Program-made: the position numbers and the translations under genes | Source: Echinarachnius parma | Taxonomy: Eukaryota > Echinodermata > Echinoidea > Clypeasteroida > Echinarachniidae | Direction: 5' to 3' | NCBI GenBank assembly: GCA_037951105.1 | Contig: JBAMJV010004002.1 | Span: 62,001 to 126,000 of the forward strand | Length of the DNA stretch: 64,000 bases | The notes under the pieces: generated by a model | The model's input: the letters and a program-made list of their open reading frames with translations, nothing else | Told to the model about the DNA's origin: nothing | The model's database searches: none | Shown: positions 1-64,000 of the stretch, piece after piece | Layout: every line of letters begins with the position of its first letter | Numbering within the stretch: the first letter of the stretch is position 1

Positions 1-681
1 GCACTCGGCGTGTGTGCTATTCACTGCGTAGCTATGGGAACGCTCTTTGTTTATCTCCAGCCGAGCCGAGAATCTATCCCACAATGCACCGCGCGCTGAG
101 ATAGCGAAAGGGCTTATTGGTTCCAACAAGCAATCCAGTTCAACAGTTTTGTCAATGTCTACGAATATATCGGTAGCTTCAGCAATACAAAAGGCAAATT
201 TTGCTCGAGTTAGATAGATAGTCTCAGTAACACACTCCACGTTCCATGGCATTTTTTCTCCACAAATGATCACCTTTGGATGTCACCATAGGCAGGTTGG
301 CTGCTATAAACAAGTCAGGTTGGCTTTTATATTTGAAGGCTCTGGGCTCTGGGCTCTTGTGAGAATTCTGTTTTAGGATCAAAACTGAAACGCTTTGGCT
401 CTTGTTGACTGCGCATTTTACACCTATCTGATAGTACCGTTAGGCTTTTACAGTGGATAATGAGCATCTTACAACAGTATTTTCTCACGACTCTTTATTT
501 GTTCTATCCATGCCATAGTTGCACTTCAAATGAGCTAAAAGGATCAAGCAAAACCTCTTCTGAAGAAGGATATTGACGGCCGGTCTACTTACATTAAACA
601 GTTATTCAACATAGCAAGAGACTTTTGAGAAGATAGTGCGGACCAGTTTGCCCAAGTTCCTAGTTCCTGGATCTGACAGGA
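1..681. other. Upstream region and putative 5' UTR
   Basis: No coding exon recognised. It contains a stretch near 280-330 with two close repeats of an AGGTTGGCT motif, also found in dispersed repeats elsewhere in the window (for example near 16600). The promoter and 5' UTR of the XDH-like gene should lie here or further left, but no core element can be assigned. Confidence 0.3.
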
Positions 682-732
682 ATGGATGATCCTGGGAGAG
701 ACGTGCTTGTATTTTACTGCAATGGCAAGAAG
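682..732 (+). CDS. XDH: XDH-like exon 1 (start codon)
   Basis: ATG at 682 opens 17 codons ending in [10 protein letters not shown], then donor gtatgg. The family N-terminus has the same hydrophobic strand followed by NG-basic-basic about 10-15 residues from Met, so this Met is the likely start. Exon ends in phase 0, matching exon 2. The transcription start was not identified; no clear TATA box is seen upstream. Confidence 0.82.
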
Positions 733-3700
733 GTATGGTTAGGGTTTTTTATATATTAGTTTTAACCTATTCTAGATATTGCAATCACCAAATAATTAAA
801 AAGGGACTAACCAAGTAACTGCAGGCAATGGGTTAACTTCAATCGAGTATGAGTATACTCATACTATTCGGGCCGCTCTCTATTGTCAATGTCTATGAAA
901 TGCAGTATGGGTTGCAAAACTGGGTCTATATTTGTTCTGACCACTACATCAGGGGCCGTATTCTGAAAGGCTAATTATAGCACTCTGTTAGCCTTCAATA
1001 GGCGGTGTCAGACCAGAGCAAAACATACCGGTATTATTTCTGGATTATTTGCTGTCTGATACCAATAATCCCGCGAAAAATCCCGGAAATAATACCGCGA
1101 AGAATCCTGCAACAAACCAGGATTATTTCAAATAATACCGGTATTATTTGTGGGATTTTTCTGTCTGACACCGATTTTAAAGGGATCTAGTAACTTTGTT
1201 GACATGTGCAAAAAGCGATGATTGGTTGATATAATGTATATTGTTGTTATCTATTATGTCCACAAGGTATTGTGTGAAAATTTCAAGTAAAATGGATGCT
1301 ATATGGCCGAGTTATGAGCAAAAATGCAAAGTGATATTCACTAACTCACAGCACTCACATTGTACACGGTTTCGGAAATCCAACGAATATTTTATTATCT
1401 GAAAACTTCAATCGTTCATATCTTTGTAACGAAAGGGAGATTTGAAAAACCGAAACCTGTCTCATGCTTTTTTTTTGTTAATACGAACAAACAAGGTATG
1501 AGAGAACTGCTAGTTTTCCAATTGGATTTTGAGGATTTGCACAATGTTAAAAAATAATCCCGCGAAAAATCCCGTAATTATACTTGAGGTTAGCAACAAT
1601 AGTGATGTTGGTCCCGTACAAGTAAATGCTCTATGGCTAATTTAGTCGCTAACTTCAATCATTCAATCTCCTATTGTTACGTCACGGCGTATCGCGCGCA
1701 CACTGTTTCGGCGCATTGCGCATGCGTATGGGATTCTTAAAATACCGGTATTATTTACGCCTGTCTGACACCTACGTATTTAGTGGGCTATCGGGATTAA
1801 AATTATACTAGTATATTTCAGACAGGTTGGGATTTTTCTGTCTGACACCGCCTAATCAGCGTTTTCGTATTCTGAGAGCCAAATCAACTTCTCAATCATT
1901 TAACTACCATGATAACAGGCATTTGGTGGGAAAGCCTTGCGCGCATACGCGTGTTAAGGCGCATGCATAAATACGCGGAGTTAATGGCAAATTTAATCGA
2001 AAAGTGGTAATCTGAACAGGGGGTGTCACCAGGGGGGGGGGGGGGGGGGGGGGGTAAACTCAGCCGCCATGATGGTTAAGGCATGTATGCGATTAGAAGC
2101 AGTTTAGCTACGTCACAAAACGTCATCAAAAGTATGACAGGCTGTGTATTTCGAAATTGATCTGGAATTTAATAATAAAATACATCCCATTGAGCGGTGA
2201 AATATTCACCACCTCTTTATCTAGCGTAATCAATTTGTGTTGCCCTTTTCTACTCCATCAATAAGACCACTTTTTTTAGTTACATTTTGTGTTAAATACT
2301 GTTTATGAATGCTCAATATTTGCATTAGAGTCGCCCTTCATACACGGATCACTGTCTCAGCCAAGGGCAAAAATTGTTTACAAATTCATCGCGCGCAAAA
2401 TCACAAATGTACGCGCTTATGACATCTTTGCCATAGAAAATGTACAGTGTGAGTGCGCTTGGTAAAGTGCGCGCCATATTTCGTCATATTATTTCCCCAC
2501 AATGCAGTTTTGTGACGAACTTCCTCCGTTCAATACTGCTCGTAAACAATACCGTCAGCCCGCCATTGTTTTATGTACAAAATGTACAGGGTACGGTCAC
2601 TGCGCGCGATACAGTTTACCTTCTAGTTCTACAACGGCAGTGTTGGAGTCATACTTCTATGGGTGTCACACTGCCAGAGTGACCGCGATTTTTGATCACC
2701 GGAACGCCTACCACTCTACGTTGCATTGTGGGCTACTTGGAAACTACATACACCAATCACAGAGCAGTTCATACGCGTCGTCACCGGATCGAGGTCAATA
2801 AAACAAGTTCATATGCATACGTCACCATGGATCCCATTGTTCTCATAAGCGTGATAACATCTAGGACAGTGCGCAGGAAAATAGGCGCGATAGTCTACGC
2901 ACTTCATAGCATGATGATTGGTCAAGTCTTTCTAGGTCACTACGCGATGACGTAGAGAAGTAGTCCTCGGAAGCTTCAAAAATCGCGTCACTCCGCCATC
3001 TTGCCCATGTACAAAGTCTATTGGACACGTGACTTGCGCGCGATAAGTTGGCCTTCTAGCAAAGACTGTAGAATTACAAGACAGATCACTGGCGGTCGCG
3101 CAGCGATGTCCCTTCAAACAGAATGAAGATTCAAATCGAGCTTAAGCCAGACCTTAGTAACCATAGGGAATTTATTATATCACTGTATTTGTGTCATTTT
3201 TATTAATAAAAAAAACATTTTAAAATTATAGTCGATATCTTTTTTGGGACAGATGTCCACTTCTTTCGTAAGAATTTTAAAGAAAATAAGGATCAAACCG
3301 TACTTACAAATACTCGGCAAATTCAGGCTAGCATGAAGATTGAGCAACAGCTTAGTGTCGACCTTAGTAACCTTTAGGGCTATGTTTTTATGTAGAATTA
3401 ATATTATCCTCATGATAAGAAAAATATTTAAAAATTATAGTCGATAGCGATTTTACAATTGAAATCAAAGCTATGAGAAACATATTTTTTAAATTTAAAG
3501 ATTTTTACCGTGTAGAGAAAAATGGCAATGGCTACTCGCGTATTATACTGTTAATGCGCGCACAGTCCGCGCACTGTCTTTATTTAATTCTTTATAATTG
3601 TACGCGTACCCAAGTGCGCAAAACAAATTTCACGCGCGATATGCAAATTTGGGGTCGTCAAACTTTATCACGTCTTCTTGAAGTTATTTTTAGTCAGGCG

Positions 3701-6700
3701 AAGTAAACATTGTTATTGTGACGTCATAATGAAAAGCCTGCGTATCAAAATGCGTGTTAATTTTGTACATCGCGCTCTGCCCATTCACTTTGTACAGGAT
3801 AATTATACAGTGGTCGGTCTTTCCATTAAGCGTCTTTGCTTCTAGCCATAGAATTATGAATAAACAAACCAACCCGTTTATAACTAGAAGGCTCACTTAA
3901 CGCGCGCAAGTCACGTGTCCAATAGACTTTGTGCATGGGCAAGATGGCGGAGTGACGCGATTTTTGAAGCTTCCGAGGACTACCACTAGACGTCATCGCG
4001 TAGTGACCTCGAAAGACTTGACCAATCATCATGCTATGAAGTGCGTAGACTATCGCGCCTATTTTCCTGCACACTGTCCTAGATTTTTATCACGCTTATG
4101 AGAACAATGGGATGACGTTTGCATATGAACTTGTTTTATTGACCTCGATCCGGTGACGACGCGTATGAACTGCTCTGTGATTGGTTTATGTAGTTCCCAA
4201 GTAGCCCATAATGCAACCTGCAGTGGTATGCTTTCCGGTGACCAAAAATCGCGGTCACTCTGGCAGAGTGACACCCCCCTGCCTTCTAGTTATAAACGGG
4301 TTGGTTTGTTAATTCATAATTCTATGATTCTGATAGCTCATTTAGCGGTCTGTTAGTCAAAAGATGATTTGAAAAATTAATGGTACCCTACCTATCTCAT
4401 AAGTATTATTTTTTAACATTTTCAACGCGACAATATTATTTATAATTACATTTTCGCAATGGGATGAATAATTGCTGTATACTCATAGTATGTTTATTAT
4501 TTTGTTAATTCTCTCAATTTCATATCATATTATTGAAAAGTTTATTAATCCATAGACGTTTCCGCATTATAGTAACACTGTGTAATATATCATCACTAAG
4601 TTGTAACCAGCATAATGATGGTAGGCTATATCATAGTATAACATCATGTTTTTTCCTTTAAAATGCATCAGTGTGTATGCCTCTACTGAATTATAGTTAA
4701 ATATTACATTTTCTTCACATTATACATTTTCAAGAATTGATGGAGATTTTATTTGAAGATTATGTCAAATATTTCGTTTATTAGTTTCATGAATTACTTG
4801 TTTGTTTAGGAACTAATTACAGGAATAATAATAATATAAGTAGTTTACATAAATTATTTTATAAAAGAAAAAAACGCTTTTAAAACAATATGAGTCTGAT
4901 ACAATACATTAGTTGCTTATAGGGATGAATTCATCATAACCTTTTTAGTTATACGCATAATTCACATACAATGATACAAGACTAGTATAATTTGTATGTA
5001 GGCATGTAAATGATATAAATATCACAACTGGCAAACAACGTTGACTTATCTATCGTTCACTATTTATATCAAATTTGTCTTTTTATAAAACAGCGTAAAG
5101 TTAGAATCTGATAATTATGATCAATTTTCCTATATAGCTGCCGATATGTCGATTGGTTTCATATTGCTAAATTAAAATGAAATTAAAATAACATTAAAAT
5201 TAAATTTGAATGAAATTCAAATGAAAATGAAATTACTTTGTTTTAATATAGATTTCATCCTAGACAAGGGTATTACAGATAACATTACAGGAAATGTCTC
5301 GTTAACATAGCTATAAAGTAATACATTACAATATACGTCAAGAAGTGTTATACACTGATTATGCTGGTAGTCATCAATTGAAAGGCACTAGATGAGTCAG
5401 TTACAAATTATTTCAGAATAATATCACAGTGAAAACAAAAGTTGTTGATTTTCAACGCTAGAGATCGAGTCAAAGAAGTAGGTCACATGCGCGTAAGTGC
5501 GCTTATAAATCTTGTAACAGTATATTTGATTGGATGGAATATTAATGAGGTGGGAGGAGCTTATGATAGTCGTGCAGAAGTTCAATGTTTATTGAATGTC
5601 TTTCTCCTTTTATAATTATGATATGTTGATATGTTATAATATAAACACCATGACCATGACCATAATTATTTGTTGGAACATGATAATGAAGTTATTATCA
5701 AGATCAAGATGCAAGTATAATATTCTCAGGAGATTCTGCACAGTAATTAAACAAAAAAGGAGTTACATGTGCTGAACATTGAAAGATTAATGTGAATAGT
5801 TTGGAATAGAGTATTATTGTTTGGAGTAATTTATATTTGTCTTATAATTATTTTGTATTTGTTTTTGCGAAAACAGGTCATTGAGAAGAATCCAAATCCG
5901 GAAATGACCTTATTGGTCTACATACGCAGAAAATGTATCCTTTGAATGTGACCTTAAAGGGACTGTCCGCCTTTTGCAAGCCAAATTTTAAAAGTTGCGA
6001 GGTTATTGTCTTATATATGAAAGAACATGTCATTTAAAGGGATAGTTGAGTTCTGGTAAAGAGAGTATAGTTTTGGTCAAATTGAATTTTAGTAACCAAA
6101 ACCTGCACCATTACATTACAAACTAATAGTTATATCTCCACCATGCTCGAAAGGAATGAAAAATTACAAATGACTAAGTTATCCTGTTATCATTTTTTTA
6201 AAAAAGAGCCGCTAAAACTCGCGAGGGCGCTCTCTAAACACAAATCGGTTTCAACCACTTAAAATAAAATATTGTGCATGTGATGTTTTGTTGAAATAGT
6301 AATTAGATAGAGAGATAATCAATAACTATTTAAAAACCTCTTTCGTACATTTTTGAAAAGAGGAAGCATTTAAAAAAAGAATTTAACGGCTGGTTCAAAA
6401 TTATCGAATAATTGTGGGTCCCCATAAATATTACAAATGGTTATGTTTTGAGATATTTCAGCCATTTCTGAACCGATTTTGATCAAATAAACTTTATTCT
6501 GTCATTAAAATTGTTTGCTCTTTCGAATTTGACACTCAGATTTTCATTATCTCACAAAAAATTTACTTTGTGTAGCGCCCTCTATACCAAAAATCAACTA
6601 TCCATTTAACAGCATGCCTGAAAACATTAGGGCTTAAAATCTATTTTTCGTGGAGTTACAGACCTCGAAATAATAAAACGACACAGCGCGTTTAATTGTG

Positions 6701-9700
6701 CATTATACGAGTATTCACCCGGTGCGAAATTTCGCTCACGGCGCATTCCACGGAGTACCATGTTGCTGTGCATGACCCATACGTGACCCGCGCACAGATT
6801 GTGGCCGAACAACGGCGTAAGCGAATACTAAACAAAATAACCCAATCTCGCTAAAACTGACTACATGTATCCTTCATTTTCGAGACCTTTTTCGTTACAT
6901 ACCTCTACAAATGTCGGCTTAACAATACCTTTACAAGAATAAGTACAATATTGTACTATTATGCTAAATCAGTTAAAGGGATAGTTGAGTTCTGGTAGAG
7001 AGAGTACAGTTTTAATAAAGCTTAATATTAGTAACCAAAACCTGCACCATTACATAACAAACTTATAGTTATAACTCCACCATGCTCAAAAGGAATAAAA
7101 CAAATTACAAACGACTAAGTAAAAAGCCATTTATCATTCAAAAAGAGTTGTTTAAACTAAAGAGGGCGCTTTCAAAAAGCGCATTATTTTATTTAAACCA
7201 TTTAAAATAAAATATTGTGCATGTGATGTTTTGTTGAAATAGTGATTAAATAGAGAGATAATCAACAGCTATCTAAAAATCTCTTTTGAACATTTTTGAA
7301 AAGAGGAAGCTTTTTAAAACAAATTTTAACGGCTGGTTCAAAATTATCGAATACTTGTAGGGCCCCACATTTATTACAAAAGGTTATGTTTACGGATTTT
7401 TCAGCCGTTTCTGAACCGATTTTGATCAAATAAAGTTTATTCTGCCATTAACATTGCATGCTCTTTCAAACTTGACACTCAGTTTTTCATTATCTCACAA
7501 AAAATTATTTTGTGTAGCGCCCTCTATACCAAAACTCTACTATCCCTTTAAACTCCTTTATTGACCGACTGTAGTTTGGTGGAGAAGCGCATTCGTTTTT
7601 CATTCGTAGAATCCAAATTACAAGGCTGTTCGATCTGAATTGTTTTTGTGTGTGTTACATTCATCCTCATCCGTCTACTGGAAACTGTTCAGACGATTTG
7701 TAATAGGCGGACACTCCCTTTAAAGGGATACCTGTAAAGTGTCTAACTCCACGAAAATTACTTTGGAGCTTTCTCGTTGCTCTTCTACAGTGTTGCTTAG
7801 CTTATGGTAAGAGAATAATAAAATAGGGTTAGATTTCTTCAAATGCCCCTTTAGTATGACGATATCTATCATTCAGCTCACAAGCGTTAAACAACGGTCA
7901 TAAACCTCATTAAACGGTCCGTTGTAAAAGCTGACGCATATTTTAACCAGGAAAGCAGTGTTTTTTTCAATGAAACTTTCACACATCATTCGGACATATC
8001 TTACAATAATTTTGGAATATGATTGAAGTCTCAAATGTCATTTTGGGCAATATCTGGTGCACCTTTAAGCTAGGAATTGTTACTTTGACAGGTATTTGGT
8101 TTTTATATGTAATGACCAATATATACCGTGCCCACACTAAGTGTCGTTAGGGAAGGCGTCAAATTCATCACTGCCGTCCCGCTGCAGGATCCCGCTTGGG
8201 CCCGAGCCTGCCCGATCGGCAGGCCGCAGTATACCGCAGAACGTTTGAAACCGATTTGTTTCCCCCGGTCCCCTGCAGGAGGACGGGGAATGTACATGCA
8301 TGGTCTTACCGCGGGGGAACGATATCGTTCCGCCGCGGGAGGCCGCGCCCAGGACCCCGCCACCGTACGCGTACGTACGTCGGTGGTTTCACGTGCGTAT
8401 GATAGTAATTGGACGTACACACTTTATCTAGCTCATGCATGGCCTACCGCGGCCTATATGCCGCGCCCTGGGCCGGCCTGGCCTGTCGATGCTGTTATTG
8501 TTTAGCGTGATCCCCCTGGCCCTCAGGTGACATAACATCGACAGCTGACGCAACTAACTCTAGCTCTGGTCAATTTTCAGCCTTTTTTGAAATAAGGTAT
8601 GTATTTAAAGCTACCAGATTTGTTTGTATATTGACTCGTTTGTGTAAATTAAAAGACTAACGTCTACTCTAGCCAAGATATGTCGGCTCGGAGCAAACCA
8701 AGGGCAAGGGAAGTATGTCGGATTGCGGATGACTGTCACGTTCAAGATTTCGTCATGAATGTGATGATGAGATCGAGATAGCTCGATCTGATAATGTCTG
8801 GCCCCGCACTCCGGGCCGCACTCCAGCAGAGATTAGCGTATAGCATATGCAGGGCCTTCTGATTTCTGAGTATGATTTGGTGGCTCTATACTAGACCTAG
8901 CTACTCGACTCTTCCATCACACCAATATACGTAACATGTACGTGCATTACACAGGCTAGCTAGCTAGCTAACATGCGCTTGCTAGATATAGGCGGTGCGT
9001 GTGTGCGTGGATATCGTGCAGTCGTGCTTGCATGTACGGTACGAGTACCGTACACGTACCAACGTAGGTACGTGTACGTGTACGGTACTCGTACATATGT
9101 ATACATGCGCAATGCATGCGGCATGATCTGGTAATTCGCGCGCAAGAATCGGGATCCCGCGGCCCGCCGCTTAGAGGTCCGCTGCGTCGGGACGATTCCT
9201 CTCCACAGCTGGTGACAGCTGATCGGGAAGCCGCGGCGTACCGCTAGGAACGATCAAACCCGCAGATTCGAATACGAATACGCGCACTATTCGTCCCAAG
9301 CGGGATCCCGCGGTAGGACGATAGTGATCAATTTGACGTCTCCCCTTAATTATTTGGGCTGTGCATAATAATTAGTGCAAACCACTGAGTGTGTGTGTGA
9401 GAGCTATGACTAGAGGGAAAATGCAATTATGCTGTCATTTTTATAATAATTATACTATCTTTTTCCTGGTGAAAATTTAAACCGTTATGAAACTGATACA
9501 AAACAAATGTAATGTTACTATGTAGACCTTAACAGTATTTCACTTCAGTGGGTTTGACAGGGACCAAGATGGGCTGTGCGGAGGGAGGATGTGGTGCCTG
9601 TACCGTCATGGTCTCTTCATTCAACCGGACTGCAAAGAAAGTTGTGTATCCTTTACTCAGTGATAATAGTAATAGTAAAGTCAAACCTGCGTAGAAAGAC

Positions 9701-12700
9701 CACTCAGGGGAGACTGAAAAGGTGATCTCAATAACCTGGTGGTCTTTATAGACAGGTTCATTTACATGTAAACTGCTTCCATGGAAGACAAGGCAAGCGC
9801 TCTTCACAAAGAGGTGTTTTTTATATACAGGTGGTCGCTAGAGCAGAACATTCTTAAAACGGATCTTGTTATATTTGTTATCTTGTTCATATCAGAGTAC
9901 AACAAAATAGATATATAAAGAGCTCTAATACAACAACACGTTAAATAAACACCATGCAAAAACAAATTTTCCAAATTTTCGCCCGTATAGGCACCCTCCG
10001 GGATTTTATTTTGAATAAAAAGAAAACTTGGTTTGAATGATTGTATAGATAAACAAATATTTTTAGCTTATTTTAGTAATGAACATGGTTTTCCGAAGCA
10101 TTACTTCCACCTCAATGACTCATGCACCTGAGAGGCCGGTGACAAAAGGAACTACAGCGTCTAGACGGCCTAATTTTCACAATTCGGCTCTCTATATGTA
10201 ATTTTTCCCAATGAAAAATAATTTGGCAGTCATTTATCATGAAATCAATACATTTTGGGGTAATTAGTAAATATCTTATTGTCCTGGGAACGCCCCTTTT
10301 AAATCGCCAAAATGTGACGTCATCTAAAGAACGGACTAATGATCTAAATTTTGTAGATGACGCGTCATGACGTAAGCCAATGAATTGTCAATCACATGTC
10401 GATCACGCTGCCGATTATGGACCCTAAATGTGGGTGGGGCGTAAACTGGCTGCTAAGTGAGATTTGGCATCAGAAAACTAGTCTTAAATCACTACTGTGT
10501 TTATTTTCATGGATGTTTTTTCGGCAGACCTATGTTTCAAGTCATCAACTATGGAATAAGTGTCAAAGTACGTTGTATTCTTTAGGTCCTTTAAAGTGTA
10601 ATTAGCATATAGGAACACGTGTTTTGATATAGTATCAGGTGACCATCGGTCGCATAATATGCAACTGATGACAACTGATTATCATAAAAATTATTGTTGA
10701 ATAGAAAATTATAGTGCGCTGATAATGAACCACTATTCCAGTTGTACGCATATTTTTAGAATTATAGTACTGCGTCTACTCTTTGCACAGTCGAGCATCA
10801 GACATCAATATACTGTGGCACATCGATTACTTAATGTATCAATTGCAAGAAAATAGTTAATCATGTTTATAATGTCATTTAAAACGTACAAACATAAATA
10901 TGCCTCGCCAAGTTGTAAACAAGTGATATTCATAAGTAATTACACTTTAACAGGGTTATATTGGATACCCTATATAGTTACCTCAATAATTTGTAGAATT
11001 TAGTACTCTTAAAATATTCATAGGTATAATATCCATTTTACATGTATTACAAAACTATGAAATGCTTAAGTTTCACTACCGTAAATTTCTCAAAATTATA
11101 TCTTGCGGCAATTTTGTTGAATACTAATGAAGGGATTACAGTTAATTGTGATTGTTTCATAACTCTGATTGGTTTAGAAATGTCCTTATCCATTTGCTAA
11201 AGACTGAAGAATAAAGACTATTCAGTGTTACACTCGCTTACAGAATACAAACAATACATATTGATGTAAGTATATGATTTTTATAATGCTAATCACAAAT
11301 TCGCATAATTATTCATATAAGTGAAGATCAATACTCCGTTTTACTTTCTGTTCGACTTTCGTAATACGGGATAGGTATAAATATTCAATTTGTTATTCAT
11401 ATCTCAGAAAATAGTAAACGGTACAAGAATGTTTGGGAAATTACAATTTTGGTGGCCATTTTGTTTATGCAGATTAGGTGGTCAACAACTGGAAAATTAT
11501 CTTGGAAACAAGGCTTATCGTATTCAGCGTACCTGAATTATGCTGAAAATAAGTCCTTTCCCCAGTTTATATTCCCTAAATTCCCCTAGCGTTCAGCTTT
11601 TCCAGACATTCCACTAGACTAGTACGTGTTTGTAGCACTGTATACATTTTGCATAGGATAACACATGTAATGTGCGCACTGCACTATATCGCGGTATTTA
11701 CATGGTTACCATAAAAGTGTCATATCTCCATTGTAGAATGGTCCTAGATGACAGAAAATACAGCTTTGTAATCGTAAGAATATATTCTACCCATAAGTAT
11801 TTGTTTTCAGCAGTCTCATTAATTCACATTTATTTGAACATGAAAGATATCAGTACAATGTACACAAACATGATTTTTTCCCATTAATGTTTGTACTTTG
11901 ACCTGTAAACTTTGACCTTTACTGTTAACCTTGCCCGGTGAAAGTCTCTAATCATTTTAGAGCATCTTTCCCACATCTGAAAACATATTTTCTTCAAAAA
12001 ATTCCACTCGTAATGGCCTTAAAACAATACATTTTTCGAAATAGTGTAAGCGTCTAAAAAATGTATGAAGTGGTTACCATGGCAACCATATATCTACCAG
12101 GAAACAAATTTTCAATTCTGGAGACAAGCAAATTCCTGAGCTGTAGAGTGTACTCTTTCAGAAAATACTTGTCTCCAACCTCTACAATTCCGGACTCCCT
12201 AAACCATTTAAAACAAAAATCTGGCCACCAGACTATGATGATGCGCCAATATGATTGCCTGCCGCTAGTAATGTATGCTCCGAGGGAAGTTGATGATGTG
12301 CACAAGACTATTTTGCGGGCTTGAAATGTGTACAGATGAAATGTGTATTGATACTTGTGCACCATTAGTTTCTTCTCACGCGGATACATAATTATTAACT
12401 ATATTTATATTCCTTGACTGATTGATTTGCTCTTGTGGGTGTAGCCACCAAGCAGTGAATGCTTGTCTCGCCCCTCTATGCTCCGTGCATGGTGCGGCGG
12501 TGACTACAGTGGAAGGTATCGGCAGCACCAAGACCAAACTTCATCCCGTCCAGGTAAGCCCATGTCATCAGTGGCGTAGCCAGGAATTCGCAACGAGGGG
12601 GGGGGGGGGGGGGGGGGGGGACTATTGCCACATACTTTTTAAAGTAATCCATTAACTTTGTAGGATTTTTCCAAAAGTGATTTTGAGACTTCAATCATAT

Positions 12701-15700
12701 ACGTTTTACCAAAGTCGTTGCAAGATTCTTGTGAATGATAAATTATATTTTCATAGAAAAATATCAGTGTTTTATACGCAGTGCGGAGAACGAGAAATGA
12801 TGTAAGATTTGATCCCCGATCAATCACATGAAGTAGCCGAATTGGCATTTTAATTCTGTTCTTTTATTTCAAACATAGTGAAATTACCAGAAGTATATAA
12901 TATAACTGAACGGATTGCTAGACCGGGCTCTATATACCAGTAAAGCTTTAGGAAACCCTTACGCTGTGTTCGTTCTGAAAACCCCTTAGTTTTCAATGTA
13001 TATTCAAACTAATTTCCAAATGGTATGTGAAATAGAATTTTGTCTTGTCCCATACGTTTTATTCAAATGAAGACTTAAAGGGATCTAGTAACCTTGTTGA
13101 CATGTGCAAAAAGTCATGAATCGTTGATTCAATTGTTGTTATCTGATATGTTCACTGGGTATTGTGTACAAATTTCAAGTTAAATGGACGTTATATGGCC
13201 GAGTAATGAGCAATAATGCAAAGTGATGTTCACTAACTCATTGCACTGACTTTGTACACGGCTTCGACAATCCATTGGATAATTTAACATCTGAATACTT
13301 CAATCGTAAATATCTTTTTAACGAAAGGGAATTTTGAAAAACCGAAACCTGTCCCATGCTTTTTTCGTTAATACAAACACAACAAGATATGAGAGAACCG
13401 CTTGAATTCCAAATGGATTTTGAGGATTTGGACAATGTTACTAAGTCCCTTTAATCTCTATCTCAAACAACTCGATAATACTCAAAGTAAATTGAAGAGT
13501 AGACTTTGGGCTACTTAAAATTCATTTAATATTTATATAATCAAGTACAATGTACATCGTTCATTAAAGGTACAGTTGAGTTTTGGTATAGAGGGCGCTA
13601 CACAACAAAACAATTTGTGAGATAATGACAAAGTGAGTGTCAAATTTGAAAGGGCATACAATTTTAATGACAGGATAAACTTTATTTGATCCAAATCGGT
13701 TCAGAAGTGGCTGAAATATCCATTAACATAACCACTTGTTATTGTGGGGCCCAACAATTATTCGATAATTTTGAACCAGTCGTTAACAAAATTTAAAAAC
13801 TGCTACCTCTTTTCAAACATTTACAAAAGAGGTTTTTAAATAGTGGTTGGTTATTTCTCAATCTAATCACTATTTCAACAAAATATCACATGTATAATAT
13901 TTTATTTTAAATGGTTGAAACCAATGAGTTTTTAGAGGGCGCCCTTTTGAGTTTTAACGGCTCTTTTTTAATGATAATTTGTAATTTTGCATTCCTTTCG
14001 AGCATTATAACTATTAGTTTGCAATGTAATTGTGCAGATTGTGGTTACTAAAATTCAGTTTTACCAAAACTGTACTCTCTTTACCAAAACTGAACTATCC
14101 ATTTAAAACCCTACCCCCCCCCCCCCCCCGCCCCCTGCTAACACGTCTCTCAAACAGCGTTAGGAGTGTATTGCTAATGCATATAGTTGCCAGTATGGAA
14201 TATGTATACTGTCCAGGCATTGTCATGGTCATGTCCCTACCCAATAGTAAAAACATTTTACTGCTTTTAAAATGTTATTGCTTGTTTGATTACATTTCAG
14301 CTCATTTCACTATCATTTATTTTATCACCTTTATCCGTTATCTCTTTGTTTTCCGTTTAGGAGCGTATAGCCAAGGCCCACGGTTCACAGTGTGGTTTCT
14401 GTACACCAGGCATCGTCATGTCCATGTACGCTCTCCTGCGCAACAACCCCCAACCCACGATGGACGACATTCATACCGCTATGGAGGGCAATCTCTGTCG
14501 ATGTACAGGATATAGACCCATCCTACAAGCGTATAAAACATTCACTAAGGTTAATATTGCAAAAAAAAATCATTACATTTCATCATTTAGTTTTTTTTGT
14601 AATTTAGGTTACTCAATGTATTTTCAATTTGAATAAACTTTTATTTTATAACTTTTTGCAGCATGTGATTAATTTACACAATTATATTACAAACATGTAG
14701 TCATATACAATGTCATGTATACTTATTTATTAACAATTATACAAATTATAATATGATTAATACCAAGTGATATAGTGCAAAAAAAAATAATATGATATTG
14801 ATTTGTCTACAAACCCTATAATTATGAGGTAGTAAAGTGGATTTATTTTTAAAATATCTTAATGTGTTTCTTTACTCTAGTAAATGGGTAAAGTTGTCCT
14901 ACAAATGCTGATAATGATATATATGTGTAACAACAAAATTTAAATTGTCTTCCTTTTTTCTATATCCCTCGCGATCGGTTGATCCATATAGATACGTTGT
15001 AGGTTTGACTGTATTAAAGTGATCCTTTAACTTCATAATTTCTCAAAAGAGTAATGTCTGGGACTTCAATCATATACCAAATTCATTGTTAGATTGTTTA
15101 GAAGGATATGTGAGAATTTTAATGGAAAAGAATAACATTTACCTAGTGGAAACAAAGAAAATCAATGTCTGTATTGATCCGATCGTTCGCATGAAGCATA
15201 TTAATTCGGATATTATGGACTATTGGGTATCCAAATTCACTTACTCTTGACTACGGTCGGAAGCTTATAAGCTCTCTAATTCAATCTTAAATATACCGTA
15301 CCCATGATTATGAAGACATTTGAAATATCACAAGTTCACAACCCATATCATTCTTCTGTTATCATAATCCAAACAACAAGGTACAAGAGAAGTGGGAAAG
15401 CTCCAAGTGATTTTGGTTAAAATTGTACAAATTGAATGACTCACTTTACAGGAAGGATGTTGTGGAGGTAAGGGAGGATGTCAGAATGGCCCATGCTCTG
15501 CCCGAGATCTCAACATGGAGGTGAGTGTACACAATAGTAGAGATATACTTGCTTTGCCTTGTGGCCATGTCCGGCAAGTGCATGTAAACACAATATTCTT
15601 TTTAATTATTATGGCCCGAAACATGAAAATAATGACACTACTAATGTTTCGATTTATATAGCGCCTAATATGATTGATAATCATCTATTTAAGCGCTTTA

Positions 15701-16058
15701 CAATGGTATTATTACCCTGGTCATCGGATACACTCACAATCATTCCGCGCATGACGTGCACTCTCTGCTCCCTTGGGAGCAATGCATTATGGCGCACTTA
15801 ACTAAATCAGGTGTCTCCGAACATAAAATAACATCTGTCGATCGATGGATTGATTGATTAGTTGATGTTAATTGGCAAGGGATGGGACATTACTAAATGT
15901 TCCTCTCAGAGTGACTTGAAATGCTATTGAGTGACTTATTGTCTTCCTGAAATAGCATTTCAGGCATGCCAGTAATCATGCCTATAAGTAAATGTTTGTA
16001 CATTGTAATAATTGTAACATTTTAATGTTTGAAGACGAAATAAAAAATATATATTCAT

Positions 16059-16090
<32 letters not shown>

Positions 16091-16091
16091 A

Positions 16092-16166
<75 letters not shown>

Positions 16167-19100
16167 ATTTTTAATTTCTTTCCCCGTCTTTACTTTATTG
16201 TCCACAGGAGCCCAGTCCACTGTTTGACCCTCAACAGTTCGCCCCGTATGACCCATCTCAGGACATTATCTTTCCTCCCGAGCTTCTAGTAAGACCAGTT
16301 CCAAAACATTGTCATCTTTATCATGTTTATACTCTGATAACATTTCAATAATATAATTATGTGTTAGTTGGTTCTGCATAATGAGTTGTTAGGAATGGGA
16401 TTAGGGATAAGTGTAGAACTATATATAAGTACATCGATTATCCTAGATGTCATTACTGTAATTGTTCACATATTTATATTATGTTTATAGTGACCTAAGA
16501 GAAACCAAAAACGTGGCCACTGTAGACAAGTGACCTCCGTAGTCAGGTTTCATAACATGTGTTTTCTCTGCAGAGGATCACTTTTTATAGACAGGTTGGC
16601 TGTTATAGAGGTGACTGCAATGACGGGTTTAACTGTATAACTGTATTTTGGATGGCGTCTAAAGGAGCTATGAACTACATGTATAATACGTTTTCTTGTA
16701 ATTTATGTCCAAAGTCAATGGATAGTTCAGAATATCGAAGGGAATGGGTTAAAAGATCCCTTTAAAGGGAGTGTCCGCCTTTTACAAATCGTCCGAACGG
16801 TTTCCAGTAGACGGATAAGGATGAATGTAACACCCACATCAAATTTCAGATCGAACAACCCTGTAATTTGGATTCTACGAAAAGAAAACGAATGGCCTAC
16901 AAATCATCCCTTCATCGAACTAAATATCGGCCAATAAATGTGTTCATTATATGGAAACGTGCATTGTTATTGTGAGCATGTTCTTTTGTAAGTTTGTCTT
17001 TTGTTCATCTCCGGTTAGTTGACTAGTGATTGAGAAATGATATCACAAGGGGTTTTTTACTCTGGAGAGTTTATTTTTTTAAAGATGGGCCTTGGCAAAC
17101 CGAAGAAAATAATTGCTAAAATGTTAAAAAATATACAAAACATATGTAGGTCAAATAGTTAACAAATAGTCGATGAATACAATAATACACAATAGTTGAA
17201 GGCAACGTGCATTTGGATTTCAGGGAACCTTTAAGACTAAACATCCTCATATGCTATAAAATTGCCAGTGATTTTTTGTTGATACATGATACAAACTTAT
17301 TGTGCGTGTTTTTCTTTTCTTACCAGTTATCAGCAAATGACCCTCCCAAGTCGCTGTTCTTCAGAGGAGAGAGAGTTTCGTGGTATCAACCTGTCACTTT
17401 GGACGAACTCTTGGCTCTCAAGACTAAGTATTGGATTGTTGTTGATTTTTTTTGGTCACACTTGTGGTAACTTTGCGGGGATGACCTATACACGGCTAAC
17501 TTTGCTTTCGATCATTTTCAAACACACAGAGAAGGTCATGCCTGAATTTCCTTTTCATTTTGCATCAACGTAAAACACAAAGGTGACAAATTTGATGTAG
17601 TTATTATTGTTGTTATTATCATTTTGATTGTTGTTGCTATTGTTGTAATAACTAGTATTGGCTGGCTTGCTGTGGTTGGCAAAAGCAATATCATATAAAG
17701 GTTTATTTTGTTATTGTCATTAATAAGACAATTGTCTTTTATCTTGATTTTTGTTTACAAAAGAGACGAAATAAAGGGGAAAAAACACAGACAACAGTAA
17801 TCCTGTACTAAATAGTGACATTAAATCTATTCATTGCCATGGATAATGGTTCTAAGCAATATTGTCAGGCAAGCTCCAAATGTATGGCCTGGCAGTTGCT
17901 AAAGGAGTGGTCACATTGGACACGACTCCCCACGACTAGACCCACGAATGCAGTACGCATTGGTACAAATCTATGGCGTTTTAACATTTATTCCTATTTC
18001 TTGATATCAATAATTGAATTATTGATATCAGTTTATTTCTTGATATCAAGTATTACCAATACAGAAAAGTATTTCTTCATATCAAGAATGCATTTCTTGA
18101 TATCAAGAATGCATTTCTTGATATATATATATATATCAAGAAATAGGAATAAATGTTAAAAACGACTTGCCGTTGATTTGTACCAATGCGTACTGCATTC
18201 GTGGGTCTAGTCATGGGGAGTCGTGTCCAATGTGACCACTCTTTGAGAAGCAATCAACCACATCCACCCCATTGTCAAAAGAACAAACTAAAGGACAAGA
18301 TGTTTAGACTCATTAGTACTGTGTAACAAAAGGGCATGATGTCATCCATTCAGTACTCTATTGTGTCCGGTTCTCATCTCTGCTTGTCAGATCCCTGAAC
18401 TTACATACCCTTACAGACCTTAGATGGCCGGTGTCATACTTGAGGCTCGTATCTTATATGTTTTACATGTGATCTCTCTTTTCTATTATCTGATTATACA
18501 GGTGTGCAAATGAAGTTCAAGAACCAGTTATAGTTGGGTCCGATCTCTGTAAACCAGATTCCTGAGCTTATAGAAATGGTCTTAGATAGTCAGTGTCTTA
18601 CTTTTGGCTTTTATCTTGGGGTTTTCATGTGTTTAATGCATTATTTATTATTTGCTTGTACTACTTCCCGATATTTTTGTTTCTATATGAAAGGTGTGGA
18701 GATGAAGTTTAAGAACCAGTTGTATCCGGTCCTGGTCTCTGTGAACCAGATCCATGAACTAACCAAACTTACCGAGGATGACCAAGGGGTTACCGTTGGG
18801 GCCTCTGTTAGTTTGACTTGCATGGATGAGTATTTCAAGGACCTCATCAAAAGACAGCCAGGTACTAAGCAGGACTTATTTTTGTTCTTCTTGTTTACTT
18901 GTCAAAGAAAGTCCAACTTGTATGGGCTTCAGTCAGCAATAAAATATGACCAGGCACTAAGTTGGACTCATATTTCGTTACTCTTATTTACTTGTCAAAG
19001 TAAGTCCTAAATCAGTCCAAACTTTAGAAAGTCAAAAATAATTTTGATTAATTATTAATCAAAATTATATCGGGGGCTTCAGTCAGCTTAAAGTGGCCTT

Positions 19101-19432
19101 GCAATTTAAATACAATACTTTATTATTACATTACAAAATCCTTTTGGGTTTGTACTCAACATATCAGTAATAACAGAAAATTACGAATATTTCCACATAT
19201 TCAAAAGCCTTCCGTGACGTGCTAAGCCACGCATCTCAAAATGTGCAATGGTGGGGTCATGACTAAATGACATCATTGCAGGCAGAAGTAGGCAATCTCT
19301 ACAGATAAATGTCAACTTCCACCTTCAATAATATTACAAGCTTTTCATGTAATGCAAACAATGTTCAGGCATTTTTTGTTATATTTATTTATAATTTTAA
19401 TTTGTTTTAAATTGTATTTATTTGTTTATTTA

Positions 19433-19464
<32 letters not shown>

Positions 19465-22400
19465 TTTCATTTTTGTTTGGGGGGGGGGGGGGGAGGCGTT
19501 CCTAATGGGGATTATTTTAACTACATTCTTAAGAAGAAGACACTCTTATCATATTTGGATTCTCTGTGAAAACTAAAGGTCAGTCGTTACCTTTTTATTT
19601 CGTTACCACTTAAAGAAGAATGGACCAGTGTTTCAAGGAATGTTATCATTGAAACACAACCAGGTCCTCAGCAAAATCACTTAAAAGTTTTTATTCTTCA
19701 TTGGTCATATCAATCTCATATAAATTTATTTTTCAAATCGAGGTCCAACAAATTGCAAGTAACATTTTGGGGACTTTTCAAATAGTGATAATTTCTTTGC
19801 TGTTGTGTTATAACAAAATGTAAAACAACATTTGTTGCTGCTGTAAAATAATGAGTTGTTAATTTATATTTGTGTGTGCGTTATTACAGAACATAAAACC
19901 AGAATTTTTGCTGCTATTGTCGAGATGTTGAGATGGTTTGCAGGAGTACAGATCAGGAATGTTGCGGTGAGTAATAACTTTCCAAACAAATGATCTCAAA
20001 CACAACTCTCCAACAACTTTGATGCAGATAAAAAAAGGAAGCTTCACATTGCTGTCTGATAAAAAAATATAGTTTCTTAGTAAATCAAGGTGTACCGTAC
20101 TATTTTGTTCAAAATTATCTTAGTAAATCAAGAGGTACCATACTATTTTGTTCAAAATTATTTGTTGTTATTGCTGCTGTTACTTTCTAATTTCTTAATT
20201 ATAATGTTTGTTACTTTTACGTTTATGCTGAGATTTTATGGATTAGTGTCTGTTACTTCTTAAAATGTTATATATTTGTAATTTGTTCAGACAGAATTGT
20301 AGTAAATAAAACTCGTATTACAGTTATCATAAAATATTAACAGTTATAATTCAATGATGCTTGAATGGTAGTAAATCATCTTAACCAAAACTGAACTATC
20401 CCTTTAAAATGACTTGCTATACTTATTATAATATTGTTTATTTGTCTGTGTCACTGTACAGGGAGTGGGAGGCAACATTGTGACTGGGAGTCCCATCTCT
20501 GATCTGAACCCTATATTCATGGCAACAAGAGCCAATCTCAAGCTAGTCTCCAAATCAGGAGGTAAAGTTATGGTCCAGTTTCTTTCTTAATTGATACTTA
20601 TGTTTGTAAATATAGTACATCATTTTAAAATTGTGTTTAAAATTGCACTTCAGAGTATATTCTCAACCAGTCTATCGATAAATGTATTTATTTTTGTAAA
20701 TGTATATGTATATATTTGTTTATTTAGTTAGCCTATATATTTATGTATTTATTTAGTATTATTTGTTTAAAATGTTTTTATTCATTCATTCATTAATTCG
20801 TTCATTCATTCATTCATTCATTCATTCATTCATTCATTCATTCATTCATTCATTCATTCATTCATTTATTTGTTTATTTGTTCATTGATTGATTGATTTA
20901 TCTATTCATCTGTACATTTATTTATGTTTTTCATTGTACTCAATAAGATATAATAGGGGTTCTTTCTATCATTTTCAGGGCCTCTTGATAATTCTGGGGC
21001 TCTCGTACATAGCTATGGCAAAAAGGTTGTCATTTACTGTATATTACAATAACAAATGTTTTTGGAGGGGGTGGGGGGCTCTCATATTATACCTAAGCAG
21101 GGCTCCGCACTAACTTATTTTGGTAGTGACCTAGCTAGTCATGCTAGTAAAATGATATTCTCTCCATTTTGGGTGGCCCGACACATACTACAGTAACTGG
21201 CCCCCAAATTACAGCATTTCATTCTCCTCATTAAGATTTCACTTTATTGACCCTGTTATTACTGATGCTCGTTTTGTATGAAAATATACTTGCCTGATAA
21301 GCTTCCAAAGTAATGTATGAATTGCAAATTAATTTTTGCTGGCCTGAATTTACATTTTATTGGCTCGGATCAGCAGGCCAGCTAGAGTAAGTGTTGGGCC
21401 CTGTTGGGCCCTGCCCATAAAATTAATTTGATTTAAAATGATCCATTAACTTAATTTTTTTTTCTCCAAAAGTGATAAGTGAGAATACAATCATATAAAG
21501 CAATATCACTGTACGATTCTTCTGAATAATCTGTGATAGTTTCTTAGAATAAGGACACTATTTACCTAGAGGAAAGGTGAGATAGTTGCCGGATGTTATC
21601 ACCTACTGCCGATTGATTCTGATTGACATTCGTAAAGTCGAAAAGCGTCCCTAGAATGCTTTTTGTGCTATCATAAATATCTCCATAATTATGAGAGACA
21701 ATTGAAAAATCTAAACCCATTTCATTTTTCTGTTACCATCAACAATCAAAATGTAGAAAGCAAATCTGAAAGCTCCAAGTGATTTGGGTTGAATTTGACA
21801 AGCAAAGATGGAAAAAATGTTACAGTTACCCAAAAATCAGACCTCTTTTGGAATTTTAATGATTCTTATGTTCTTAGGTGCTTGAAGTAGTTATTACCTC
21901 CGCCCAACGTGCAGCTATGCACACCACAGCAAGCCCCTTCGCTGGTCGGAACTCTGGCATAGTAATTGCCAGCTGGAGGCTTGTTCCGTGGATTGAATTT
22001 GCTGGAAATGTTTAGAATCGCCGTGAGAAATGTTATAAAAAAGGCAGTATGAAATGAGAGCATGCTTATACAAGATAAGCTTGGGCTATTTATTACGGAA
22101 ATATGTCGCTTTGGTGTCCCATTTCCCCCCCAAAAATGTGATTGTTTAAAAAATTAATTTTCTTGTAGGCTGTCTGTTCATTTGCGATCTCTTTGGGCTT
22201 TATATGGCTTGATCCGATCGTTGGCGGAGGTATGCACTCCGTGAGTGCACTCTGTCTCGTTTAAACTAGTGTTTCGTTATTCCGTTTATTTCACTAAACG
22301 TTTTAAAACGTTTAAAAAGTAGGGGGGGAAATCGGGGGGGGGGGGAAATGTGAATTATTATTATTATTATTTGTTTGCATCCCTATATTAATGGTCGGGA

Positions 22401-24089
22401 TTGTGATACTGTGACGCTTTGCTTAGAATCGTCCCAAAGTCAACGGACCACTTAATATTAATCATTTCATTGTTTGTAAATGTGTTTGTATATGTACCAG
22501 GTGAGAGGTATGTGGTGATGGATAACAAGTTCTTCACGGGGTACAGGCGGAACATTATCCAGGCGGATGAAATTCTCCAGTCAATTACACTCCCATTCAC
22601 ACAGCAGGTACGTTGGCATTGTTCCTCCTTTTCTTTTGTTGTCATTGTATTACAGTGTATCGTGTATTAAGCCAAGTGCCCACTTACCGATCTGGGCCTT
22701 GCGATCTAGAGCGATCTTGCCCGAATAGGAGCGATCCCCTGAGATCTGTGGGTAAGTCGCAAAGTGGGCACCAGTGGCCGCACCAGATCGCTGTAACCCG
22801 CGTCCGCAAGGGTGGTGTCGGTTGCGGTCGCCGGGGTTTTGACATGTTCAAAAATCTGGCGACCAGGTCGGTCTCGATCGCATTCGCGGCGATCTGGTGC
22901 GATCTGGTGCGGCCATTGGTGCCCACTTTGCGACTTAACACAGATCTCAGGGGATCGCTCCTATTCGGACAAGATCGCATAGAGATAGCGACCTTGGAAT
23001 CACATCAGTTGGCAGTGAGTCATCCTGATTCCATTGTGCACGAGATGTATTCAATTTGGCCTCCTTGGGGTCATAGCTTGGCCCCTATTTCCACCCATTG
23101 TCAAGGAATACAATAACGAGGAATTCACGCATGTTTGATTCTGAATTTGTTGACGAGTCATGGCTAGCCGTTTTGAATATTTATTTCCTTGTCTTGATAT
23201 CAAGCGTTACCATTGCTTAAAAGCAAATCATTTATTGATATCAACAATTAATTTCTTGATATCAAGAAGAGAATTCTTGATTCTTGCAGGACACCTTTGT
23301 AGAGCAGTTTCGCATAACTGAACATTGAATTCTTGATATCAAGAAACCACTTTCTGTTGCTAACCAATGGCAATTCCTGATTTCAAAAATTCAACTCCTG
23401 GCATCAAGAAATCGAATTCTTGATATCAAGAAATCGAACTCTGGATATCAAGAAATCGAACTCTGGATATCATTAATTTATTTCCTGACATTAAGAATTT
23501 AATTATTGATATTTTAATAAAGAATTCCTGATGCCAAGGATTGAATTCCTGATATCAGGAAATATGAACAATTGCCCAAATGGCTTTTTTGTGCGATCCC
23601 GCCCGACATGCGACATTTTTTGAACATGTCCAAAACCTTGCGACCGCAACCGACACCACCCTTGCGGACGCGAGTTACGGCGATCTGGTGCGGCCATTGG
23701 TGCCCACTTTGCGACTTAACAACAGATCTCAGGGGATCGCTCCTATTCGGGCAAGATCGCTAGGCGCAGATCGCAAGGTGGGCACTGGGTTTATTAAAAA
23801 AACTCGCAAAGCGTATTCTGATGTCAAGACAAGCAAGAGCGAACAATACCTGGCTCTAATTTTCAACGAAGCGCGCATGCGTGGAAATGGGGACAATAGG
23901 AAGTCGCCGTGAGATCGCATAGTGGGCACCGAAAAGATCGCGTACGCAATGAGATCGGGCTGACTCGCGGCGAACTGGTGCGATTCACACCGAACTGGGA
24001 TCGCTAGCAACTCGGGCTAGATCGCAAGCGAAGATCGCCTAATGGGCATTGGGCTTTAGACCCCACCACTGCTATACTGTATACATAAC

Positions 24090-24130
<41 letters not shown>

Positions 24131-27100
24131 CCCTAACCCGAATTTGGTGGCTATAGGTCAGATTAGTGGCTATAGGTCAGATTTAGTGGCTATCATGGCT
24201 ATAGGCCAGATTTAGTGGCTATAAGTTAGATTTATTGGCTACATAAGTGTATACAGTAATAACAGTATAGTAGTGGTGGGGCCTAATACACGATATTGCC
24301 GTATATTTTTTTGTTCTGTTTTGTTTATTTTAATGGATCGGTTTAATGCTATCCTACAATATGTGTATGTTTACAGAGGCATGACAAAGACACAAAACTA
24401 CAGGGAAAATTCTTCTAAAAATAAGAAATATATAATAGGGTTCCCCAATCCTTCATTCATGTGCGCCCCCATCCCTTATCAGTCCGACCAAGCTGCGCCA
24501 TATAAGTAATTCACTTTTCGCCTACAATCATTTTATTTGTTGTCTTCATTTTATTTGAGTTTAGTTAACTCAAACCTCATGTTTTGCCCATGCACTTAAC
24601 ATTGTTTGCACAATGAGTGTTTTCTTTAGTATTTTTACTTTTTACTGGAATTATATTTACTCTATGCTCAAGTTTTTCCCCCTCCTCTCTCTCCCCCTCT
24701 TTCTCTCTCTATGAATTCTTATTATAAGCTCTGTTTTCTCCCTCTTATTAAAAGCACGTTTTTTCCCCTCTTAAAAGGCATGTTTTCACTCTCTCTCTCT
24801 CTTTAAAGAATGAGTTCTTCCACGCCTACAAGCAGTCTCCTCGCCGGGAGGATGATATCGCTATTGTCAACGCCGGCATGCGGGTGATACTGGAAGAGAA
24901 GGACAGTATTATCCAGGAGATATCACTTGCCTATGGTGGCATGGCGCCAACGACTATACTGGCTCTCAAAACCATGGACAAGTTGATTGGAAAGTAAGTA
25001 TACAATTGATATCAGTTGCATCCTCTCTATTGTAGTCACCCAATTACCTCTAGCCTACCAAAAGTCGTAAACTCTATCTCTATTTAATTTGTGTGTGTTA
25101 TACCTCTTTGTTTCATTCGGATACGTTTTGCCTTTTTTTTGCTTTGTTTTATGTTTTCTCTCTATGTTTTTTTCTTCTAACAGACAATGGGATGAGAGCA
25201 TGTTAAAGACGGCCCTTGGTATAGACTTAACCCCTGGGGTGATGGTGGCCTTTCATAAGTTTTTCACTCTTTTTTTTCTCCATAATTTGTTTGTGTTACC
25301 TCTCGAGTTTTTAGTATGGTTCTTTCTCGTTCTTTTGTATCACAGAAAATGGGATGAGAGCATGTTAGAGACGGCCCTCTGCACCCTTGGTGAGGACTTA
25401 CCCCTGTCGGCCGGTGCTCCTGGGGGAATGGAGGCCTATCGCAAGTCACTCACACTCAGCTTCTTCTTCAAGTTTTATCTCGCCGTTGCCAATCACCTTT
25501 CATCTTCACAGGTAATACAGTTGTAAAAGTTCAAGATCAAGAGTTACCTTGTTTGATTGTTGTTTTGTGTGACTGCATTTTTGCTTTATCATCGCAACAT
25601 CGCAACACCAACTTCCATTGCTAAAAAAACACGCGCAATTTCTCGGTCGTTCGCATGGCAGATCCAAATTCGAATACTATCAGCGATCGCCGTATCCTAA
25701 TTCCTACAAGGTGAACTCTCGCTGTGATTTGCGGCATCCGCGCCCACCCGTGAGAAACAAGCAAAATCGGCGACTATTGTTTGCGTGATATGTATACAGT
25801 TTTAGTACACAACGCAAACACCTAACCACAAATTAATTCCAATAATGTCAACTTTGGGACTTAATTTCTACAGAAAAGAGGACAAATTTAAACCATTTGG
25901 TTAAGCTTCAAACAAATTTGTTCATATTCATGTTTGTAAAGGTAAAGTTTGCTGCTAATACTCTGTTTATTTCAAGTGTAAATTTGTGCATTTTTTTTTT
26001 TTTTACTTTTGTGTGCCTTCGATTTCAGCTGTGCTCAGGTATGCTAAACGGTGTATGAGTGGTTACTCATTTGACTCGTGTAAAAATGTTATAATTATTA
26101 GTACATGCATGTAAAGGAGAAGATCAGATTTTAGAGTTTGGGACTAATTGTTTTCTTGTGAATTTTCTTTCGACAGAAATACAGCAATGGTCTTTCTATT
26201 CCACCCAGCCATAAGTCAGCAATAACCGTCCATGAGAATGCACCAATCAATGCCACTCAGTTTTACCAGGTAAAGTAATTATTATTGATAATAACCCAAG
26301 ATCACTTTAAAAGGACTTTAAAGTGACATTCCCCGTGTTCACACACAAAATGTTCAGCCCTTCAGCCCCGTGTTCACACACAAAAAATTTCAGCCCTTAA
26401 TCATCTCTATAGAATCATCTCTAGCGATACGACGTATCGTTAGAGATGATTAAATCAAACCTGGTCGTTGTTCAGACACACACAGAGCATATCGGACACC
26501 AGCTGGTTCACAGCTGGCGGCGAACCCCCCCAAACATCGTATGACTGCGCAGTTTGCTACTGCGCAGTGTGTTCTCCTTTTTTTTCTGCCTGCCGTCACC
26601 TGTGCGCGCGAACGTTCGCTTTAAGCCACGCCCAGTTAGTTAGGGTCCCGATTTAATCATCACTAAAGCGAGCTTCGGTTGTTCACACACAAATTCGCCC
26701 TGATTCAGTATAGTCAGCTCTCGTACGAAACGGTGATAAAACCAGCGTTTCGCTAGTCATCTCTAACGATACGTCGTTTCGTTAGTAAGCGTTCAGACAC
26801 ACGAATTTTTAATGGGAAGCTGATTCTATAGTCAGCTGCTGATTCTTTAGTCATGATTAAGGGCTGAAAATGTTGTGTGTGAACACGGGGCAGCATGACT
26901 AAAGAATCAGCAGCTGACTATAGAATCAGCTTCCCATTAAAAATTCGTGTGTCTGAACGCTTACTAACGAAACGACGTATCGCTAGAGATGACTAGCGAT
27001 ACGCTGGTTTTATCCCCGTTTCGTACGAGAGCTGACTATAGAATCACGCCGAATTTGTGTGTGAACAAGGATTTCTCGCTTAATCATGTTTAGCGATACG

Positions 27101-30100
27101 ACTCGTAACTAACTGGGCGTGGCTTAACTCGAACGTTCGCGCACACAGGGCCATAGGGGGGCCCTAGGGAGACCTGGTGTTCGATGCATCTGAAAGCCAC
27201 CTGGAAAACAGCTGGTGTCCGATATGCTCTGTGTGTGTGTGAACGTTGACCAGGTTTGATTTAATCATCACTAAAGAAACGTCGTATCGCTAGTGATGAT
27301 TCTATAGAGATGATTAAGGGATGAAATGTGTTGTGTGTGAACACGGGGATTGTCCAAATCTTCAAAATCCAATTAGAACTCTAGTAATTATTATTGATTA
27401 TAACCCAGGATCACTTTAAAGGTTTACTTTATAGGGACATTGTCAAAATCCTCAAAATCCAATTGGAATTCTAGCGGTTCCCTCACACCTTGTTTTGTTC
27501 GTATTAACGATAAAAGCATGGGACAGGTTTCGGTTTTTCAAATCTCCATTTCGTTCAAAATATATTTACGATTGAAGTATTCGAATATGAAATTATCTAC
27601 GGGACTTTTTCAGCCTTGTACAAAGTAAGTGCATTGAGTAAGTGAATATCACTTTGCATTTTTGCTCATTTCTCGGCCAAATAACATCCAATTAACTTGA
27701 AATATTCACACATTACTATTTAGACATTTCAGATCGCACCAATTAATCACACATCACTTTTTTGCACTCTAACCAAAGTTACTTGATCTCTTTAATAGGC
27801 AAACCCGTAGTGCATATGTTAGCCTTTGAATAAACCAACCAAATTATAACTAAAATCTTTTCTTAATAACTTCCTACATTGTTCATTTGAAATATCCATT
27901 GTTATTTTTGATCCACGTTATTTTGTCAATGTAATAATTTGTATATTTATTATGCATTTTTATAAAGAGCAAATTGCTATAAAATACTCAGGTGAGGTAT
28001 GCATCAAATAAAAAGTAAGATACATAATGACATGGTAAACATAATTATACCGGTAGTGAACAAATCATTGTTAAAAATCAAAAGTGAGTTTTAAACCTCG
28101 ACTGCAAGATATAAAGATGCGCAGATGTACCCTTCAAGCAGAACAACCCATTGTCAATCATTGGAATTAGCTCAAATGATTTACTGCCGACTATGTATGT
28201 TCTTGGCACATTCCAATTTTGAACTATCGAGGTATCTACAGACCAGCAGATAACTTGTGTATCGTGTGAAGTCCATCATAAATTCACATTATTAATTCTT
28301 GAAATACATGTATCCATTGGGATTTTGTTAGTCTACTTAATACTTTGTTTGGCCTTTGGTTTTAATTTAAAGGGGTAGTTCAGTTTTGGTAAAGACTGAG
28401 TGTCAAATTTGAAAGGGCATACAATTTTAATAACAGACTAAACTTTATTTGATCAAAATCGGTTCAGAAATGGCTGAAATATCAAAAAATATACCCAATT
28501 GGAATAAATCTGGACCCCAGATTCATTCGATGATTTTTTGAATTAAAAAAATGCTTACACTTTGTGAAATTGTTCAAAAGAGGTTGTTAACAAGTTGTTA
28601 ATGATCTCTCTTTTTAATTATTATTTCAACAAAACATCACATGCATAATTTGTCATGAAAAGTGGATGAAACCAATGCTTTTTTAGAGAGCGCCCTCTTG
28701 TGTTTTAATGGCTCCTTTTGAATGATAACAGACTTTTCACTTAGTCGTTTTTAATTTTGTATACATTTCGAGCATGGTGGATTTATAACTATTAGTTTGT
28801 AATTTTATTGCGCAAGTTGTGGTAACTAAAGTTCTGCCTTACCAAAACTGTACTACCCCTTAAACTAAGAGGAATCCCTAGTCCAAGATCATTTATCCAG
28901 ACCTATTATGCACCCCTTAGACTTGGAACACATGACTGAAACCTTTTCCAAATCATTCATCATTAGTTCTAACATTCACTTTGTTTTGTCTTCTTCTATT
29001 TTGAATAGGAGGTAGCTCCAGGCCAGCCTCAGCAGGACCCCGTAGGCCGACCTGTGGTCCACGTGTCGGCCTTGAAGCAGGCCACGGGGGAAGCCATCTA
29101 CCTGGACGATATGCCAAGCATTCAGGGTGAACTCTACATGGCATTTGTCTTCAGCCAAAGGGCCCATGCTAAGATAATGTAAGTGAATATCCATGATAAT
29201 GTCCTATTTGATAGTAAATACAGTTTTACATTGAATCCAAATGTTTTATATGGCTTACTGCTACTGAAAAGTGCACAAATCCTGTCTCTTCTAGTCGTAT
29301 ATTCCCTCTTAGGTATCACCAAAATTGGAAATAACTAATGTTTGTTTAGACCACTTTCATTTGTTTGACCATGGTTGATCTGTAGAGGATTTGTAAGCAA
29401 TCAGATCATTAGAGAGAATTTATTTTTTAAACAGTAAAGTATAATGTTTTTACCTTAATTACTACTTGAACTCAATTCTAGATCTGTGAATCCCTCCAAG
29501 GCCCTGAAGGTTGCAGGTGTCGTAGACTTTGTCAGTGCCAAAGACATTCCTGGGAGCAACATAGTTGGACCTATCTTCCACGAGGAAGAACTGTTTGCAA
29601 CAGATGAGGTAGGATATTCTGTCGTAATTTAAACTTTTAATCAAGACTCCAAGTCTCGAACAATTGGGGTTGTTGGTGGCACAGAGGAGGTTGCACAGGG
29701 GAGAATAGAGAAGAGAAAATGTAGTTGTACAGACAAATATATCAATGTTTTTCTTGAATAATAATGGAAGAGAAAAGTGATGAGTTAAAGTTAAAGGGGT
29801 AGGTTCAGTTTTGGTATAGAGGGCGCTGCACGAAATAATTTTTTGTGAGATACTGTAATGAAAAACTGAGTGTAAAATCTGAAAGAGCATACAATTTGAA
29901 TGGCATAATAAACTTTCTTTCATCAAAATCGGTTCAGAAACGGCTGAAATATCAATAAATATATCTGATCGGAATAAATCTGGGCCCCATATTTATTCGA
30001 TAATTTTAAAAAATAATATTGAAATGCTTATACTTTTCCAAATTTTCTAAATTTTCAAAAGAAGTTTTTAAGTAGAAGTTGATGATCTCTCTATTTTATT

Positions 30101-33100
30101 ATTAATTCAACAAAACGTCACATGCCTAATTCTGTAAGGAAAATTGTTAAAACCAATGCTTTTTTAGAGAGCGCCCTCTTGTGTTTTAATGGATCTTTTT
30201 GAATGATAACAGGCTTTTTACTTAGTCGTTTGTAATTTTCTATACATTTCGAGCATGGTAGAGTTATAACTATTAGTTTGTAATGTTATTGTGCAGGTTT
30301 TGGTTACTAAAGCTTAGCCTTACCAAAACTGTATTACCCCTTTAAGGGAAAATTAGGAAAGAAATGTATGTAACACTTTGTACAATCTAATAACTTATTA
30401 TTCAGTTATAATAAATAAGAGGCATGATGGAAAAAGGCAATCATCAGAAGCAAGAAGGGAGACTATCTATTCAACAATTGTTTAAAGAATTACATGTTTC
30501 CAAACATTCAAGATGATAATGTCCAACTCAAATATTTTTTTTTTAATTTCTCAAAAATTATCTTAGCACCAAATAGGTGGATTACATGTTATTGTTGTAG
30601 TGTCTAAAATACTTTCATCTATGTCAGACGAGAAGCCTTCTTACAGAATAATCTTTCTTAAATAGCAGTTTTGTAATTGAGAGTGAACGTATTTTTAGCA
30701 ATTGCCACATTGAAATGTGGCTTGATATTTTGTACGCTCTTTGTTGGTAAAGGTTCACCATGTGGGCCAGCCTATCGGAGTTATACTTGCAGAGAGCAAG
30801 ATACTGGCCCAGAGGGGCGCTCGAATTGTGGAGATTCAATATGAGGACTTGGAGGCCATACTCACCATAGAGGTAAGCGGTTCTGTACATTTTACCATTA
30901 AAGGGTACCACCACCTACAAATAGTATTCTTATAAACGAAAGGCAACATCTTTAGTAGTCCATTCCATCAGCAAGTTCAGAATAATATGTTTCCAGAAAA
31001 ACAACAACATATAATTGGAAAACGCATCACAATTCTAAAGCATGCGTTCATGGGTCTGTATGTACGAAAACTACCGTTGTCCAGAGCGAACGAATCGTCC
31101 GTGATCTATTGTCTCCAAACGTAAGCGTGAATAGAATTGGCGCACTCGCAAATGTTTGGTGCGTACGGAACCATGAAATGATAATGGTACCGTAGGTGGT
31201 GGTATTTAATTGCATTGTTTATGAAGTACACAACCCTTTGCAAAATGTTGGGAATATATCACACAACGGTAGGCTACATTGTACCAAACATATAACTATG
31301 TAATAGTAAATATATAATCCATTGCGGATATAGTATCGGAAATAATATCGCTAGTGATATTCGTTTATATCACGAATATCACTAGCGATATTATTTCCGA
31401 TACTATATCCGCAATGGATTATATATTTACTATTATTGATTGAACATACGGGCGCCTTGCCCTGAAATTGATACGTAGATATGAGCGTTGTAGCAAGAAG
31501 GTGGCTCTGTTCTACCGTGGGTTGGGATCAGCCGTTGGTGGCCGGTTTGGTCGGGGTAGTGTCATGGCGACGAATCGTACGCTGGTTCGGCAGGCGGGCC
31601 GCACCAGTGTTCCGTTGATTGGTTGAGTGCCCGTGTGCAGCGGCCAATAGACGCGGTCCGTTGCTGACCTATCAGGAACGCACTCGCTCATGCGAGAGTG
31701 TGTTTTGGAGCCACGGTAGAGCATAAAACCCGTTGTCTACATTAGATTATATAATTTGACAAAGTATTGCAGCGGCATACAAAACGTCATGATCTTTTAG
31801 ATTCCTAGTTTGACCATACATTGCGAGACAAACGAATTTCACTAGCGATATTATTTCCGATATAACTATGTGTTGCTCTTTGCCTGGTTGTCCCCTCTAA
31901 AGAGATCTAGCATAATTAATTTATCTGAATTGACCAAACTCACTTTTATCTCTAGTTGTTCTATAATGGGTGATTTCAAGTATGGTGTTTAAACCCGGTG
32001 TTAGTGTTTATTAAACACTAAATCGGGCTTAAACACCATACTTGAAATGACTTAGTGTTAGGATGGTGTTAACATGATGACCTCTGATTTCACCGTTGTA
32101 CAAACTTCCGTTTCCGACAGGCGGTGTTTATTGATATGGCAATATACTATCGTAGATGGTGTTGAGCTAGTGTTAGTGTTTATTAAACACTAACTGCAGC
32201 CTTAACACCGTACTTGAAATGAGTTGGTGTTAGAGGTTTGACCTCGTACTTCCGGCAGTGCCACGTGGTTGCTGGTGTTTAGCGTCGTCTGCTAATCTGC
32301 CCAGTAGTGTTAGTGTTGAGCATGTATACGCAAAAACTCCATAGAGATAACAACTTCCATAGGGATCGAAATGAAAGTCATTTCAAGTACAGATCGAGCT
32401 GGTGTTAGTGTTACTGTTGCTAGGTGGGCATAAAAATCACAATTCTGAACTGAAATGGTGGTGTTTTCGTTTGTCTAAGCATGTAAAAAAAGGTATCAAC
32501 CTAGATAATTTGTGAAATTTTACTTAAGTGAAGTTTATGAAACGCAATGAAAATCTTATTTTTTTAATGAATGTATTAATTTGAATATCTATAGTAATTT
32601 ACGCAAATAAGGTCATACAATTCATATTTTACCCATAAATCTGATATTCACATTTTTCACTACATAAATTATTTAGACCATTATTTTGGTATAGAATAAT
32701 AATTCATCAAAACAAATTGGAATAGCCAGTTTCTTCCTTATGTGTTTTATTGTTTCTATAATGAATTATTTTATGTACATAATTATTTCTTTGTTTTTAT
32801 ACTTCTGCATTTGTATTGTTTATGTTGTTTGTTTCATTTCTAACTATAATTTAACTTTTTGAGCACCAAAACAACACTACAAATGTAAACCAGATCAAAC
32901 CAACGATGTATCTATTTTGAACGAAAACTTATATTGGCCAGTTGTTTTGTACACACATCACGAAATTGAGCGATTTTCAGGATTTCGTAACGTGATTTAG
33001 TAACGGTAGGTCCGAGCTTTACGGTTTGGAGCAATAAAACAAATCTCGGAGGTGGGGGGGGGGGGGGGGGGGTGGGGGGGGGGATAATGGCCCCCAGCCT

Positions 33101-36100
33101 TGTCGAGCCACACGTACAATATCATACAGAGGTGGTTAATTCCTGTGATTCTTGCAAACTTGTTACCCCCTTTTCAGGCAGCTAATTATTTTCGAAACCA
33201 GAATGTTTTGATAAATAGGCCTTATACGTTCTAGCTCCCATGTTTTAAAAAAGCCTATGAATGACTGCTACTTTCAAAATACTTAGTTTACACCTTTTCA
33301 GTTCGATGTTGAGAATGAGAAAGATCAGAATCTTGTTGTCATTAGTTTATATTTGAAACATCGTGATTCATGATGATTATTTGTCCCCCCCACCCCAACA
33401 CACACTCCTCTAGAGGACCCTGTACGTAATGTATACACTGACAATTGTTTGTACATCTTTGACATTTTATAAAAACTTGTAATTGAGTTCAAAGCTCTAC
33501 GAGATTTGTTTTTAATAATGGCAACAAAAAAAAAAAGTTACCACATCGGGGACTCGAACCCACTTCTAACAATTAATTTATTACGTGATACACGTGCGAC
33601 CGGCCTTACCCACTCCGCCACAGAATCCCTAATGATCACGTGACAGATTTAATCAAACTATATCATGTCACGTACTATCGATATTCACTCCGAACTTGTA
33701 CCGTGTTGCCACTGCGAGTTATGCCTTCATCGTCGGCTATGCAAACCGCTAGCGCTAGCGATGTGTCTCTGCGCGCGGCGGGCATTCAATTTTTTAAAGA
33801 GAGTCGCGCACATTTCTTGCGAGTTTAGTTACGAATTCCACGAAAAATAGGGAATATCCACTAACATCGTACCGATCAAGTGAATGGTTTGAATATTTTC
33901 TTCTAATTATGGTGTTCAATGCATGCATGTGGTTAGTCTTTATTACGATTTGCTCTATAATTCGTAAGCATATGAAAGTTTTCGTCACCATTTTAAAGGG
34001 GTTCTGGTGATATTTGTCTGGTGTTGACTAACACTATCGATCCTGATATCGATATCAGGGTTTGTAGCGATTTGGTATGATCGTTTTCGGAAAGTTCGTG
34101 ACCTCCTCTTAATCTGGAAGCTGGTGTTTAGCTCAGATTAGAGGCAGTTTTTCCGAGTTTTTTCATCCTCAACACTAACACTAACCCCAACACCATACTT
34201 GAAATCACCCAATGTCCATATGTTTTCCTAGTGAAACTTTCAGGGTGTTTGCCCGTAGGAAATTTGTATACTCAGGATTCTACAGTTAACACATTTTTCT
34301 TCAAACTGAACCAAGGAATGCAAGTAAAGAAACGTTGAAAGGCGCTGAAGATTTGTTATTTGATCTATGTGACCATTTTGTTCTATTCAGGATGATATAG
34401 CCAAGCAGTTCTTCATACTAACCAATGTACAGTATTCGAGATAGGTAATATTAAAGAAGCACTAAGGTCAGATCATGTCCTTCATTTCTTGGGGTAGATA
34501 AACGTTGTAAGACACGAACATGTCGACATAATGAAACTTCAAATCATTATTGGTGTATTTGATACTATGATGTTTCTGGATTCAGGATGCTATAGCAAAA
34601 CACTTGTTCTTGAAAGTGACCAAAGGGTTTGAAACGGGTGGCGTTGAGGTCAGATCATGTCTTCAAAGGGGATATAAATGCTGAAAGGCATACACATTTT
34701 ATGTCAAAGATTTAAAAGTGAAACTTGCTCGGTTATATTATGCCTCTACAAAAAGGTGGCCGGAGGCATAATGTTTTTGTTGTTGTCCGTACGATGTATG
34801 TATCCAATGCCATACTGGATACATACATGTACCAGGTTTGATAAAATTCCATTAATCTGTTATTGAGATAACGTGATCATGAGAACATTTGGGAGCCAGT
34901 TAACTGAATATATTATAGGGTCATGAGGTTAAAGGTCACAGGGCTCATGTATAGATGCACACATTAGTCATGAGCATATTATCTAACAAAATCGATTTAA
35001 GGATTCTCCCCAATCTTGGTACATGTATAGATGAACATAATTAGATTTTGGGGTCATGAGGTCACAGGGCTCATATAAATCATGCAATGGCAGAGGCATC
35101 CATTTGGACTGTGCAGTCGAAGATCATCTAGTTTGGCTTTGTTTCTTGATTAAGGAAACTATAGACAAGCAGTCTGTCTTGAAAGTGTCTTAAAAGTGTC
35201 TTGAAAATGCTTTGAACACTGGTGACTAGGTATGCGAGCGGGCTTATTATCGGCGAGGGTGCTCATTTGCATGAATGCAACCTTTTGTTTGCCATGAGTT
35301 GTGACGCCCTAACGGTTACATGTGTACAACCTATACATGATTCCTCAGATAAGGCTATTACTTCGTATAATCTCTATTAAACTTCAATCTAAATTTCATT
35401 TAAATCTCTTTTAATATTCATTAATTCAATATCATTGGTTACATTGACTCTGTTTCTTGATTCAGGATTCTATCGCCAAGCAGTCATTCTTGAAAGTGAC
35501 CAAAGGGCTTGAAACGGGAGACGTTGAGGAGGCATTAGAGAGGTCAGACCATGTCTTGGAGGGGGAGATGAAGGTGGGAGGGCAGGAGCACTTCTACCTG
35601 GAGACCCAGTGTTCCTTTGCCATCCCCAAGGGAGAGGATGGAGAGATGGAGTTATTCTCTTCCACCCAGAGCCCTTCTGAAGTCCAGGTATGTAAATTAT
35701 GACTTTATTTAAAATCTGGTACATGTATGTATCTTTATCTATTTATCTATTCTCCACTCGTTGGATGGATTGCCCTTGTCAGCTACAAGCTGTTTTTTCA
35801 AAGGGGCCCATCAGGCCAAGATTTAAAAAAACACATTTATATAATTATTTTATATTTTAGATGACACGTTAATTTCCCCCTATGTTTTTTTTTGTTTTGT
35901 GTAAAATATTATTTTGTTGTTGTTGTAGCTAGATATAAAATTGTTTTGAAATTGTCGTATTTAAAAAATATAATTCCAGGGTCAGCCTTTTATGAGGATA
36001 CAATTTTTCTGGCCGCTACCCACTCAACAAATATACTCTTTTTATACTACTTATTACGTAAACTCTTTTAGTTTATGTTTGTCATTACTTGTGTTTCAAT

Positions 36101-39100
36101 TAGATTTATGCATTTTACGAATGCACTGGAAATTTAAAATGAAACAGTATATATCTGTGAAATACTTTATACATAATATTTTGTTGTTAGAACTTCCTAC
36201 CAGCACTCTGTAGTGCACGGCCAGTCTCTTTGTTCTTGTGAATGAGCTACCACAACATAGGCTATAGTACCCCAGGTCGAAAAAAACAGTTGAAAATTAG
36301 TTGCCAACTGGTACCAGTTGGCCAACTGGTTTCAATATGGAAATTGGTACACTGGAATCAACTGGAATCAATTGGAATCAACTGGAACAACCAGTAAGAA
36401 TCCAGTAAGAATCCAGTAAGGCTGACCAGTAAGAAGACCAGTTAAAGTAGTTGGTTTCAACTGGTATTTTTAATTGGTTTCAACTGGTATTTCTATTGGT
36501 TTTAACTGGTCTGCTGCATCTATCCATTTATCTTTACTGGGAACCGGGAATGTTAACTGCTATCGCTTGATGCCAGTTCAAACCAGTTGAATTTCCAACT
36601 GGTTTCAACTGGTTTCAACTGTTTTTTTCGACCTGGGACAGCACATCAGCCTAATGCTTACAAATATATAACGTTATATAATGTATAACGAACAGTCAGT
36701 GCATAGGCACCTTCTACATACTTATTTTGTTTATATAATATGATGTTTAAATTCAGATATTAAACTTTGTACATGCATATATTTTGAGGAGCCAATTCAA
36801 TTACGTGATTAGATGTTGGGGTCACGAGGTCATATGTCAAAGGTCATATAGGGCTCATTATACATGTAAACATAGCTTGGTATCACGATATCTCAAGAAC
36901 CAGTTGACTTTCATGGAACTTAGTACATTAATGTATCTTAATGAGAGAATGGAGTGATCCGATTAGGGGGTGATCACGAGGTCAAAGGTCACAGGGCTCA
37001 TTGTATGCAAACATCGTGATATCTCTAGATTTGGTTGACAGATTGCCATATAATTTGTTACATGTATAGATCTTACGGAGCCAATGAACTGATTTCATTT
37101 AAAGGATAGCTAGATCAAATGTCAAAGTTGACTCTGCTCATATTATTGGGCAATGGCGTAGACATCTATTTCGACGGCGCGCAATCCAAGATCCATCTTG
37201 TTTGAATTTCTTCTGCCAAGGTCGTATTTCACATGCGCAGAAGTATCCTACGCTATATAGGCCAGGCCGGTGTTCCATAGCCTACTTGCGCTAGTAGTAT
37301 AAATGGGTAGACATCTTCAGTGGCGTAGACAGGTTCGTACACCTGGGGGGGATGATTTGCCGTTCACCGGACCAAGACCAATTTTTCTCTCAGTGGGTCC
37401 TCTCAGTGGGGGAGGGGGGGGGGGGGGGGGGGGGGGGTAGATGTTAAGATGGTCGTGGGAGTGAAGTGACTGAGCGGGGGGAGGGTTTTGGAGGGTCCCC
37501 CCTCCCACGGTAAGGAGATTTTGCATTTTTGGACTTGAAATAGTGCAATCTGGTGCTTACCTAGATAGGAAATTCGGACTTAACATTGACTGTATCTGGG
37601 AAAGCGTGTTATTTTAAATATATTTTCACGATAAAACAAATAATTGACACACGAATAAATATGCACCTCAACACAGGGAGCGAAGTGACTGAGCGGGGGG
37701 GAGGGTGTGGGAGGGGGTGTCCCCCTCCCACGGTAGGGAGATTTTGCATTTTTGGACTTGTAATAGTGCAATCTGGTGCTTATTTTAAATATATTTTCCA
37801 CGATAAAACAAATAATTGACACACGAATAAATATGCACCTCAACACAGGGAGCGAAGTGACTGAGCGAGGGGAGGGTGTGGGAGGGGGTGTCCCCCTCCC
37901 ACGGTAGGGAGATTTTGCATTTTTGGACTTGTAATAGTGCAATCTGGTGCTTACCTAGATAGGAAATTCGGACTTAACATTGACTGTATCTGGGAAAGCG
38001 TGTCATGATTTGATCGTCCAGAAATGTTAAATATATTTTCATGAAGAAAACAAATAATTGACACATATGCACCCCAACACAAATATTGTATTTATATTTA
38101 GCATCATACACAGTTCCAACATCACCATAATTATGCCACATTATGTATGATCCAACAACTAAGCCTATTACCAAGAATGAGTCCCGAGGGGCGAAGCTAC
38201 CGAGGGCTGGGGCAGGGCCAAATAGGGAGGGTTTGGGAGGGGGTATCCCCCTCCCACGGAGAAGATTTTGCATTTATATACTTGAAATGGTGACATTTGG
38301 TGCACGTCACACAAGTAGCCAGAGCAATGCCAGCCTACACTGGAACTACGTGGCCCGGTATACAGAAAAGAAATACTCACCCCTGACCATACGCAAGTTA
38401 CACAACAAACTGAGATAATCTGTTCGCGCGCGAAGCGCGCAGCAAAAATTGAAAGTTGATGTATAAATTACCTTTTTAACGTTAGAATTAACAAGTCTTA
38501 GCTCATACAACTTATGTTTTCTTTCCCACTCGTATACAGCTACACACAAACAAAATATATCCTTCCCTAAAACCTGGGGGGGATGATTGTACATGTCACC
38601 CCCCCACCTTGTGAGGTGGGGGGGATGCATCCCCCTCATCCCCCCCCGTTGTCTACGCCCCTGGACATCTTATCCCAGGCCAGTGCAAGACGCTAGTATG
38701 AATGGGGTGATATTCTTAAATCCTGTAGGAAATCGACTCGGTGTTCCCATTGTGCTGTTAAATTGTGTCGTTTATCGAACCAAGCAAGTGGGAGGAAGCT
38801 TCTGGGGCAGGGAGAGAAGACCTGCCTTCAAACTGACAAGTTTTTAATTATGCACCTTCTTTTTCAGTTGTTAACATTGCATATTTTTACATGCATTTTG
38901 TTTGCAGCAAATGACCTCCATTGTTCTCGGCGTGCCGTTGAATCGTGTCGTTTGTAGAACCAAGCGTTTGGGCGGAGGCTTCGGGGGAAAACAGAGCAGA
39001 GCCTCCATGATGGCCTCTGCGTGTGCTGTGGCTTCAAACAAGTAAGTTAAAGGACCTAAAGAATACAACGTACTTTGACACTTATTCCATAGTTGATGAC

Positions 39101-42100
39101 TTGAAACATATGTCTGCCGAAAAAAAATCCATGAAAATAAACACAGTAGTGATTTTAGACTAGTTTTCTGATGCCAAATCTCACTTAGCCGCCAGATTGC
39201 GCCCCACCCACATTTAGCGCGGCAGCGTGATCGACATGTGATTGACAATTCATTGGCTTACGTCATGACGCGTCATCTACAGAATTTAGTTCATTAGTCC
39301 GTTCTTTAGATGACGTCACATTTTGGCGATTTAAAAGGGGCGTTCCCAGGACAATTAGATATTTACTAATTACCCCAAAATTGATTGATTTCATGAGAAA
39401 TGACTGCCAAATTCTTTTTCTTCGGGAAAAATTACATATAGAGAGCCGAAGTTCCTTCAACCTTGTACGAGATTCCCTTATTTGACAGGAATCCGTTTCT
39501 TGAGTGCCACAGAGTTGGCATCACAAACGACGGCAGACTTGAAGGGATAATGAGTTTTGGTAAAGAGAGTACAGTTTTGGTCAAACTTAATTTAGTAACC
39601 AAAACCTGCACAATTACATTACAAACTCACAGATATAACTCCGCCATGCTCGAAATGAATACACACATACAAATGACTAAATAAAAAGCCTGTTATCATT
39701 CACAAAGTACCGTTAAAACCCAAAATGGCGCTTTCTGAAAACTCATTGGCCCGAAGCCCCGAATTCTCATCAATGGCTCAACTTGAGTTAAACCATTTCG
39801 CACCCGCAGCCTTTTGTTTGGTTGCGATGATCTCCGGAGTTATTCAAATCGTTTCCTTTCATTATCCAGTCAATCCCTTGAGTTCTGCTTATAGGCATCA
39901 GGATAATGGGCCCTTTGAAATTCAGTCATATTATAGTTGGTCATCAGCCAAATTGCGTTCTGGATCATCCTGGACATTGAATTGCTGGTGACCAGTTAAA
40001 CTGTGACTGAAGTGCCCATTGTCCTGATGCCTATAATCAGAACTCAAGGGATTGACTGGATAATGAAAGGAAGCCATTATAATATCTCCGGGGACCATAT
40101 CAACGAGTCAATAGGTCTGCTGGTGCAAAGTGTTACCAGTAGTCTTTGTCTTTTTAGGCCGGGCTCAAGTTGAGCCACTGATGAGAATTCGAGCCATTGC
40201 ACAGCTAGCCACCTGACGTCGGGCCGATGTCGAAAGTTGTTGGCCGGATGTCAGCATAATCGCGGTTGGCTCGAAGTTAAAATGTCCGCCAGCCCAACAT
40301 CGTCACCACGTCATTTTGTGATACGTCAATTTCTGACAATGGCCCAACATCAACTCATGACATTGGACCAACATAACATTATGATGTGGGCGCGAGGTTA
40401 AAATGCCCTTAGCCCAACATTGTCCCAACATCATTTTGTGATGTCGGGCAAATGTCAATTTCCGACAATGGCCCAACACCAAATCCTGACATAGGACAGA
40501 TATCAAATTCTGATGTGGGCTCGACGTTAAAATGTCCGCCAGCCCAACATCGTCACCACGTCATTTTGTGATACGTCAATTTCTGACAATGGCCCAACAT
40601 CAACTCATGACATTGGACCAACAAAACATTATGATGTGGGCGCGAGGTTAAAATGTCCGCTAGCCCAATATTGTCCCAACATCATTTTGTGATGTCGGGC
40701 AAATGTCAATTTCCGACAATGGCCCAACACCAAATCCTGACATAGGACAGATATCAAATTTTGATGTGGGCTCGACGTTAAAATGTCCGCCAGCCCCAAC
40801 ATTGTCACCACGTCATTTTGTGATATTGGCATAACGTCAATTTCCGACAATGGCCCAACATCAACTCATGACATTGGACCAACATAACATTATGATATGG
40901 GCGCGAGGTTAAAATGTCCCACTAGCCCAACATTGTCACAACATCATTCTGTGATGTTGGCCCAACGTCAATTTCCGCCAATGGCCCAATATCAAATCCT
41001 GACGTTGGGCCAACATCAAATTCTGACGTTGGCCCGACATTAGCCCAACGTTATTTTTTATTGTTGGCCCAACATCAAATCTTGACGTTGGCCCAACATC
41101 AAATCTTGACGTTCGCCCGACGTTTGAATGTTCGCTAACCCAACATTGGCCCAACGTAATTTTTTGATGCTGGACCAACATCATAATTTGACAATGGCCC
41201 AATGTCATTAATATGACATCTCCAATAAGAGGTCGACCTAATATAGCGCCGATGTTGGGACTGGTATCAATTTAAGAGGTCGCTACCCAGCTAGCCACCT
41301 GACGTTGTGCCAACATTGGGCCAATGTAAAAAGTCGTTGGGCCTACATTAAAAATCCGACGTCGCCGCGACGTAAAAATGTCCGCCAGCCCAACATCAGC
41401 GCGGCGTTTTTTTTTTTTAATGCTGGCCAAACGTCATTTTGCGATTTCGACCCAACATCAATTATTCAGTCAGTGGTCAGTCATGGTTGTGAAATTAATG
41501 TCGGGACAATGTTAGTAATGAGACAAGAATAGGACATCTCAATTTTGACGTCAAACCGAAATCCTACGACGTCAGAATGGGCAGCAGTGAATCAAGTCGG
41601 CTAATAGTCATTAAGTTGATGTTGAGCCGATGTCAATGATCCGACATGAATATGACATCTCAATGATGCCGATGTCAGAACTGACAGCAATGAAACAAGT
41701 CGGCAAATGATCATAAAAGTGATGTTGCGCCGATGCCAATAGTCGGACATGAATATGCCATCTCCAATATGACGTCAGGCTAATATCGCACCGATGTCGG
41801 AAAAGATAGCAATTAAGGAGGTCGGTAAATGGTAGTAAAATTGATATCAGTCCGATGTTATTAATTAGACATGAATGTGATAAATATGTCAGGCTGATGT
41901 AAGAACTTGCAGCAATGAAACAACTCGGCAAATGGTCATTTAATTGATGTTGTGCCGAAGTCAATGATTAGACATGAATATGACATCTCAATGATGACGC
42001 CATAGCGATATCTTGCCGATGTCAGAACTGGCAGCAATGAAACAAGCCGGCAAATGGTCGCCAGTACCGACATCGGTACAACATTGACCCAACGTCATAT

Positions 42101-45100
42101 TTTAGCGGTCATATTTATGTATATTTAATAACATAAGCCCAACATCAATTTTGCAATCTTTGACTGACCTCTTAATTTGCTACCAGTTCCAACATCTGCG
42201 CGATATTAGCCCGACGTCATATTTGAGATCTCTTATTCATGTCGGATTAATGACATCGGCACAACATCAGTTTAATGACCATTTGCCGACTTGTTTAATT
42301 GCTGTCAGTTCTGACATCGGCAGGATATCGCTTTGGCGTCATCATATAGAGATGTCATATTGAGGTCCAATTAATAACATTGGCCAGACATCAATTTCAC
42401 AACCATGTACCGACCTCTTAAATTGCTACCAGATACAACATCATCACAATATCGGACTGACGTCATAGTAGAGATGTCATATTTATGTAGGAGTAATGAC
42501 ATCCGCCCAACATCTATTTCACATTCTTTTACCCACCTTTAAAATTTCGTAAAGTTCCGACATCTGTGCGGTATAGGCCCAAAGTCATATTTTGGATGTC
42601 ATATTTATGTCTAATTAATAACTGTGACCCGACATCAATTTCACAACATTTTACCGACCCCTTAAATTTCTAACAGTTTCAACATTGGCGCGATATTAGC
42701 CCGACGTCATAATATTGGACATGTCATATTCATGTCGGAATATTGACATCGGCTGAACATCGATTGCATGACTATTTAATGATTAGTTTCATTGGTGCCA
42801 TTTATGACATCGGCAGGATATCGCTTTGGCGTCATAATTGAGATGTCATATGGATGTCCAATAAAAACATTGGTCCGACATCAATATTACAACCATTTAC
42901 CGACCTCTTTAATTGCTACCAGTTCCAACATCGGCGAGAAATTATCCCGACGTCATATTGGAGATGACATATTCATGTCAGAATTTTAACATAGGCTGAA
43001 CATCGATTTCATGACTATTTGCTGACTCGTGTCATTGCTGCCAATTCAGACATCGGCGCGATATCGGCTTGACGTCATATTTGTGATGTCATATTGATGT
43101 CCAATTAATAACATCCGTTAACATCAATTCCACAACCATTTACCGACCTCTTAAAATGATATATTCCGACATCGGTACAACATTGGCCCAACGTCATATT
43201 TGAGATGTCATATTCATGTTGGTTTATTGACATCGGCCCAACATTAATATTACAACCCTCTATCGAGCTCTTAAATTCGTATCAGTTTCAGCATTGGTGC
43301 GATTTTAGCGCGACGTTTTATTTGAGACGTATTTTTTTCGTCAGCTTAATGACATTGGCACGACATTCAACTACAACCATTTTCCGACATATTTCATTTC
43401 CAAAACCTCCAACTGAAATTCGACGTTGGCGTAATGTTGGCGCGACGTCTGTTTGCCGACCGCGATCTTGCCGACGGCCTGCCGACACCGGTCCGACGTC
43501 AGTTAGCTAGCTGGATACTTATAATATTTTTGTTAACTTGCTTTGAGAATCTTGAATGAATTGAATTTCGTTTGATCGATTACAAACATTAGTAATTCAA
43601 AAGTAAAAAAAAAGAAGTATTGCTATCGGGGAATTCATGATCGATTATAAGCGATCGTAAGTGAAATGAAAATTTTCGATTTTTGGAATTATTTATATTT
43701 AAAAATATACTTTTGTCATGTCCTTGCTGCTGTATATAATTTAGAAGGATATATAAGAATATAAATAACACCTTTAAATAGTGTTATGAATATGATTTGA
43801 AGGTGGATTATTTCAGATTCAACGCTCTGCAAATACTAACCATTACAAAACATACATGCTAAGAAGAGGTGTATATATATTATACCGATTGCGACCTATG
43901 TTTGTTTAGGATGATAGGTTTAGGAGTAGGCAATAGGTGTAGGAATAGGATATTTAGAGAATTATGATTTATGAATGAATGTGTGTGAAGGTTAAACAAA
44001 AAGCATGGATCGGACGTGGAATCTATGCATGTTTTCCAATTTCTTTTTACGTTTTTGATGTTGGTCCTACGTTGGCCATTTGACATTGGGCCATTGTCAA
44101 ATTTTGATGTTGGTCCAGCATCAGAAAATGACGTTGGGCCAATGTTGGGTTAGCGGACATTCAAACGTCGGGCGAACGTCAAGATTTGATGTTGGGCCAA
44201 CAATAAAAACTAACGTTGGACTAATGTCAGGCTGGCGGACATTTTAATGTCGGGCCAACGTCAGAATTTGATGATGGCCCAACGTCAGGATTTGATATTG
44301 GGCCATTGGCGGAAATTGACGTTGGGCCAACATCACAGAATGATGTCGTGACAACGTTGGGCTAGCGGACATTTTAACCTCGAGCCGACATCATAATGTT
44401 ATGTTGGTCCAATGTCATGAGTTGATGTTGGGCCATTGTCGGAAATTGACGTCATGCCAATATCACAAAATGACGTAGTGATGATGTTGGGCTGGCGGAC
44501 ATTTTAACGTTGAGCCCACATCAGAATTTGATATCTGTCCTATGTCAGGATTCGGTGTTGGGCCATTGTCAGAAATTGACATTTGCCTCACATCACAAAA
44601 TGATGTTGGGACAATGTTGGGCTGGTGGACATTTTAACGTCGGGCCAACGTTTGTTTGTTTGTTTGTTTTATTTATTTAAACACGGCAATAAAAACTCGC
44701 TATCAGCCTTCAGGCTGTTTTTCAGCAAGTCCGTATGTACATACAAAATACAGAAAACAAATTAAACAAAATATATTTTTTTACAGAAATACAAAAATTA
44801 AACATACATTAAAATACAATAAAGAAACTTATTTAAATAACAAAAAACAAAATTGCAGTACAATTTGATAATCATAAAGAACTTGATGTTCTCTCAACGT
44901 CAGTAATCGATGTTGGGCCTACGTTAGAACTGACATTGGGCCATTGTCAATAATTGATGTTGGGCCGAAATCGCAAAATGACGTTGGGCCAGCATTAAAA
45001 AAAGACGCCGAGCTGATGTTGGGCTGGCGGACATTTTCACGTCGCGGGGACGTCGCATGCCGCATATCGGCCCAACGTCCTCTTAAAACGAATTTTACAT

Positions 45101-48100
45101 CGGCCCAACGTTGGCACGACGTCAGGTGGCTAGCTGGGTGGTTTCAACCATTTTAAATAAAATATTGTGCATGTGATGTTTTGTTGAAATAGTGATTAGT
45201 TAGAGAGATAATAAACAATTATTTAAAAACCTCATTAATTTGTAAATTTTTGAAAAGAGGAAGCATTTGTTAAATTTTGTTAACGACTGGTTCAAAATTA
45301 TCGAATATTGTGGAGCCCCACCCACAATTATTACAAATGGTTATGTTTATGGATATTTCAGCTATTTACGAACCGATTTTGATCAAATAAACTTTATGCT
45401 TTCATTAGAATTGTTTGCTCTTTTAATTTTACACTGAGGTTTTCATTATCTCACCAAAAAAGTATCTTGTGTATCACCCTCTATACCAAAACTCAACTAT
45501 CCCTTTAATATGTGTTAAAATGGCATAAAACAGTAGTCTCCGCTTATAAATATGGCAATGCAGGAATGAATTCTTTATTTTAGGGGGTACTTTTCCAATC
45601 TGATGGATATACAGACATTTTTCGGGAATGAAAAATAGTCTGATAATACACCTGTAGGTTGTTCAAAATATGTATTTTGTTATTGTTTGTTTGCTGCAGA
45701 CTGAGTTGACCATCAGTGAGGCACATGTTAGACAGCGATAAAGACTTTTATTATATGACTTGGCAAAATGCGAGTCATTGATTGGCTCAACACAGTCACG
45801 TGATTTCCATAATATTTTGTTATAGTTATATTACACGGCAGAGCCCACTATTCACCGCATGGCGCGCGCTGCAAGAGATATTGTATTATGACATCACAAT
45901 AAAGCCCCGTAATCAAAGATTTTTCCTCGATGTCACCCTGGCTACATCAGGATGTGAAACGGTTGGTGGTCTAACTGAAAAACACGGGGTGAACTTTTGG
46001 ACAGTGGCTTAATCAAATACGCTTCGTTCGGTCACCCGCACAAACATCACCTGGATGAGTGTAAATATAGTATAAAGTCAACTAAATTAAAAGGAAACGA
46101 GCATTATTATCATTGTCATTATATGCACAGTCAGATATCAGTTGTTGTGTATAGCTAGAGTTGGAGAGTTGGACTGCACATGCGCATAACAGACGAACAA
46201 ACCGGACCGATCACATAACCTCCTTCCAACTCCGTTGGCGGAGGTAATAAGAATGATATCGATCAAAGTTGAGTTTCCGAACTTTTTTTGAGGGGTGTAC
46301 ATGTATGTAGTTTGTTTAAATGTTGTTCATTTTTTTCACCAGAATCAATAGACCAGTGAGGTGCATGCTTGACAGAGATGAGGATATGTGTTCTACTGGT
46401 GGCAGGAATCCGTTCCTTGGACGCTACAGAGTCGGCTACAGCAACGATGGCAGACTTTCAGCACTTGACATCAAGCTTTATTGCAATGCTGGCTATAGTC
46501 ATGACTTTTCTGGGGCTGTACGTAATAACAGTAACATCCATTTAGTTTAATTTCCTTTCTTTATAGGCAAGTAGGCCTACATAATAACAGATATAGTATT
46601 AATGTTATTTAGCTTTAAAACAAGAGGGACTTCTACGGTTATGAAATGCTTAGGGTTATGAGTGTCACTTAGCCCATTATTTGAAAATTGTCTTAAATGT
46701 TAAGATTTATAAAATGAAATGCCTGATTAGTGTTTAAATGACACACTAGGAATAACTATTTCCAGTTGGTAGGATTATAACTTAACCCTAAAAAGGCCGG
46801 GCTATTTGAGGTCTTCAGCAGGCCGGGGGGGGGGGGGGGCATTATGGCCCCCCCCCCTAAGATCTCGGCCGCGGAGTGGCTGATCGCCGTGAAAAATTGC
46901 ACGCATGATAAGTGAAGTGTATAGAATACAATGGTAATTTTAATTTTTTGAAAAATTCATTAATTTGCATATTTATGGTAATTTATGCAAATAAGGTCAT
47001 ACAATTCATATTTTTACCCATGAATCATATATTCTTCATAATTAAACTCTGGTTTTCACTACATATATTCTTTAGAGCATTTGGAATAATAATACAACAA
47101 AATTTGGAAGAGCCAGGTTCTTCCTTATGTTTTCTATTCTTTTTATTATTTTTTATGTATTTCTTTGTTTTTTTAACTTATGTATTTTTATTTTTTTATT
47201 TTTTTATTTCTAACTATAATTCAACTATTTTGAACCCCAAAACAAACATATAAAATGTAAACAAGACCAAATAACCAATGATATACCTCATTTTACGAAA
47301 ACTGATATTTCCATATGTTTTGTACACAAATCACGAAATTGAGCAATTTTCGGGCTGACATGCATAGACAAATTAAAGGTTTTGTAATATCATAACTATG
47401 TGTGTAGCAAAGTTAGATTAACAGATTCAACGTTTACAACTCATTCAAAATTCAGCAGCGCGACTCGTAACACAAACAAAGAAACATGACTCAATTTCTT
47501 CAGTCTTAAGGAATTTGCATTGCTTACCATTCAGTCCCGTATTCATGTTAAGGTAATTTTATTTGCTTATCAGTGTTTTCATCAATTTGGTCCATTATAT
47601 CTTGTTGAATTGTTAACACAGTATAAGCCAGAAAAAACCCTACGCTCGAGCAAAAAGTCTTTATTTTGTGTCCCTCACAATGACAAGATCATACGGGGAA
47701 AGATCATTTTCATATGCGGCCCCTGTAATGGAATTACTTGCCTGAACACATTAGAAACATAGATACATATAAAAGGTTTAGAACGAGCTTGAAAACACAT
47801 TTATTTAACACTTCGTACATGTCGTAAAATTTAATAATTATGAACCCAGTGCACAATTGTATTCCTTTTGTATTCTTTTCTGAAAGCGCATAGAGACATG
47901 CAATTTTGCTTATGTGTTATGCGCTATATAAAAATGTTTCATTATTATTATTAGATCTGTATACGTATCGCAATAATTGTGTTGACAATATATTCAATCA
48001 GCCTGAATCATGCTTTTTTTTTCCATTCATCAATTTATTTAAATAAACTCACTTATTTACCGCTTCTTTCAGGTTACGAAGTGTGCAGTATTGCGCATTG

Positions 48101-51100
48101 ACAATACAATGTGTATCGATCCTTTCGTATGTAAAACGAGTATCATATTAAAAACTGCCTTCATGGATTTCATTTAGAGTTTATATATTCAGAATCATCT
48201 GTTTTAATCTTATGAACTATTTTAGCTCTGTTACCTTTTTACTCTTCTCTAAATTCAGGTATTGGAAAGGCTGTTTCGCACATTGACAATGTGTATCACT
48301 TTCCTGTGGCTACAGTAAGAAGTCACTTGTTCAAGACCAATATCCTATCCAAAACCGTTTTGTTAGAGATTTCATTTATGGCTTTTATTCTTTATATACT
48401 ATTTTAATTTACTTCACTATTTCAGCTCTCTTAATACTTTTTGTTCTTCTTCAGGTGATGGAAAAGGGCTGTATCGCACATTTTCAATGTGTATTACTTC
48501 CCTGTAGCATGACTAAGATGTCACTTGTGCAAGACCAATATCCTAGCCCAAACTGATTTCTGTGCATTTTAGTCATGGGTTTTATTCAGTATTTACGGTT
48601 TTAATTTACTTTACTATTTCAGCTTTTCAATTGTTTTTTCTTTCTTTTTGCTATTTAATTTTATGCTTCTTTCAGGTGTTGGAGAGGCTGTATTACACAT
48701 TGACAATGTGTATCGCTTTCCTGTGGTCAGAGTGAGAGGTCACTTGTGCAAGACCAATCTTCCTTCCAACACGGCCTTCCGTGGTTTCGGTGTTCCCCAA
48801 TCCATGATCATTTGCGAAACTTTCATGACGGACATCGCCGCAAGGCTCGACATCTCCCAACTGAAGGTATAATCATCATTCTCCGTTTGGTAGATCTATC
48901 AACCTTTTTCGCTGGTTAATTTGCCCGGGGGGGGGGGGGGGGGGGGGGTCTGTCCTCATTGAAAGGGGGGTATCATGCGTGACCAAGAAAACGAGTAATT
49001 AGGGTGGTTTTTCACGATCAGGCGAGATACTCGAGTATCTCGTTTAGGGTCTCAAAATCACCCAAAATCAGGAAATAGGGTATCTATTTTAGGCTGATGA
49101 ATTACTCGTTTAGGGTCTCAACAAGATAAATTACTCGTTTAGGGTCTCAAAAACTCAGCTTACTTGCTTAGGGTATCAAAAATAGTTATAACTTGCTTAG
49201 GGGTTTACAAAAAAATGATTACTTGCTTAGGGTATCAAAACTACTTGCTTAGGGGTTTACACAAAATTGATTACTTGCTTAGGGTATCAAATTACCGATA
49301 ATCATACTTGCTTAGGGTGTATTTTTTGCACCACGCAAATACTCGTTTAGGGTGCTTTTGGCAAGTCCTTGGTCACGCATGATACCCCCCTTTCTATGAG
49401 GACAGACCCCCCCCCCCCCCCCCGGGCTGGTTTGCGAAGTAAAAAAACATTGTTTTCCAATTCTAGGGCCCAAAACCTGAATCAGGTCGCCCAATATCGA
49501 ACAAATTTAGACAGTGGACTTCATATACATGTAAAACACGTTTGACTGTACAGTGCGAGTCAAACAAACCGGAACCGGACTTTGAAAAAGCTTCTAAATC
49601 CACAATGCTAAACATATGTATGTTGATATTGGCATCATGTTTAAGCTTGGGAAATTGCGTTTAAAATGATTTATCATACTCACTGATTACGTCATGCTTC
49701 ACCGAACGCGACCTAATTATCCAGCCATGCAAACATTACCCGTTCCAAGTTTGAAGTTGTATTGTTCCATCATGAATGGATGTGTCTGTTCACCTTTTTT
49801 TCTCAAAAGAACATTTGTGTACGCCTCTGACACTTTCGGTTAATTGTGGGGAATATCAAAATTTAGATTTTTAGTGTTTTGAATTCTCTATGATTTCAGC
49901 TTTAAAATGATGTATAACTTATGATACATATAAGTTTGTTGAAGGCGAGAAAAATGCAATTTAATAACGTGGACCAGAGCCTCGTTATTTGTTAAACAAC
50001 AGAGAAAATCGCTTCTAAAGTTTTGCATCATTCAGAAAAGCACTCTCACACATCGAGCGAAAGCTGAACAGTTAGCTTTCACTGTTTCGCTTTTCGTGAT
50101 CGATCAACAAGTAATGAAATCAGCTCAGTGCACGCGCAAAATTCATCAGCCAATCAACGAAGCTTTCGCCTGCATTACGTAATTGGACAAAGCCACGTCG
50201 GTTTCCTTTCAACATAGCTGGTGGGTCGGCACAGTGTTATCCCTTCTAACAATGAACTCATGATGTTCAGAAACGGCCCCATTCATTTATCCTGCCCCCG
50301 GCCGCCCCAGTACTTATTGCAACAGTACACTTTACACGATGAATCGTCACATCGGAGAAGCGTATTTTGATAATCAATCCAAGCGGCTACTGGCTACGGA
50401 GCAATGCTATCTTTTATTGAAATTCAAACTTGGAATACACTTTTCGGTAGTTATGATAATAAAGAGGTCTACTAACGCTCCCATTGCACCTTTTCTTTCG
50501 TAATTTTCCAGTCGATTCACTTTCATTATAATTCTAAAAGAAATTATTTTGCGGCAATGAAACTGGTTTTGAGCCAATCAGATTGCTTGTTTTAAATAGT
50601 GTAAATCCACAACATCATTGTGTTGCATCATTTTCCCGTAGGCTACACAACTTCACACGGCAGTATGTTCGAAGGACTAGAAGAAATCATATTTAATCAT
50701 TAATTTTTTAGTAAAAACGATTATTTAGAGCAAATGAATCGTGTTTTTTGTAAAATATTCCGCTTGTATTGCGTGGGGGTGATTTTACAGTACATTCTCG
50801 ACGGACAATATCATTATTCGCCCGTGGCGAATCACTTACTTTTTTTTTCCAAAAAAGGGTTAGATAATTTAAAAATTCATATTCAAAAGTAGAAGTAAAC
50901 AATACTATAATGCTATTTTTTCAAAGTATCACACTAAAGAAAACCGACAACCACAGAAGAAACGACTCGTATATTGTTAGCAAATACATCGAAAATCATA
51001 TCCCCCGTATGAAAACATAGATTAATCCGGGAATCCCCAGAAGGTACACTAGGACGGTCGATTGATCGTCTTGATCTGAATGTAACTAGCTACTTACGTA

Positions 51101-54100
51101 CGTACAAGGGGAAGGGGAAGGGTAGATGGCCGGCCCCGTGGGGGTCAAATCTGATGCATACGCTCCGCGTATAAAAAGTGTGTGTACAGGGGGAGGCGGG
51201 GTCATAGTAGGAATATAAAATTGATGTTCGTATGTAGAGCCGATAAAAAGCATAATGATAAAACGTAAGGTTTGGTTACACAATTAAACTCCACACGCAT
51301 TATGGCTTCACTAAAGAAATTCGCGGGGGGCCCCATACCGAAATGTACTGTGCATTGTGCCATGCGTTTAGCATGCACTGAGCTGCTAAGTACCGTACTA
51401 TACCGCCGAACAAAAGAATACAGCGCGGCTTCATACAATAGGATGGCTAGGTTGGCTAGCTACCTAGCTGCGCTGCACGCCGCTGCTCTTTGATGTTCAG
51501 TGGCGGATCAGCGCAGTGCGGTACGGTACCTGGTTTACCCCCATAGAATTAGTCTGACCAATCACTGCGGTGCTTTACGGTCGCAGCACAGACACAATAA
51601 GCTCTGGCGTCCATGTTCACAGTAATATAATCGATCATGAAATGCCAGCGTGGATTTACTGAGATTCTGGTCGAAAGCGAAATGAAGGTTGCTTAGAAAA
51701 ATCATTTTTTATGGTATAAAAAATTCGAATTAGGACCTGAAATTTTCAGAGAATGTAGATGAAATATGTAAGTATCAAATCCCGTAAAGTTGAAATTTTC
51801 ACCCAGAGACAATTTTGTATGATTTTGAGGCTCTATGTACTAAAGATCCACTGCGACTTATGACCGAAAGTGTGGTGCCTGGGCTCATTTAAAGAATTTC
51901 CTTTCAGGTTCAGGTTCAGTTTATTTGGCAAAATAAAACAATACAAAATTAACGATCAAATTTACACTTTATGAATATTAGCCTGGACCTCGGAGAAGCA
52001 GCATGTGCTTGTATGTGAGGCCCCATTACATCAAATTATACAATTACAAATTACGATTAAATGACATTAAAAGTTTACGTATAGCAGTGGTTTACTATAC
52101 ACATCACACGCATACACACATTCACACAGGATAGGAAAGGTGAGAGAGAAAAGGGACGACGGATCGAGATCTAGTCAGCCATGGATGACATATTATCAAA
52201 TGCATAGCGTTTGTATAGAGCTTTAAATCGAGTAAGAGTGGAGCTTGATTTGACATCGTTGCTAATGGAATTCCATTCATGAACGCCAGTAAAACGAATA
52301 GAATCCCTGCTTAAAAAATATAGCCCCAAAATAGCCCAAAATAGTCCCCCAAAATAAATTTTTTTGCTATTTTTATTTGAAAAATAGTCTAAAACTGGTT
52401 TAAAAATAGTTTTAAAATAGTATTAAAAAATAGTCAAAAAATATATTTTTACTATCGATATTTGGAACGCGAAATCAATATTTACAAAATGTATTTTTTG
52501 GTTATTTTTTTTAAGAAAATAGACAAACAATAGATTTTTTTGCAATTTTATTAATATTTTTGGAGGAGAGAAATAACCTTAAAAATATTTGTTATTGCTA
52601 TTTTTTCAGACAAATCTTGAAAAACTATTTTTCTGCTATTTTTCGTGAAACTATATTTTTGTTGTCTTTTAATATTCATTTAAAGTAACACACCAAGTAA
52701 TACTTTCCTACGTTTGTGTCATGATCATTGTGTTCATGTATGTGTTCCTGTGTTTGTGTCTGCGTGCGTGTATGTGTGCATCCGTGTGTGTGTGCATGTA
52801 TGTATACATGTGTGTGCATGTATGTGTGTGTGCGTGTATTTGTTGGTATGTGTGTTTGTGTGTGTGCGTGTGTTTGTTTGTATGTGTGTGTGTACTTTTT
52901 TTATTACAAAGGGGAACAAATAGGGGAAAAATAATTGATTGTTCTAACAAAGTGAAAAAATAGCCAAAATATCGTTGATGTTATTTACAACGAGAAAGAA
53001 ATAGCAAAAAATAGTTGTTTTATTCAAAGTGACAAAAATAGCACCAAAAATGCCAATTTGTTGAATATTTTGTTTAAATAGCGGAAAAATTGTTGATGTG
53101 TTTTTAAAGTTTAAAAAATACTGAAAAAACAGCCTATTTTTTACTATTCTTTTTTAAATAGTTAAAAAAATAGCAGTTTTTAAAGCTATTTTTTAGAGAA
53201 AATAGTCAAAAAATCATCAATTTTGTGGAAAAATAACCAAAAAATAGTCAACCAATAGATTTTCAATGGGTTCAAAATGAGCAGGGATGGGCTCTGGTTG
53301 TTATGAAATGTACAATATGTTTGCGGAGGTTATGACAGCTACGAGTGGGATACGTATGAAAAAAAATCATTAGTCTTAAACATATTATCAAATACTTCAC
53401 GGAGGACACCTCTGTGAAATTTAAACATAAAAAATAATATATTCAGTTTTACAAGATGAAACAATGGAAGAGTTTTTAACTTTACAAAAAGGGGAAGTGA
53501 GTGGGAATTTACTGTTTGTTATTATACGTATGGCACATTTATGGATTAAAAATAACTTATTAATATGAGCTTTGTATGTATTTCCCCATAATAATTAAAA
53601 TGTGGTAATATAATCGAATATCTTGAGAGGTAAAAAGGTTTTTAATTTATACAACACACCTATACTTCTTGACAGCTTATAGGAGATATTAACAATATGA
53701 TTTTTTCAGTCTAATGATTCATGAATTATAATACCTAAAAAGTTTATCATCTCAGTTCTTTCTATAACAATATTCTCAATTATGATAGGATCAATATCAT
53801 ATACAATTTTTTTATTTTTAGAACGAAAAATAATATATTTAGTCTTCGTAATATTTAAAAACAGCTTGTTACATTTAAACCACTCATTGAGCTTTGCTAA
53901 CTCTTGATTCATTATTGACATAAGTAAATTAACATATATACAATAACAGTGTCATCGACAAAATGTGAAAACTTTAACAATTTTCACGTAGTAATCATAT
54001 CATTTACATAAATCAATAAAAGTGGACCTAGAACAGAACCTTGTGGTACCCCAATTTCTACATTTAAATGTTCTGATTCGACACCATCTACCATCACATA

Positions 54101-57100
54101 TTGTTTTCTATCAAGTAAATAAGTATGGAACCACTGTAAAGGAATGCCTTTAAGTCTATATAAAAAAAATTTTTTTAAAGAATGTGGTGGTCGATGGTTT
54201 CAAATGCCTTGGATAGATCCATAAAAACACCACAGGACAAATTTTCTTTATCCATGTTATATAAAATATGGTCCGTGAAATTAATTATACTTAGTGATGT
54301 AGAATAATTTTTGCGAAATCCAAATTGTTCTGGAATTAAAATATTATTTTTTGACAAGAAAGTATACAATCTATCATACATTAATCTTTCTAACTGGATT
54401 ATCTTTTTTAAACAAAGGAACAATTTTGGCAAACTTTAATTTATCAGGTACAATACCAGAGCTTAATGATTTATTAAAAATATCACATAATGGATGTACA
54501 AATAAATGTACACATTCTTTTACAACTCGAGGTAAAATGTTATCTGGTCCACTTGCTTTAGATATTTTGATTGAAGTACACATTTTAATTATTTCATTAA
54601 TAGATGTAGGTCTCACAAAAAAATGACGATGGGTTTTGGTGCGAAAAATAATCAGTGAATAAACTACTTGAGTTTGAAATTGATTCCAAGAGATTCTTCC
54701 CCACATTAACAAAGTATGAATTAAACTGTTTTGCAATATCATATTTGTACTTTATCAAAGTTTGCCTAAATAACTGTATATTCGAATCAGTGATTAAAAG
54801 TTTTGTAACTGTTTCTTTTTTGTTGTTTTTACACTATAATTTACATTATGTTTTGAAATACTAAATATTGGAAAGTGGTCAGTAAGATCATCTTAAATAA
54901 TTCTTGAGTCAGTTCCCTTTTTTATTGTAAATGTTATCTATCAAGGAAGCTCTATTTGGTGAAATTCGAGTTGGTTTGTCTATCAAAGGATACATACTAA
55001 ATGAATACTCTAAAAAATCATTTGTTTTCGTGTGAGATCAATAACTTAACAAGTTTATATTAAAGTCGCCTAATAAATATATATCTTTATTTTTACATTC
55101 CAATTTTTGAAGTACTTCAGTAATTGTTTCAGTAAGGCATGGTATTTTAGTATTAGGTGGTCGATAAATACATGCTACGATAATTGATTTATTATTTTCC
55201 TTAATTTCTACACAAATAATGCCATAGTTATTGGTAATACAAGATAAATCATTACGCAAAACATATTGAAGTTCATCGTTTATATACAATGCAACACCAC
55301 CACCAATCTTTTCTGTTCGACATAAATGAACCAGTGAATAATTAGGGTTATTGTACATGTTTACATTTGTATTTGAGTTAAACCAAGTTTCAGATATTGC
55401 CATAATGTCAAAATTATACCCTAGGGATGAGATTAAATCTTTGAATTGTCAACAAATTTAGGAAGACTTCTTGCATTTAAGTGAAATAATGAAAAGTGTT
55501 GTGAGTCATAACTATCAGATTTCTTATTAAAGTCTTCGCTGAACATATATTGACATTAATAATTCAAATACAAACTATCTTGTACACTTAAAGGGTCTAT
55601 ATGATTCTCAAGTTCATTTAGTTTAATTGTATTTATAGTGAGTGGATTTATTTTCAACGATTTATATTTACTTATATCATTTAATATAATTAAAAGGTAG
55701 CAAATCTGAAACACAGTTTAAACAAAGTCATGACCGAGTAAAATAGGAAGAATTGCAATTTACACATACACACATAATCTTACACTGCTATACAAATAAC
55801 CAAAACAAATCAACACACAAATCAAATTCGGAAAATTCTTGAGGTAAAAAAAAAAAAGTAATGGTAGCAGCCTGGTCAGCCTTTGACTAGAAAAACAAAC
55901 AAAAACAAAAATACAATGATAAAATGTATGCTTGAGGCATCCTAACGAAAGTTAACATTTTATTTATGTGTCACAAGTTCAAGATAATTCATTTTTTTTT
56001 GTTTTATAGTCCCGAGTTTTCATAAATTGTCTAAGTCCTGATCACCTTTTTGATGGTTTTACCTCCGCTAGCAGGAATTAGAGCAATGATCCTGCAATCT
56101 GAAGACCATGCTGTCACAACTTTTCTGGTCTCTCTTGTATTTGCAAGCAGGACCTGATTTCTTTGAGTCAGATCCTCCACGCGATGGCAATCCCTGATCC
56201 CATTAACCCTTTACTGTTTGCCAGGATCTCTCTCCTCTTCTTTCACGAAGATAGCTTAATAATTATTGATCGATGATGCTGGTGGTGTGGAGGTTTCCTG
56301 GTAGATGACGCCAACGATGTTGAAGCTGACGCGGTCCCAGGTGCTGGCGGCTTCCTCGTCTTTCCTGTGCGGTGAGACCTATCGATGTCACTAGGATCAA
56401 TAGAGCCACCGATCCGGCGTACTATCTCTGTTGCTATCGTGTCGGTGTCCTCTCCAGCCTTCTCCTCTACGCCGAATATACGGATGCAGGAACGTCTTGA
56501 ATACTGTTCAATGTCATTGATCGAGTTGTTGAGATTCCGAACTTTTTCAATTAGGTGAGAGACTGACTGCTCCAGCTTAGAGTTGGCAATCACGGTGCTC
56601 TGTGGTTTAGACTGCAGGTCAAGCAGGTCCCCTTCTGTTTTTTCCACTTTGCTGATCAGATCTCCAATTTCCTTCTCCACAGCTTTACTGACGATTCGGT
56701 CCAGGAGTGCAATACACTTTTTGTTCACAAGTAAATTATCCATGACCTGCACAGTGATGGCTGTCATTTGTCTTGTAGTGGTACCTTTGCTTGGTAGTTC
56801 ATCTGTGCTGGTGCTTGGATCAGACAGTGACATTGTGTGGCCGTGTAGTGTTCTCAATTGCACAGGTTAAATTGTGTGTTTGGCTAGCCGTGTTGTGTGT
56901 GATCAATAAAAAAACCTTTGGTGAATCAAAACAAAATACCAGCTGGTTGCCTGTGTTTTTCATGAAATGAAGGTGGGAGAGGACCCCCCCCCCCCCCCCC
57001 CACCCTCCTCCCATCAGCAACCACACTGTTTGGAGGCAGGGGGCCCTGAATATGTCATGTAGGATGAAGTTATGTTTGAAAATCAGACAACAGATGCAAC

Positions 57101-57552
57101 CATTCACAAAACAAGAACACTGCAAACTTGGACACTGGTAGATTTGCATGACTTTGGATAATTAGGTCGCGTTCGGTGAAGCGTGAAGTAATCAGTGTGT
57201 AAGATATATCATGTTAAACGCAATCTCCTCAGTTGTAATATGATACCATATCAACATATTATGTTTAGAATTGTGGATTTATAAGCTATTAAAGTCCGGT
57301 TTAGTTTTATTTGACTGGCACTGTATAGTTTATATCTCAGTTACTTGACATTGTCATTATTCTACTATGAATATAAATATTACTTTTCACACCTTATTTA
57401 CCCCAGATCAGGGAGATGAACTTCTACCAAGAGGGGGACGTGACTATATGTAATCAGCAGTTGAAGGATGTTCAATTACAGCGCTGCTGGGATGAGTGCC
57501 TACACAAGAGCAACTTTGCAACCCAAAGAAAAAACGTTGACATTTTCAATAG
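682..57552 (+). CDS. XDH: XDH-like molybdo-flavoenzyme gene, exons 1-24 (3' part off window)
   Basis: Family enzymes are cytosolic dimers that hydroxylate purines or aldehydes at a molybdopterin centre and pass electrons through two 2Fe-2S clusters and FAD to NAD+ or O2. Exons 1-5 encode both 2Fe-2S domains (Cys-x4-Cys-x2-Cys plus NACLAP; QCGFC plus CRC). Exons 8-15 encode the FAD domain ([26 protein letters not shown]). Exons 17-24 begin the Mo domain ([32 protein letters not shown]). About 980 codons are visible, against roughly 1330 in the family; the remainder should lie to the right. All exons have GT..AG borders and phases match at each junction except 8 to 10, where a small exon is missing. 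Odd points are Gln in place of the catalytic Glu, loss of the second Mo-site Arg, and dead tandem exon copies. An aldehyde-oxidase-like role is possible. Family call firm; substrate unknown. Confidence 0.93.
1001..1852. mobile_element. TIR element with TA target duplication
   Basis: Ends are GGCGGTGTCAGAC and its exact reverse complement, each flanked by TA, as for Tc1/mariner-type insertions. The interior repeats TACCGGTATTATT palindromes and a second internal GTCTGACACCG near 1162. No transposase is visible. A second element (1175-1556) sits inside it. Confidence 0.75.
1175..1556 (+). mobile_element. MITE family T3 copy (TTAAAGGGATCTAGTAAC end)
   Basis: Begins AAAGGGATCTAGTAAC and is about 80% similar by eye over its length to 13075-13454; an inverted copy lies near 27416. 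It is nested in the 1001-1852 element and its 3' end is eroded. No coding capacity. Confidence 0.7.
2034..2054 (+). repeat. poly-G tract
   Basis: Uninterrupted run of about 21 G, one of several long G or C homopolymers in this window. Length may be imprecise because of sequencing slippage. Confidence 0.9.
2665..4326. mobile_element. 1.7 kb fold-back (inverted repeat) element
   Basis: Arms of about 400 bp (2665-3062 and 3880-4275) are reverse complements with scattered mismatches and surround a spacer. A second short inverted pair, 3843-3888 and 4281-4326, flanks the right arm. The short open frames in the arms mirror each other and are not genes. No transposase; likely a non-autonomous fold-back transposon. 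Confidence 0.8.
4327..5876. other. AT-rich intron 1 stretch
   Basis: About 70% A+T, with no long open frame, no tRNA and no clear TIR seen. 5169-5232 is a degenerate run of AAATTAAAATG-like units. Otherwise ordinary intron. Confidence 0.6.
5877..5934 (+). CDS. XDH: XDH-like exon 2
   Basis: Acceptor aaacag, donor gtatcc, entering in phase 0 and leaving in phase 1. Encodes [19 protein letters not shown], matching the family segment before the first 2Fe-2S loop (D/N-P-E-x-TLL-x-YLRRKLGL). The split Leu codon is completed by exon 3. Confidence 0.93.
6034..6609 (+). mobile_element. TTAA MITE, family T1, copy A
   Basis: TTAA, then AGGGATAGTTGAGTTCTGG; right end CAACTATCCAT, then TTAA. Subterminal GCGCCCTCTATACC occurs near the right end. 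No ORF. Copies B-F are listed separately; sequence is shared across the full length. Confidence 0.88.
6973..7551 (+). mobile_element. TTAA MITE, family T1, copy B
   Basis: Same ends and internal sequence as copy A, with TTAA on both sides. It lies 360 bp from copy A inside the same T2 element, so both landed in one host element. Confidence 0.88.
7734..8146. other. Intron stretch, no gene
   Basis: Starts with another TTAAAGGGATA motif and has TGCACCTTTAAG near 8056, a weak hint of another AAGGG-ended element. No convincing TIR and no exon. Confidence 0.4.
8147..9349. mobile_element. GC-rich TIR element, copy 1
   Basis: Inverted ends of about 50 bp: left GGCGTCAAATTCATCACTG, then GGATCCCGCTTGGG; right CCCAAGCGGGATCCCG, then a matching GACGTC end. 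Edges are TTAG/TTAA. The interior is markedly GC-rich against AT-rich surroundings and full of local palindromes of GTACGTAC/CTAGCTAG type. A second copy is at 58244-59510. Mirrored open frames at 8103-8505 are shadows of the palindromic sequence. Confidence 0.82.
9549..9645 (+). CDS. XDH: XDH-like exon 3 (first 2Fe-2S loop)
   Basis: Acceptor ttcag, donor gtatcc, phase 1 to 2. Encodes [20 protein letters not shown] followed by [11 protein letters not shown]. The three Cys (bovine Cys43, 48 and 51 positions) of the N-terminal plant-ferredoxin-like 2Fe-2S cluster are present. Confidence 0.97.
9650..10150. other. Intron with decayed TIR fragment
   Basis: 9673-9780 holds GTCAAACCTGCGTAGAAAG and a mirrored GGTCTTTATAGACAGGTT, resembling pogo-like MITE ends also seen near 16590 and 59950. 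The rest is unremarkable. Confidence 0.45.
10180..10610. repeat. Dispersed repeat R1, copy 1
   Basis: About 420 bp matches the reverse complement of 39045-39460 at high identity by eye (CAATGAATTGTCAATCACATG region and TGACGTCATCTAAAGAACGG). No coding potential beyond a 69-codon chance frame. Probably a non-autonomous transposon. Confidence 0.8.
10611..12440. other. AT-rich intron 3
   Basis: No exon, RNA gene or clear repeat boundary recognised. The open frames at 12054-12389 (both strands) have no family features that I can name. Confidence 0.5.
12445..12553 (+). CDS. XDH: XDH-like exon 4
   Basis: Acceptor tgtag, donor gtaagc, phase 2 to 0. Encodes [16 protein letters not shown] then [20 protein letters not shown]. 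The Cys in NACLAP is the fourth ligand of the first 2Fe-2S cluster (bovine Cys73 position). Confidence 0.97.
12571..12622 (+). repeat. hAT-like end plus poly-G
   Basis: CAGTGGCGTAGCCAGGA is a typical non-autonomous hAT terminus; the same start is seen at 37318. It is followed by a 23-G tract. No matching right end found, so a solo end. Confidence 0.55.
12634..12880 (+). repeat. Dispersed repeat R2, copy 1
   Basis: TAATCCATTAACTT, CCAAAAGTGA and ACTTCAATCATATA blocks recur in the same order at about 15017-15430 and 21424-21800. No ORF. Probably a decayed MITE family. Confidence 0.6.
13075..13454 (+). mobile_element. MITE family T3, intact copy
   Basis: TTAA, then AGGGATCTAGTAACCTTG; right end CAATGTTACTAAGTCCCTT, then TAA. 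TIRs of about 15 bp with TTAA on both sides; 380 bp, no ORF. Best-preserved member of the family. Confidence 0.85.
13564..14106 (-). mobile_element. TTAA MITE, family T1, copy C
   Basis: TTAA, then AGGTACAGTTGAGTTTTGG; the right end CTGAACTATCCAT plus TTAA mirrors it. The order of internal blocks is reversed relative to copies A and B, so it lies in the opposite orientation. A poly-C tract follows at 14112. Confidence 0.85.
14112..14130 (+). repeat. poly-C tract
   Basis: Run of about 17 C just after MITE copy C and just before the dead exon copy. Length uncertain. Confidence 0.85.
14164..14250 (+). pseudogene. Decayed tandem copy of XDH exon 5
   Basis: Acceptor-like gttag, then GAGTGTATTGCTAATGC, aligning to exon 5 start 197 bp downstream and continuing through CCAGGCATTGTCATGG. 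The first cluster Cys codon is TAT (Tyr), and an extra base before CCAGGC breaks the frame. The 3' part is lost. A dead duplicate, not a usable exon. Confidence 0.82.
14361..14549 (+). CDS. XDH: XDH-like exon 5 (second 2Fe-2S domain)
   Basis: Acceptor tttag, donor gttaat, phase 0 to 0, 63 codons. Contains [20 protein letters not shown] and [14 protein letters not shown]: the two Cys pairs (bovine Cys113/116 and 148/150 positions) of the second cluster, in the alpha-helical 2Fe-2S domain that abuts the Mo cofactor. Confidence 0.98.
14650..15016. other. AT-rich intron stretch
   Basis: Nothing recognised. Confidence 0.5.
15017..15430 (+). repeat. Dispersed repeat R2, copy 2
   Basis: Shares ordered blocks with 12634-12880 and 21424-21800 (ATCCTTTAACTT, GACTTCAATCATATACC, AAGCTCCAAGTGATTT). 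Confidence 0.6.
15452..15520 (+). CDS. XDH: XDH-like exon 6 (interdomain linker)
   Basis: Acceptor ttacag, donor gtgagt, 23 codons, [15 protein letters not shown] then SARDLNME. The Cys/Gly-rich linker after the second cluster is variable in the family and often carries CCGG. Confidence 0.93.
15985..16164 (+). repeat. (TATC)n microsatellite at a retroelement-like 3' end
   Basis: About 110 bp of TATC units (16055-16164) directly after an A-rich AAATAAAAAATATATATTC end. Simple tails of this kind mark 3' ends of some non-LTR retrotransposons; compare the TAGA tract at 60920 ending the element on the right. The upstream body is too decayed to identify. Confidence 0.7.
16208..16288 (+). CDS. XDH: XDH-like exon 7
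   Basis: Acceptor ccacag, donor gtaaga, phase 0 to 0. Encodes [20 protein letters not shown] then IFPPELL. The LF-x-P-x-x-F...DPTQ-x-x-IFPPEL pattern is the conserved lead-in to the FAD domain. Confidence 0.96.
16290..16755. other. Intron with pogo-like fragment
   Basis: 16590-16645 has TTTATAGACAGGTTGGCTG and a mirrored GGTTTAACTGTA; no exon. Confidence 0.4.
16762..16939 (-). mobile_element. Half copy of family T2 element
   Basis: TTAAAGGGAGTGTCCGCC, then sequence matching the reverse complement of 7556-7733. Only this end is present; truncated on the right. Confidence 0.75.
17327..17427 (+). CDS. XDH: XDH-like exon 8
   Basis: Acceptor accag, donor gtattg (weak), entering phase 0 and leaving phase 2. 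Encodes [20 protein letters not shown] then [13 protein letters not shown], the family R-G-E-R-x-x-W-x-x-P-x-T-L-x-E-L-L block. Joining directly to exon 10 would break the frame, so one small exon of 3n+2 bases must lie between; I did not find it. Confidence 0.93.
17900..18249. mobile_element. Palindromic MITE with TTGATATCAA core
   Basis: Arms 17904-18005 and 18145-18245 are reverse complements (GAGTGGTCACATTGGACACG; GTACGCATTGGTACAAAT). The core repeats TTTCTTGATATCAAGAA, a motif also abundant at 23200-23560. It lies in the intron where the missing FAD-loop exon is expected. Confidence 0.8.
18330..18490 (+). pseudogene. Decayed tandem copy (a) of XDH exon 10
   Basis: GTGTCCGGTTCTCATCTCTG and CAGATCCCTGAACTTAC align with the middle of exon 10, with similar spacing to the next copy (about 170 bp). 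Its 5' border is eroded. Confidence 0.68.
18502..18640 (+). pseudogene. Decayed tandem copy (b) of XDH exon 10
   Basis: Good acceptor (tatacag) and GTGTGCAAATGAAGTTCAAG. It reads in frame like exon 10 (MKFKNQL) but has TAG after that and no donor. It still resembles exon 10 for about 40 codons, then merges into intron. Confidence 0.88.
18694..18861 (+). CDS. XDH: XDH-like exon 10 (FAD domain)
   Basis: Acceptor aaag, donor gtacta, phase 1 to 1. Encodes [20 protein letters not shown] then [21 protein letters not shown]-[IV]-EMKFKN directly follows the FAD-binding VVGNTE loop in the family; that loop itself must come from the missing upstream exon. Confidence 0.96.
18862..19620. other. Intron with short local duplications
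   Basis: GTTTACTTGTCAAAG occurs at about 18891 and 18985, each followed by AAGTCC: a small tandem duplication. 19427-19470 is TTTA-rich and 19481-19492 is poly-G. No exon. Confidence 0.55.
19621..19690 (+). pseudogene. Fragment resembling 3' end of XDH exon 10
   Basis: GACCAGTGTTTCAAGGAATG followed by an imperfect match to the end of exon 10 and its intron start (AACCAGGTCCTCAGC against AGCCAGGTACTAAGC). Frameshifted. It is the only dead copy I find 3' of its live exon. Confidence 0.6.
19890..19966 (+). CDS. XDH: XDH-like exon 11
   Basis: Acceptor ttacag, donor gtgagt, phase 1 to 0. Encodes [20 protein letters not shown] then IRNVA, equivalent to the family segment L-R-W-F-A-G-x-Q-[IV]-[RK] that packs against FAD. 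Confidence 0.97.
20385..20406 (+). mobile_element. Solo end of family T1 MITE
   Basis: CCAAAACTGAACTATCCCTT plus TAA, identical in type to the T1 right end; no left end is nearby. Confidence 0.55.
20462..20561 (+). CDS. XDH: XDH-like exon 12 (FAD pocket)
   Basis: Acceptor tacag, donor gtaaag, phase 0 to 1. Encodes [20 protein letters not shown] then [13 protein letters not shown]. The GGN-[IL][11 protein letters not shown] motif binds the FAD pyrophosphate and flavin in the family. Confidence 0.98.
20780..20870 (+). repeat. (ATTC)n microsatellite
   Basis: About 23 units of ATTC, followed by TTGATTGATTGATT. Confidence 0.95.
21424..21800 (+). repeat. Dispersed repeat R2, copy 3
   Basis: ATGATCCATTAACTTAAT, CAATCATATAAAGC and AAAGCTCCAAGTGATTTGGG blocks as in the copies at 12634 and 15017. 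Confidence 0.6.
21893..22234. mobile_element. Possible small TIR element (TACCTCCGCC ends)
   Basis: Left TTACCTCCGCCCAACG; right CGTTGGCGGAGGTATG. A related GTTGGCGGAGGTAATA end occurs near 46230. No target duplication could be fixed. Confidence 0.5.
22501..22607 (+). CDS. XDH: XDH-like exon 13
   Basis: Acceptor accag, donor gtacgt, phase 1 to 0. Encodes [20 protein letters not shown] then [15 protein letters not shown]; the family FF-x-GYR...E-[IV]-L-x-S-I-x-[IL]-P motif. Confidence 0.97.
22667..24056. mobile_element. 1.4 kb fold-back element with GATC-rich arms
   Basis: Terminal inverted repeat: left TTAAGCCAAGTGCCCACTTA, right CTAATGGGCATTGGGCTTTA. Long internal inverted arms (about 22680-22850 against 23620-23790) contain CGACACCACCCTTGCGG and its complement. 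The spacer 23200-23560 is an array of TTCTTGATATCAAGAA-like units. Mirrored open frames here are not genes. Confidence 0.82.
24057..24285. mobile_element. TIR cassette with interstitial telomeric repeat
   Basis: Left TAGACCCCACCACTGCTATA, right TATAGTAGTGGTGGGGCCTA: near-perfect inverted ends. Inside are about eight CCCTAA units (24088-24139) and then tandem copies of a roughly 20-23 bp unit, GGCTATAGGTCAGATTTAGT (24144-24240). It abuts the previous fold-back element. Confidence 0.85.
24663..24808 (+). other. Pyrimidine-rich intron end
   Basis: CT-rich stretch with CTCTCTCTCTCT leading to the exon 14 acceptor; serves as an extended polypyrimidine tract. Confidence 0.5.
24809..24993 (+). CDS. 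XDH: XDH-like exon 14
   Basis: Acceptor taaag, donor gtaagt, phase 0 to 2. Encodes [20 protein letters not shown] (family Q-[AS]-x-RREDDIA) and [15 protein letters not shown]. Typical C-terminal part of the FAD domain. Confidence 0.98.
25184..25275 (+). pseudogene. Decayed tandem copy of XDH exon 15
   Basis: After acceptor-like ctaacag it reads ACAATGGGATGAGAGCATGT and matches exon 15, 162 bp downstream. It carries internal deletions (the LPLSAGAPG-encoding part is shortened) and no donor. It remains open and in frame with the real exon, so a read-through product is conceivable but unlikely. Confidence 0.88.
25346..25511 (+). CDS. XDH: XDH-like exon 15
   Basis: Acceptor cacag, donor gtaata, phase 2 to 0. 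Encodes [20 protein letters not shown] then [20 protein letters not shown]. The Y/F-R-x-x-L-x-x-SFFFKF[YF] motif ends the FAD domain. Confidence 0.98.
25512..26176. other. Intron 15
   Basis: 25620-25790 is locally GC-richer (GCGATCGCCG, GCGCCCACCCG), possibly a fragment of a fold-back element; no exon. Confidence 0.4.
26177..26269 (+). CDS. XDH: XDH-like exon 16
   Basis: Acceptor gacag, donor gtaaag, 31 codons: [20 protein letters not shown] then [11 protein letters not shown]. Corresponds to the variable linker joining the FAD and Mo domains; assigned mainly by position and phase. Confidence 0.85.
26272..27420. repeat. Local tandem duplication flanking a hairpin element
   Basis: GTAATTATTATTGATAATAA followed by CCAAGATCACTTTAAA (26276-26312) recurs with few changes at 27386-27420, on either side of the 26331-27348 insertion. 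Confidence 0.7.
26331..27348. mobile_element. 1 kb full-length hairpin (fold-back) element
   Basis: Ends CCCCGTGTTCACACACAA and TTGTGTGTGAACACGGGG. Almost the whole element is an inverted repeat centred near 26885 (GGGAAGCTGATTCTATAGTC on one side, its complement on the other). It is inserted into a T3 MITE: flanks GACATT and ATTGTCC rejoin to the T3 sequence GACATTGTCC. Confidence 0.85.
27416..27795 (-). mobile_element. MITE family T3, inverted copy
   Basis: GGGACATTGTCAAAATCCTC at left is the complement of the T3 right end; GTTACTTGATCTCTTTAA at right is the complement of the T3 left end. TTAA at both sides. Confidence 0.78.
28367..28863 (-). mobile_element. TTAA MITE, family T1, copy D
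   Basis: TTAA, then AGGGGTAGTTCAGTTTTGG; CCAAAACTGTACTACCCC, then TTAA. A subfamily with GGGGTA ends, shared with copy E. Confidence 0.86.
29009..29178 (+). CDS. XDH: XDH-like exon 17 (Mo domain start)
   Basis: Acceptor aatag, donor gtaagt, phase 0 to 2. Encodes [20 protein letters not shown] then [20 protein letters not shown]-x-P-x-x-H-x-[SA]-A...ATGEA-x-Y-x-DD-[IM]-P opens the molybdopterin-binding half. Confidence 0.98.
29482..29608 (+). CDS. XDH: XDH-like exon 18
   Basis: Acceptor tctag, donor gtagga, phase 2 to 0. Encodes [20 protein letters not shown] then [20 protein letters not shown]; the family A-x-x-x-[PA]-GV-x-x-[FY]-x-x-A-x-D-[IV]-PG-x-N motif. Confidence 0.97.
29791..30345 (-). 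mobile_element. TTAA MITE, family T1, copy E
   Basis: TTAA, then AGGGGTAGGTTCAGTTTTGG; right end CCAAAACTGTATTACCCCT, then TTAA. Subterminal GAGGGCGCTGCAC retained. Confidence 0.86.
30346..30752. other. Intron 18 remainder
   Basis: Nothing recognised besides AT-rich sequence. Confidence 0.5.
30753..30872 (+). CDS. XDH: XDH-like exon 19
   Basis: Acceptor taaag, donor gtaagc, 40 codons, phase 0 to 0. Encodes [20 protein letters not shown] then [23 protein letters not shown]-x-[IV]-G-x-[IV]-[VL]-A...V-x-YE-x-L-x-x-I-x-T is characteristic of the Mo domain. Confidence 0.98.
31290..31871. mobile_element. Insertion with 12-bp target duplication
   Basis: ATATAACTATGT occurs exactly at 31290-31301 and 31860-31871, bracketing 558 bp. 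The insert starts with a perfect palindrome (31302-31434) and ends with CACTAGCGATATTATTTCCG, part of the same palindrome sequence. The interior is GC-rich with a mirrored GAGCCACGGTAGAGC. No ORF of note. Confidence 0.8.
31302..31434. repeat. Perfect palindrome, 62-bp arms, 9-bp loop
   Basis: Left arm begins AATAGTAAATATATAATCC and right arm is its exact complement ending GGATTATATATTTACTATT; I find no mismatch across 62 bases per arm. Confidence 0.93.
32510..33110 (+). repeat. Dispersed repeat R3, copy 1
   Basis: GCAAATAAGGTCATACAATT and later CACGAAATTGAGC blocks recur in the same order at 46940-47350. Both copies are associated with a long G tract (33053-33083 here). Confidence 0.75.
33053..33083 (+). 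repeat. G-rich tract
   Basis: About 31 bases of almost pure G interrupted by one T; strong potential for G-quadruplexes. Confidence 0.9.
33532..33632 (-). ncRNA. tRNA-like sequence (tRNA-derived SINE or tRNA pseudogene)
   Basis: On the - strand: TGGCGGAGTGGGTAAGG fits a pol III A box and GGTTCGAGTCC a B box, about 45 bases apart, followed by a run of T. A long variable arm is suggested (Ser/Leu type). Acceptor and T stems pair poorly, so a working tRNA is unlikely. Confidence 0.5.
34391..34520 (+). pseudogene. Decayed tandem copy (a) of XDH exon 20
   Basis: Acceptor attcag and GATGATATAGCCAAGCAG align to exon 20 start; later GTCAGATCATGTCCTTC also matches. Frameshifts and deletions throughout. 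Confidence 0.82.
34586..34680 (+). pseudogene. Decayed tandem copy (b) of XDH exon 20
   Basis: Starts 195 bp after copy (a). Acceptor gattcag, then GATGCTATAGCAAAACAC, then TTGAAAGTGACCAAAGGG, almost identical to exon 20. It lacks the EEALER-encoding piece and everything 3' of about 34680. Confidence 0.88.
34680..35110 (+). repeat. Dispersed repeat R4, copy 1
   Basis: GGTCATGAGGTTAAAGGTCA and GGCTCAT blocks with TTGGTACATGTATAGAT recur at 36770-37190. It splits copies (b) and (c) of the dead exon 20 series. Confidence 0.65.
35154..35230 (+). pseudogene. Decayed tandem copy (c) of XDH exon 20
   Basis: Preceded by GTTTCTTGATT like the true exon, then GAAACTATAGACAAGCAGTC and CTTGAAAGTGTCTT. 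The acceptor AG is changed, with internal stops and a small internal duplication of CTTGAAAGTGTCTT. Confidence 0.8.
35466..35687 (+). CDS. XDH: XDH-like exon 20 (Mo-domain Gln)
   Basis: Acceptor ttcag, donor gtatgt, 74 codons, phase 0 to 0. Ends with [18 protein letters not shown] then [15 protein letters not shown]. The Gln of [10 protein letters not shown] (bovine Gln767 position), which contacts the Mo ligand sphere, is present. Confidence 0.98.
36271..36637. mobile_element. MITE with CCCAGGTCGAAAAAAACAG ends
   Basis: Left CCCAGGTCGAAAAAAACAGT; right ACTGTTTTTTTCGACCTGGG, its exact complement. The interior is built from CAACTGGTTTCAACTGG and CTGGAATCAACTGGAATCAA units, so the whole 367 bp can fold on itself. 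Confidence 0.88.
36770..37190 (+). repeat. Dispersed repeat R4, copy 2
   Basis: Repeated GGGGTCACGAGGTCA...AAAGGTCA...GGGCTCATT blocks, themselves about 170 bp apart, matching 34680-35110. Confidence 0.65.
37318..38663. mobile_element. hAT-type non-autonomous element with perfect 8-bp TSD
   Basis: Ends CAGTGGCGTAGACA and TGTCTACGCCCCTG; GACATCTT flanks both sides (37310-37317 and 38664-38671). It contains a 29-G tract (37409-37438) and three to four tandem copies, about 180-200 bp each, of a unit with GGTGTCCCCCTCCCACGGTA (37480-38030). No transposase. Confidence 0.9.
38728..38847 (+). pseudogene. Decayed tandem copy of XDH exon 21
   Basis: Exactly 180 bp upstream of exon 21 in alignment: [19 protein letters not shown] against [19 protein letters not shown]. 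Frame is open over this part, but the acceptor is poor, the donor is gone and TAA follows. It retains a GAG (Glu) codon at 38812, opposite the CAG of the live exon. Confidence 0.9.
38908..39041 (+). CDS. XDH: XDH-like exon 21 (Mo active site, Gln for Glu)
   Basis: Acceptor tgcag, donor gtaagt, phase 0 to 2. Encodes [20 protein letters not shown] then [28 protein letters not shown] is the family motif; Glu (bovine Glu802) binds the purine in XDH, and here codon 38992-38994 is CAG (Gln). Aldehyde oxidases have a non-acidic residue at this place. Confidence 0.97.
39045..39460. repeat. Dispersed repeat R1, copy 2 (inverted)
   Basis: Reverse complement of 10180-10610; starts four bases after the exon 21 donor, so the intron's 5' end is nearly all transposon-derived. 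Confidence 0.82.
39485..39540 (+). pseudogene. Decayed copy of the middle of XDH exon 22
   Basis: CAGGAATCCGTTTCTTGAG and ACGACGGCAGACTT match exon 22 (RNPFL...NDGRL). Cut at 39539 by insertion of a T1 MITE. Confidence 0.85.
39539..39750 (+). mobile_element. TTAA MITE, family T1, copy F, left part
   Basis: Starts TTGA, then AGGGATAATGAGTTTTGG, and runs to CTGAAAACTCATTG. Its continuation is at 45140, 5.4 kb away. Confidence 0.88.
39751..40201. mobile_element. Small fold-back element inside MITE copy F
   Basis: GAATTCTCATCAATGGCTCA on the left mirrors TGAGCCACTGATGAGAATTC on the right; CAATCCCTTGAGTTCTG against CAGAACTCAAGGGATTG also pair. CATTG may be the target duplication on both sides. 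Confidence 0.75.
43514..44042. other. Non-repeat spacer of the fold-back complex
   Basis: About 530 bp of AT-rich sequence without the GACGTT repeats, lying between the inner element and the right outer arm. Nothing coding recognised. Confidence 0.5.
44647..44891 (-). mobile_element. Short retroposed insert with (GTTT)n tail
   Basis: Interrupts the right arm: begins with GTTTGTTTGTTTG, that is a CAAA-type 3' tail on the - strand, and is flanked by CAACGT on both sides. Probably the 3' end of a non-LTR element or SINE. Confidence 0.72.
45140..45508 (+). mobile_element. TTAA MITE, family T1, copy F, right part
   Basis: Resumes at GGTTTCAACCATTTTAAAT exactly where 39750 left off relative to other T1 copies, and ends CTCAACTATCCCTTTAA. 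Confidence 0.88.
45700..45747 (+). pseudogene. Decayed copy of 5' part of XDH exon 22
   Basis: Acceptor tgcag, then GACCATCAGTGAGGCACATG and TTAGACAGCGATAAAGAC, matching exon 22 ([12 protein letters not shown]) with a few changes. Interrupted about 45748 by another repeat. Confidence 0.8.
45748..46342. other. Intron 21 end, repeat-derived
   Basis: Carries CCAACTCCGTTGGCGGAGG near 46220, similar to the 21893-22234 element ends. No exon before 46343. Confidence 0.45.
46343..46521 (+). CDS. XDH: XDH-like exon 22
   Basis: Acceptor caccag, phase 2 in. Encodes [20 protein letters not shown] then [20 protein letters not shown]. Two donors are possible: gtacgt after 46517 (phase 0) or gtaata after 46521 (phase 1). 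Only the second keeps exon 23 in its family reading frame, so 46521 is chosen; the first looks like the ancestral site. Confidence 0.93.
46522..46939. other. Intron 22 start
   Basis: 46798-46880 has GGCCGGG, a run of about 12 G, then a run of C: a short inverted G/C structure. No exon. Confidence 0.5.
46940..47350 (+). repeat. Dispersed repeat R3, copy 2
   Basis: Matches 32510-33000 in block order (GCAAATAAGGTCATACAATT; AACTATAATT; CACGAAATTGAGC). Confidence 0.75.
47415..47955 (+). mobile_element. 3' end of a CR1/L2-like non-LTR retrotransposon
   Basis: Translates to [19 protein letters not shown], then [12 protein letters not shown], a segment typical of the region just after the reverse transcriptase (Q-N-x-AAR-L-[VI]...L-H-W-L-P). 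Then [18 protein letters not shown], with frameshifts, and an (ATT)n-like tail near 47943. 5'-truncated and dead. Confidence 0.8.
48073..48185 (+). pseudogene. Decayed tandem copy (a) of XDH exon 23
   Basis: Acceptor tttcag, then GTTACGAAGTGTGCAGTATT; CACATTGACAATGTG-like core and flanking intron shared with copies (b), (c) and the live exon. Spaced 186 bp from copy (b). Confidence 0.75.
48259..48400 (+). pseudogene. Decayed tandem copy (b) of XDH exon 23
   Basis: Acceptor attcag, GTATTGGAAAGGCTGTTTCG, then ATTGACAATGTGTATC and AGAAGTCACTTGTTCAAG. Loses similarity before the AFRGFG part. Intron motifs downstream are shared too, so the repeated unit is exon plus intron. Confidence 0.88.
48455..48600 (+). 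pseudogene. Decayed tandem copy (c) of XDH exon 23
   Basis: Acceptor cttcag, GTGATGGAAAAGGGCTGTAT, then TCAATGTGTATTACTTCCC with TAG soon after, and GTCACTTGTGCAAGACCAAT. Dead, same unit structure. Confidence 0.88.
48676..48866 (+). CDS. XDH: XDH-like exon 23 (Mo active site loop)
   Basis: Acceptor ttcag, donor gtataa. Encodes [20 protein letters not shown] then [32 protein letters not shown] is a family signature and its Arg and Phe are kept; the usual GGPQ is GVPQ. The first bases GTGTTGGAGAGGCTG would read VLER in phase 0, the ancestral form, but one base is missing after GAGAGG, so the downstream frame needs a phase 1 entry. Confidence 0.96.
48925..49434. mobile_element. TIR element with TTTAGGGT-type tandem array
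   Basis: Left GCCCGGGG...GTCTGTCCTCATTGAAAGG; right CTATGAGGACAGACCCCC...CGGGC. The second inner pair GTATCATGCGTGACCAAG / CTTGGTCACGCATGATAC is perfect. The interior repeats ATTACTCGTTTAGGGTCTCA and TACTTGCTTAGGGTATCAAA about ten times. Confidence 0.87.
49727..51904. other. Interior of TIR block, no gene recognised
   Basis: Unique-looking sequence. 51100-51520 is GC-richer with short open frames on both strands and no recognisable motif. Could hide a degraded transposase; I cannot show one. Confidence 0.4.
52312..53283. mobile_element. Insert in the retrotransposon, AAAATAG-rich, with TG repeat
   Basis: Bounded by ATCCCTGCT and AGCAGGGAT, a short TIR. Minus-strand retroelement coding joins across it (TTRAHP before, RDSIRF after). 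The interior is an irregular array of AAAATAG/CTATTTTT and a TGTGTGCGTGTATG microsatellite at 52714-52900, which produces several chance open frames. Confidence 0.75.
53706..54742 (-). pseudogene. Reverse transcriptase fragments
   Basis: [20 protein letters not shown] (RT block 1), then [20 protein letters not shown] and [18 protein letters not shown] (D-L-SKAFDT-[IV]-DH, catalytic Asp), [18 protein letters not shown] near 54000-54050, and FVDD near 53960 (catalytic FxDD). These sit in different frames, so the enzyme is broken. Confidence 0.92.
55038..55403 (-). pseudogene. Apurinic-type endonuclease fragment of the retrotransposon
   Basis: AISETW, then IGGGVALYI, then [12 protein letters not shown] and [12 protein letters not shown]: the E-T-W, G-G-G-V, Y-R-P-P and G-D-F-N motifs of non-LTR endonucleases. 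The N-terminal part is out of frame or lost. Confidence 0.9.
56243..56863 (-). CDS. ORF1 protein of non-LTR retrotransposon
   Basis: 206-codon open frame. Coiled-coil-like heptads around residues 60-115 ([28 protein letters not shown]) precede [17 protein letters not shown], the pattern at the start of the L1-type ORF1 RNA-binding (RRM) domain, and [11 protein letters not shown]. Would coat retrotransposon RNA. Shorter than usual; the C-terminus is truncated or frameshifted. First Met uncertain; a downstream MSLSDPST start is possible. Confidence 0.8.
   Translation of the reverse strand: MQLRTLHGHTMSLSDPSTSTDELPSKGTTTRQMTAITVQVMDNLLVNKKCIALLDRIVSKAVEKEIGDLISKVEKTEGDLLDLQSKPQSTVIANSKLEQSVSHLIEKVRNLNNSINDIEQYSRRSCIRIFGVEEKAGEDTDTIATEIVRRIGGSIDPSDIDRSHRTGKTRKPPAPGTASASTSLASSTRKPPHHQHHRSIIIKLSS
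56986..57002 (+). repeat. poly-C tract
   Basis: About 16 C followed by ACCCTCCTCCC. Confidence 0.85.
57407..57552 (+). CDS. XDH: XDH-like exon 24 (last in window)
   Basis: Acceptor ccccag, donor gtaaca, phase 0 to 2. Encodes [20 protein letters not shown] then [20 protein letters not shown]. The family has N-x-Y-x-EGD-x-T-x-x-x-Q-x-L...L-x-R-CW-[DE]-[EQ]-C. Remaining exons, including the catalytic Glu1261 region, are expected to the right of the window. Confidence 0.97.
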
Positions 57553-57714
57553 GTAACACAACTCTCGACACTAGCACCTGCCCTAGTGCCCGGGGCGCGA
57601 AATTTTGTTTCCCAAACAGGTTTACTATGGCACTAACGCATAAGGTATGCCCGTTTAATTGGAATCGGGCGACTTGAATGGAGACTAATGCGCGCGTATT
57701 CAATTCGAGTTATA

Positions 57715-57850
57715 AATATACTTATAGCCACTAAATCGGACCTATAGCCACTAAATCTGACCTATAGCCACTAAATCTGACCTATAGCCACTAATCTGAC
57801 CTATAGCCACCAAATTAGGGTTAGGGTTAGGGTTTAGGTTAGGGTATATC
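57715..57850 (-). repeat. Second interstitial telomeric array with the same satellite
   Basis: Four to five units of ACCTATAGCCACTAAATCTG (57725-57810), then TTAGGGTTAGGGTTAGGG with one irregular TTTAGG unit (57813-57846). Same two parts as 24088-24240 but in inverse orientation; TIRs not seen here. Confidence 0.88.
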
Positions 57851-57934
57851 CCCCGAAACTAAGACAAAACCCCTTCTGTTCCGCCTCGAATCAAGCGACT
57901 CACTGGCGCAATTGGATGCGTACCAGCTTTCTCA

Positions 57935-58101
57935 TGACATGATGTTGGGCCATTGTCGGAAAATGACGTTATGCCAATATATCACAAAAATGACGTCGTG
58001 ACGATGTTGGGCTGGCGGACATTTTAACCTCGAGCCAACGGCGATATGCCGACATCCGGCAACCAAATTCCGACATCGGCCCGACGTCAGGTGGCTAGCT
58101 G
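57935..58101 (-). mobile_element. Solo end of the GACGTT fold-back element
   Basis: GATGTTGGGCCATTGTCGG ... GACGTCAGGTGGCTAGCTGG, as at the right end of the 40202-45136 complex. No left partner nearby. Confidence 0.8.
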
Positions 58102-58243
58102 GGATGTGCCATCCTAAATGTCCAAAAGAACATTTTCCACTTCATGTTTCCATAATTTATCTTCAACTCCTATACTCGCGTGTCAGAGCAAAATATTTTA
58201 ATAAGCGCTTTACTTTTCTAAGAGCAAATAACATATTTGATCG

Positions 58244-59510
58244 TAGGGGTGGCGTCAAAACTATCACTGTCGTCCTACCGCAGGATCCCGCTTGGGCCCG
58301 AGCCTGGCCGATCGGCTGGGCGCGGTATACCGCAGAGCGCTTGAGAACGATTTGTTTCCCCCAATCCCCTGCAGGAGGACGGGAATGTACATTCATGGTC
58401 CTACCGCGGGGGAACGATATCGTTCCGCCGCGGGATGCCGCGCCCAGCTAGCTAGCCAGGGTCGATCCGACCCACACGTACATGTACGTCGGTGGTTTCA
58501 CGTGTACTGCAACATACTAGCTGTGCTGATGGCCGTGCCATGCGCGCGCGCCAACCAGGCGGACGTCGCGTCACAGAGTACCATACCAGGTACGATACCA
58601 AATGTGGTATTTGATATAGCGCCGCGTGCGTAGCGCGCACTTCGCTAGCTAGCTAGCTAGCTAGCTAGGCCCGGGCGGCAGGGTGCGTATACCGACGCGG
58701 TTGCCCCGGCGCGGCCCGGCCGGCTGCATGCTAGCTTTCGATGACGTACATTACGATACGTACTACAAGTGTACGCGGATCATGCATGCATGCAATTCAA
58801 ATCCTGAGCTGAGCTAGCTGCGCTGAGGCCTGATCCACAACCAATTTTCAACCTACTTCTTTTCTAAAGTTAGTAAGTTATGTATTTAACGTTTACTGAT
58901 TTGTTTGTATTGAGTTTGTGTAAAAGTTTGTTTTATAAAAATCTACATTCTGATTTGTAATGACAGTGCATGACTTTGACAAGTGCAGACTGCAGGTTTT
59001 GACTTGCTAGTATAGTAGTACCGTAGCTCAACCAGTAACGATCACTTTTTAGTGCAAACAATTTATTGCAAAGAGAAATTATTTTTCATGGACTATCATA
59101 CATCATTGCATTGGAAAGCTAAAATGGTGTAGATTATGAATATTGTAAATGTAGATTCAAACTCATTCCGTCGCTAATACCTTTTACGAACCCCATGGCT
59201 TACGCTCTACACTAGGCCGGTCATAGTCGGTACCGGTGCGCGTGCGTGTATGTAAATTATTTACTTGATGTACGTCCGTGTACACGTGTATGCGCCATGC
59301 GGCAAGAATCGGGAAGCCGCGACCCGCCGCTTTGAGTCCCGCTGGCGGCGGGACGAATTCCTTTCCACAGCTTGTGACAGCTGATCGGGAGGCTGCGGCG
59401 TACCGCGTGGAACGGTCGAACCCGCATGTTCTAATACAAATGCGAGCTCGAATCGTCCCAAGTGGGATCCCGCGGTAGGACGATAGTGATAGTTTTGACG
59501 CCACCCCTTA
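58244..59510. mobile_element. GC-rich TIR element, copy 2
   Basis: TAGGGGTGGCGTCAAAACTA / TTTTGACGCCACCCCTTA ends with CAGGATCCCGCTTGGG and CCCAAGTGGGATCCCG inside. Same organisation as 8147-9349, including an internal CTAGCTAGCTAG array and GTACGTAC palindromes. No ORF of family interest. Confidence 0.82.
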
Positions 59511-60914
59511 TGTATATTAGATTAATAAATGAGAATTGAATATTCATTATAAGTTTTTTCACACTCACATAGAGCAACTAATTAAACTAGATTATCTTTA
59601 TCTCTTTTCACAACACCCATTCAACAAGTCTAACCTAATATTATTTAATAAGTCAAACTACAAATAATTAAATTTACAACTCAACGATGGTGACCAAAAG
59701 TTGCACTCAAATTTACTCCAAAACCAGTCTCTTCTTTCAGGCGAATAATAATCTTTCCAAAATCAAAAGTTAACTGGTTGAACAAACTAATAAAACAAAT
59801 CAGATCTGCAAGTTTAATAAAACGAAACGAACATAAACTGCAGCTGCATGACGAACACATAAAATCACGACTACCCCCTTCAACTATATGACTGTAGTAT
59901 GTTTGCTTGGGTGTGTCTTCGTCCCACAGTTCCTACCACATGTTTATATACAGTCAAACCTGCTAATGCGACCACCTGTCTATAGCGACCACCTGCTCAT
60001 AGCGACCGCTCTCTGGTCCCTCGCTGAAAAATCATGTGTTATTAAAGCTTACTGCGTAATGCGACCACCTGCCTAAGGCGACCAGCGACCACCCCATTTG
60101 GGTCCCGATGTACATATAAACCTGTGTATAGTGACCACAAAATTAGTGCTAAGAGTGACCAAGGCATCAGCTCGGTCGCCTCTGGTCGCTCAGGCTCAAA
60201 TTCTAAGCATTTCAATGCATACAACAAACTTTTACAAATTAATGACAATGAACTTCAGACAGACTTGATTCACCAGGATCGAATGGGTTTACCTCAATTA
60301 AAATGCCAATAACCTACACCACCAATGGCACAGTCATGCATCCATGCACTCAAGTTACCATGCACAGCTCTCTTCCGCTCTCATTTTCTCTCACCATCAA
60401 TGGCACATCCAATCACCAATGCACACACAACACACATACATACTCTCTCTCTCCTCCTGTCTCTCTCAAAGCACCAAGTACAGTTCTATAAAACGCAAAA
60501 AGAACAAGATAAAACAAAAAGAACGTGAATTGTCACCTTCCTATGGACATAGTGAAATCCAGTAATGTCAATTAAATGTGTTGTATTCATTGCTTTGTTT
60601 TTACTGTTTTGCTTTGATTTGTTTTCTTATTGCGTAGGGTTCACACACGGCCTGGAGAACCTGGAAAGTCATGGAATTTCACTTTTTTGTTGTTGCCCAA
60701 GCCTTGACAGTCTGAGAAAATTGTACACTTATTTAATGGGTCACGAAACGTCATGGAATTTCATTTTATCTGCATTTTCTTCAGCACTGAAATGAAAATT
60801 AAGATTTGTAGAACTGCTGGTGGTACATGTTGTGGTATTGCATTGCCGGAACTATATGATATGCGCAGGTTAACCATGTTACGCGGAAGGTGCGAGGCCC
60901 GGTGGTGTCACTAC
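59511..60914. other. Intergenic/intronic stretch with pogo-like TIR fragment
   Basis: 59953-60140 contains CAGTCAAACCTGCTAATGCG and repeated GCGACCACCTG units, resembling MITEs of the pogo group. 60400-60480 is CA/CT-rich. Probably intron of the XDH-like gene if it continues to the right. No exon recognised. Confidence 0.5.
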
Positions 60915-60916
60915 AC

Positions 60917-60947
<31 letters not shown>

Positions 60948-61359
60948 TATCGGTATTTATTGAACAAAATTAACAAGACTGTAGTCCGAGGACTAAAATG
61001 CCTTGCGTACATGAACATATGAACATATATGAATAAATAAATTCCAACACAATACAAATATAATTTAACATCAAAATACAACAAAATAATACATATTTAT
61101 GAAAGCATTTGGCAAGAAAGGCACTAACATTAAAAATGTGATTATTATAATATGCATATTCTCATTTAATTTTAATTTTAATATAACAATAACAAAGAAC
61201 CAATTTACTAATTCGTTACTTACTTTTAGATATGTAATACTAACTAAATATTGAATCTAACAAAGTGTAAATTAATACAGTACATGTATATCTTTTGACA
61301 AATTACAATAATAAGCATCACAAAAATGCAAAAATAAGAGCATGGAAATTATTTAATTA

Positions 61360-62440
61360 AAGGATATCAAATCCCACTATCTATTTTATATCATATTCCT
61401 AACATAAATTAAGTTTATCATACTCAATAACGAGTAGATCTAACAATCAAATGTAATATCAAAAGGGAAGCAATACAGGGTATAAAGATTGAGTAATAAA
61501 ACAAGTCTTAATTCATGTTATATTCCTAACACAAATTAAATTTATCGTAGTCCATTTATACAAAGTACATTAATACAAACTATGTTTAATTACAATTGAG
61601 TAATTCAAAAATTTTAACTTGTATTATATTCTTAGCAGAAATTAAATTTAACATTCAATAGCAAATACAAAGTATCATCAATTCAAATTGAATAATTAAC
61701 TTAATTTTATCTTACATTATATTCTGAACATAAATTAATTTTATCATATTCAATAACAAATACAAGGTAGATTAATACAAAGTATCTTCATATGAAATTG
61801 AGAAATTAAATCATTTTATTATGATCGTTTTCAATAACAGATACAAAGTACATTAATTACTACAAAGTATTTTCAATTAAAAATGAGACTTAATTAAAAA
61901 CGTTCTTATTTTATATTATATTCTGAACATAAAATAATGATATTCAATAACATACAAAACTAATAATCAAATGTAATATGATATAAAAGGAGGCAACAAA
62001 GTATCTTTAAAAAGATTGAGTAATTAAACGAGTTTTAATTTTTTTTATATATTCCTAACACAAATTAAATTGATCGCATTCCATTTATACAAAGTACATT
62101 ATACAAAGTGTCTATAATTAAAGTTGATAATTAACAAGTTTTAATTTGTATTAAAATCTTAACACAAATTAAATTTAACATTCAATAACAACTACAAAGT
62201 ACATTATTACAAAGTATCTTCAATTGAAATTGAATAATTGACTAAGTTTCATTTTATATAATATCCTTAACATGAATTAAATTGATCTTATTTACTAAAA
62301 AAATACAAGGATCATTAATAGTTTACAAAGTATTTTCAATTAAAAATTGAGATTTAATTGAATACATCTTTATTTATAATATATTCTTAATATTTATAAA
62401 TTAAATTGATCATATTCAATAACAGATAAATCTAATGATT
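61360..62440 (-). repeat. Tandem repeats in the retroelement 3' region
   Basis: At least eight spaced occurrences of a block like ATATTCCTAACACAAATTAA followed by a TTTATC/TTGATC unit, and TACAAAGTACATTAATAC, at about 80-130 bp spacing. Confidence 0.7.
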
Positions 62441-62462
62441 AAATGTGATATTAAAAAGTACA

Positions 62463-64000
62463 TTAATTGAGTAATCGAATGAGAGATCGAATCGAGGATT
62501 GCCTATAACGTTGGGTCCGAGTCTGAGGCATATGGAGGATTTGAGAATTCCGTAAATTTAGACCGGTTAAATCAAAACGAGTATGGGGCAATAAATGGCG
62601 ATGACGATCAGAAAGCAAAAGAGATTTAGCAAATTGAGTTAAAATTAAAGTGCGACGATCACAAAGGGTTTCGAGGTTGAACCTTTGTAAAAGAACACGG
62701 TATGAGTCAGACTCGGGCCAACAAATCTTGTTGAGGGCTCTCCTTTGAACATGTTCAATGTGATCACTTTGACTAAAAGTTAGACCAGGGCTCCAAACAG
62801 GGGCAGCAAACTCCAACAGTGGTCATAATATACATGGTAAAAATTAACACTAAATCAAGAATTTTAAAACCATTTCTTTTCAACTTAAAAAGAATAAACA
62901 AACGCCGAGAAGCATTACTGACCATCCGCTTGACCTGTTGGTCCCACTTTAAATCATTTTGGATAATAACCCCAAGAAGTTTAACAACTTCAAGAGGGGA
63001 ACCTTTAATCATAAGTTGCAAAGGAGGAGGAGGCTGTTTAAAAAAGGAAATCTGCATCAATTTACACTTTTCATCTTTTAAATTCATATCATTTAATAAA
63101 CACCAATCAGAATGCATATTAATGTTTGTTTGCATTTGAGATTGCTTAAACTTATGCAAAATTTCTACCAAAGTTAAATCATCAACATATTTCCAACGAT
63201 CAAGATATAAAATTGAAGCATCATTAATCATGATTACAAAAATAATGGGGCCTAATTTAGTACCCTGAGGTACACCGCAAGATGTACGCTCGGAATTGGA
63301 AGTAACACCATGATATCGAACAGTTTGAGAGCGTTGAGAGAGGAAACTACAAATAGTGGGGATGATAGCTCTGTTGACACCAAGCTGAATGAGTTTGTTA
63401 ATTGCTATCGTATGATTGAAGTGGTCGAAGGCCTTGCAGAAATCAACCGCGCAGATGTGAGCGTAGTGGCTAGGAAGATCGAGGCCACTGAGGATCCGGT
63501 CAAGCATATCAATCAGATAGTGGTTAATGGAACTTCCTTTCATGTTTCCAAATTGCTGACGATCAATGGCATGCTTGATGTCATTCATGATGAACTCCGC
63601 AAGGACGTCCTCAAACACGCGAGCGAGGATCGGCGTAATGGAAATGGGCCGAATGTTGTCAAGTGAAGTCACTGGGTTGGTCTTCGGACAAATGGATGCG
63701 ACTTTGAAGGAGTCTGGAAAACACCCGTCAAGTAGACATCGATTGAAGAGATCAGTAAGAGGCTCAGATAACTCGAATGCAAATTCGCGAAACAAACGCA
63801 AAGGTAAATCATTTGGATGAGATGCCTTGAAGACATTCAGGCGACGTAAGCGAGCATACACCTGGTGACGAAGAATTACAGGAGGCAGTGAAGGCGCTGA
63901 AGGCGCTGGAATCCGTGAGGCTGTATCAAGAGGAGGAAGCGATGAACATATCCTGGCAAAGTGACCATTTATTTCGTTGGCTTTATCAAATGGAGATTCA
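62463..64000 (-). CDS. Reverse transcriptase ORF of non-LTR retrotransposon (partial, one frameshift)
   Basis: Open from the right edge down to 62773: NVFKASHPNDLPLRLFREFA (RT-1), NIRPISITPILARVFEDVLA (RT-2), HICAVDFCKAFDHFNH (catalytic Asp), SCGVPQGTKLGPIIFVIMIN (RT-4), KYVDDLT (catalytic Tyr-x-Asp-Asp), LLGVIIQNDLKWDQQV. The C-terminal region (FAAPVWSPGLTFSQSDHIEH) continues in another frame after a one-base shift near 62815. The endonuclease should lie to the right. Recently active family likely; this copy is probably broken unless the shift is a sequencing error. Confidence 0.93.

Follow-up and report, generated by a model that had tools for sequence, protein, structure and literature searches.

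Broken tandem copies of exon starts precede many long exons in XDH and myosin genes of a sea urchin

In this sea urchin genome, many long exons of xanthine dehydrogenase (XDH) and myosin genes have, just in front of them, one to four broken tandem copies of their first part. These look like the trace of recurring duplication, some 190 bases at a time and mostly across exon starts. Recurrent short tandem duplication, with relics persisting where splicing ignores them, is probably the best reading of these copies. The window, a 64,000-nucleotide stretch of sea urchin DNA, carries an XDH gene on the + strand. Searches by tblastn with the bovine and Diadema XDH queries placed 22 exons on this strand (E2–E8 and E10–E24), and the exon numbers and places given in an earlier note on the sequence proved correct. 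Relative to the other haplotype, E8 of the window allele carries a 45-bp deletion; because the allele lacks the end of E8, “E9” was not placed in the window. Loss of exon 9 from the gene as a whole was rejected, since the other haplotype has this exon, joined to exon 8. Scanning the window for Rfam families and tRNAs gave no matches.

Each of the 22 exons was compared by Smith–Waterman alignment with the 3 kb on either side, using 60 dinucleotide shuffles each. Upstream copies were found at p < 0.005 for seven exons (E5, p = 1e-7; E10, 1e-10; E15, 3e-13; E20, ~0; E21, 2e-11; E22, 2e-3, which by itself would fail correction for 44 tests; E23, ~0), whereas downstream copies were found for 0 of 22 exons in the 3-kb scan, with lowest p values of 0.02 (E10 and E24) and 0.04 (E16). 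Detection power, simulated for 17 exons, was equal upstream and downstream (0.96–1.00). The upstream dead copies that the earlier note had reported at exons 5, 10, 15 and 20–23 were thus recovered, as was its observation that the intact exon is nearly always the 3′-most copy in this gene. The contrary E10 fragment that it had listed at 19621 does match, but weakly. In a first scan of 18 exons, no minus-strand score in the surrounding 3 kb exceeded all far windows, and two downstream scores of 34 (E15 and E24) exceeded their maximum of 33; the E24 match had p = 0.02 with shuffles, and the E15 window extended past the 3 kb of the shuffle scan. Chance similarity was rejected on the far-window scan and the shuffled alignments.

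The number of dead copies was one for E5, E15 and E21, two for E10 (the second being hard to place), three for E20 and E23, and one for E22 in addition to a second, far fragment found by blastn (Table 1). A possible fourth E20 copy was seen on the other haplotype (score 44). The copies have the orientation of their source exon and lie close to it, as short tandem duplication would leave them, and are spaced 162–221 bp apart except at E20 (195, then 569 and 311 bp) and E22 (643 bp and 6.9 kb). Copies were found at six of eight window-gene exons of at least 165 nt and at one of 14 shorter exons (Fisher p = 0.002, with the cut-off picked after the data had been seen).

Table 1. Live exons of the window XDH gene discussed here and their part copies (positions in the window).
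Feature	Position	Strand	Evidence
Live exon 5 (E5)	14361..14549	+	tblastn to XDH
Truncated E5 copy, acceptor AG kept, end approximate	14164..14270	+	Smith–Waterman p 1e-7; also second haplotype
Exon 8, 3′ end and donor absent in window allele	17327..17427	+	comparison with other haplotype
Live exon 10 (E10)	18694..18861	+	tblastn
Truncated E10 copy, in-frame stop, end approximate	18502..18630	+	tblastn, Smith–Waterman
Older, more decayed E10 copy, start uncertain, AG apparently lost	18313..18440	+	also second haplotype
Tandem repeat of E10 donor region, 92-bp step, second donor GC	18858..19007	+	blastn self match, sequence
Weak, possible downstream fragment of E10 3′ end, donor-like site present	19621..19670	+	score 36, p 0.02
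Live exon 15 (E15)	25346..25511	+	tblastn
Truncated E15 copy, internal deletions, end approximate	25184..25272	+	Smith–Waterman p 3e-13
Live exon 20 (E20)	35466..35687	+	tblastn
Truncated E20 copy, lowest identity of three	34391..34527	+	alignment to live exon
Truncated E20 copy	34586..34690	+	alignment to live exon
Short truncated E20 copy	35155..35206	+	alignment to live exon
Live exon 21 (E21)	38908..39041	+	tblastn
Truncated E21 copy	38729..38836	+	Smith–Waterman p 2e-11
Live exon 22 (E22)	46343..46517	+	tblastn
Truncated E22 copy	45700..45797	+	Smith–Waterman p 2e-3
Far E22 fragment, transposon and satellite DNA in between	39483..39560	+	blastn E 1e-6
Live exon 23 (E23), 1-bp deletion near start in window allele	48676..48866	+	tblastn
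Truncated E23 copy, most diverged, end approximate	48073..48180	+	also checked on second haplotype
Truncated E23 copy	48259..48373	+	alignment to live exon
Truncated E23 copy	48455..48570	+	alignment to live exon

All 11 placed copies consist of an acceptor AG and the first 49–132 nt of the exon, and none reaches the donor. Of the copies of “exon plus flanking intron” described earlier, the acceptor side therefore stands and the whole exon does not. None of the 11 holds a complete exon with both splice sites, as a tandem alternative exon would. Donor-like sites within the copies had best scores of 2.0–7.8, compared with 0.3–12.1 for live donors, and over the matched part the copies were 17–30% diverged from the live exon. 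Homology in the upstream intron extends past the pyrimidine tract for E23, where intron and exon parts together fill the step head to tail; for E20 it is clear only if the tract is counted, and for E5, E15, E21 and E22 no significant intron-flank homology was found. An apparent intron-flank match for E10 was discounted because it compares exon-derived stretches of two copies.

Similar structures were found in XDH paralogs, where an upstream copy was detected (p < 1e-3) at 26 of 30 exon loci, a set that includes six from the window gene itself as well as alleles and sister genes. In places the copies form arrays with steps mostly of 173–238 bp, near 190 bp. In the paralog exon encoding aa 1124–1190, copy identity falls with distance upstream (0.88, 0.73 and 0.66), and duplication was seen to recur at one and the same exon in separate paralogs. 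Older copies thus lie further upstream in some series but not in E23 of the window, where the nearest copy has an identity of 0.72, the next 0.78 and the third 0.60. The E5-like exon of relatives on contigs C3, C801 and C377 had no significant copy (upstream p = 0.9, 0.03 and 0.5). A “downstream copy” of a paralog E17 was rejected as a tRNA-like repeat arising from a mis-set exon end.

The pattern is not peculiar to one gene, as it is found in two unrelated gene families, XDH and myosin, which made up the sample for generality. Of 20 long myosin exons, 9 had an upstream part copy within 350 bp at p < 1e-3, and none was found in that range for the other 11. Two myosin exons, L061 and L073, showed the converse, donor-side duplication, with the intact exon as the 5′-most copy. 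A “downstream copy” at L068 was left out as it looks like an ATG microsatellite. Exons with acceptor-side copies outnumbered those with donor-side copies 16:2 (p = 0.001), a count that mixes criteria (p < 0.005 within 3 kb for the window XDH gene and the myosin threshold above); the ratio was 15:2 without E22 and 16:5 (p = 0.03, by hand) when three short donor-side XDH matches were added. Steps of 150–240 bp made up 41 of 49 at exons versus 8 of 19 in non-exonic DNA, the steps not being independent.

These observations are probably best explained by tandem duplications of approximately 160–225 bp arising repeatedly in the sea urchin genome. A duplication running from the end of an intron to about 50–130 nt inside the next exon would place an extra acceptor and a donorless part exon in front, leaving the complete exon and its donor downstream; this is what the anatomy of the copies shows, and the intron part of the unit was seen for some exons only. 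When the two breaks fall in the upstream intron and inside the exon, respectively, the broken copy lies upstream and the complete exon downstream. The 3′-most copy alone is therefore complete by geometry, and the earlier suggestion that a fresh 3′ copy replaces the used exon is not needed, the placed upstream copies having neither 3′ part nor donor. The donor-side cases in L061 and L073 fit the same account, which predicts a 5′-most intact exon when the breaks fall in an exon and its downstream intron. Because it has no donor, a part copy presumably escapes exon definition, and it would be removed with the intron and decay neutrally, while a whole-exon duplication would add a second exon to the mRNA and probably be purged. 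Tolerance of the former and purging of the latter may explain why relics are found at long exons with the survivor 3′-most. Further rounds at one exon would give arrays with steps of about 190 bp, in some of which older copies lie upstream, as in the paralogs. Repeated short tandem duplication, also proposed in the earlier note, is thus supported by the window scan, the copy anatomy, the paralog arrays, the recurrence and the myosin exons. The note also rightly doubted whole-gene duplication and a processed pseudogene, neither of which fits; both were rejected, as the copies are interleaved singly with live exons and bear acceptors.

It is extremely unlikely that the copies stem from haplotypes being collapsed or wrongly joined, or from noisy reads. 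The assembly does comprise 14,790 contigs, with separate haplotype contigs, but the copies are also present on contig C11286, the second haplotype, which was assembled separately; they are therefore not an assembly artefact, contrary to a possibility raised earlier. Their divergence from the live exon exceeds the difference between haplotypes, and other genes show a like architecture. It is improbable that the part copies are maintained to act as decoy acceptors, slowing splicing or favoring intron retention. The acceptor AG is kept in all 11 placed copies on both haplotypes, slightly above the neutral-decay expectation (P = 0.002–0.04, excluding the second E10 copy at 18313, whose start is unplaced; counting that copy as a loss weakens the test), and the PWM scores of several copies equal those of live acceptors. 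However, the PWM that first gave a striking signal of strong selection had been trained partly on the same exons; a PWM built from 15 unaffected exons only disagreed, the tracts being no better than neutral decay given the AG, and strong selection was rejected. Moreover, between paralogs the E23 array copies have diverged about as fast as introns, and one E10 copy has apparently lost its AG. Like decoy exons in retained introns, the part copies place presumably non-productive splice sites within introns; a decoy exon has two constrained splice sites, whereas the copies contain donor-like sites but lack a donor of their own.

Neutral survivorship alone does not account for the acceptor-side excess or the step size. 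A mutational rather than survivorship bias is possible, although we favor it less: both ends of a duplication would lie at fixed positions relative to the acceptor, with the pyrimidine/purine boundary, chromatin of ~190-bp repeat, or breaks linked to transcription or splicing as candidates. The side excess, the step enrichment, the recurrence at one exon across separate paralogs, and right ends falling at exon nt 49 to 132 would fit such anchoring. On the other hand, non-exonic DNA is also rich in local repeats: positions 4–63 kb of the window held 34 clusters exceeding the 99.9% level of shuffled sequence, most of them intronic, and copies were found upstream of 15 and downstream of 21 of 74 non-exonic segments in the window and of 17 and 9 of 110 elsewhere (repeats unmasked). 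Conservation of the live exon should also keep exon relics recognisable for longer, and donor-side events do occur. Tentatively, and with well under an even chance of being right, a genome-wide process anchored to 3′ splice sites might repeatedly duplicate a nucleosome-repeat-sized stretch of intron end and exon start (~190 bp), leaving ladders of part exons before long exons. Such ladders, like growth rings, would record past events datable exon by exon, and, each part exon having a ready acceptor, they would steadily supply new acceptors, introns and exons.

Tandem exon duplication, in which an exon and flanking intron are copied head to tail, can yield alternative exons, reportedly as in Drosophila Gr39a. 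The sea urchin copies share the head-to-tail duplication of exon with flanking intron, but they are part exons without donors and not alternatives. A related case is the potato RdRp gene, which has a tandem duplication across an intron–exon boundary, as well as an 83-bp tandem duplication within the first intron (Ma, Lan and Niu, 2016; PMC4974935). The potato piece takes in the end of one intron together with the beginning of the exon that follows, as do all 11 placed copies; it carries putative branch site, tract and acceptor but not the exon's own donor. The potato case as described there was one event in which a cryptic donor in the exonic part made a new spliced intron, whereas the sea urchin copies are decayed, serial and spread over many exons of two gene families in steps of ~190 bp. 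The internal gene duplication of Gao and Lynch (2009) and Rogers' AGGT model, both as cited in PMC4974935, likewise involve the copying of short exon and intron stretches within a gene; as summarised in that paper, they concern whole introns with flanks or exonic AGGT pieces, whereas the sea urchin copies hold one boundary and look non-functional. Among titles and abstract openings from searches largely not specific to sea urchins, no such arrays in sea urchins were described. If the pattern is genome-wide, the exons of one animal lineage would carry datable relics of a duplication class proposed to create introns and splice sites, and the acceptor-side bias of such duplications would be measurable. 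In such genomes gene predictors may mistake part exons for real ones, and counts of “duplicated exons” must separate part copies from whole copies.

Two smaller features of the window concern E10 and E15. The repeat of the E10 donor region, which was missing from the earlier list, has units at 18858–18914 and 18950–19007. The two break regions of E15 share AGTC and, after spacers that differ between them, ACTC, which may be a weak sign of microhomology.

A copy test was performed on 22 exons of X1, the XDH (xanthine dehydrogenase) gene of the window, in which the 3 kb flanking each exon on both sides were searched for matches to that exon, with shuffled flanks as the control. Seven of the 22 exons had upstream copies at p < 0.005 (E5, E10, E15, E20, E21, E22, and E23), in agreement with the earlier note, which had described these exons as preceded by dead copies or fragments; no downstream copy reached this threshold at any of the 22. 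In an earlier run with 18 exons and 278 far windows from the same 64 kb as the control, six of these seven exons outscored every far window. The upstream score of E22 was equalled or exceeded by two far windows, in keeping with the far copy of this exon at 39.5 kb. Downstream scores of 34 at E15 and E24 stood above all far windows in that run (maximum, 33) and were not significant against shuffled flanks (E24, p 0.02; E15, partly outside the 3 kb). Simulated part copies with 18–25% substitution and indels were detected equally on both sides. Split by length, with cut-offs picked after the data were seen, X1 had upstream copies at 6 of 8 exons of 165 nt or longer and at 1 of 14 below that length (p 0.002); in the further XDH gene X3, where the scan found 21 exons with automatically set ends, upstream matches were present at 7 of 11 exons from 150 nt upward and at 1 of 10 below (p 0.024).

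Eleven copies could be placed at the acceptor, and all of them had AG there on both haplotypes. They belong to exons 134–222 nt long; their matches end inside the exon (see table), and the donor was reached by none of the 11. Identity to the live exon was 0.70–0.83 in the matched part and lower for several copies (0.58–0.80) over the fixed first ~110 nt. Homology of the intron part was clear beyond the pyrimidine tract at E23 (in pairs among the three 3′-most units and also in the alignment), clear at E20 only with the tract included, and not significant for E5, E15, E21, and E22; a match at E10 was not counted, as it pairs exon-derived stretches of two copies. Microhomology is weakly suggested at E15, where both break regions, one at exon nt 99 and the other 121 bp ahead of the acceptor of the copy, contain AGTC and then ACTC, separated by differing spacers.

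Features of the XDH genes, their part copies, and local repeats (window positions unless a contig or exon nt is given)
Feature	Location or value	Remark
X1 (XDH gene)	E2 to E24 placed	+ strand; 3′ part extends beyond window
X2	C1345; C11286 84.7–131.5 kb; C5594	XDH gene
X3	C9021	XDH gene
X4	C377	XDH gene
Smaller XDH pieces	C7730, C3, C801	
E5 copy	nt 67	match end in exon
E10 copy	nt 67	match end in exon
E15 copy	nt 130	match end in exon
E20 copies	nt 132, 119, 49	match ends in exon
E21 copy	nt 100	match end in exon
E22 copy	nt 91	match end in exon
E23 copies	nt 50, 97, 108	match ends in exon
L031	182/368/476 bp	array
L036	216/413/586 bp	array
L038	192/378/567 bp	array
L039	193/390/568 bp	array
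L047	219/420/601 bp	array
Intronic tandem repeat	37457–38303	171–219 bp steps
Satellite-like block	40200–45150	between E21 and E22
~550-bp repeat family	6030–7551, 13564–14106, 28391–30345, 39539–39749, 45139–45508	several copies in gene
tRNA-like repeat	L049 about 8870–9170 (C9021:28870–29170)	X3 intron

The assembly comprises 1.2 Gb in 14,790 contigs, and the window corresponds to C4000:62001–126000. Its other haplotype was found on contig C11286, with 90–99% identity in collinear pieces over the first 30 kb of that contig. Matches of at least 88% were obtained there for the 22 window exons and for all but one of the 14 copy queries (13, counting the weak fragment at 19621); the remaining query (E15) matched at 86%. 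Since a second, separate haplotype carries the exons and all 14 copy queries, the tandem copies are not an assembly artefact. In the window allele, 45 bp including the donor are missing at the end of E8 (17427–17428), in what we take to be the FAD loop of XDH, and E23 has a 1-bp deletion; on C11286, neither site is damaged. The pair of deletions may mark a segregating XDH null allele in the window; alternatively, they may be contig errors. C11286 also carries X2, a sister XDH gene, in the opposite orientation to the allele of X1. Among the best 120 matches, the window protein was nearest to sea urchin XDH (Lytechinus variegatus, 70%; Diadema antillarum, 68%), and starfish and hemichordates were at 52–55%; the two urchin proteins are 80% identical to each other.

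A tandem duplication with its left break in the upstream intron and its right break in the exon would produce a part exon, the intron end, and a complete exon, in this order. With such breaks, the downstream exon would be the sole complete one from birth, whereas a duplication of the reverse type would necessarily leave the upstream exon intact. Two myosin loci are of the reverse type, with the upstream exon intact: at L061, the final ~75 nt of the exon are repeated downstream, with AT in place of GT at the copied donor, and at L073, the downstream copy spans the exon interior through the donor and contains stops.

A search of the same genome with the Diadema XDH protein gave 36 matches, and two exons of C7730 are almost identical to those of X2. 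Upstream copies in gene orientation (p < 1e-3) were found at 26 of 30 XDH exon loci (not L020, L024, L025, and L029) and downstream copies at 2 of 30 (L025 and L027, which represent one exon in a pair of sister genes). The loci tested are the best-matching, long exons; six lie in X1 and others are alleles or sisters, so the 30 cannot be treated as independent. No significant copy was seen at the E5-like exons of C3, C801, and C377. The E23 array is common to X1, X2, and X3, with the nearest copy mostly lost in X3, and thus predates the split of these genes; its copies diverge about as much as the surrounding introns. For the exon encoding aa1005–1087, the two nearer copies of X4 matched the X4 exon at 0.78 and 0.81 vs 0.60 and 0.63 for the X3 copy. 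This comparison suggests that X3 and X4 gained these copies separately, a pattern that gene conversion could mimic. Identity to the live exon dropped with distance at the X3 exon aa1124–1190 (0.88, 0.73, and 0.66) and at X3 E20 (0.90, 0.76, and 0.70); the order at X1 E23 was not monotonic.

A myosin-head search of the genome gave 82 matches, and 20 hand-chosen regions with long matches were examined within 350 bp. Upstream copies (p < 1e-3) were found at nine (L059, L060, L062, L064, L066, L067, L068, L069, and L074) and downstream copies at four, of which two are left because the L068 match looks like a microsatellite and those of L071 and L073 are apparently one event on two contigs. X1 and myosin together gave 16 acceptor-side vs 2 donor-side exons (p 0.001), a count that mixes seven X1 exons (p < 0.005, 3 kb) with nine myosin loci (p < 1e-3, 350 bp). 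The ratio was 15:2 without E22, and 16:5 (p 0.03, by hand) when the short downstream matches of X3 E22, L025, and L027 were added to the donor side with the acceptor side unchanged. Part-exon tandem copies are acceptor-sided and recurrent, and occur in both X1 haplotypes and in two gene families.

Local repeats were also found in non-exonic DNA. Between 4 and 63 kb of the window, 34 repeat clusters, mostly intronic, exceeded the shuffled 99.9% level. With transposons, satellites, and microsatellites unmasked, a repeat within 350 bp was found upstream of 15 and downstream of 21 of 74 window segments, and upstream of 17 and downstream of 9 of 110 C11286 segments. A stricter test excluding the satellite block gave 19 clusters at 704 positions. 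Of the exon-associated steps, 41 of 49 fell within 150–240 bp, vs 8 of 19 non-exonic steps (p 0.002, an optimistic value since the 49 steps were compiled by hand and include paralogs sharing ancestry). Selection, a longer visibility of conserved exons, or an acceptor-anchored mechanism could each account for the bias toward acceptors and for the step of ~195 bp.

The probability that neutral decay would leave AG in all 11 placed copies is 0.002–0.04, the range being set by the assumed divergence, and given AG, the pyrimidine tracts are no better than neutral decay. On these figures, a role of the part copies as functional decoys is thus possible but not supported. We infer that part copies are ignored by splicing and then decay, and that whole-exon copies are purged. 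The nearest published case found is a potato gene, in which a new intron arose through a single duplication whose boundaries were of this kind (PMC4974935); in contrast, the urchin copies are recurrent and presumably ignored by splicing.

Several other repeats were observed in these genes. The intronic tandem repeat of X1, two units of which are 98% alike, is a young duplication of the exon-copy size class without exon sequence. The satellite-like block has periods of 24–490 bp and GTTGGCCCAAC motifs, and part of it matches many other contigs (at least 110 matches listed for window 44000–46000). The ~550-bp repeat family is probably a non-autonomous transposon. The tRNA-like repeat in the X3 intron contains GGTTCGAATCCC and is partly repeated ~290 bp further along.
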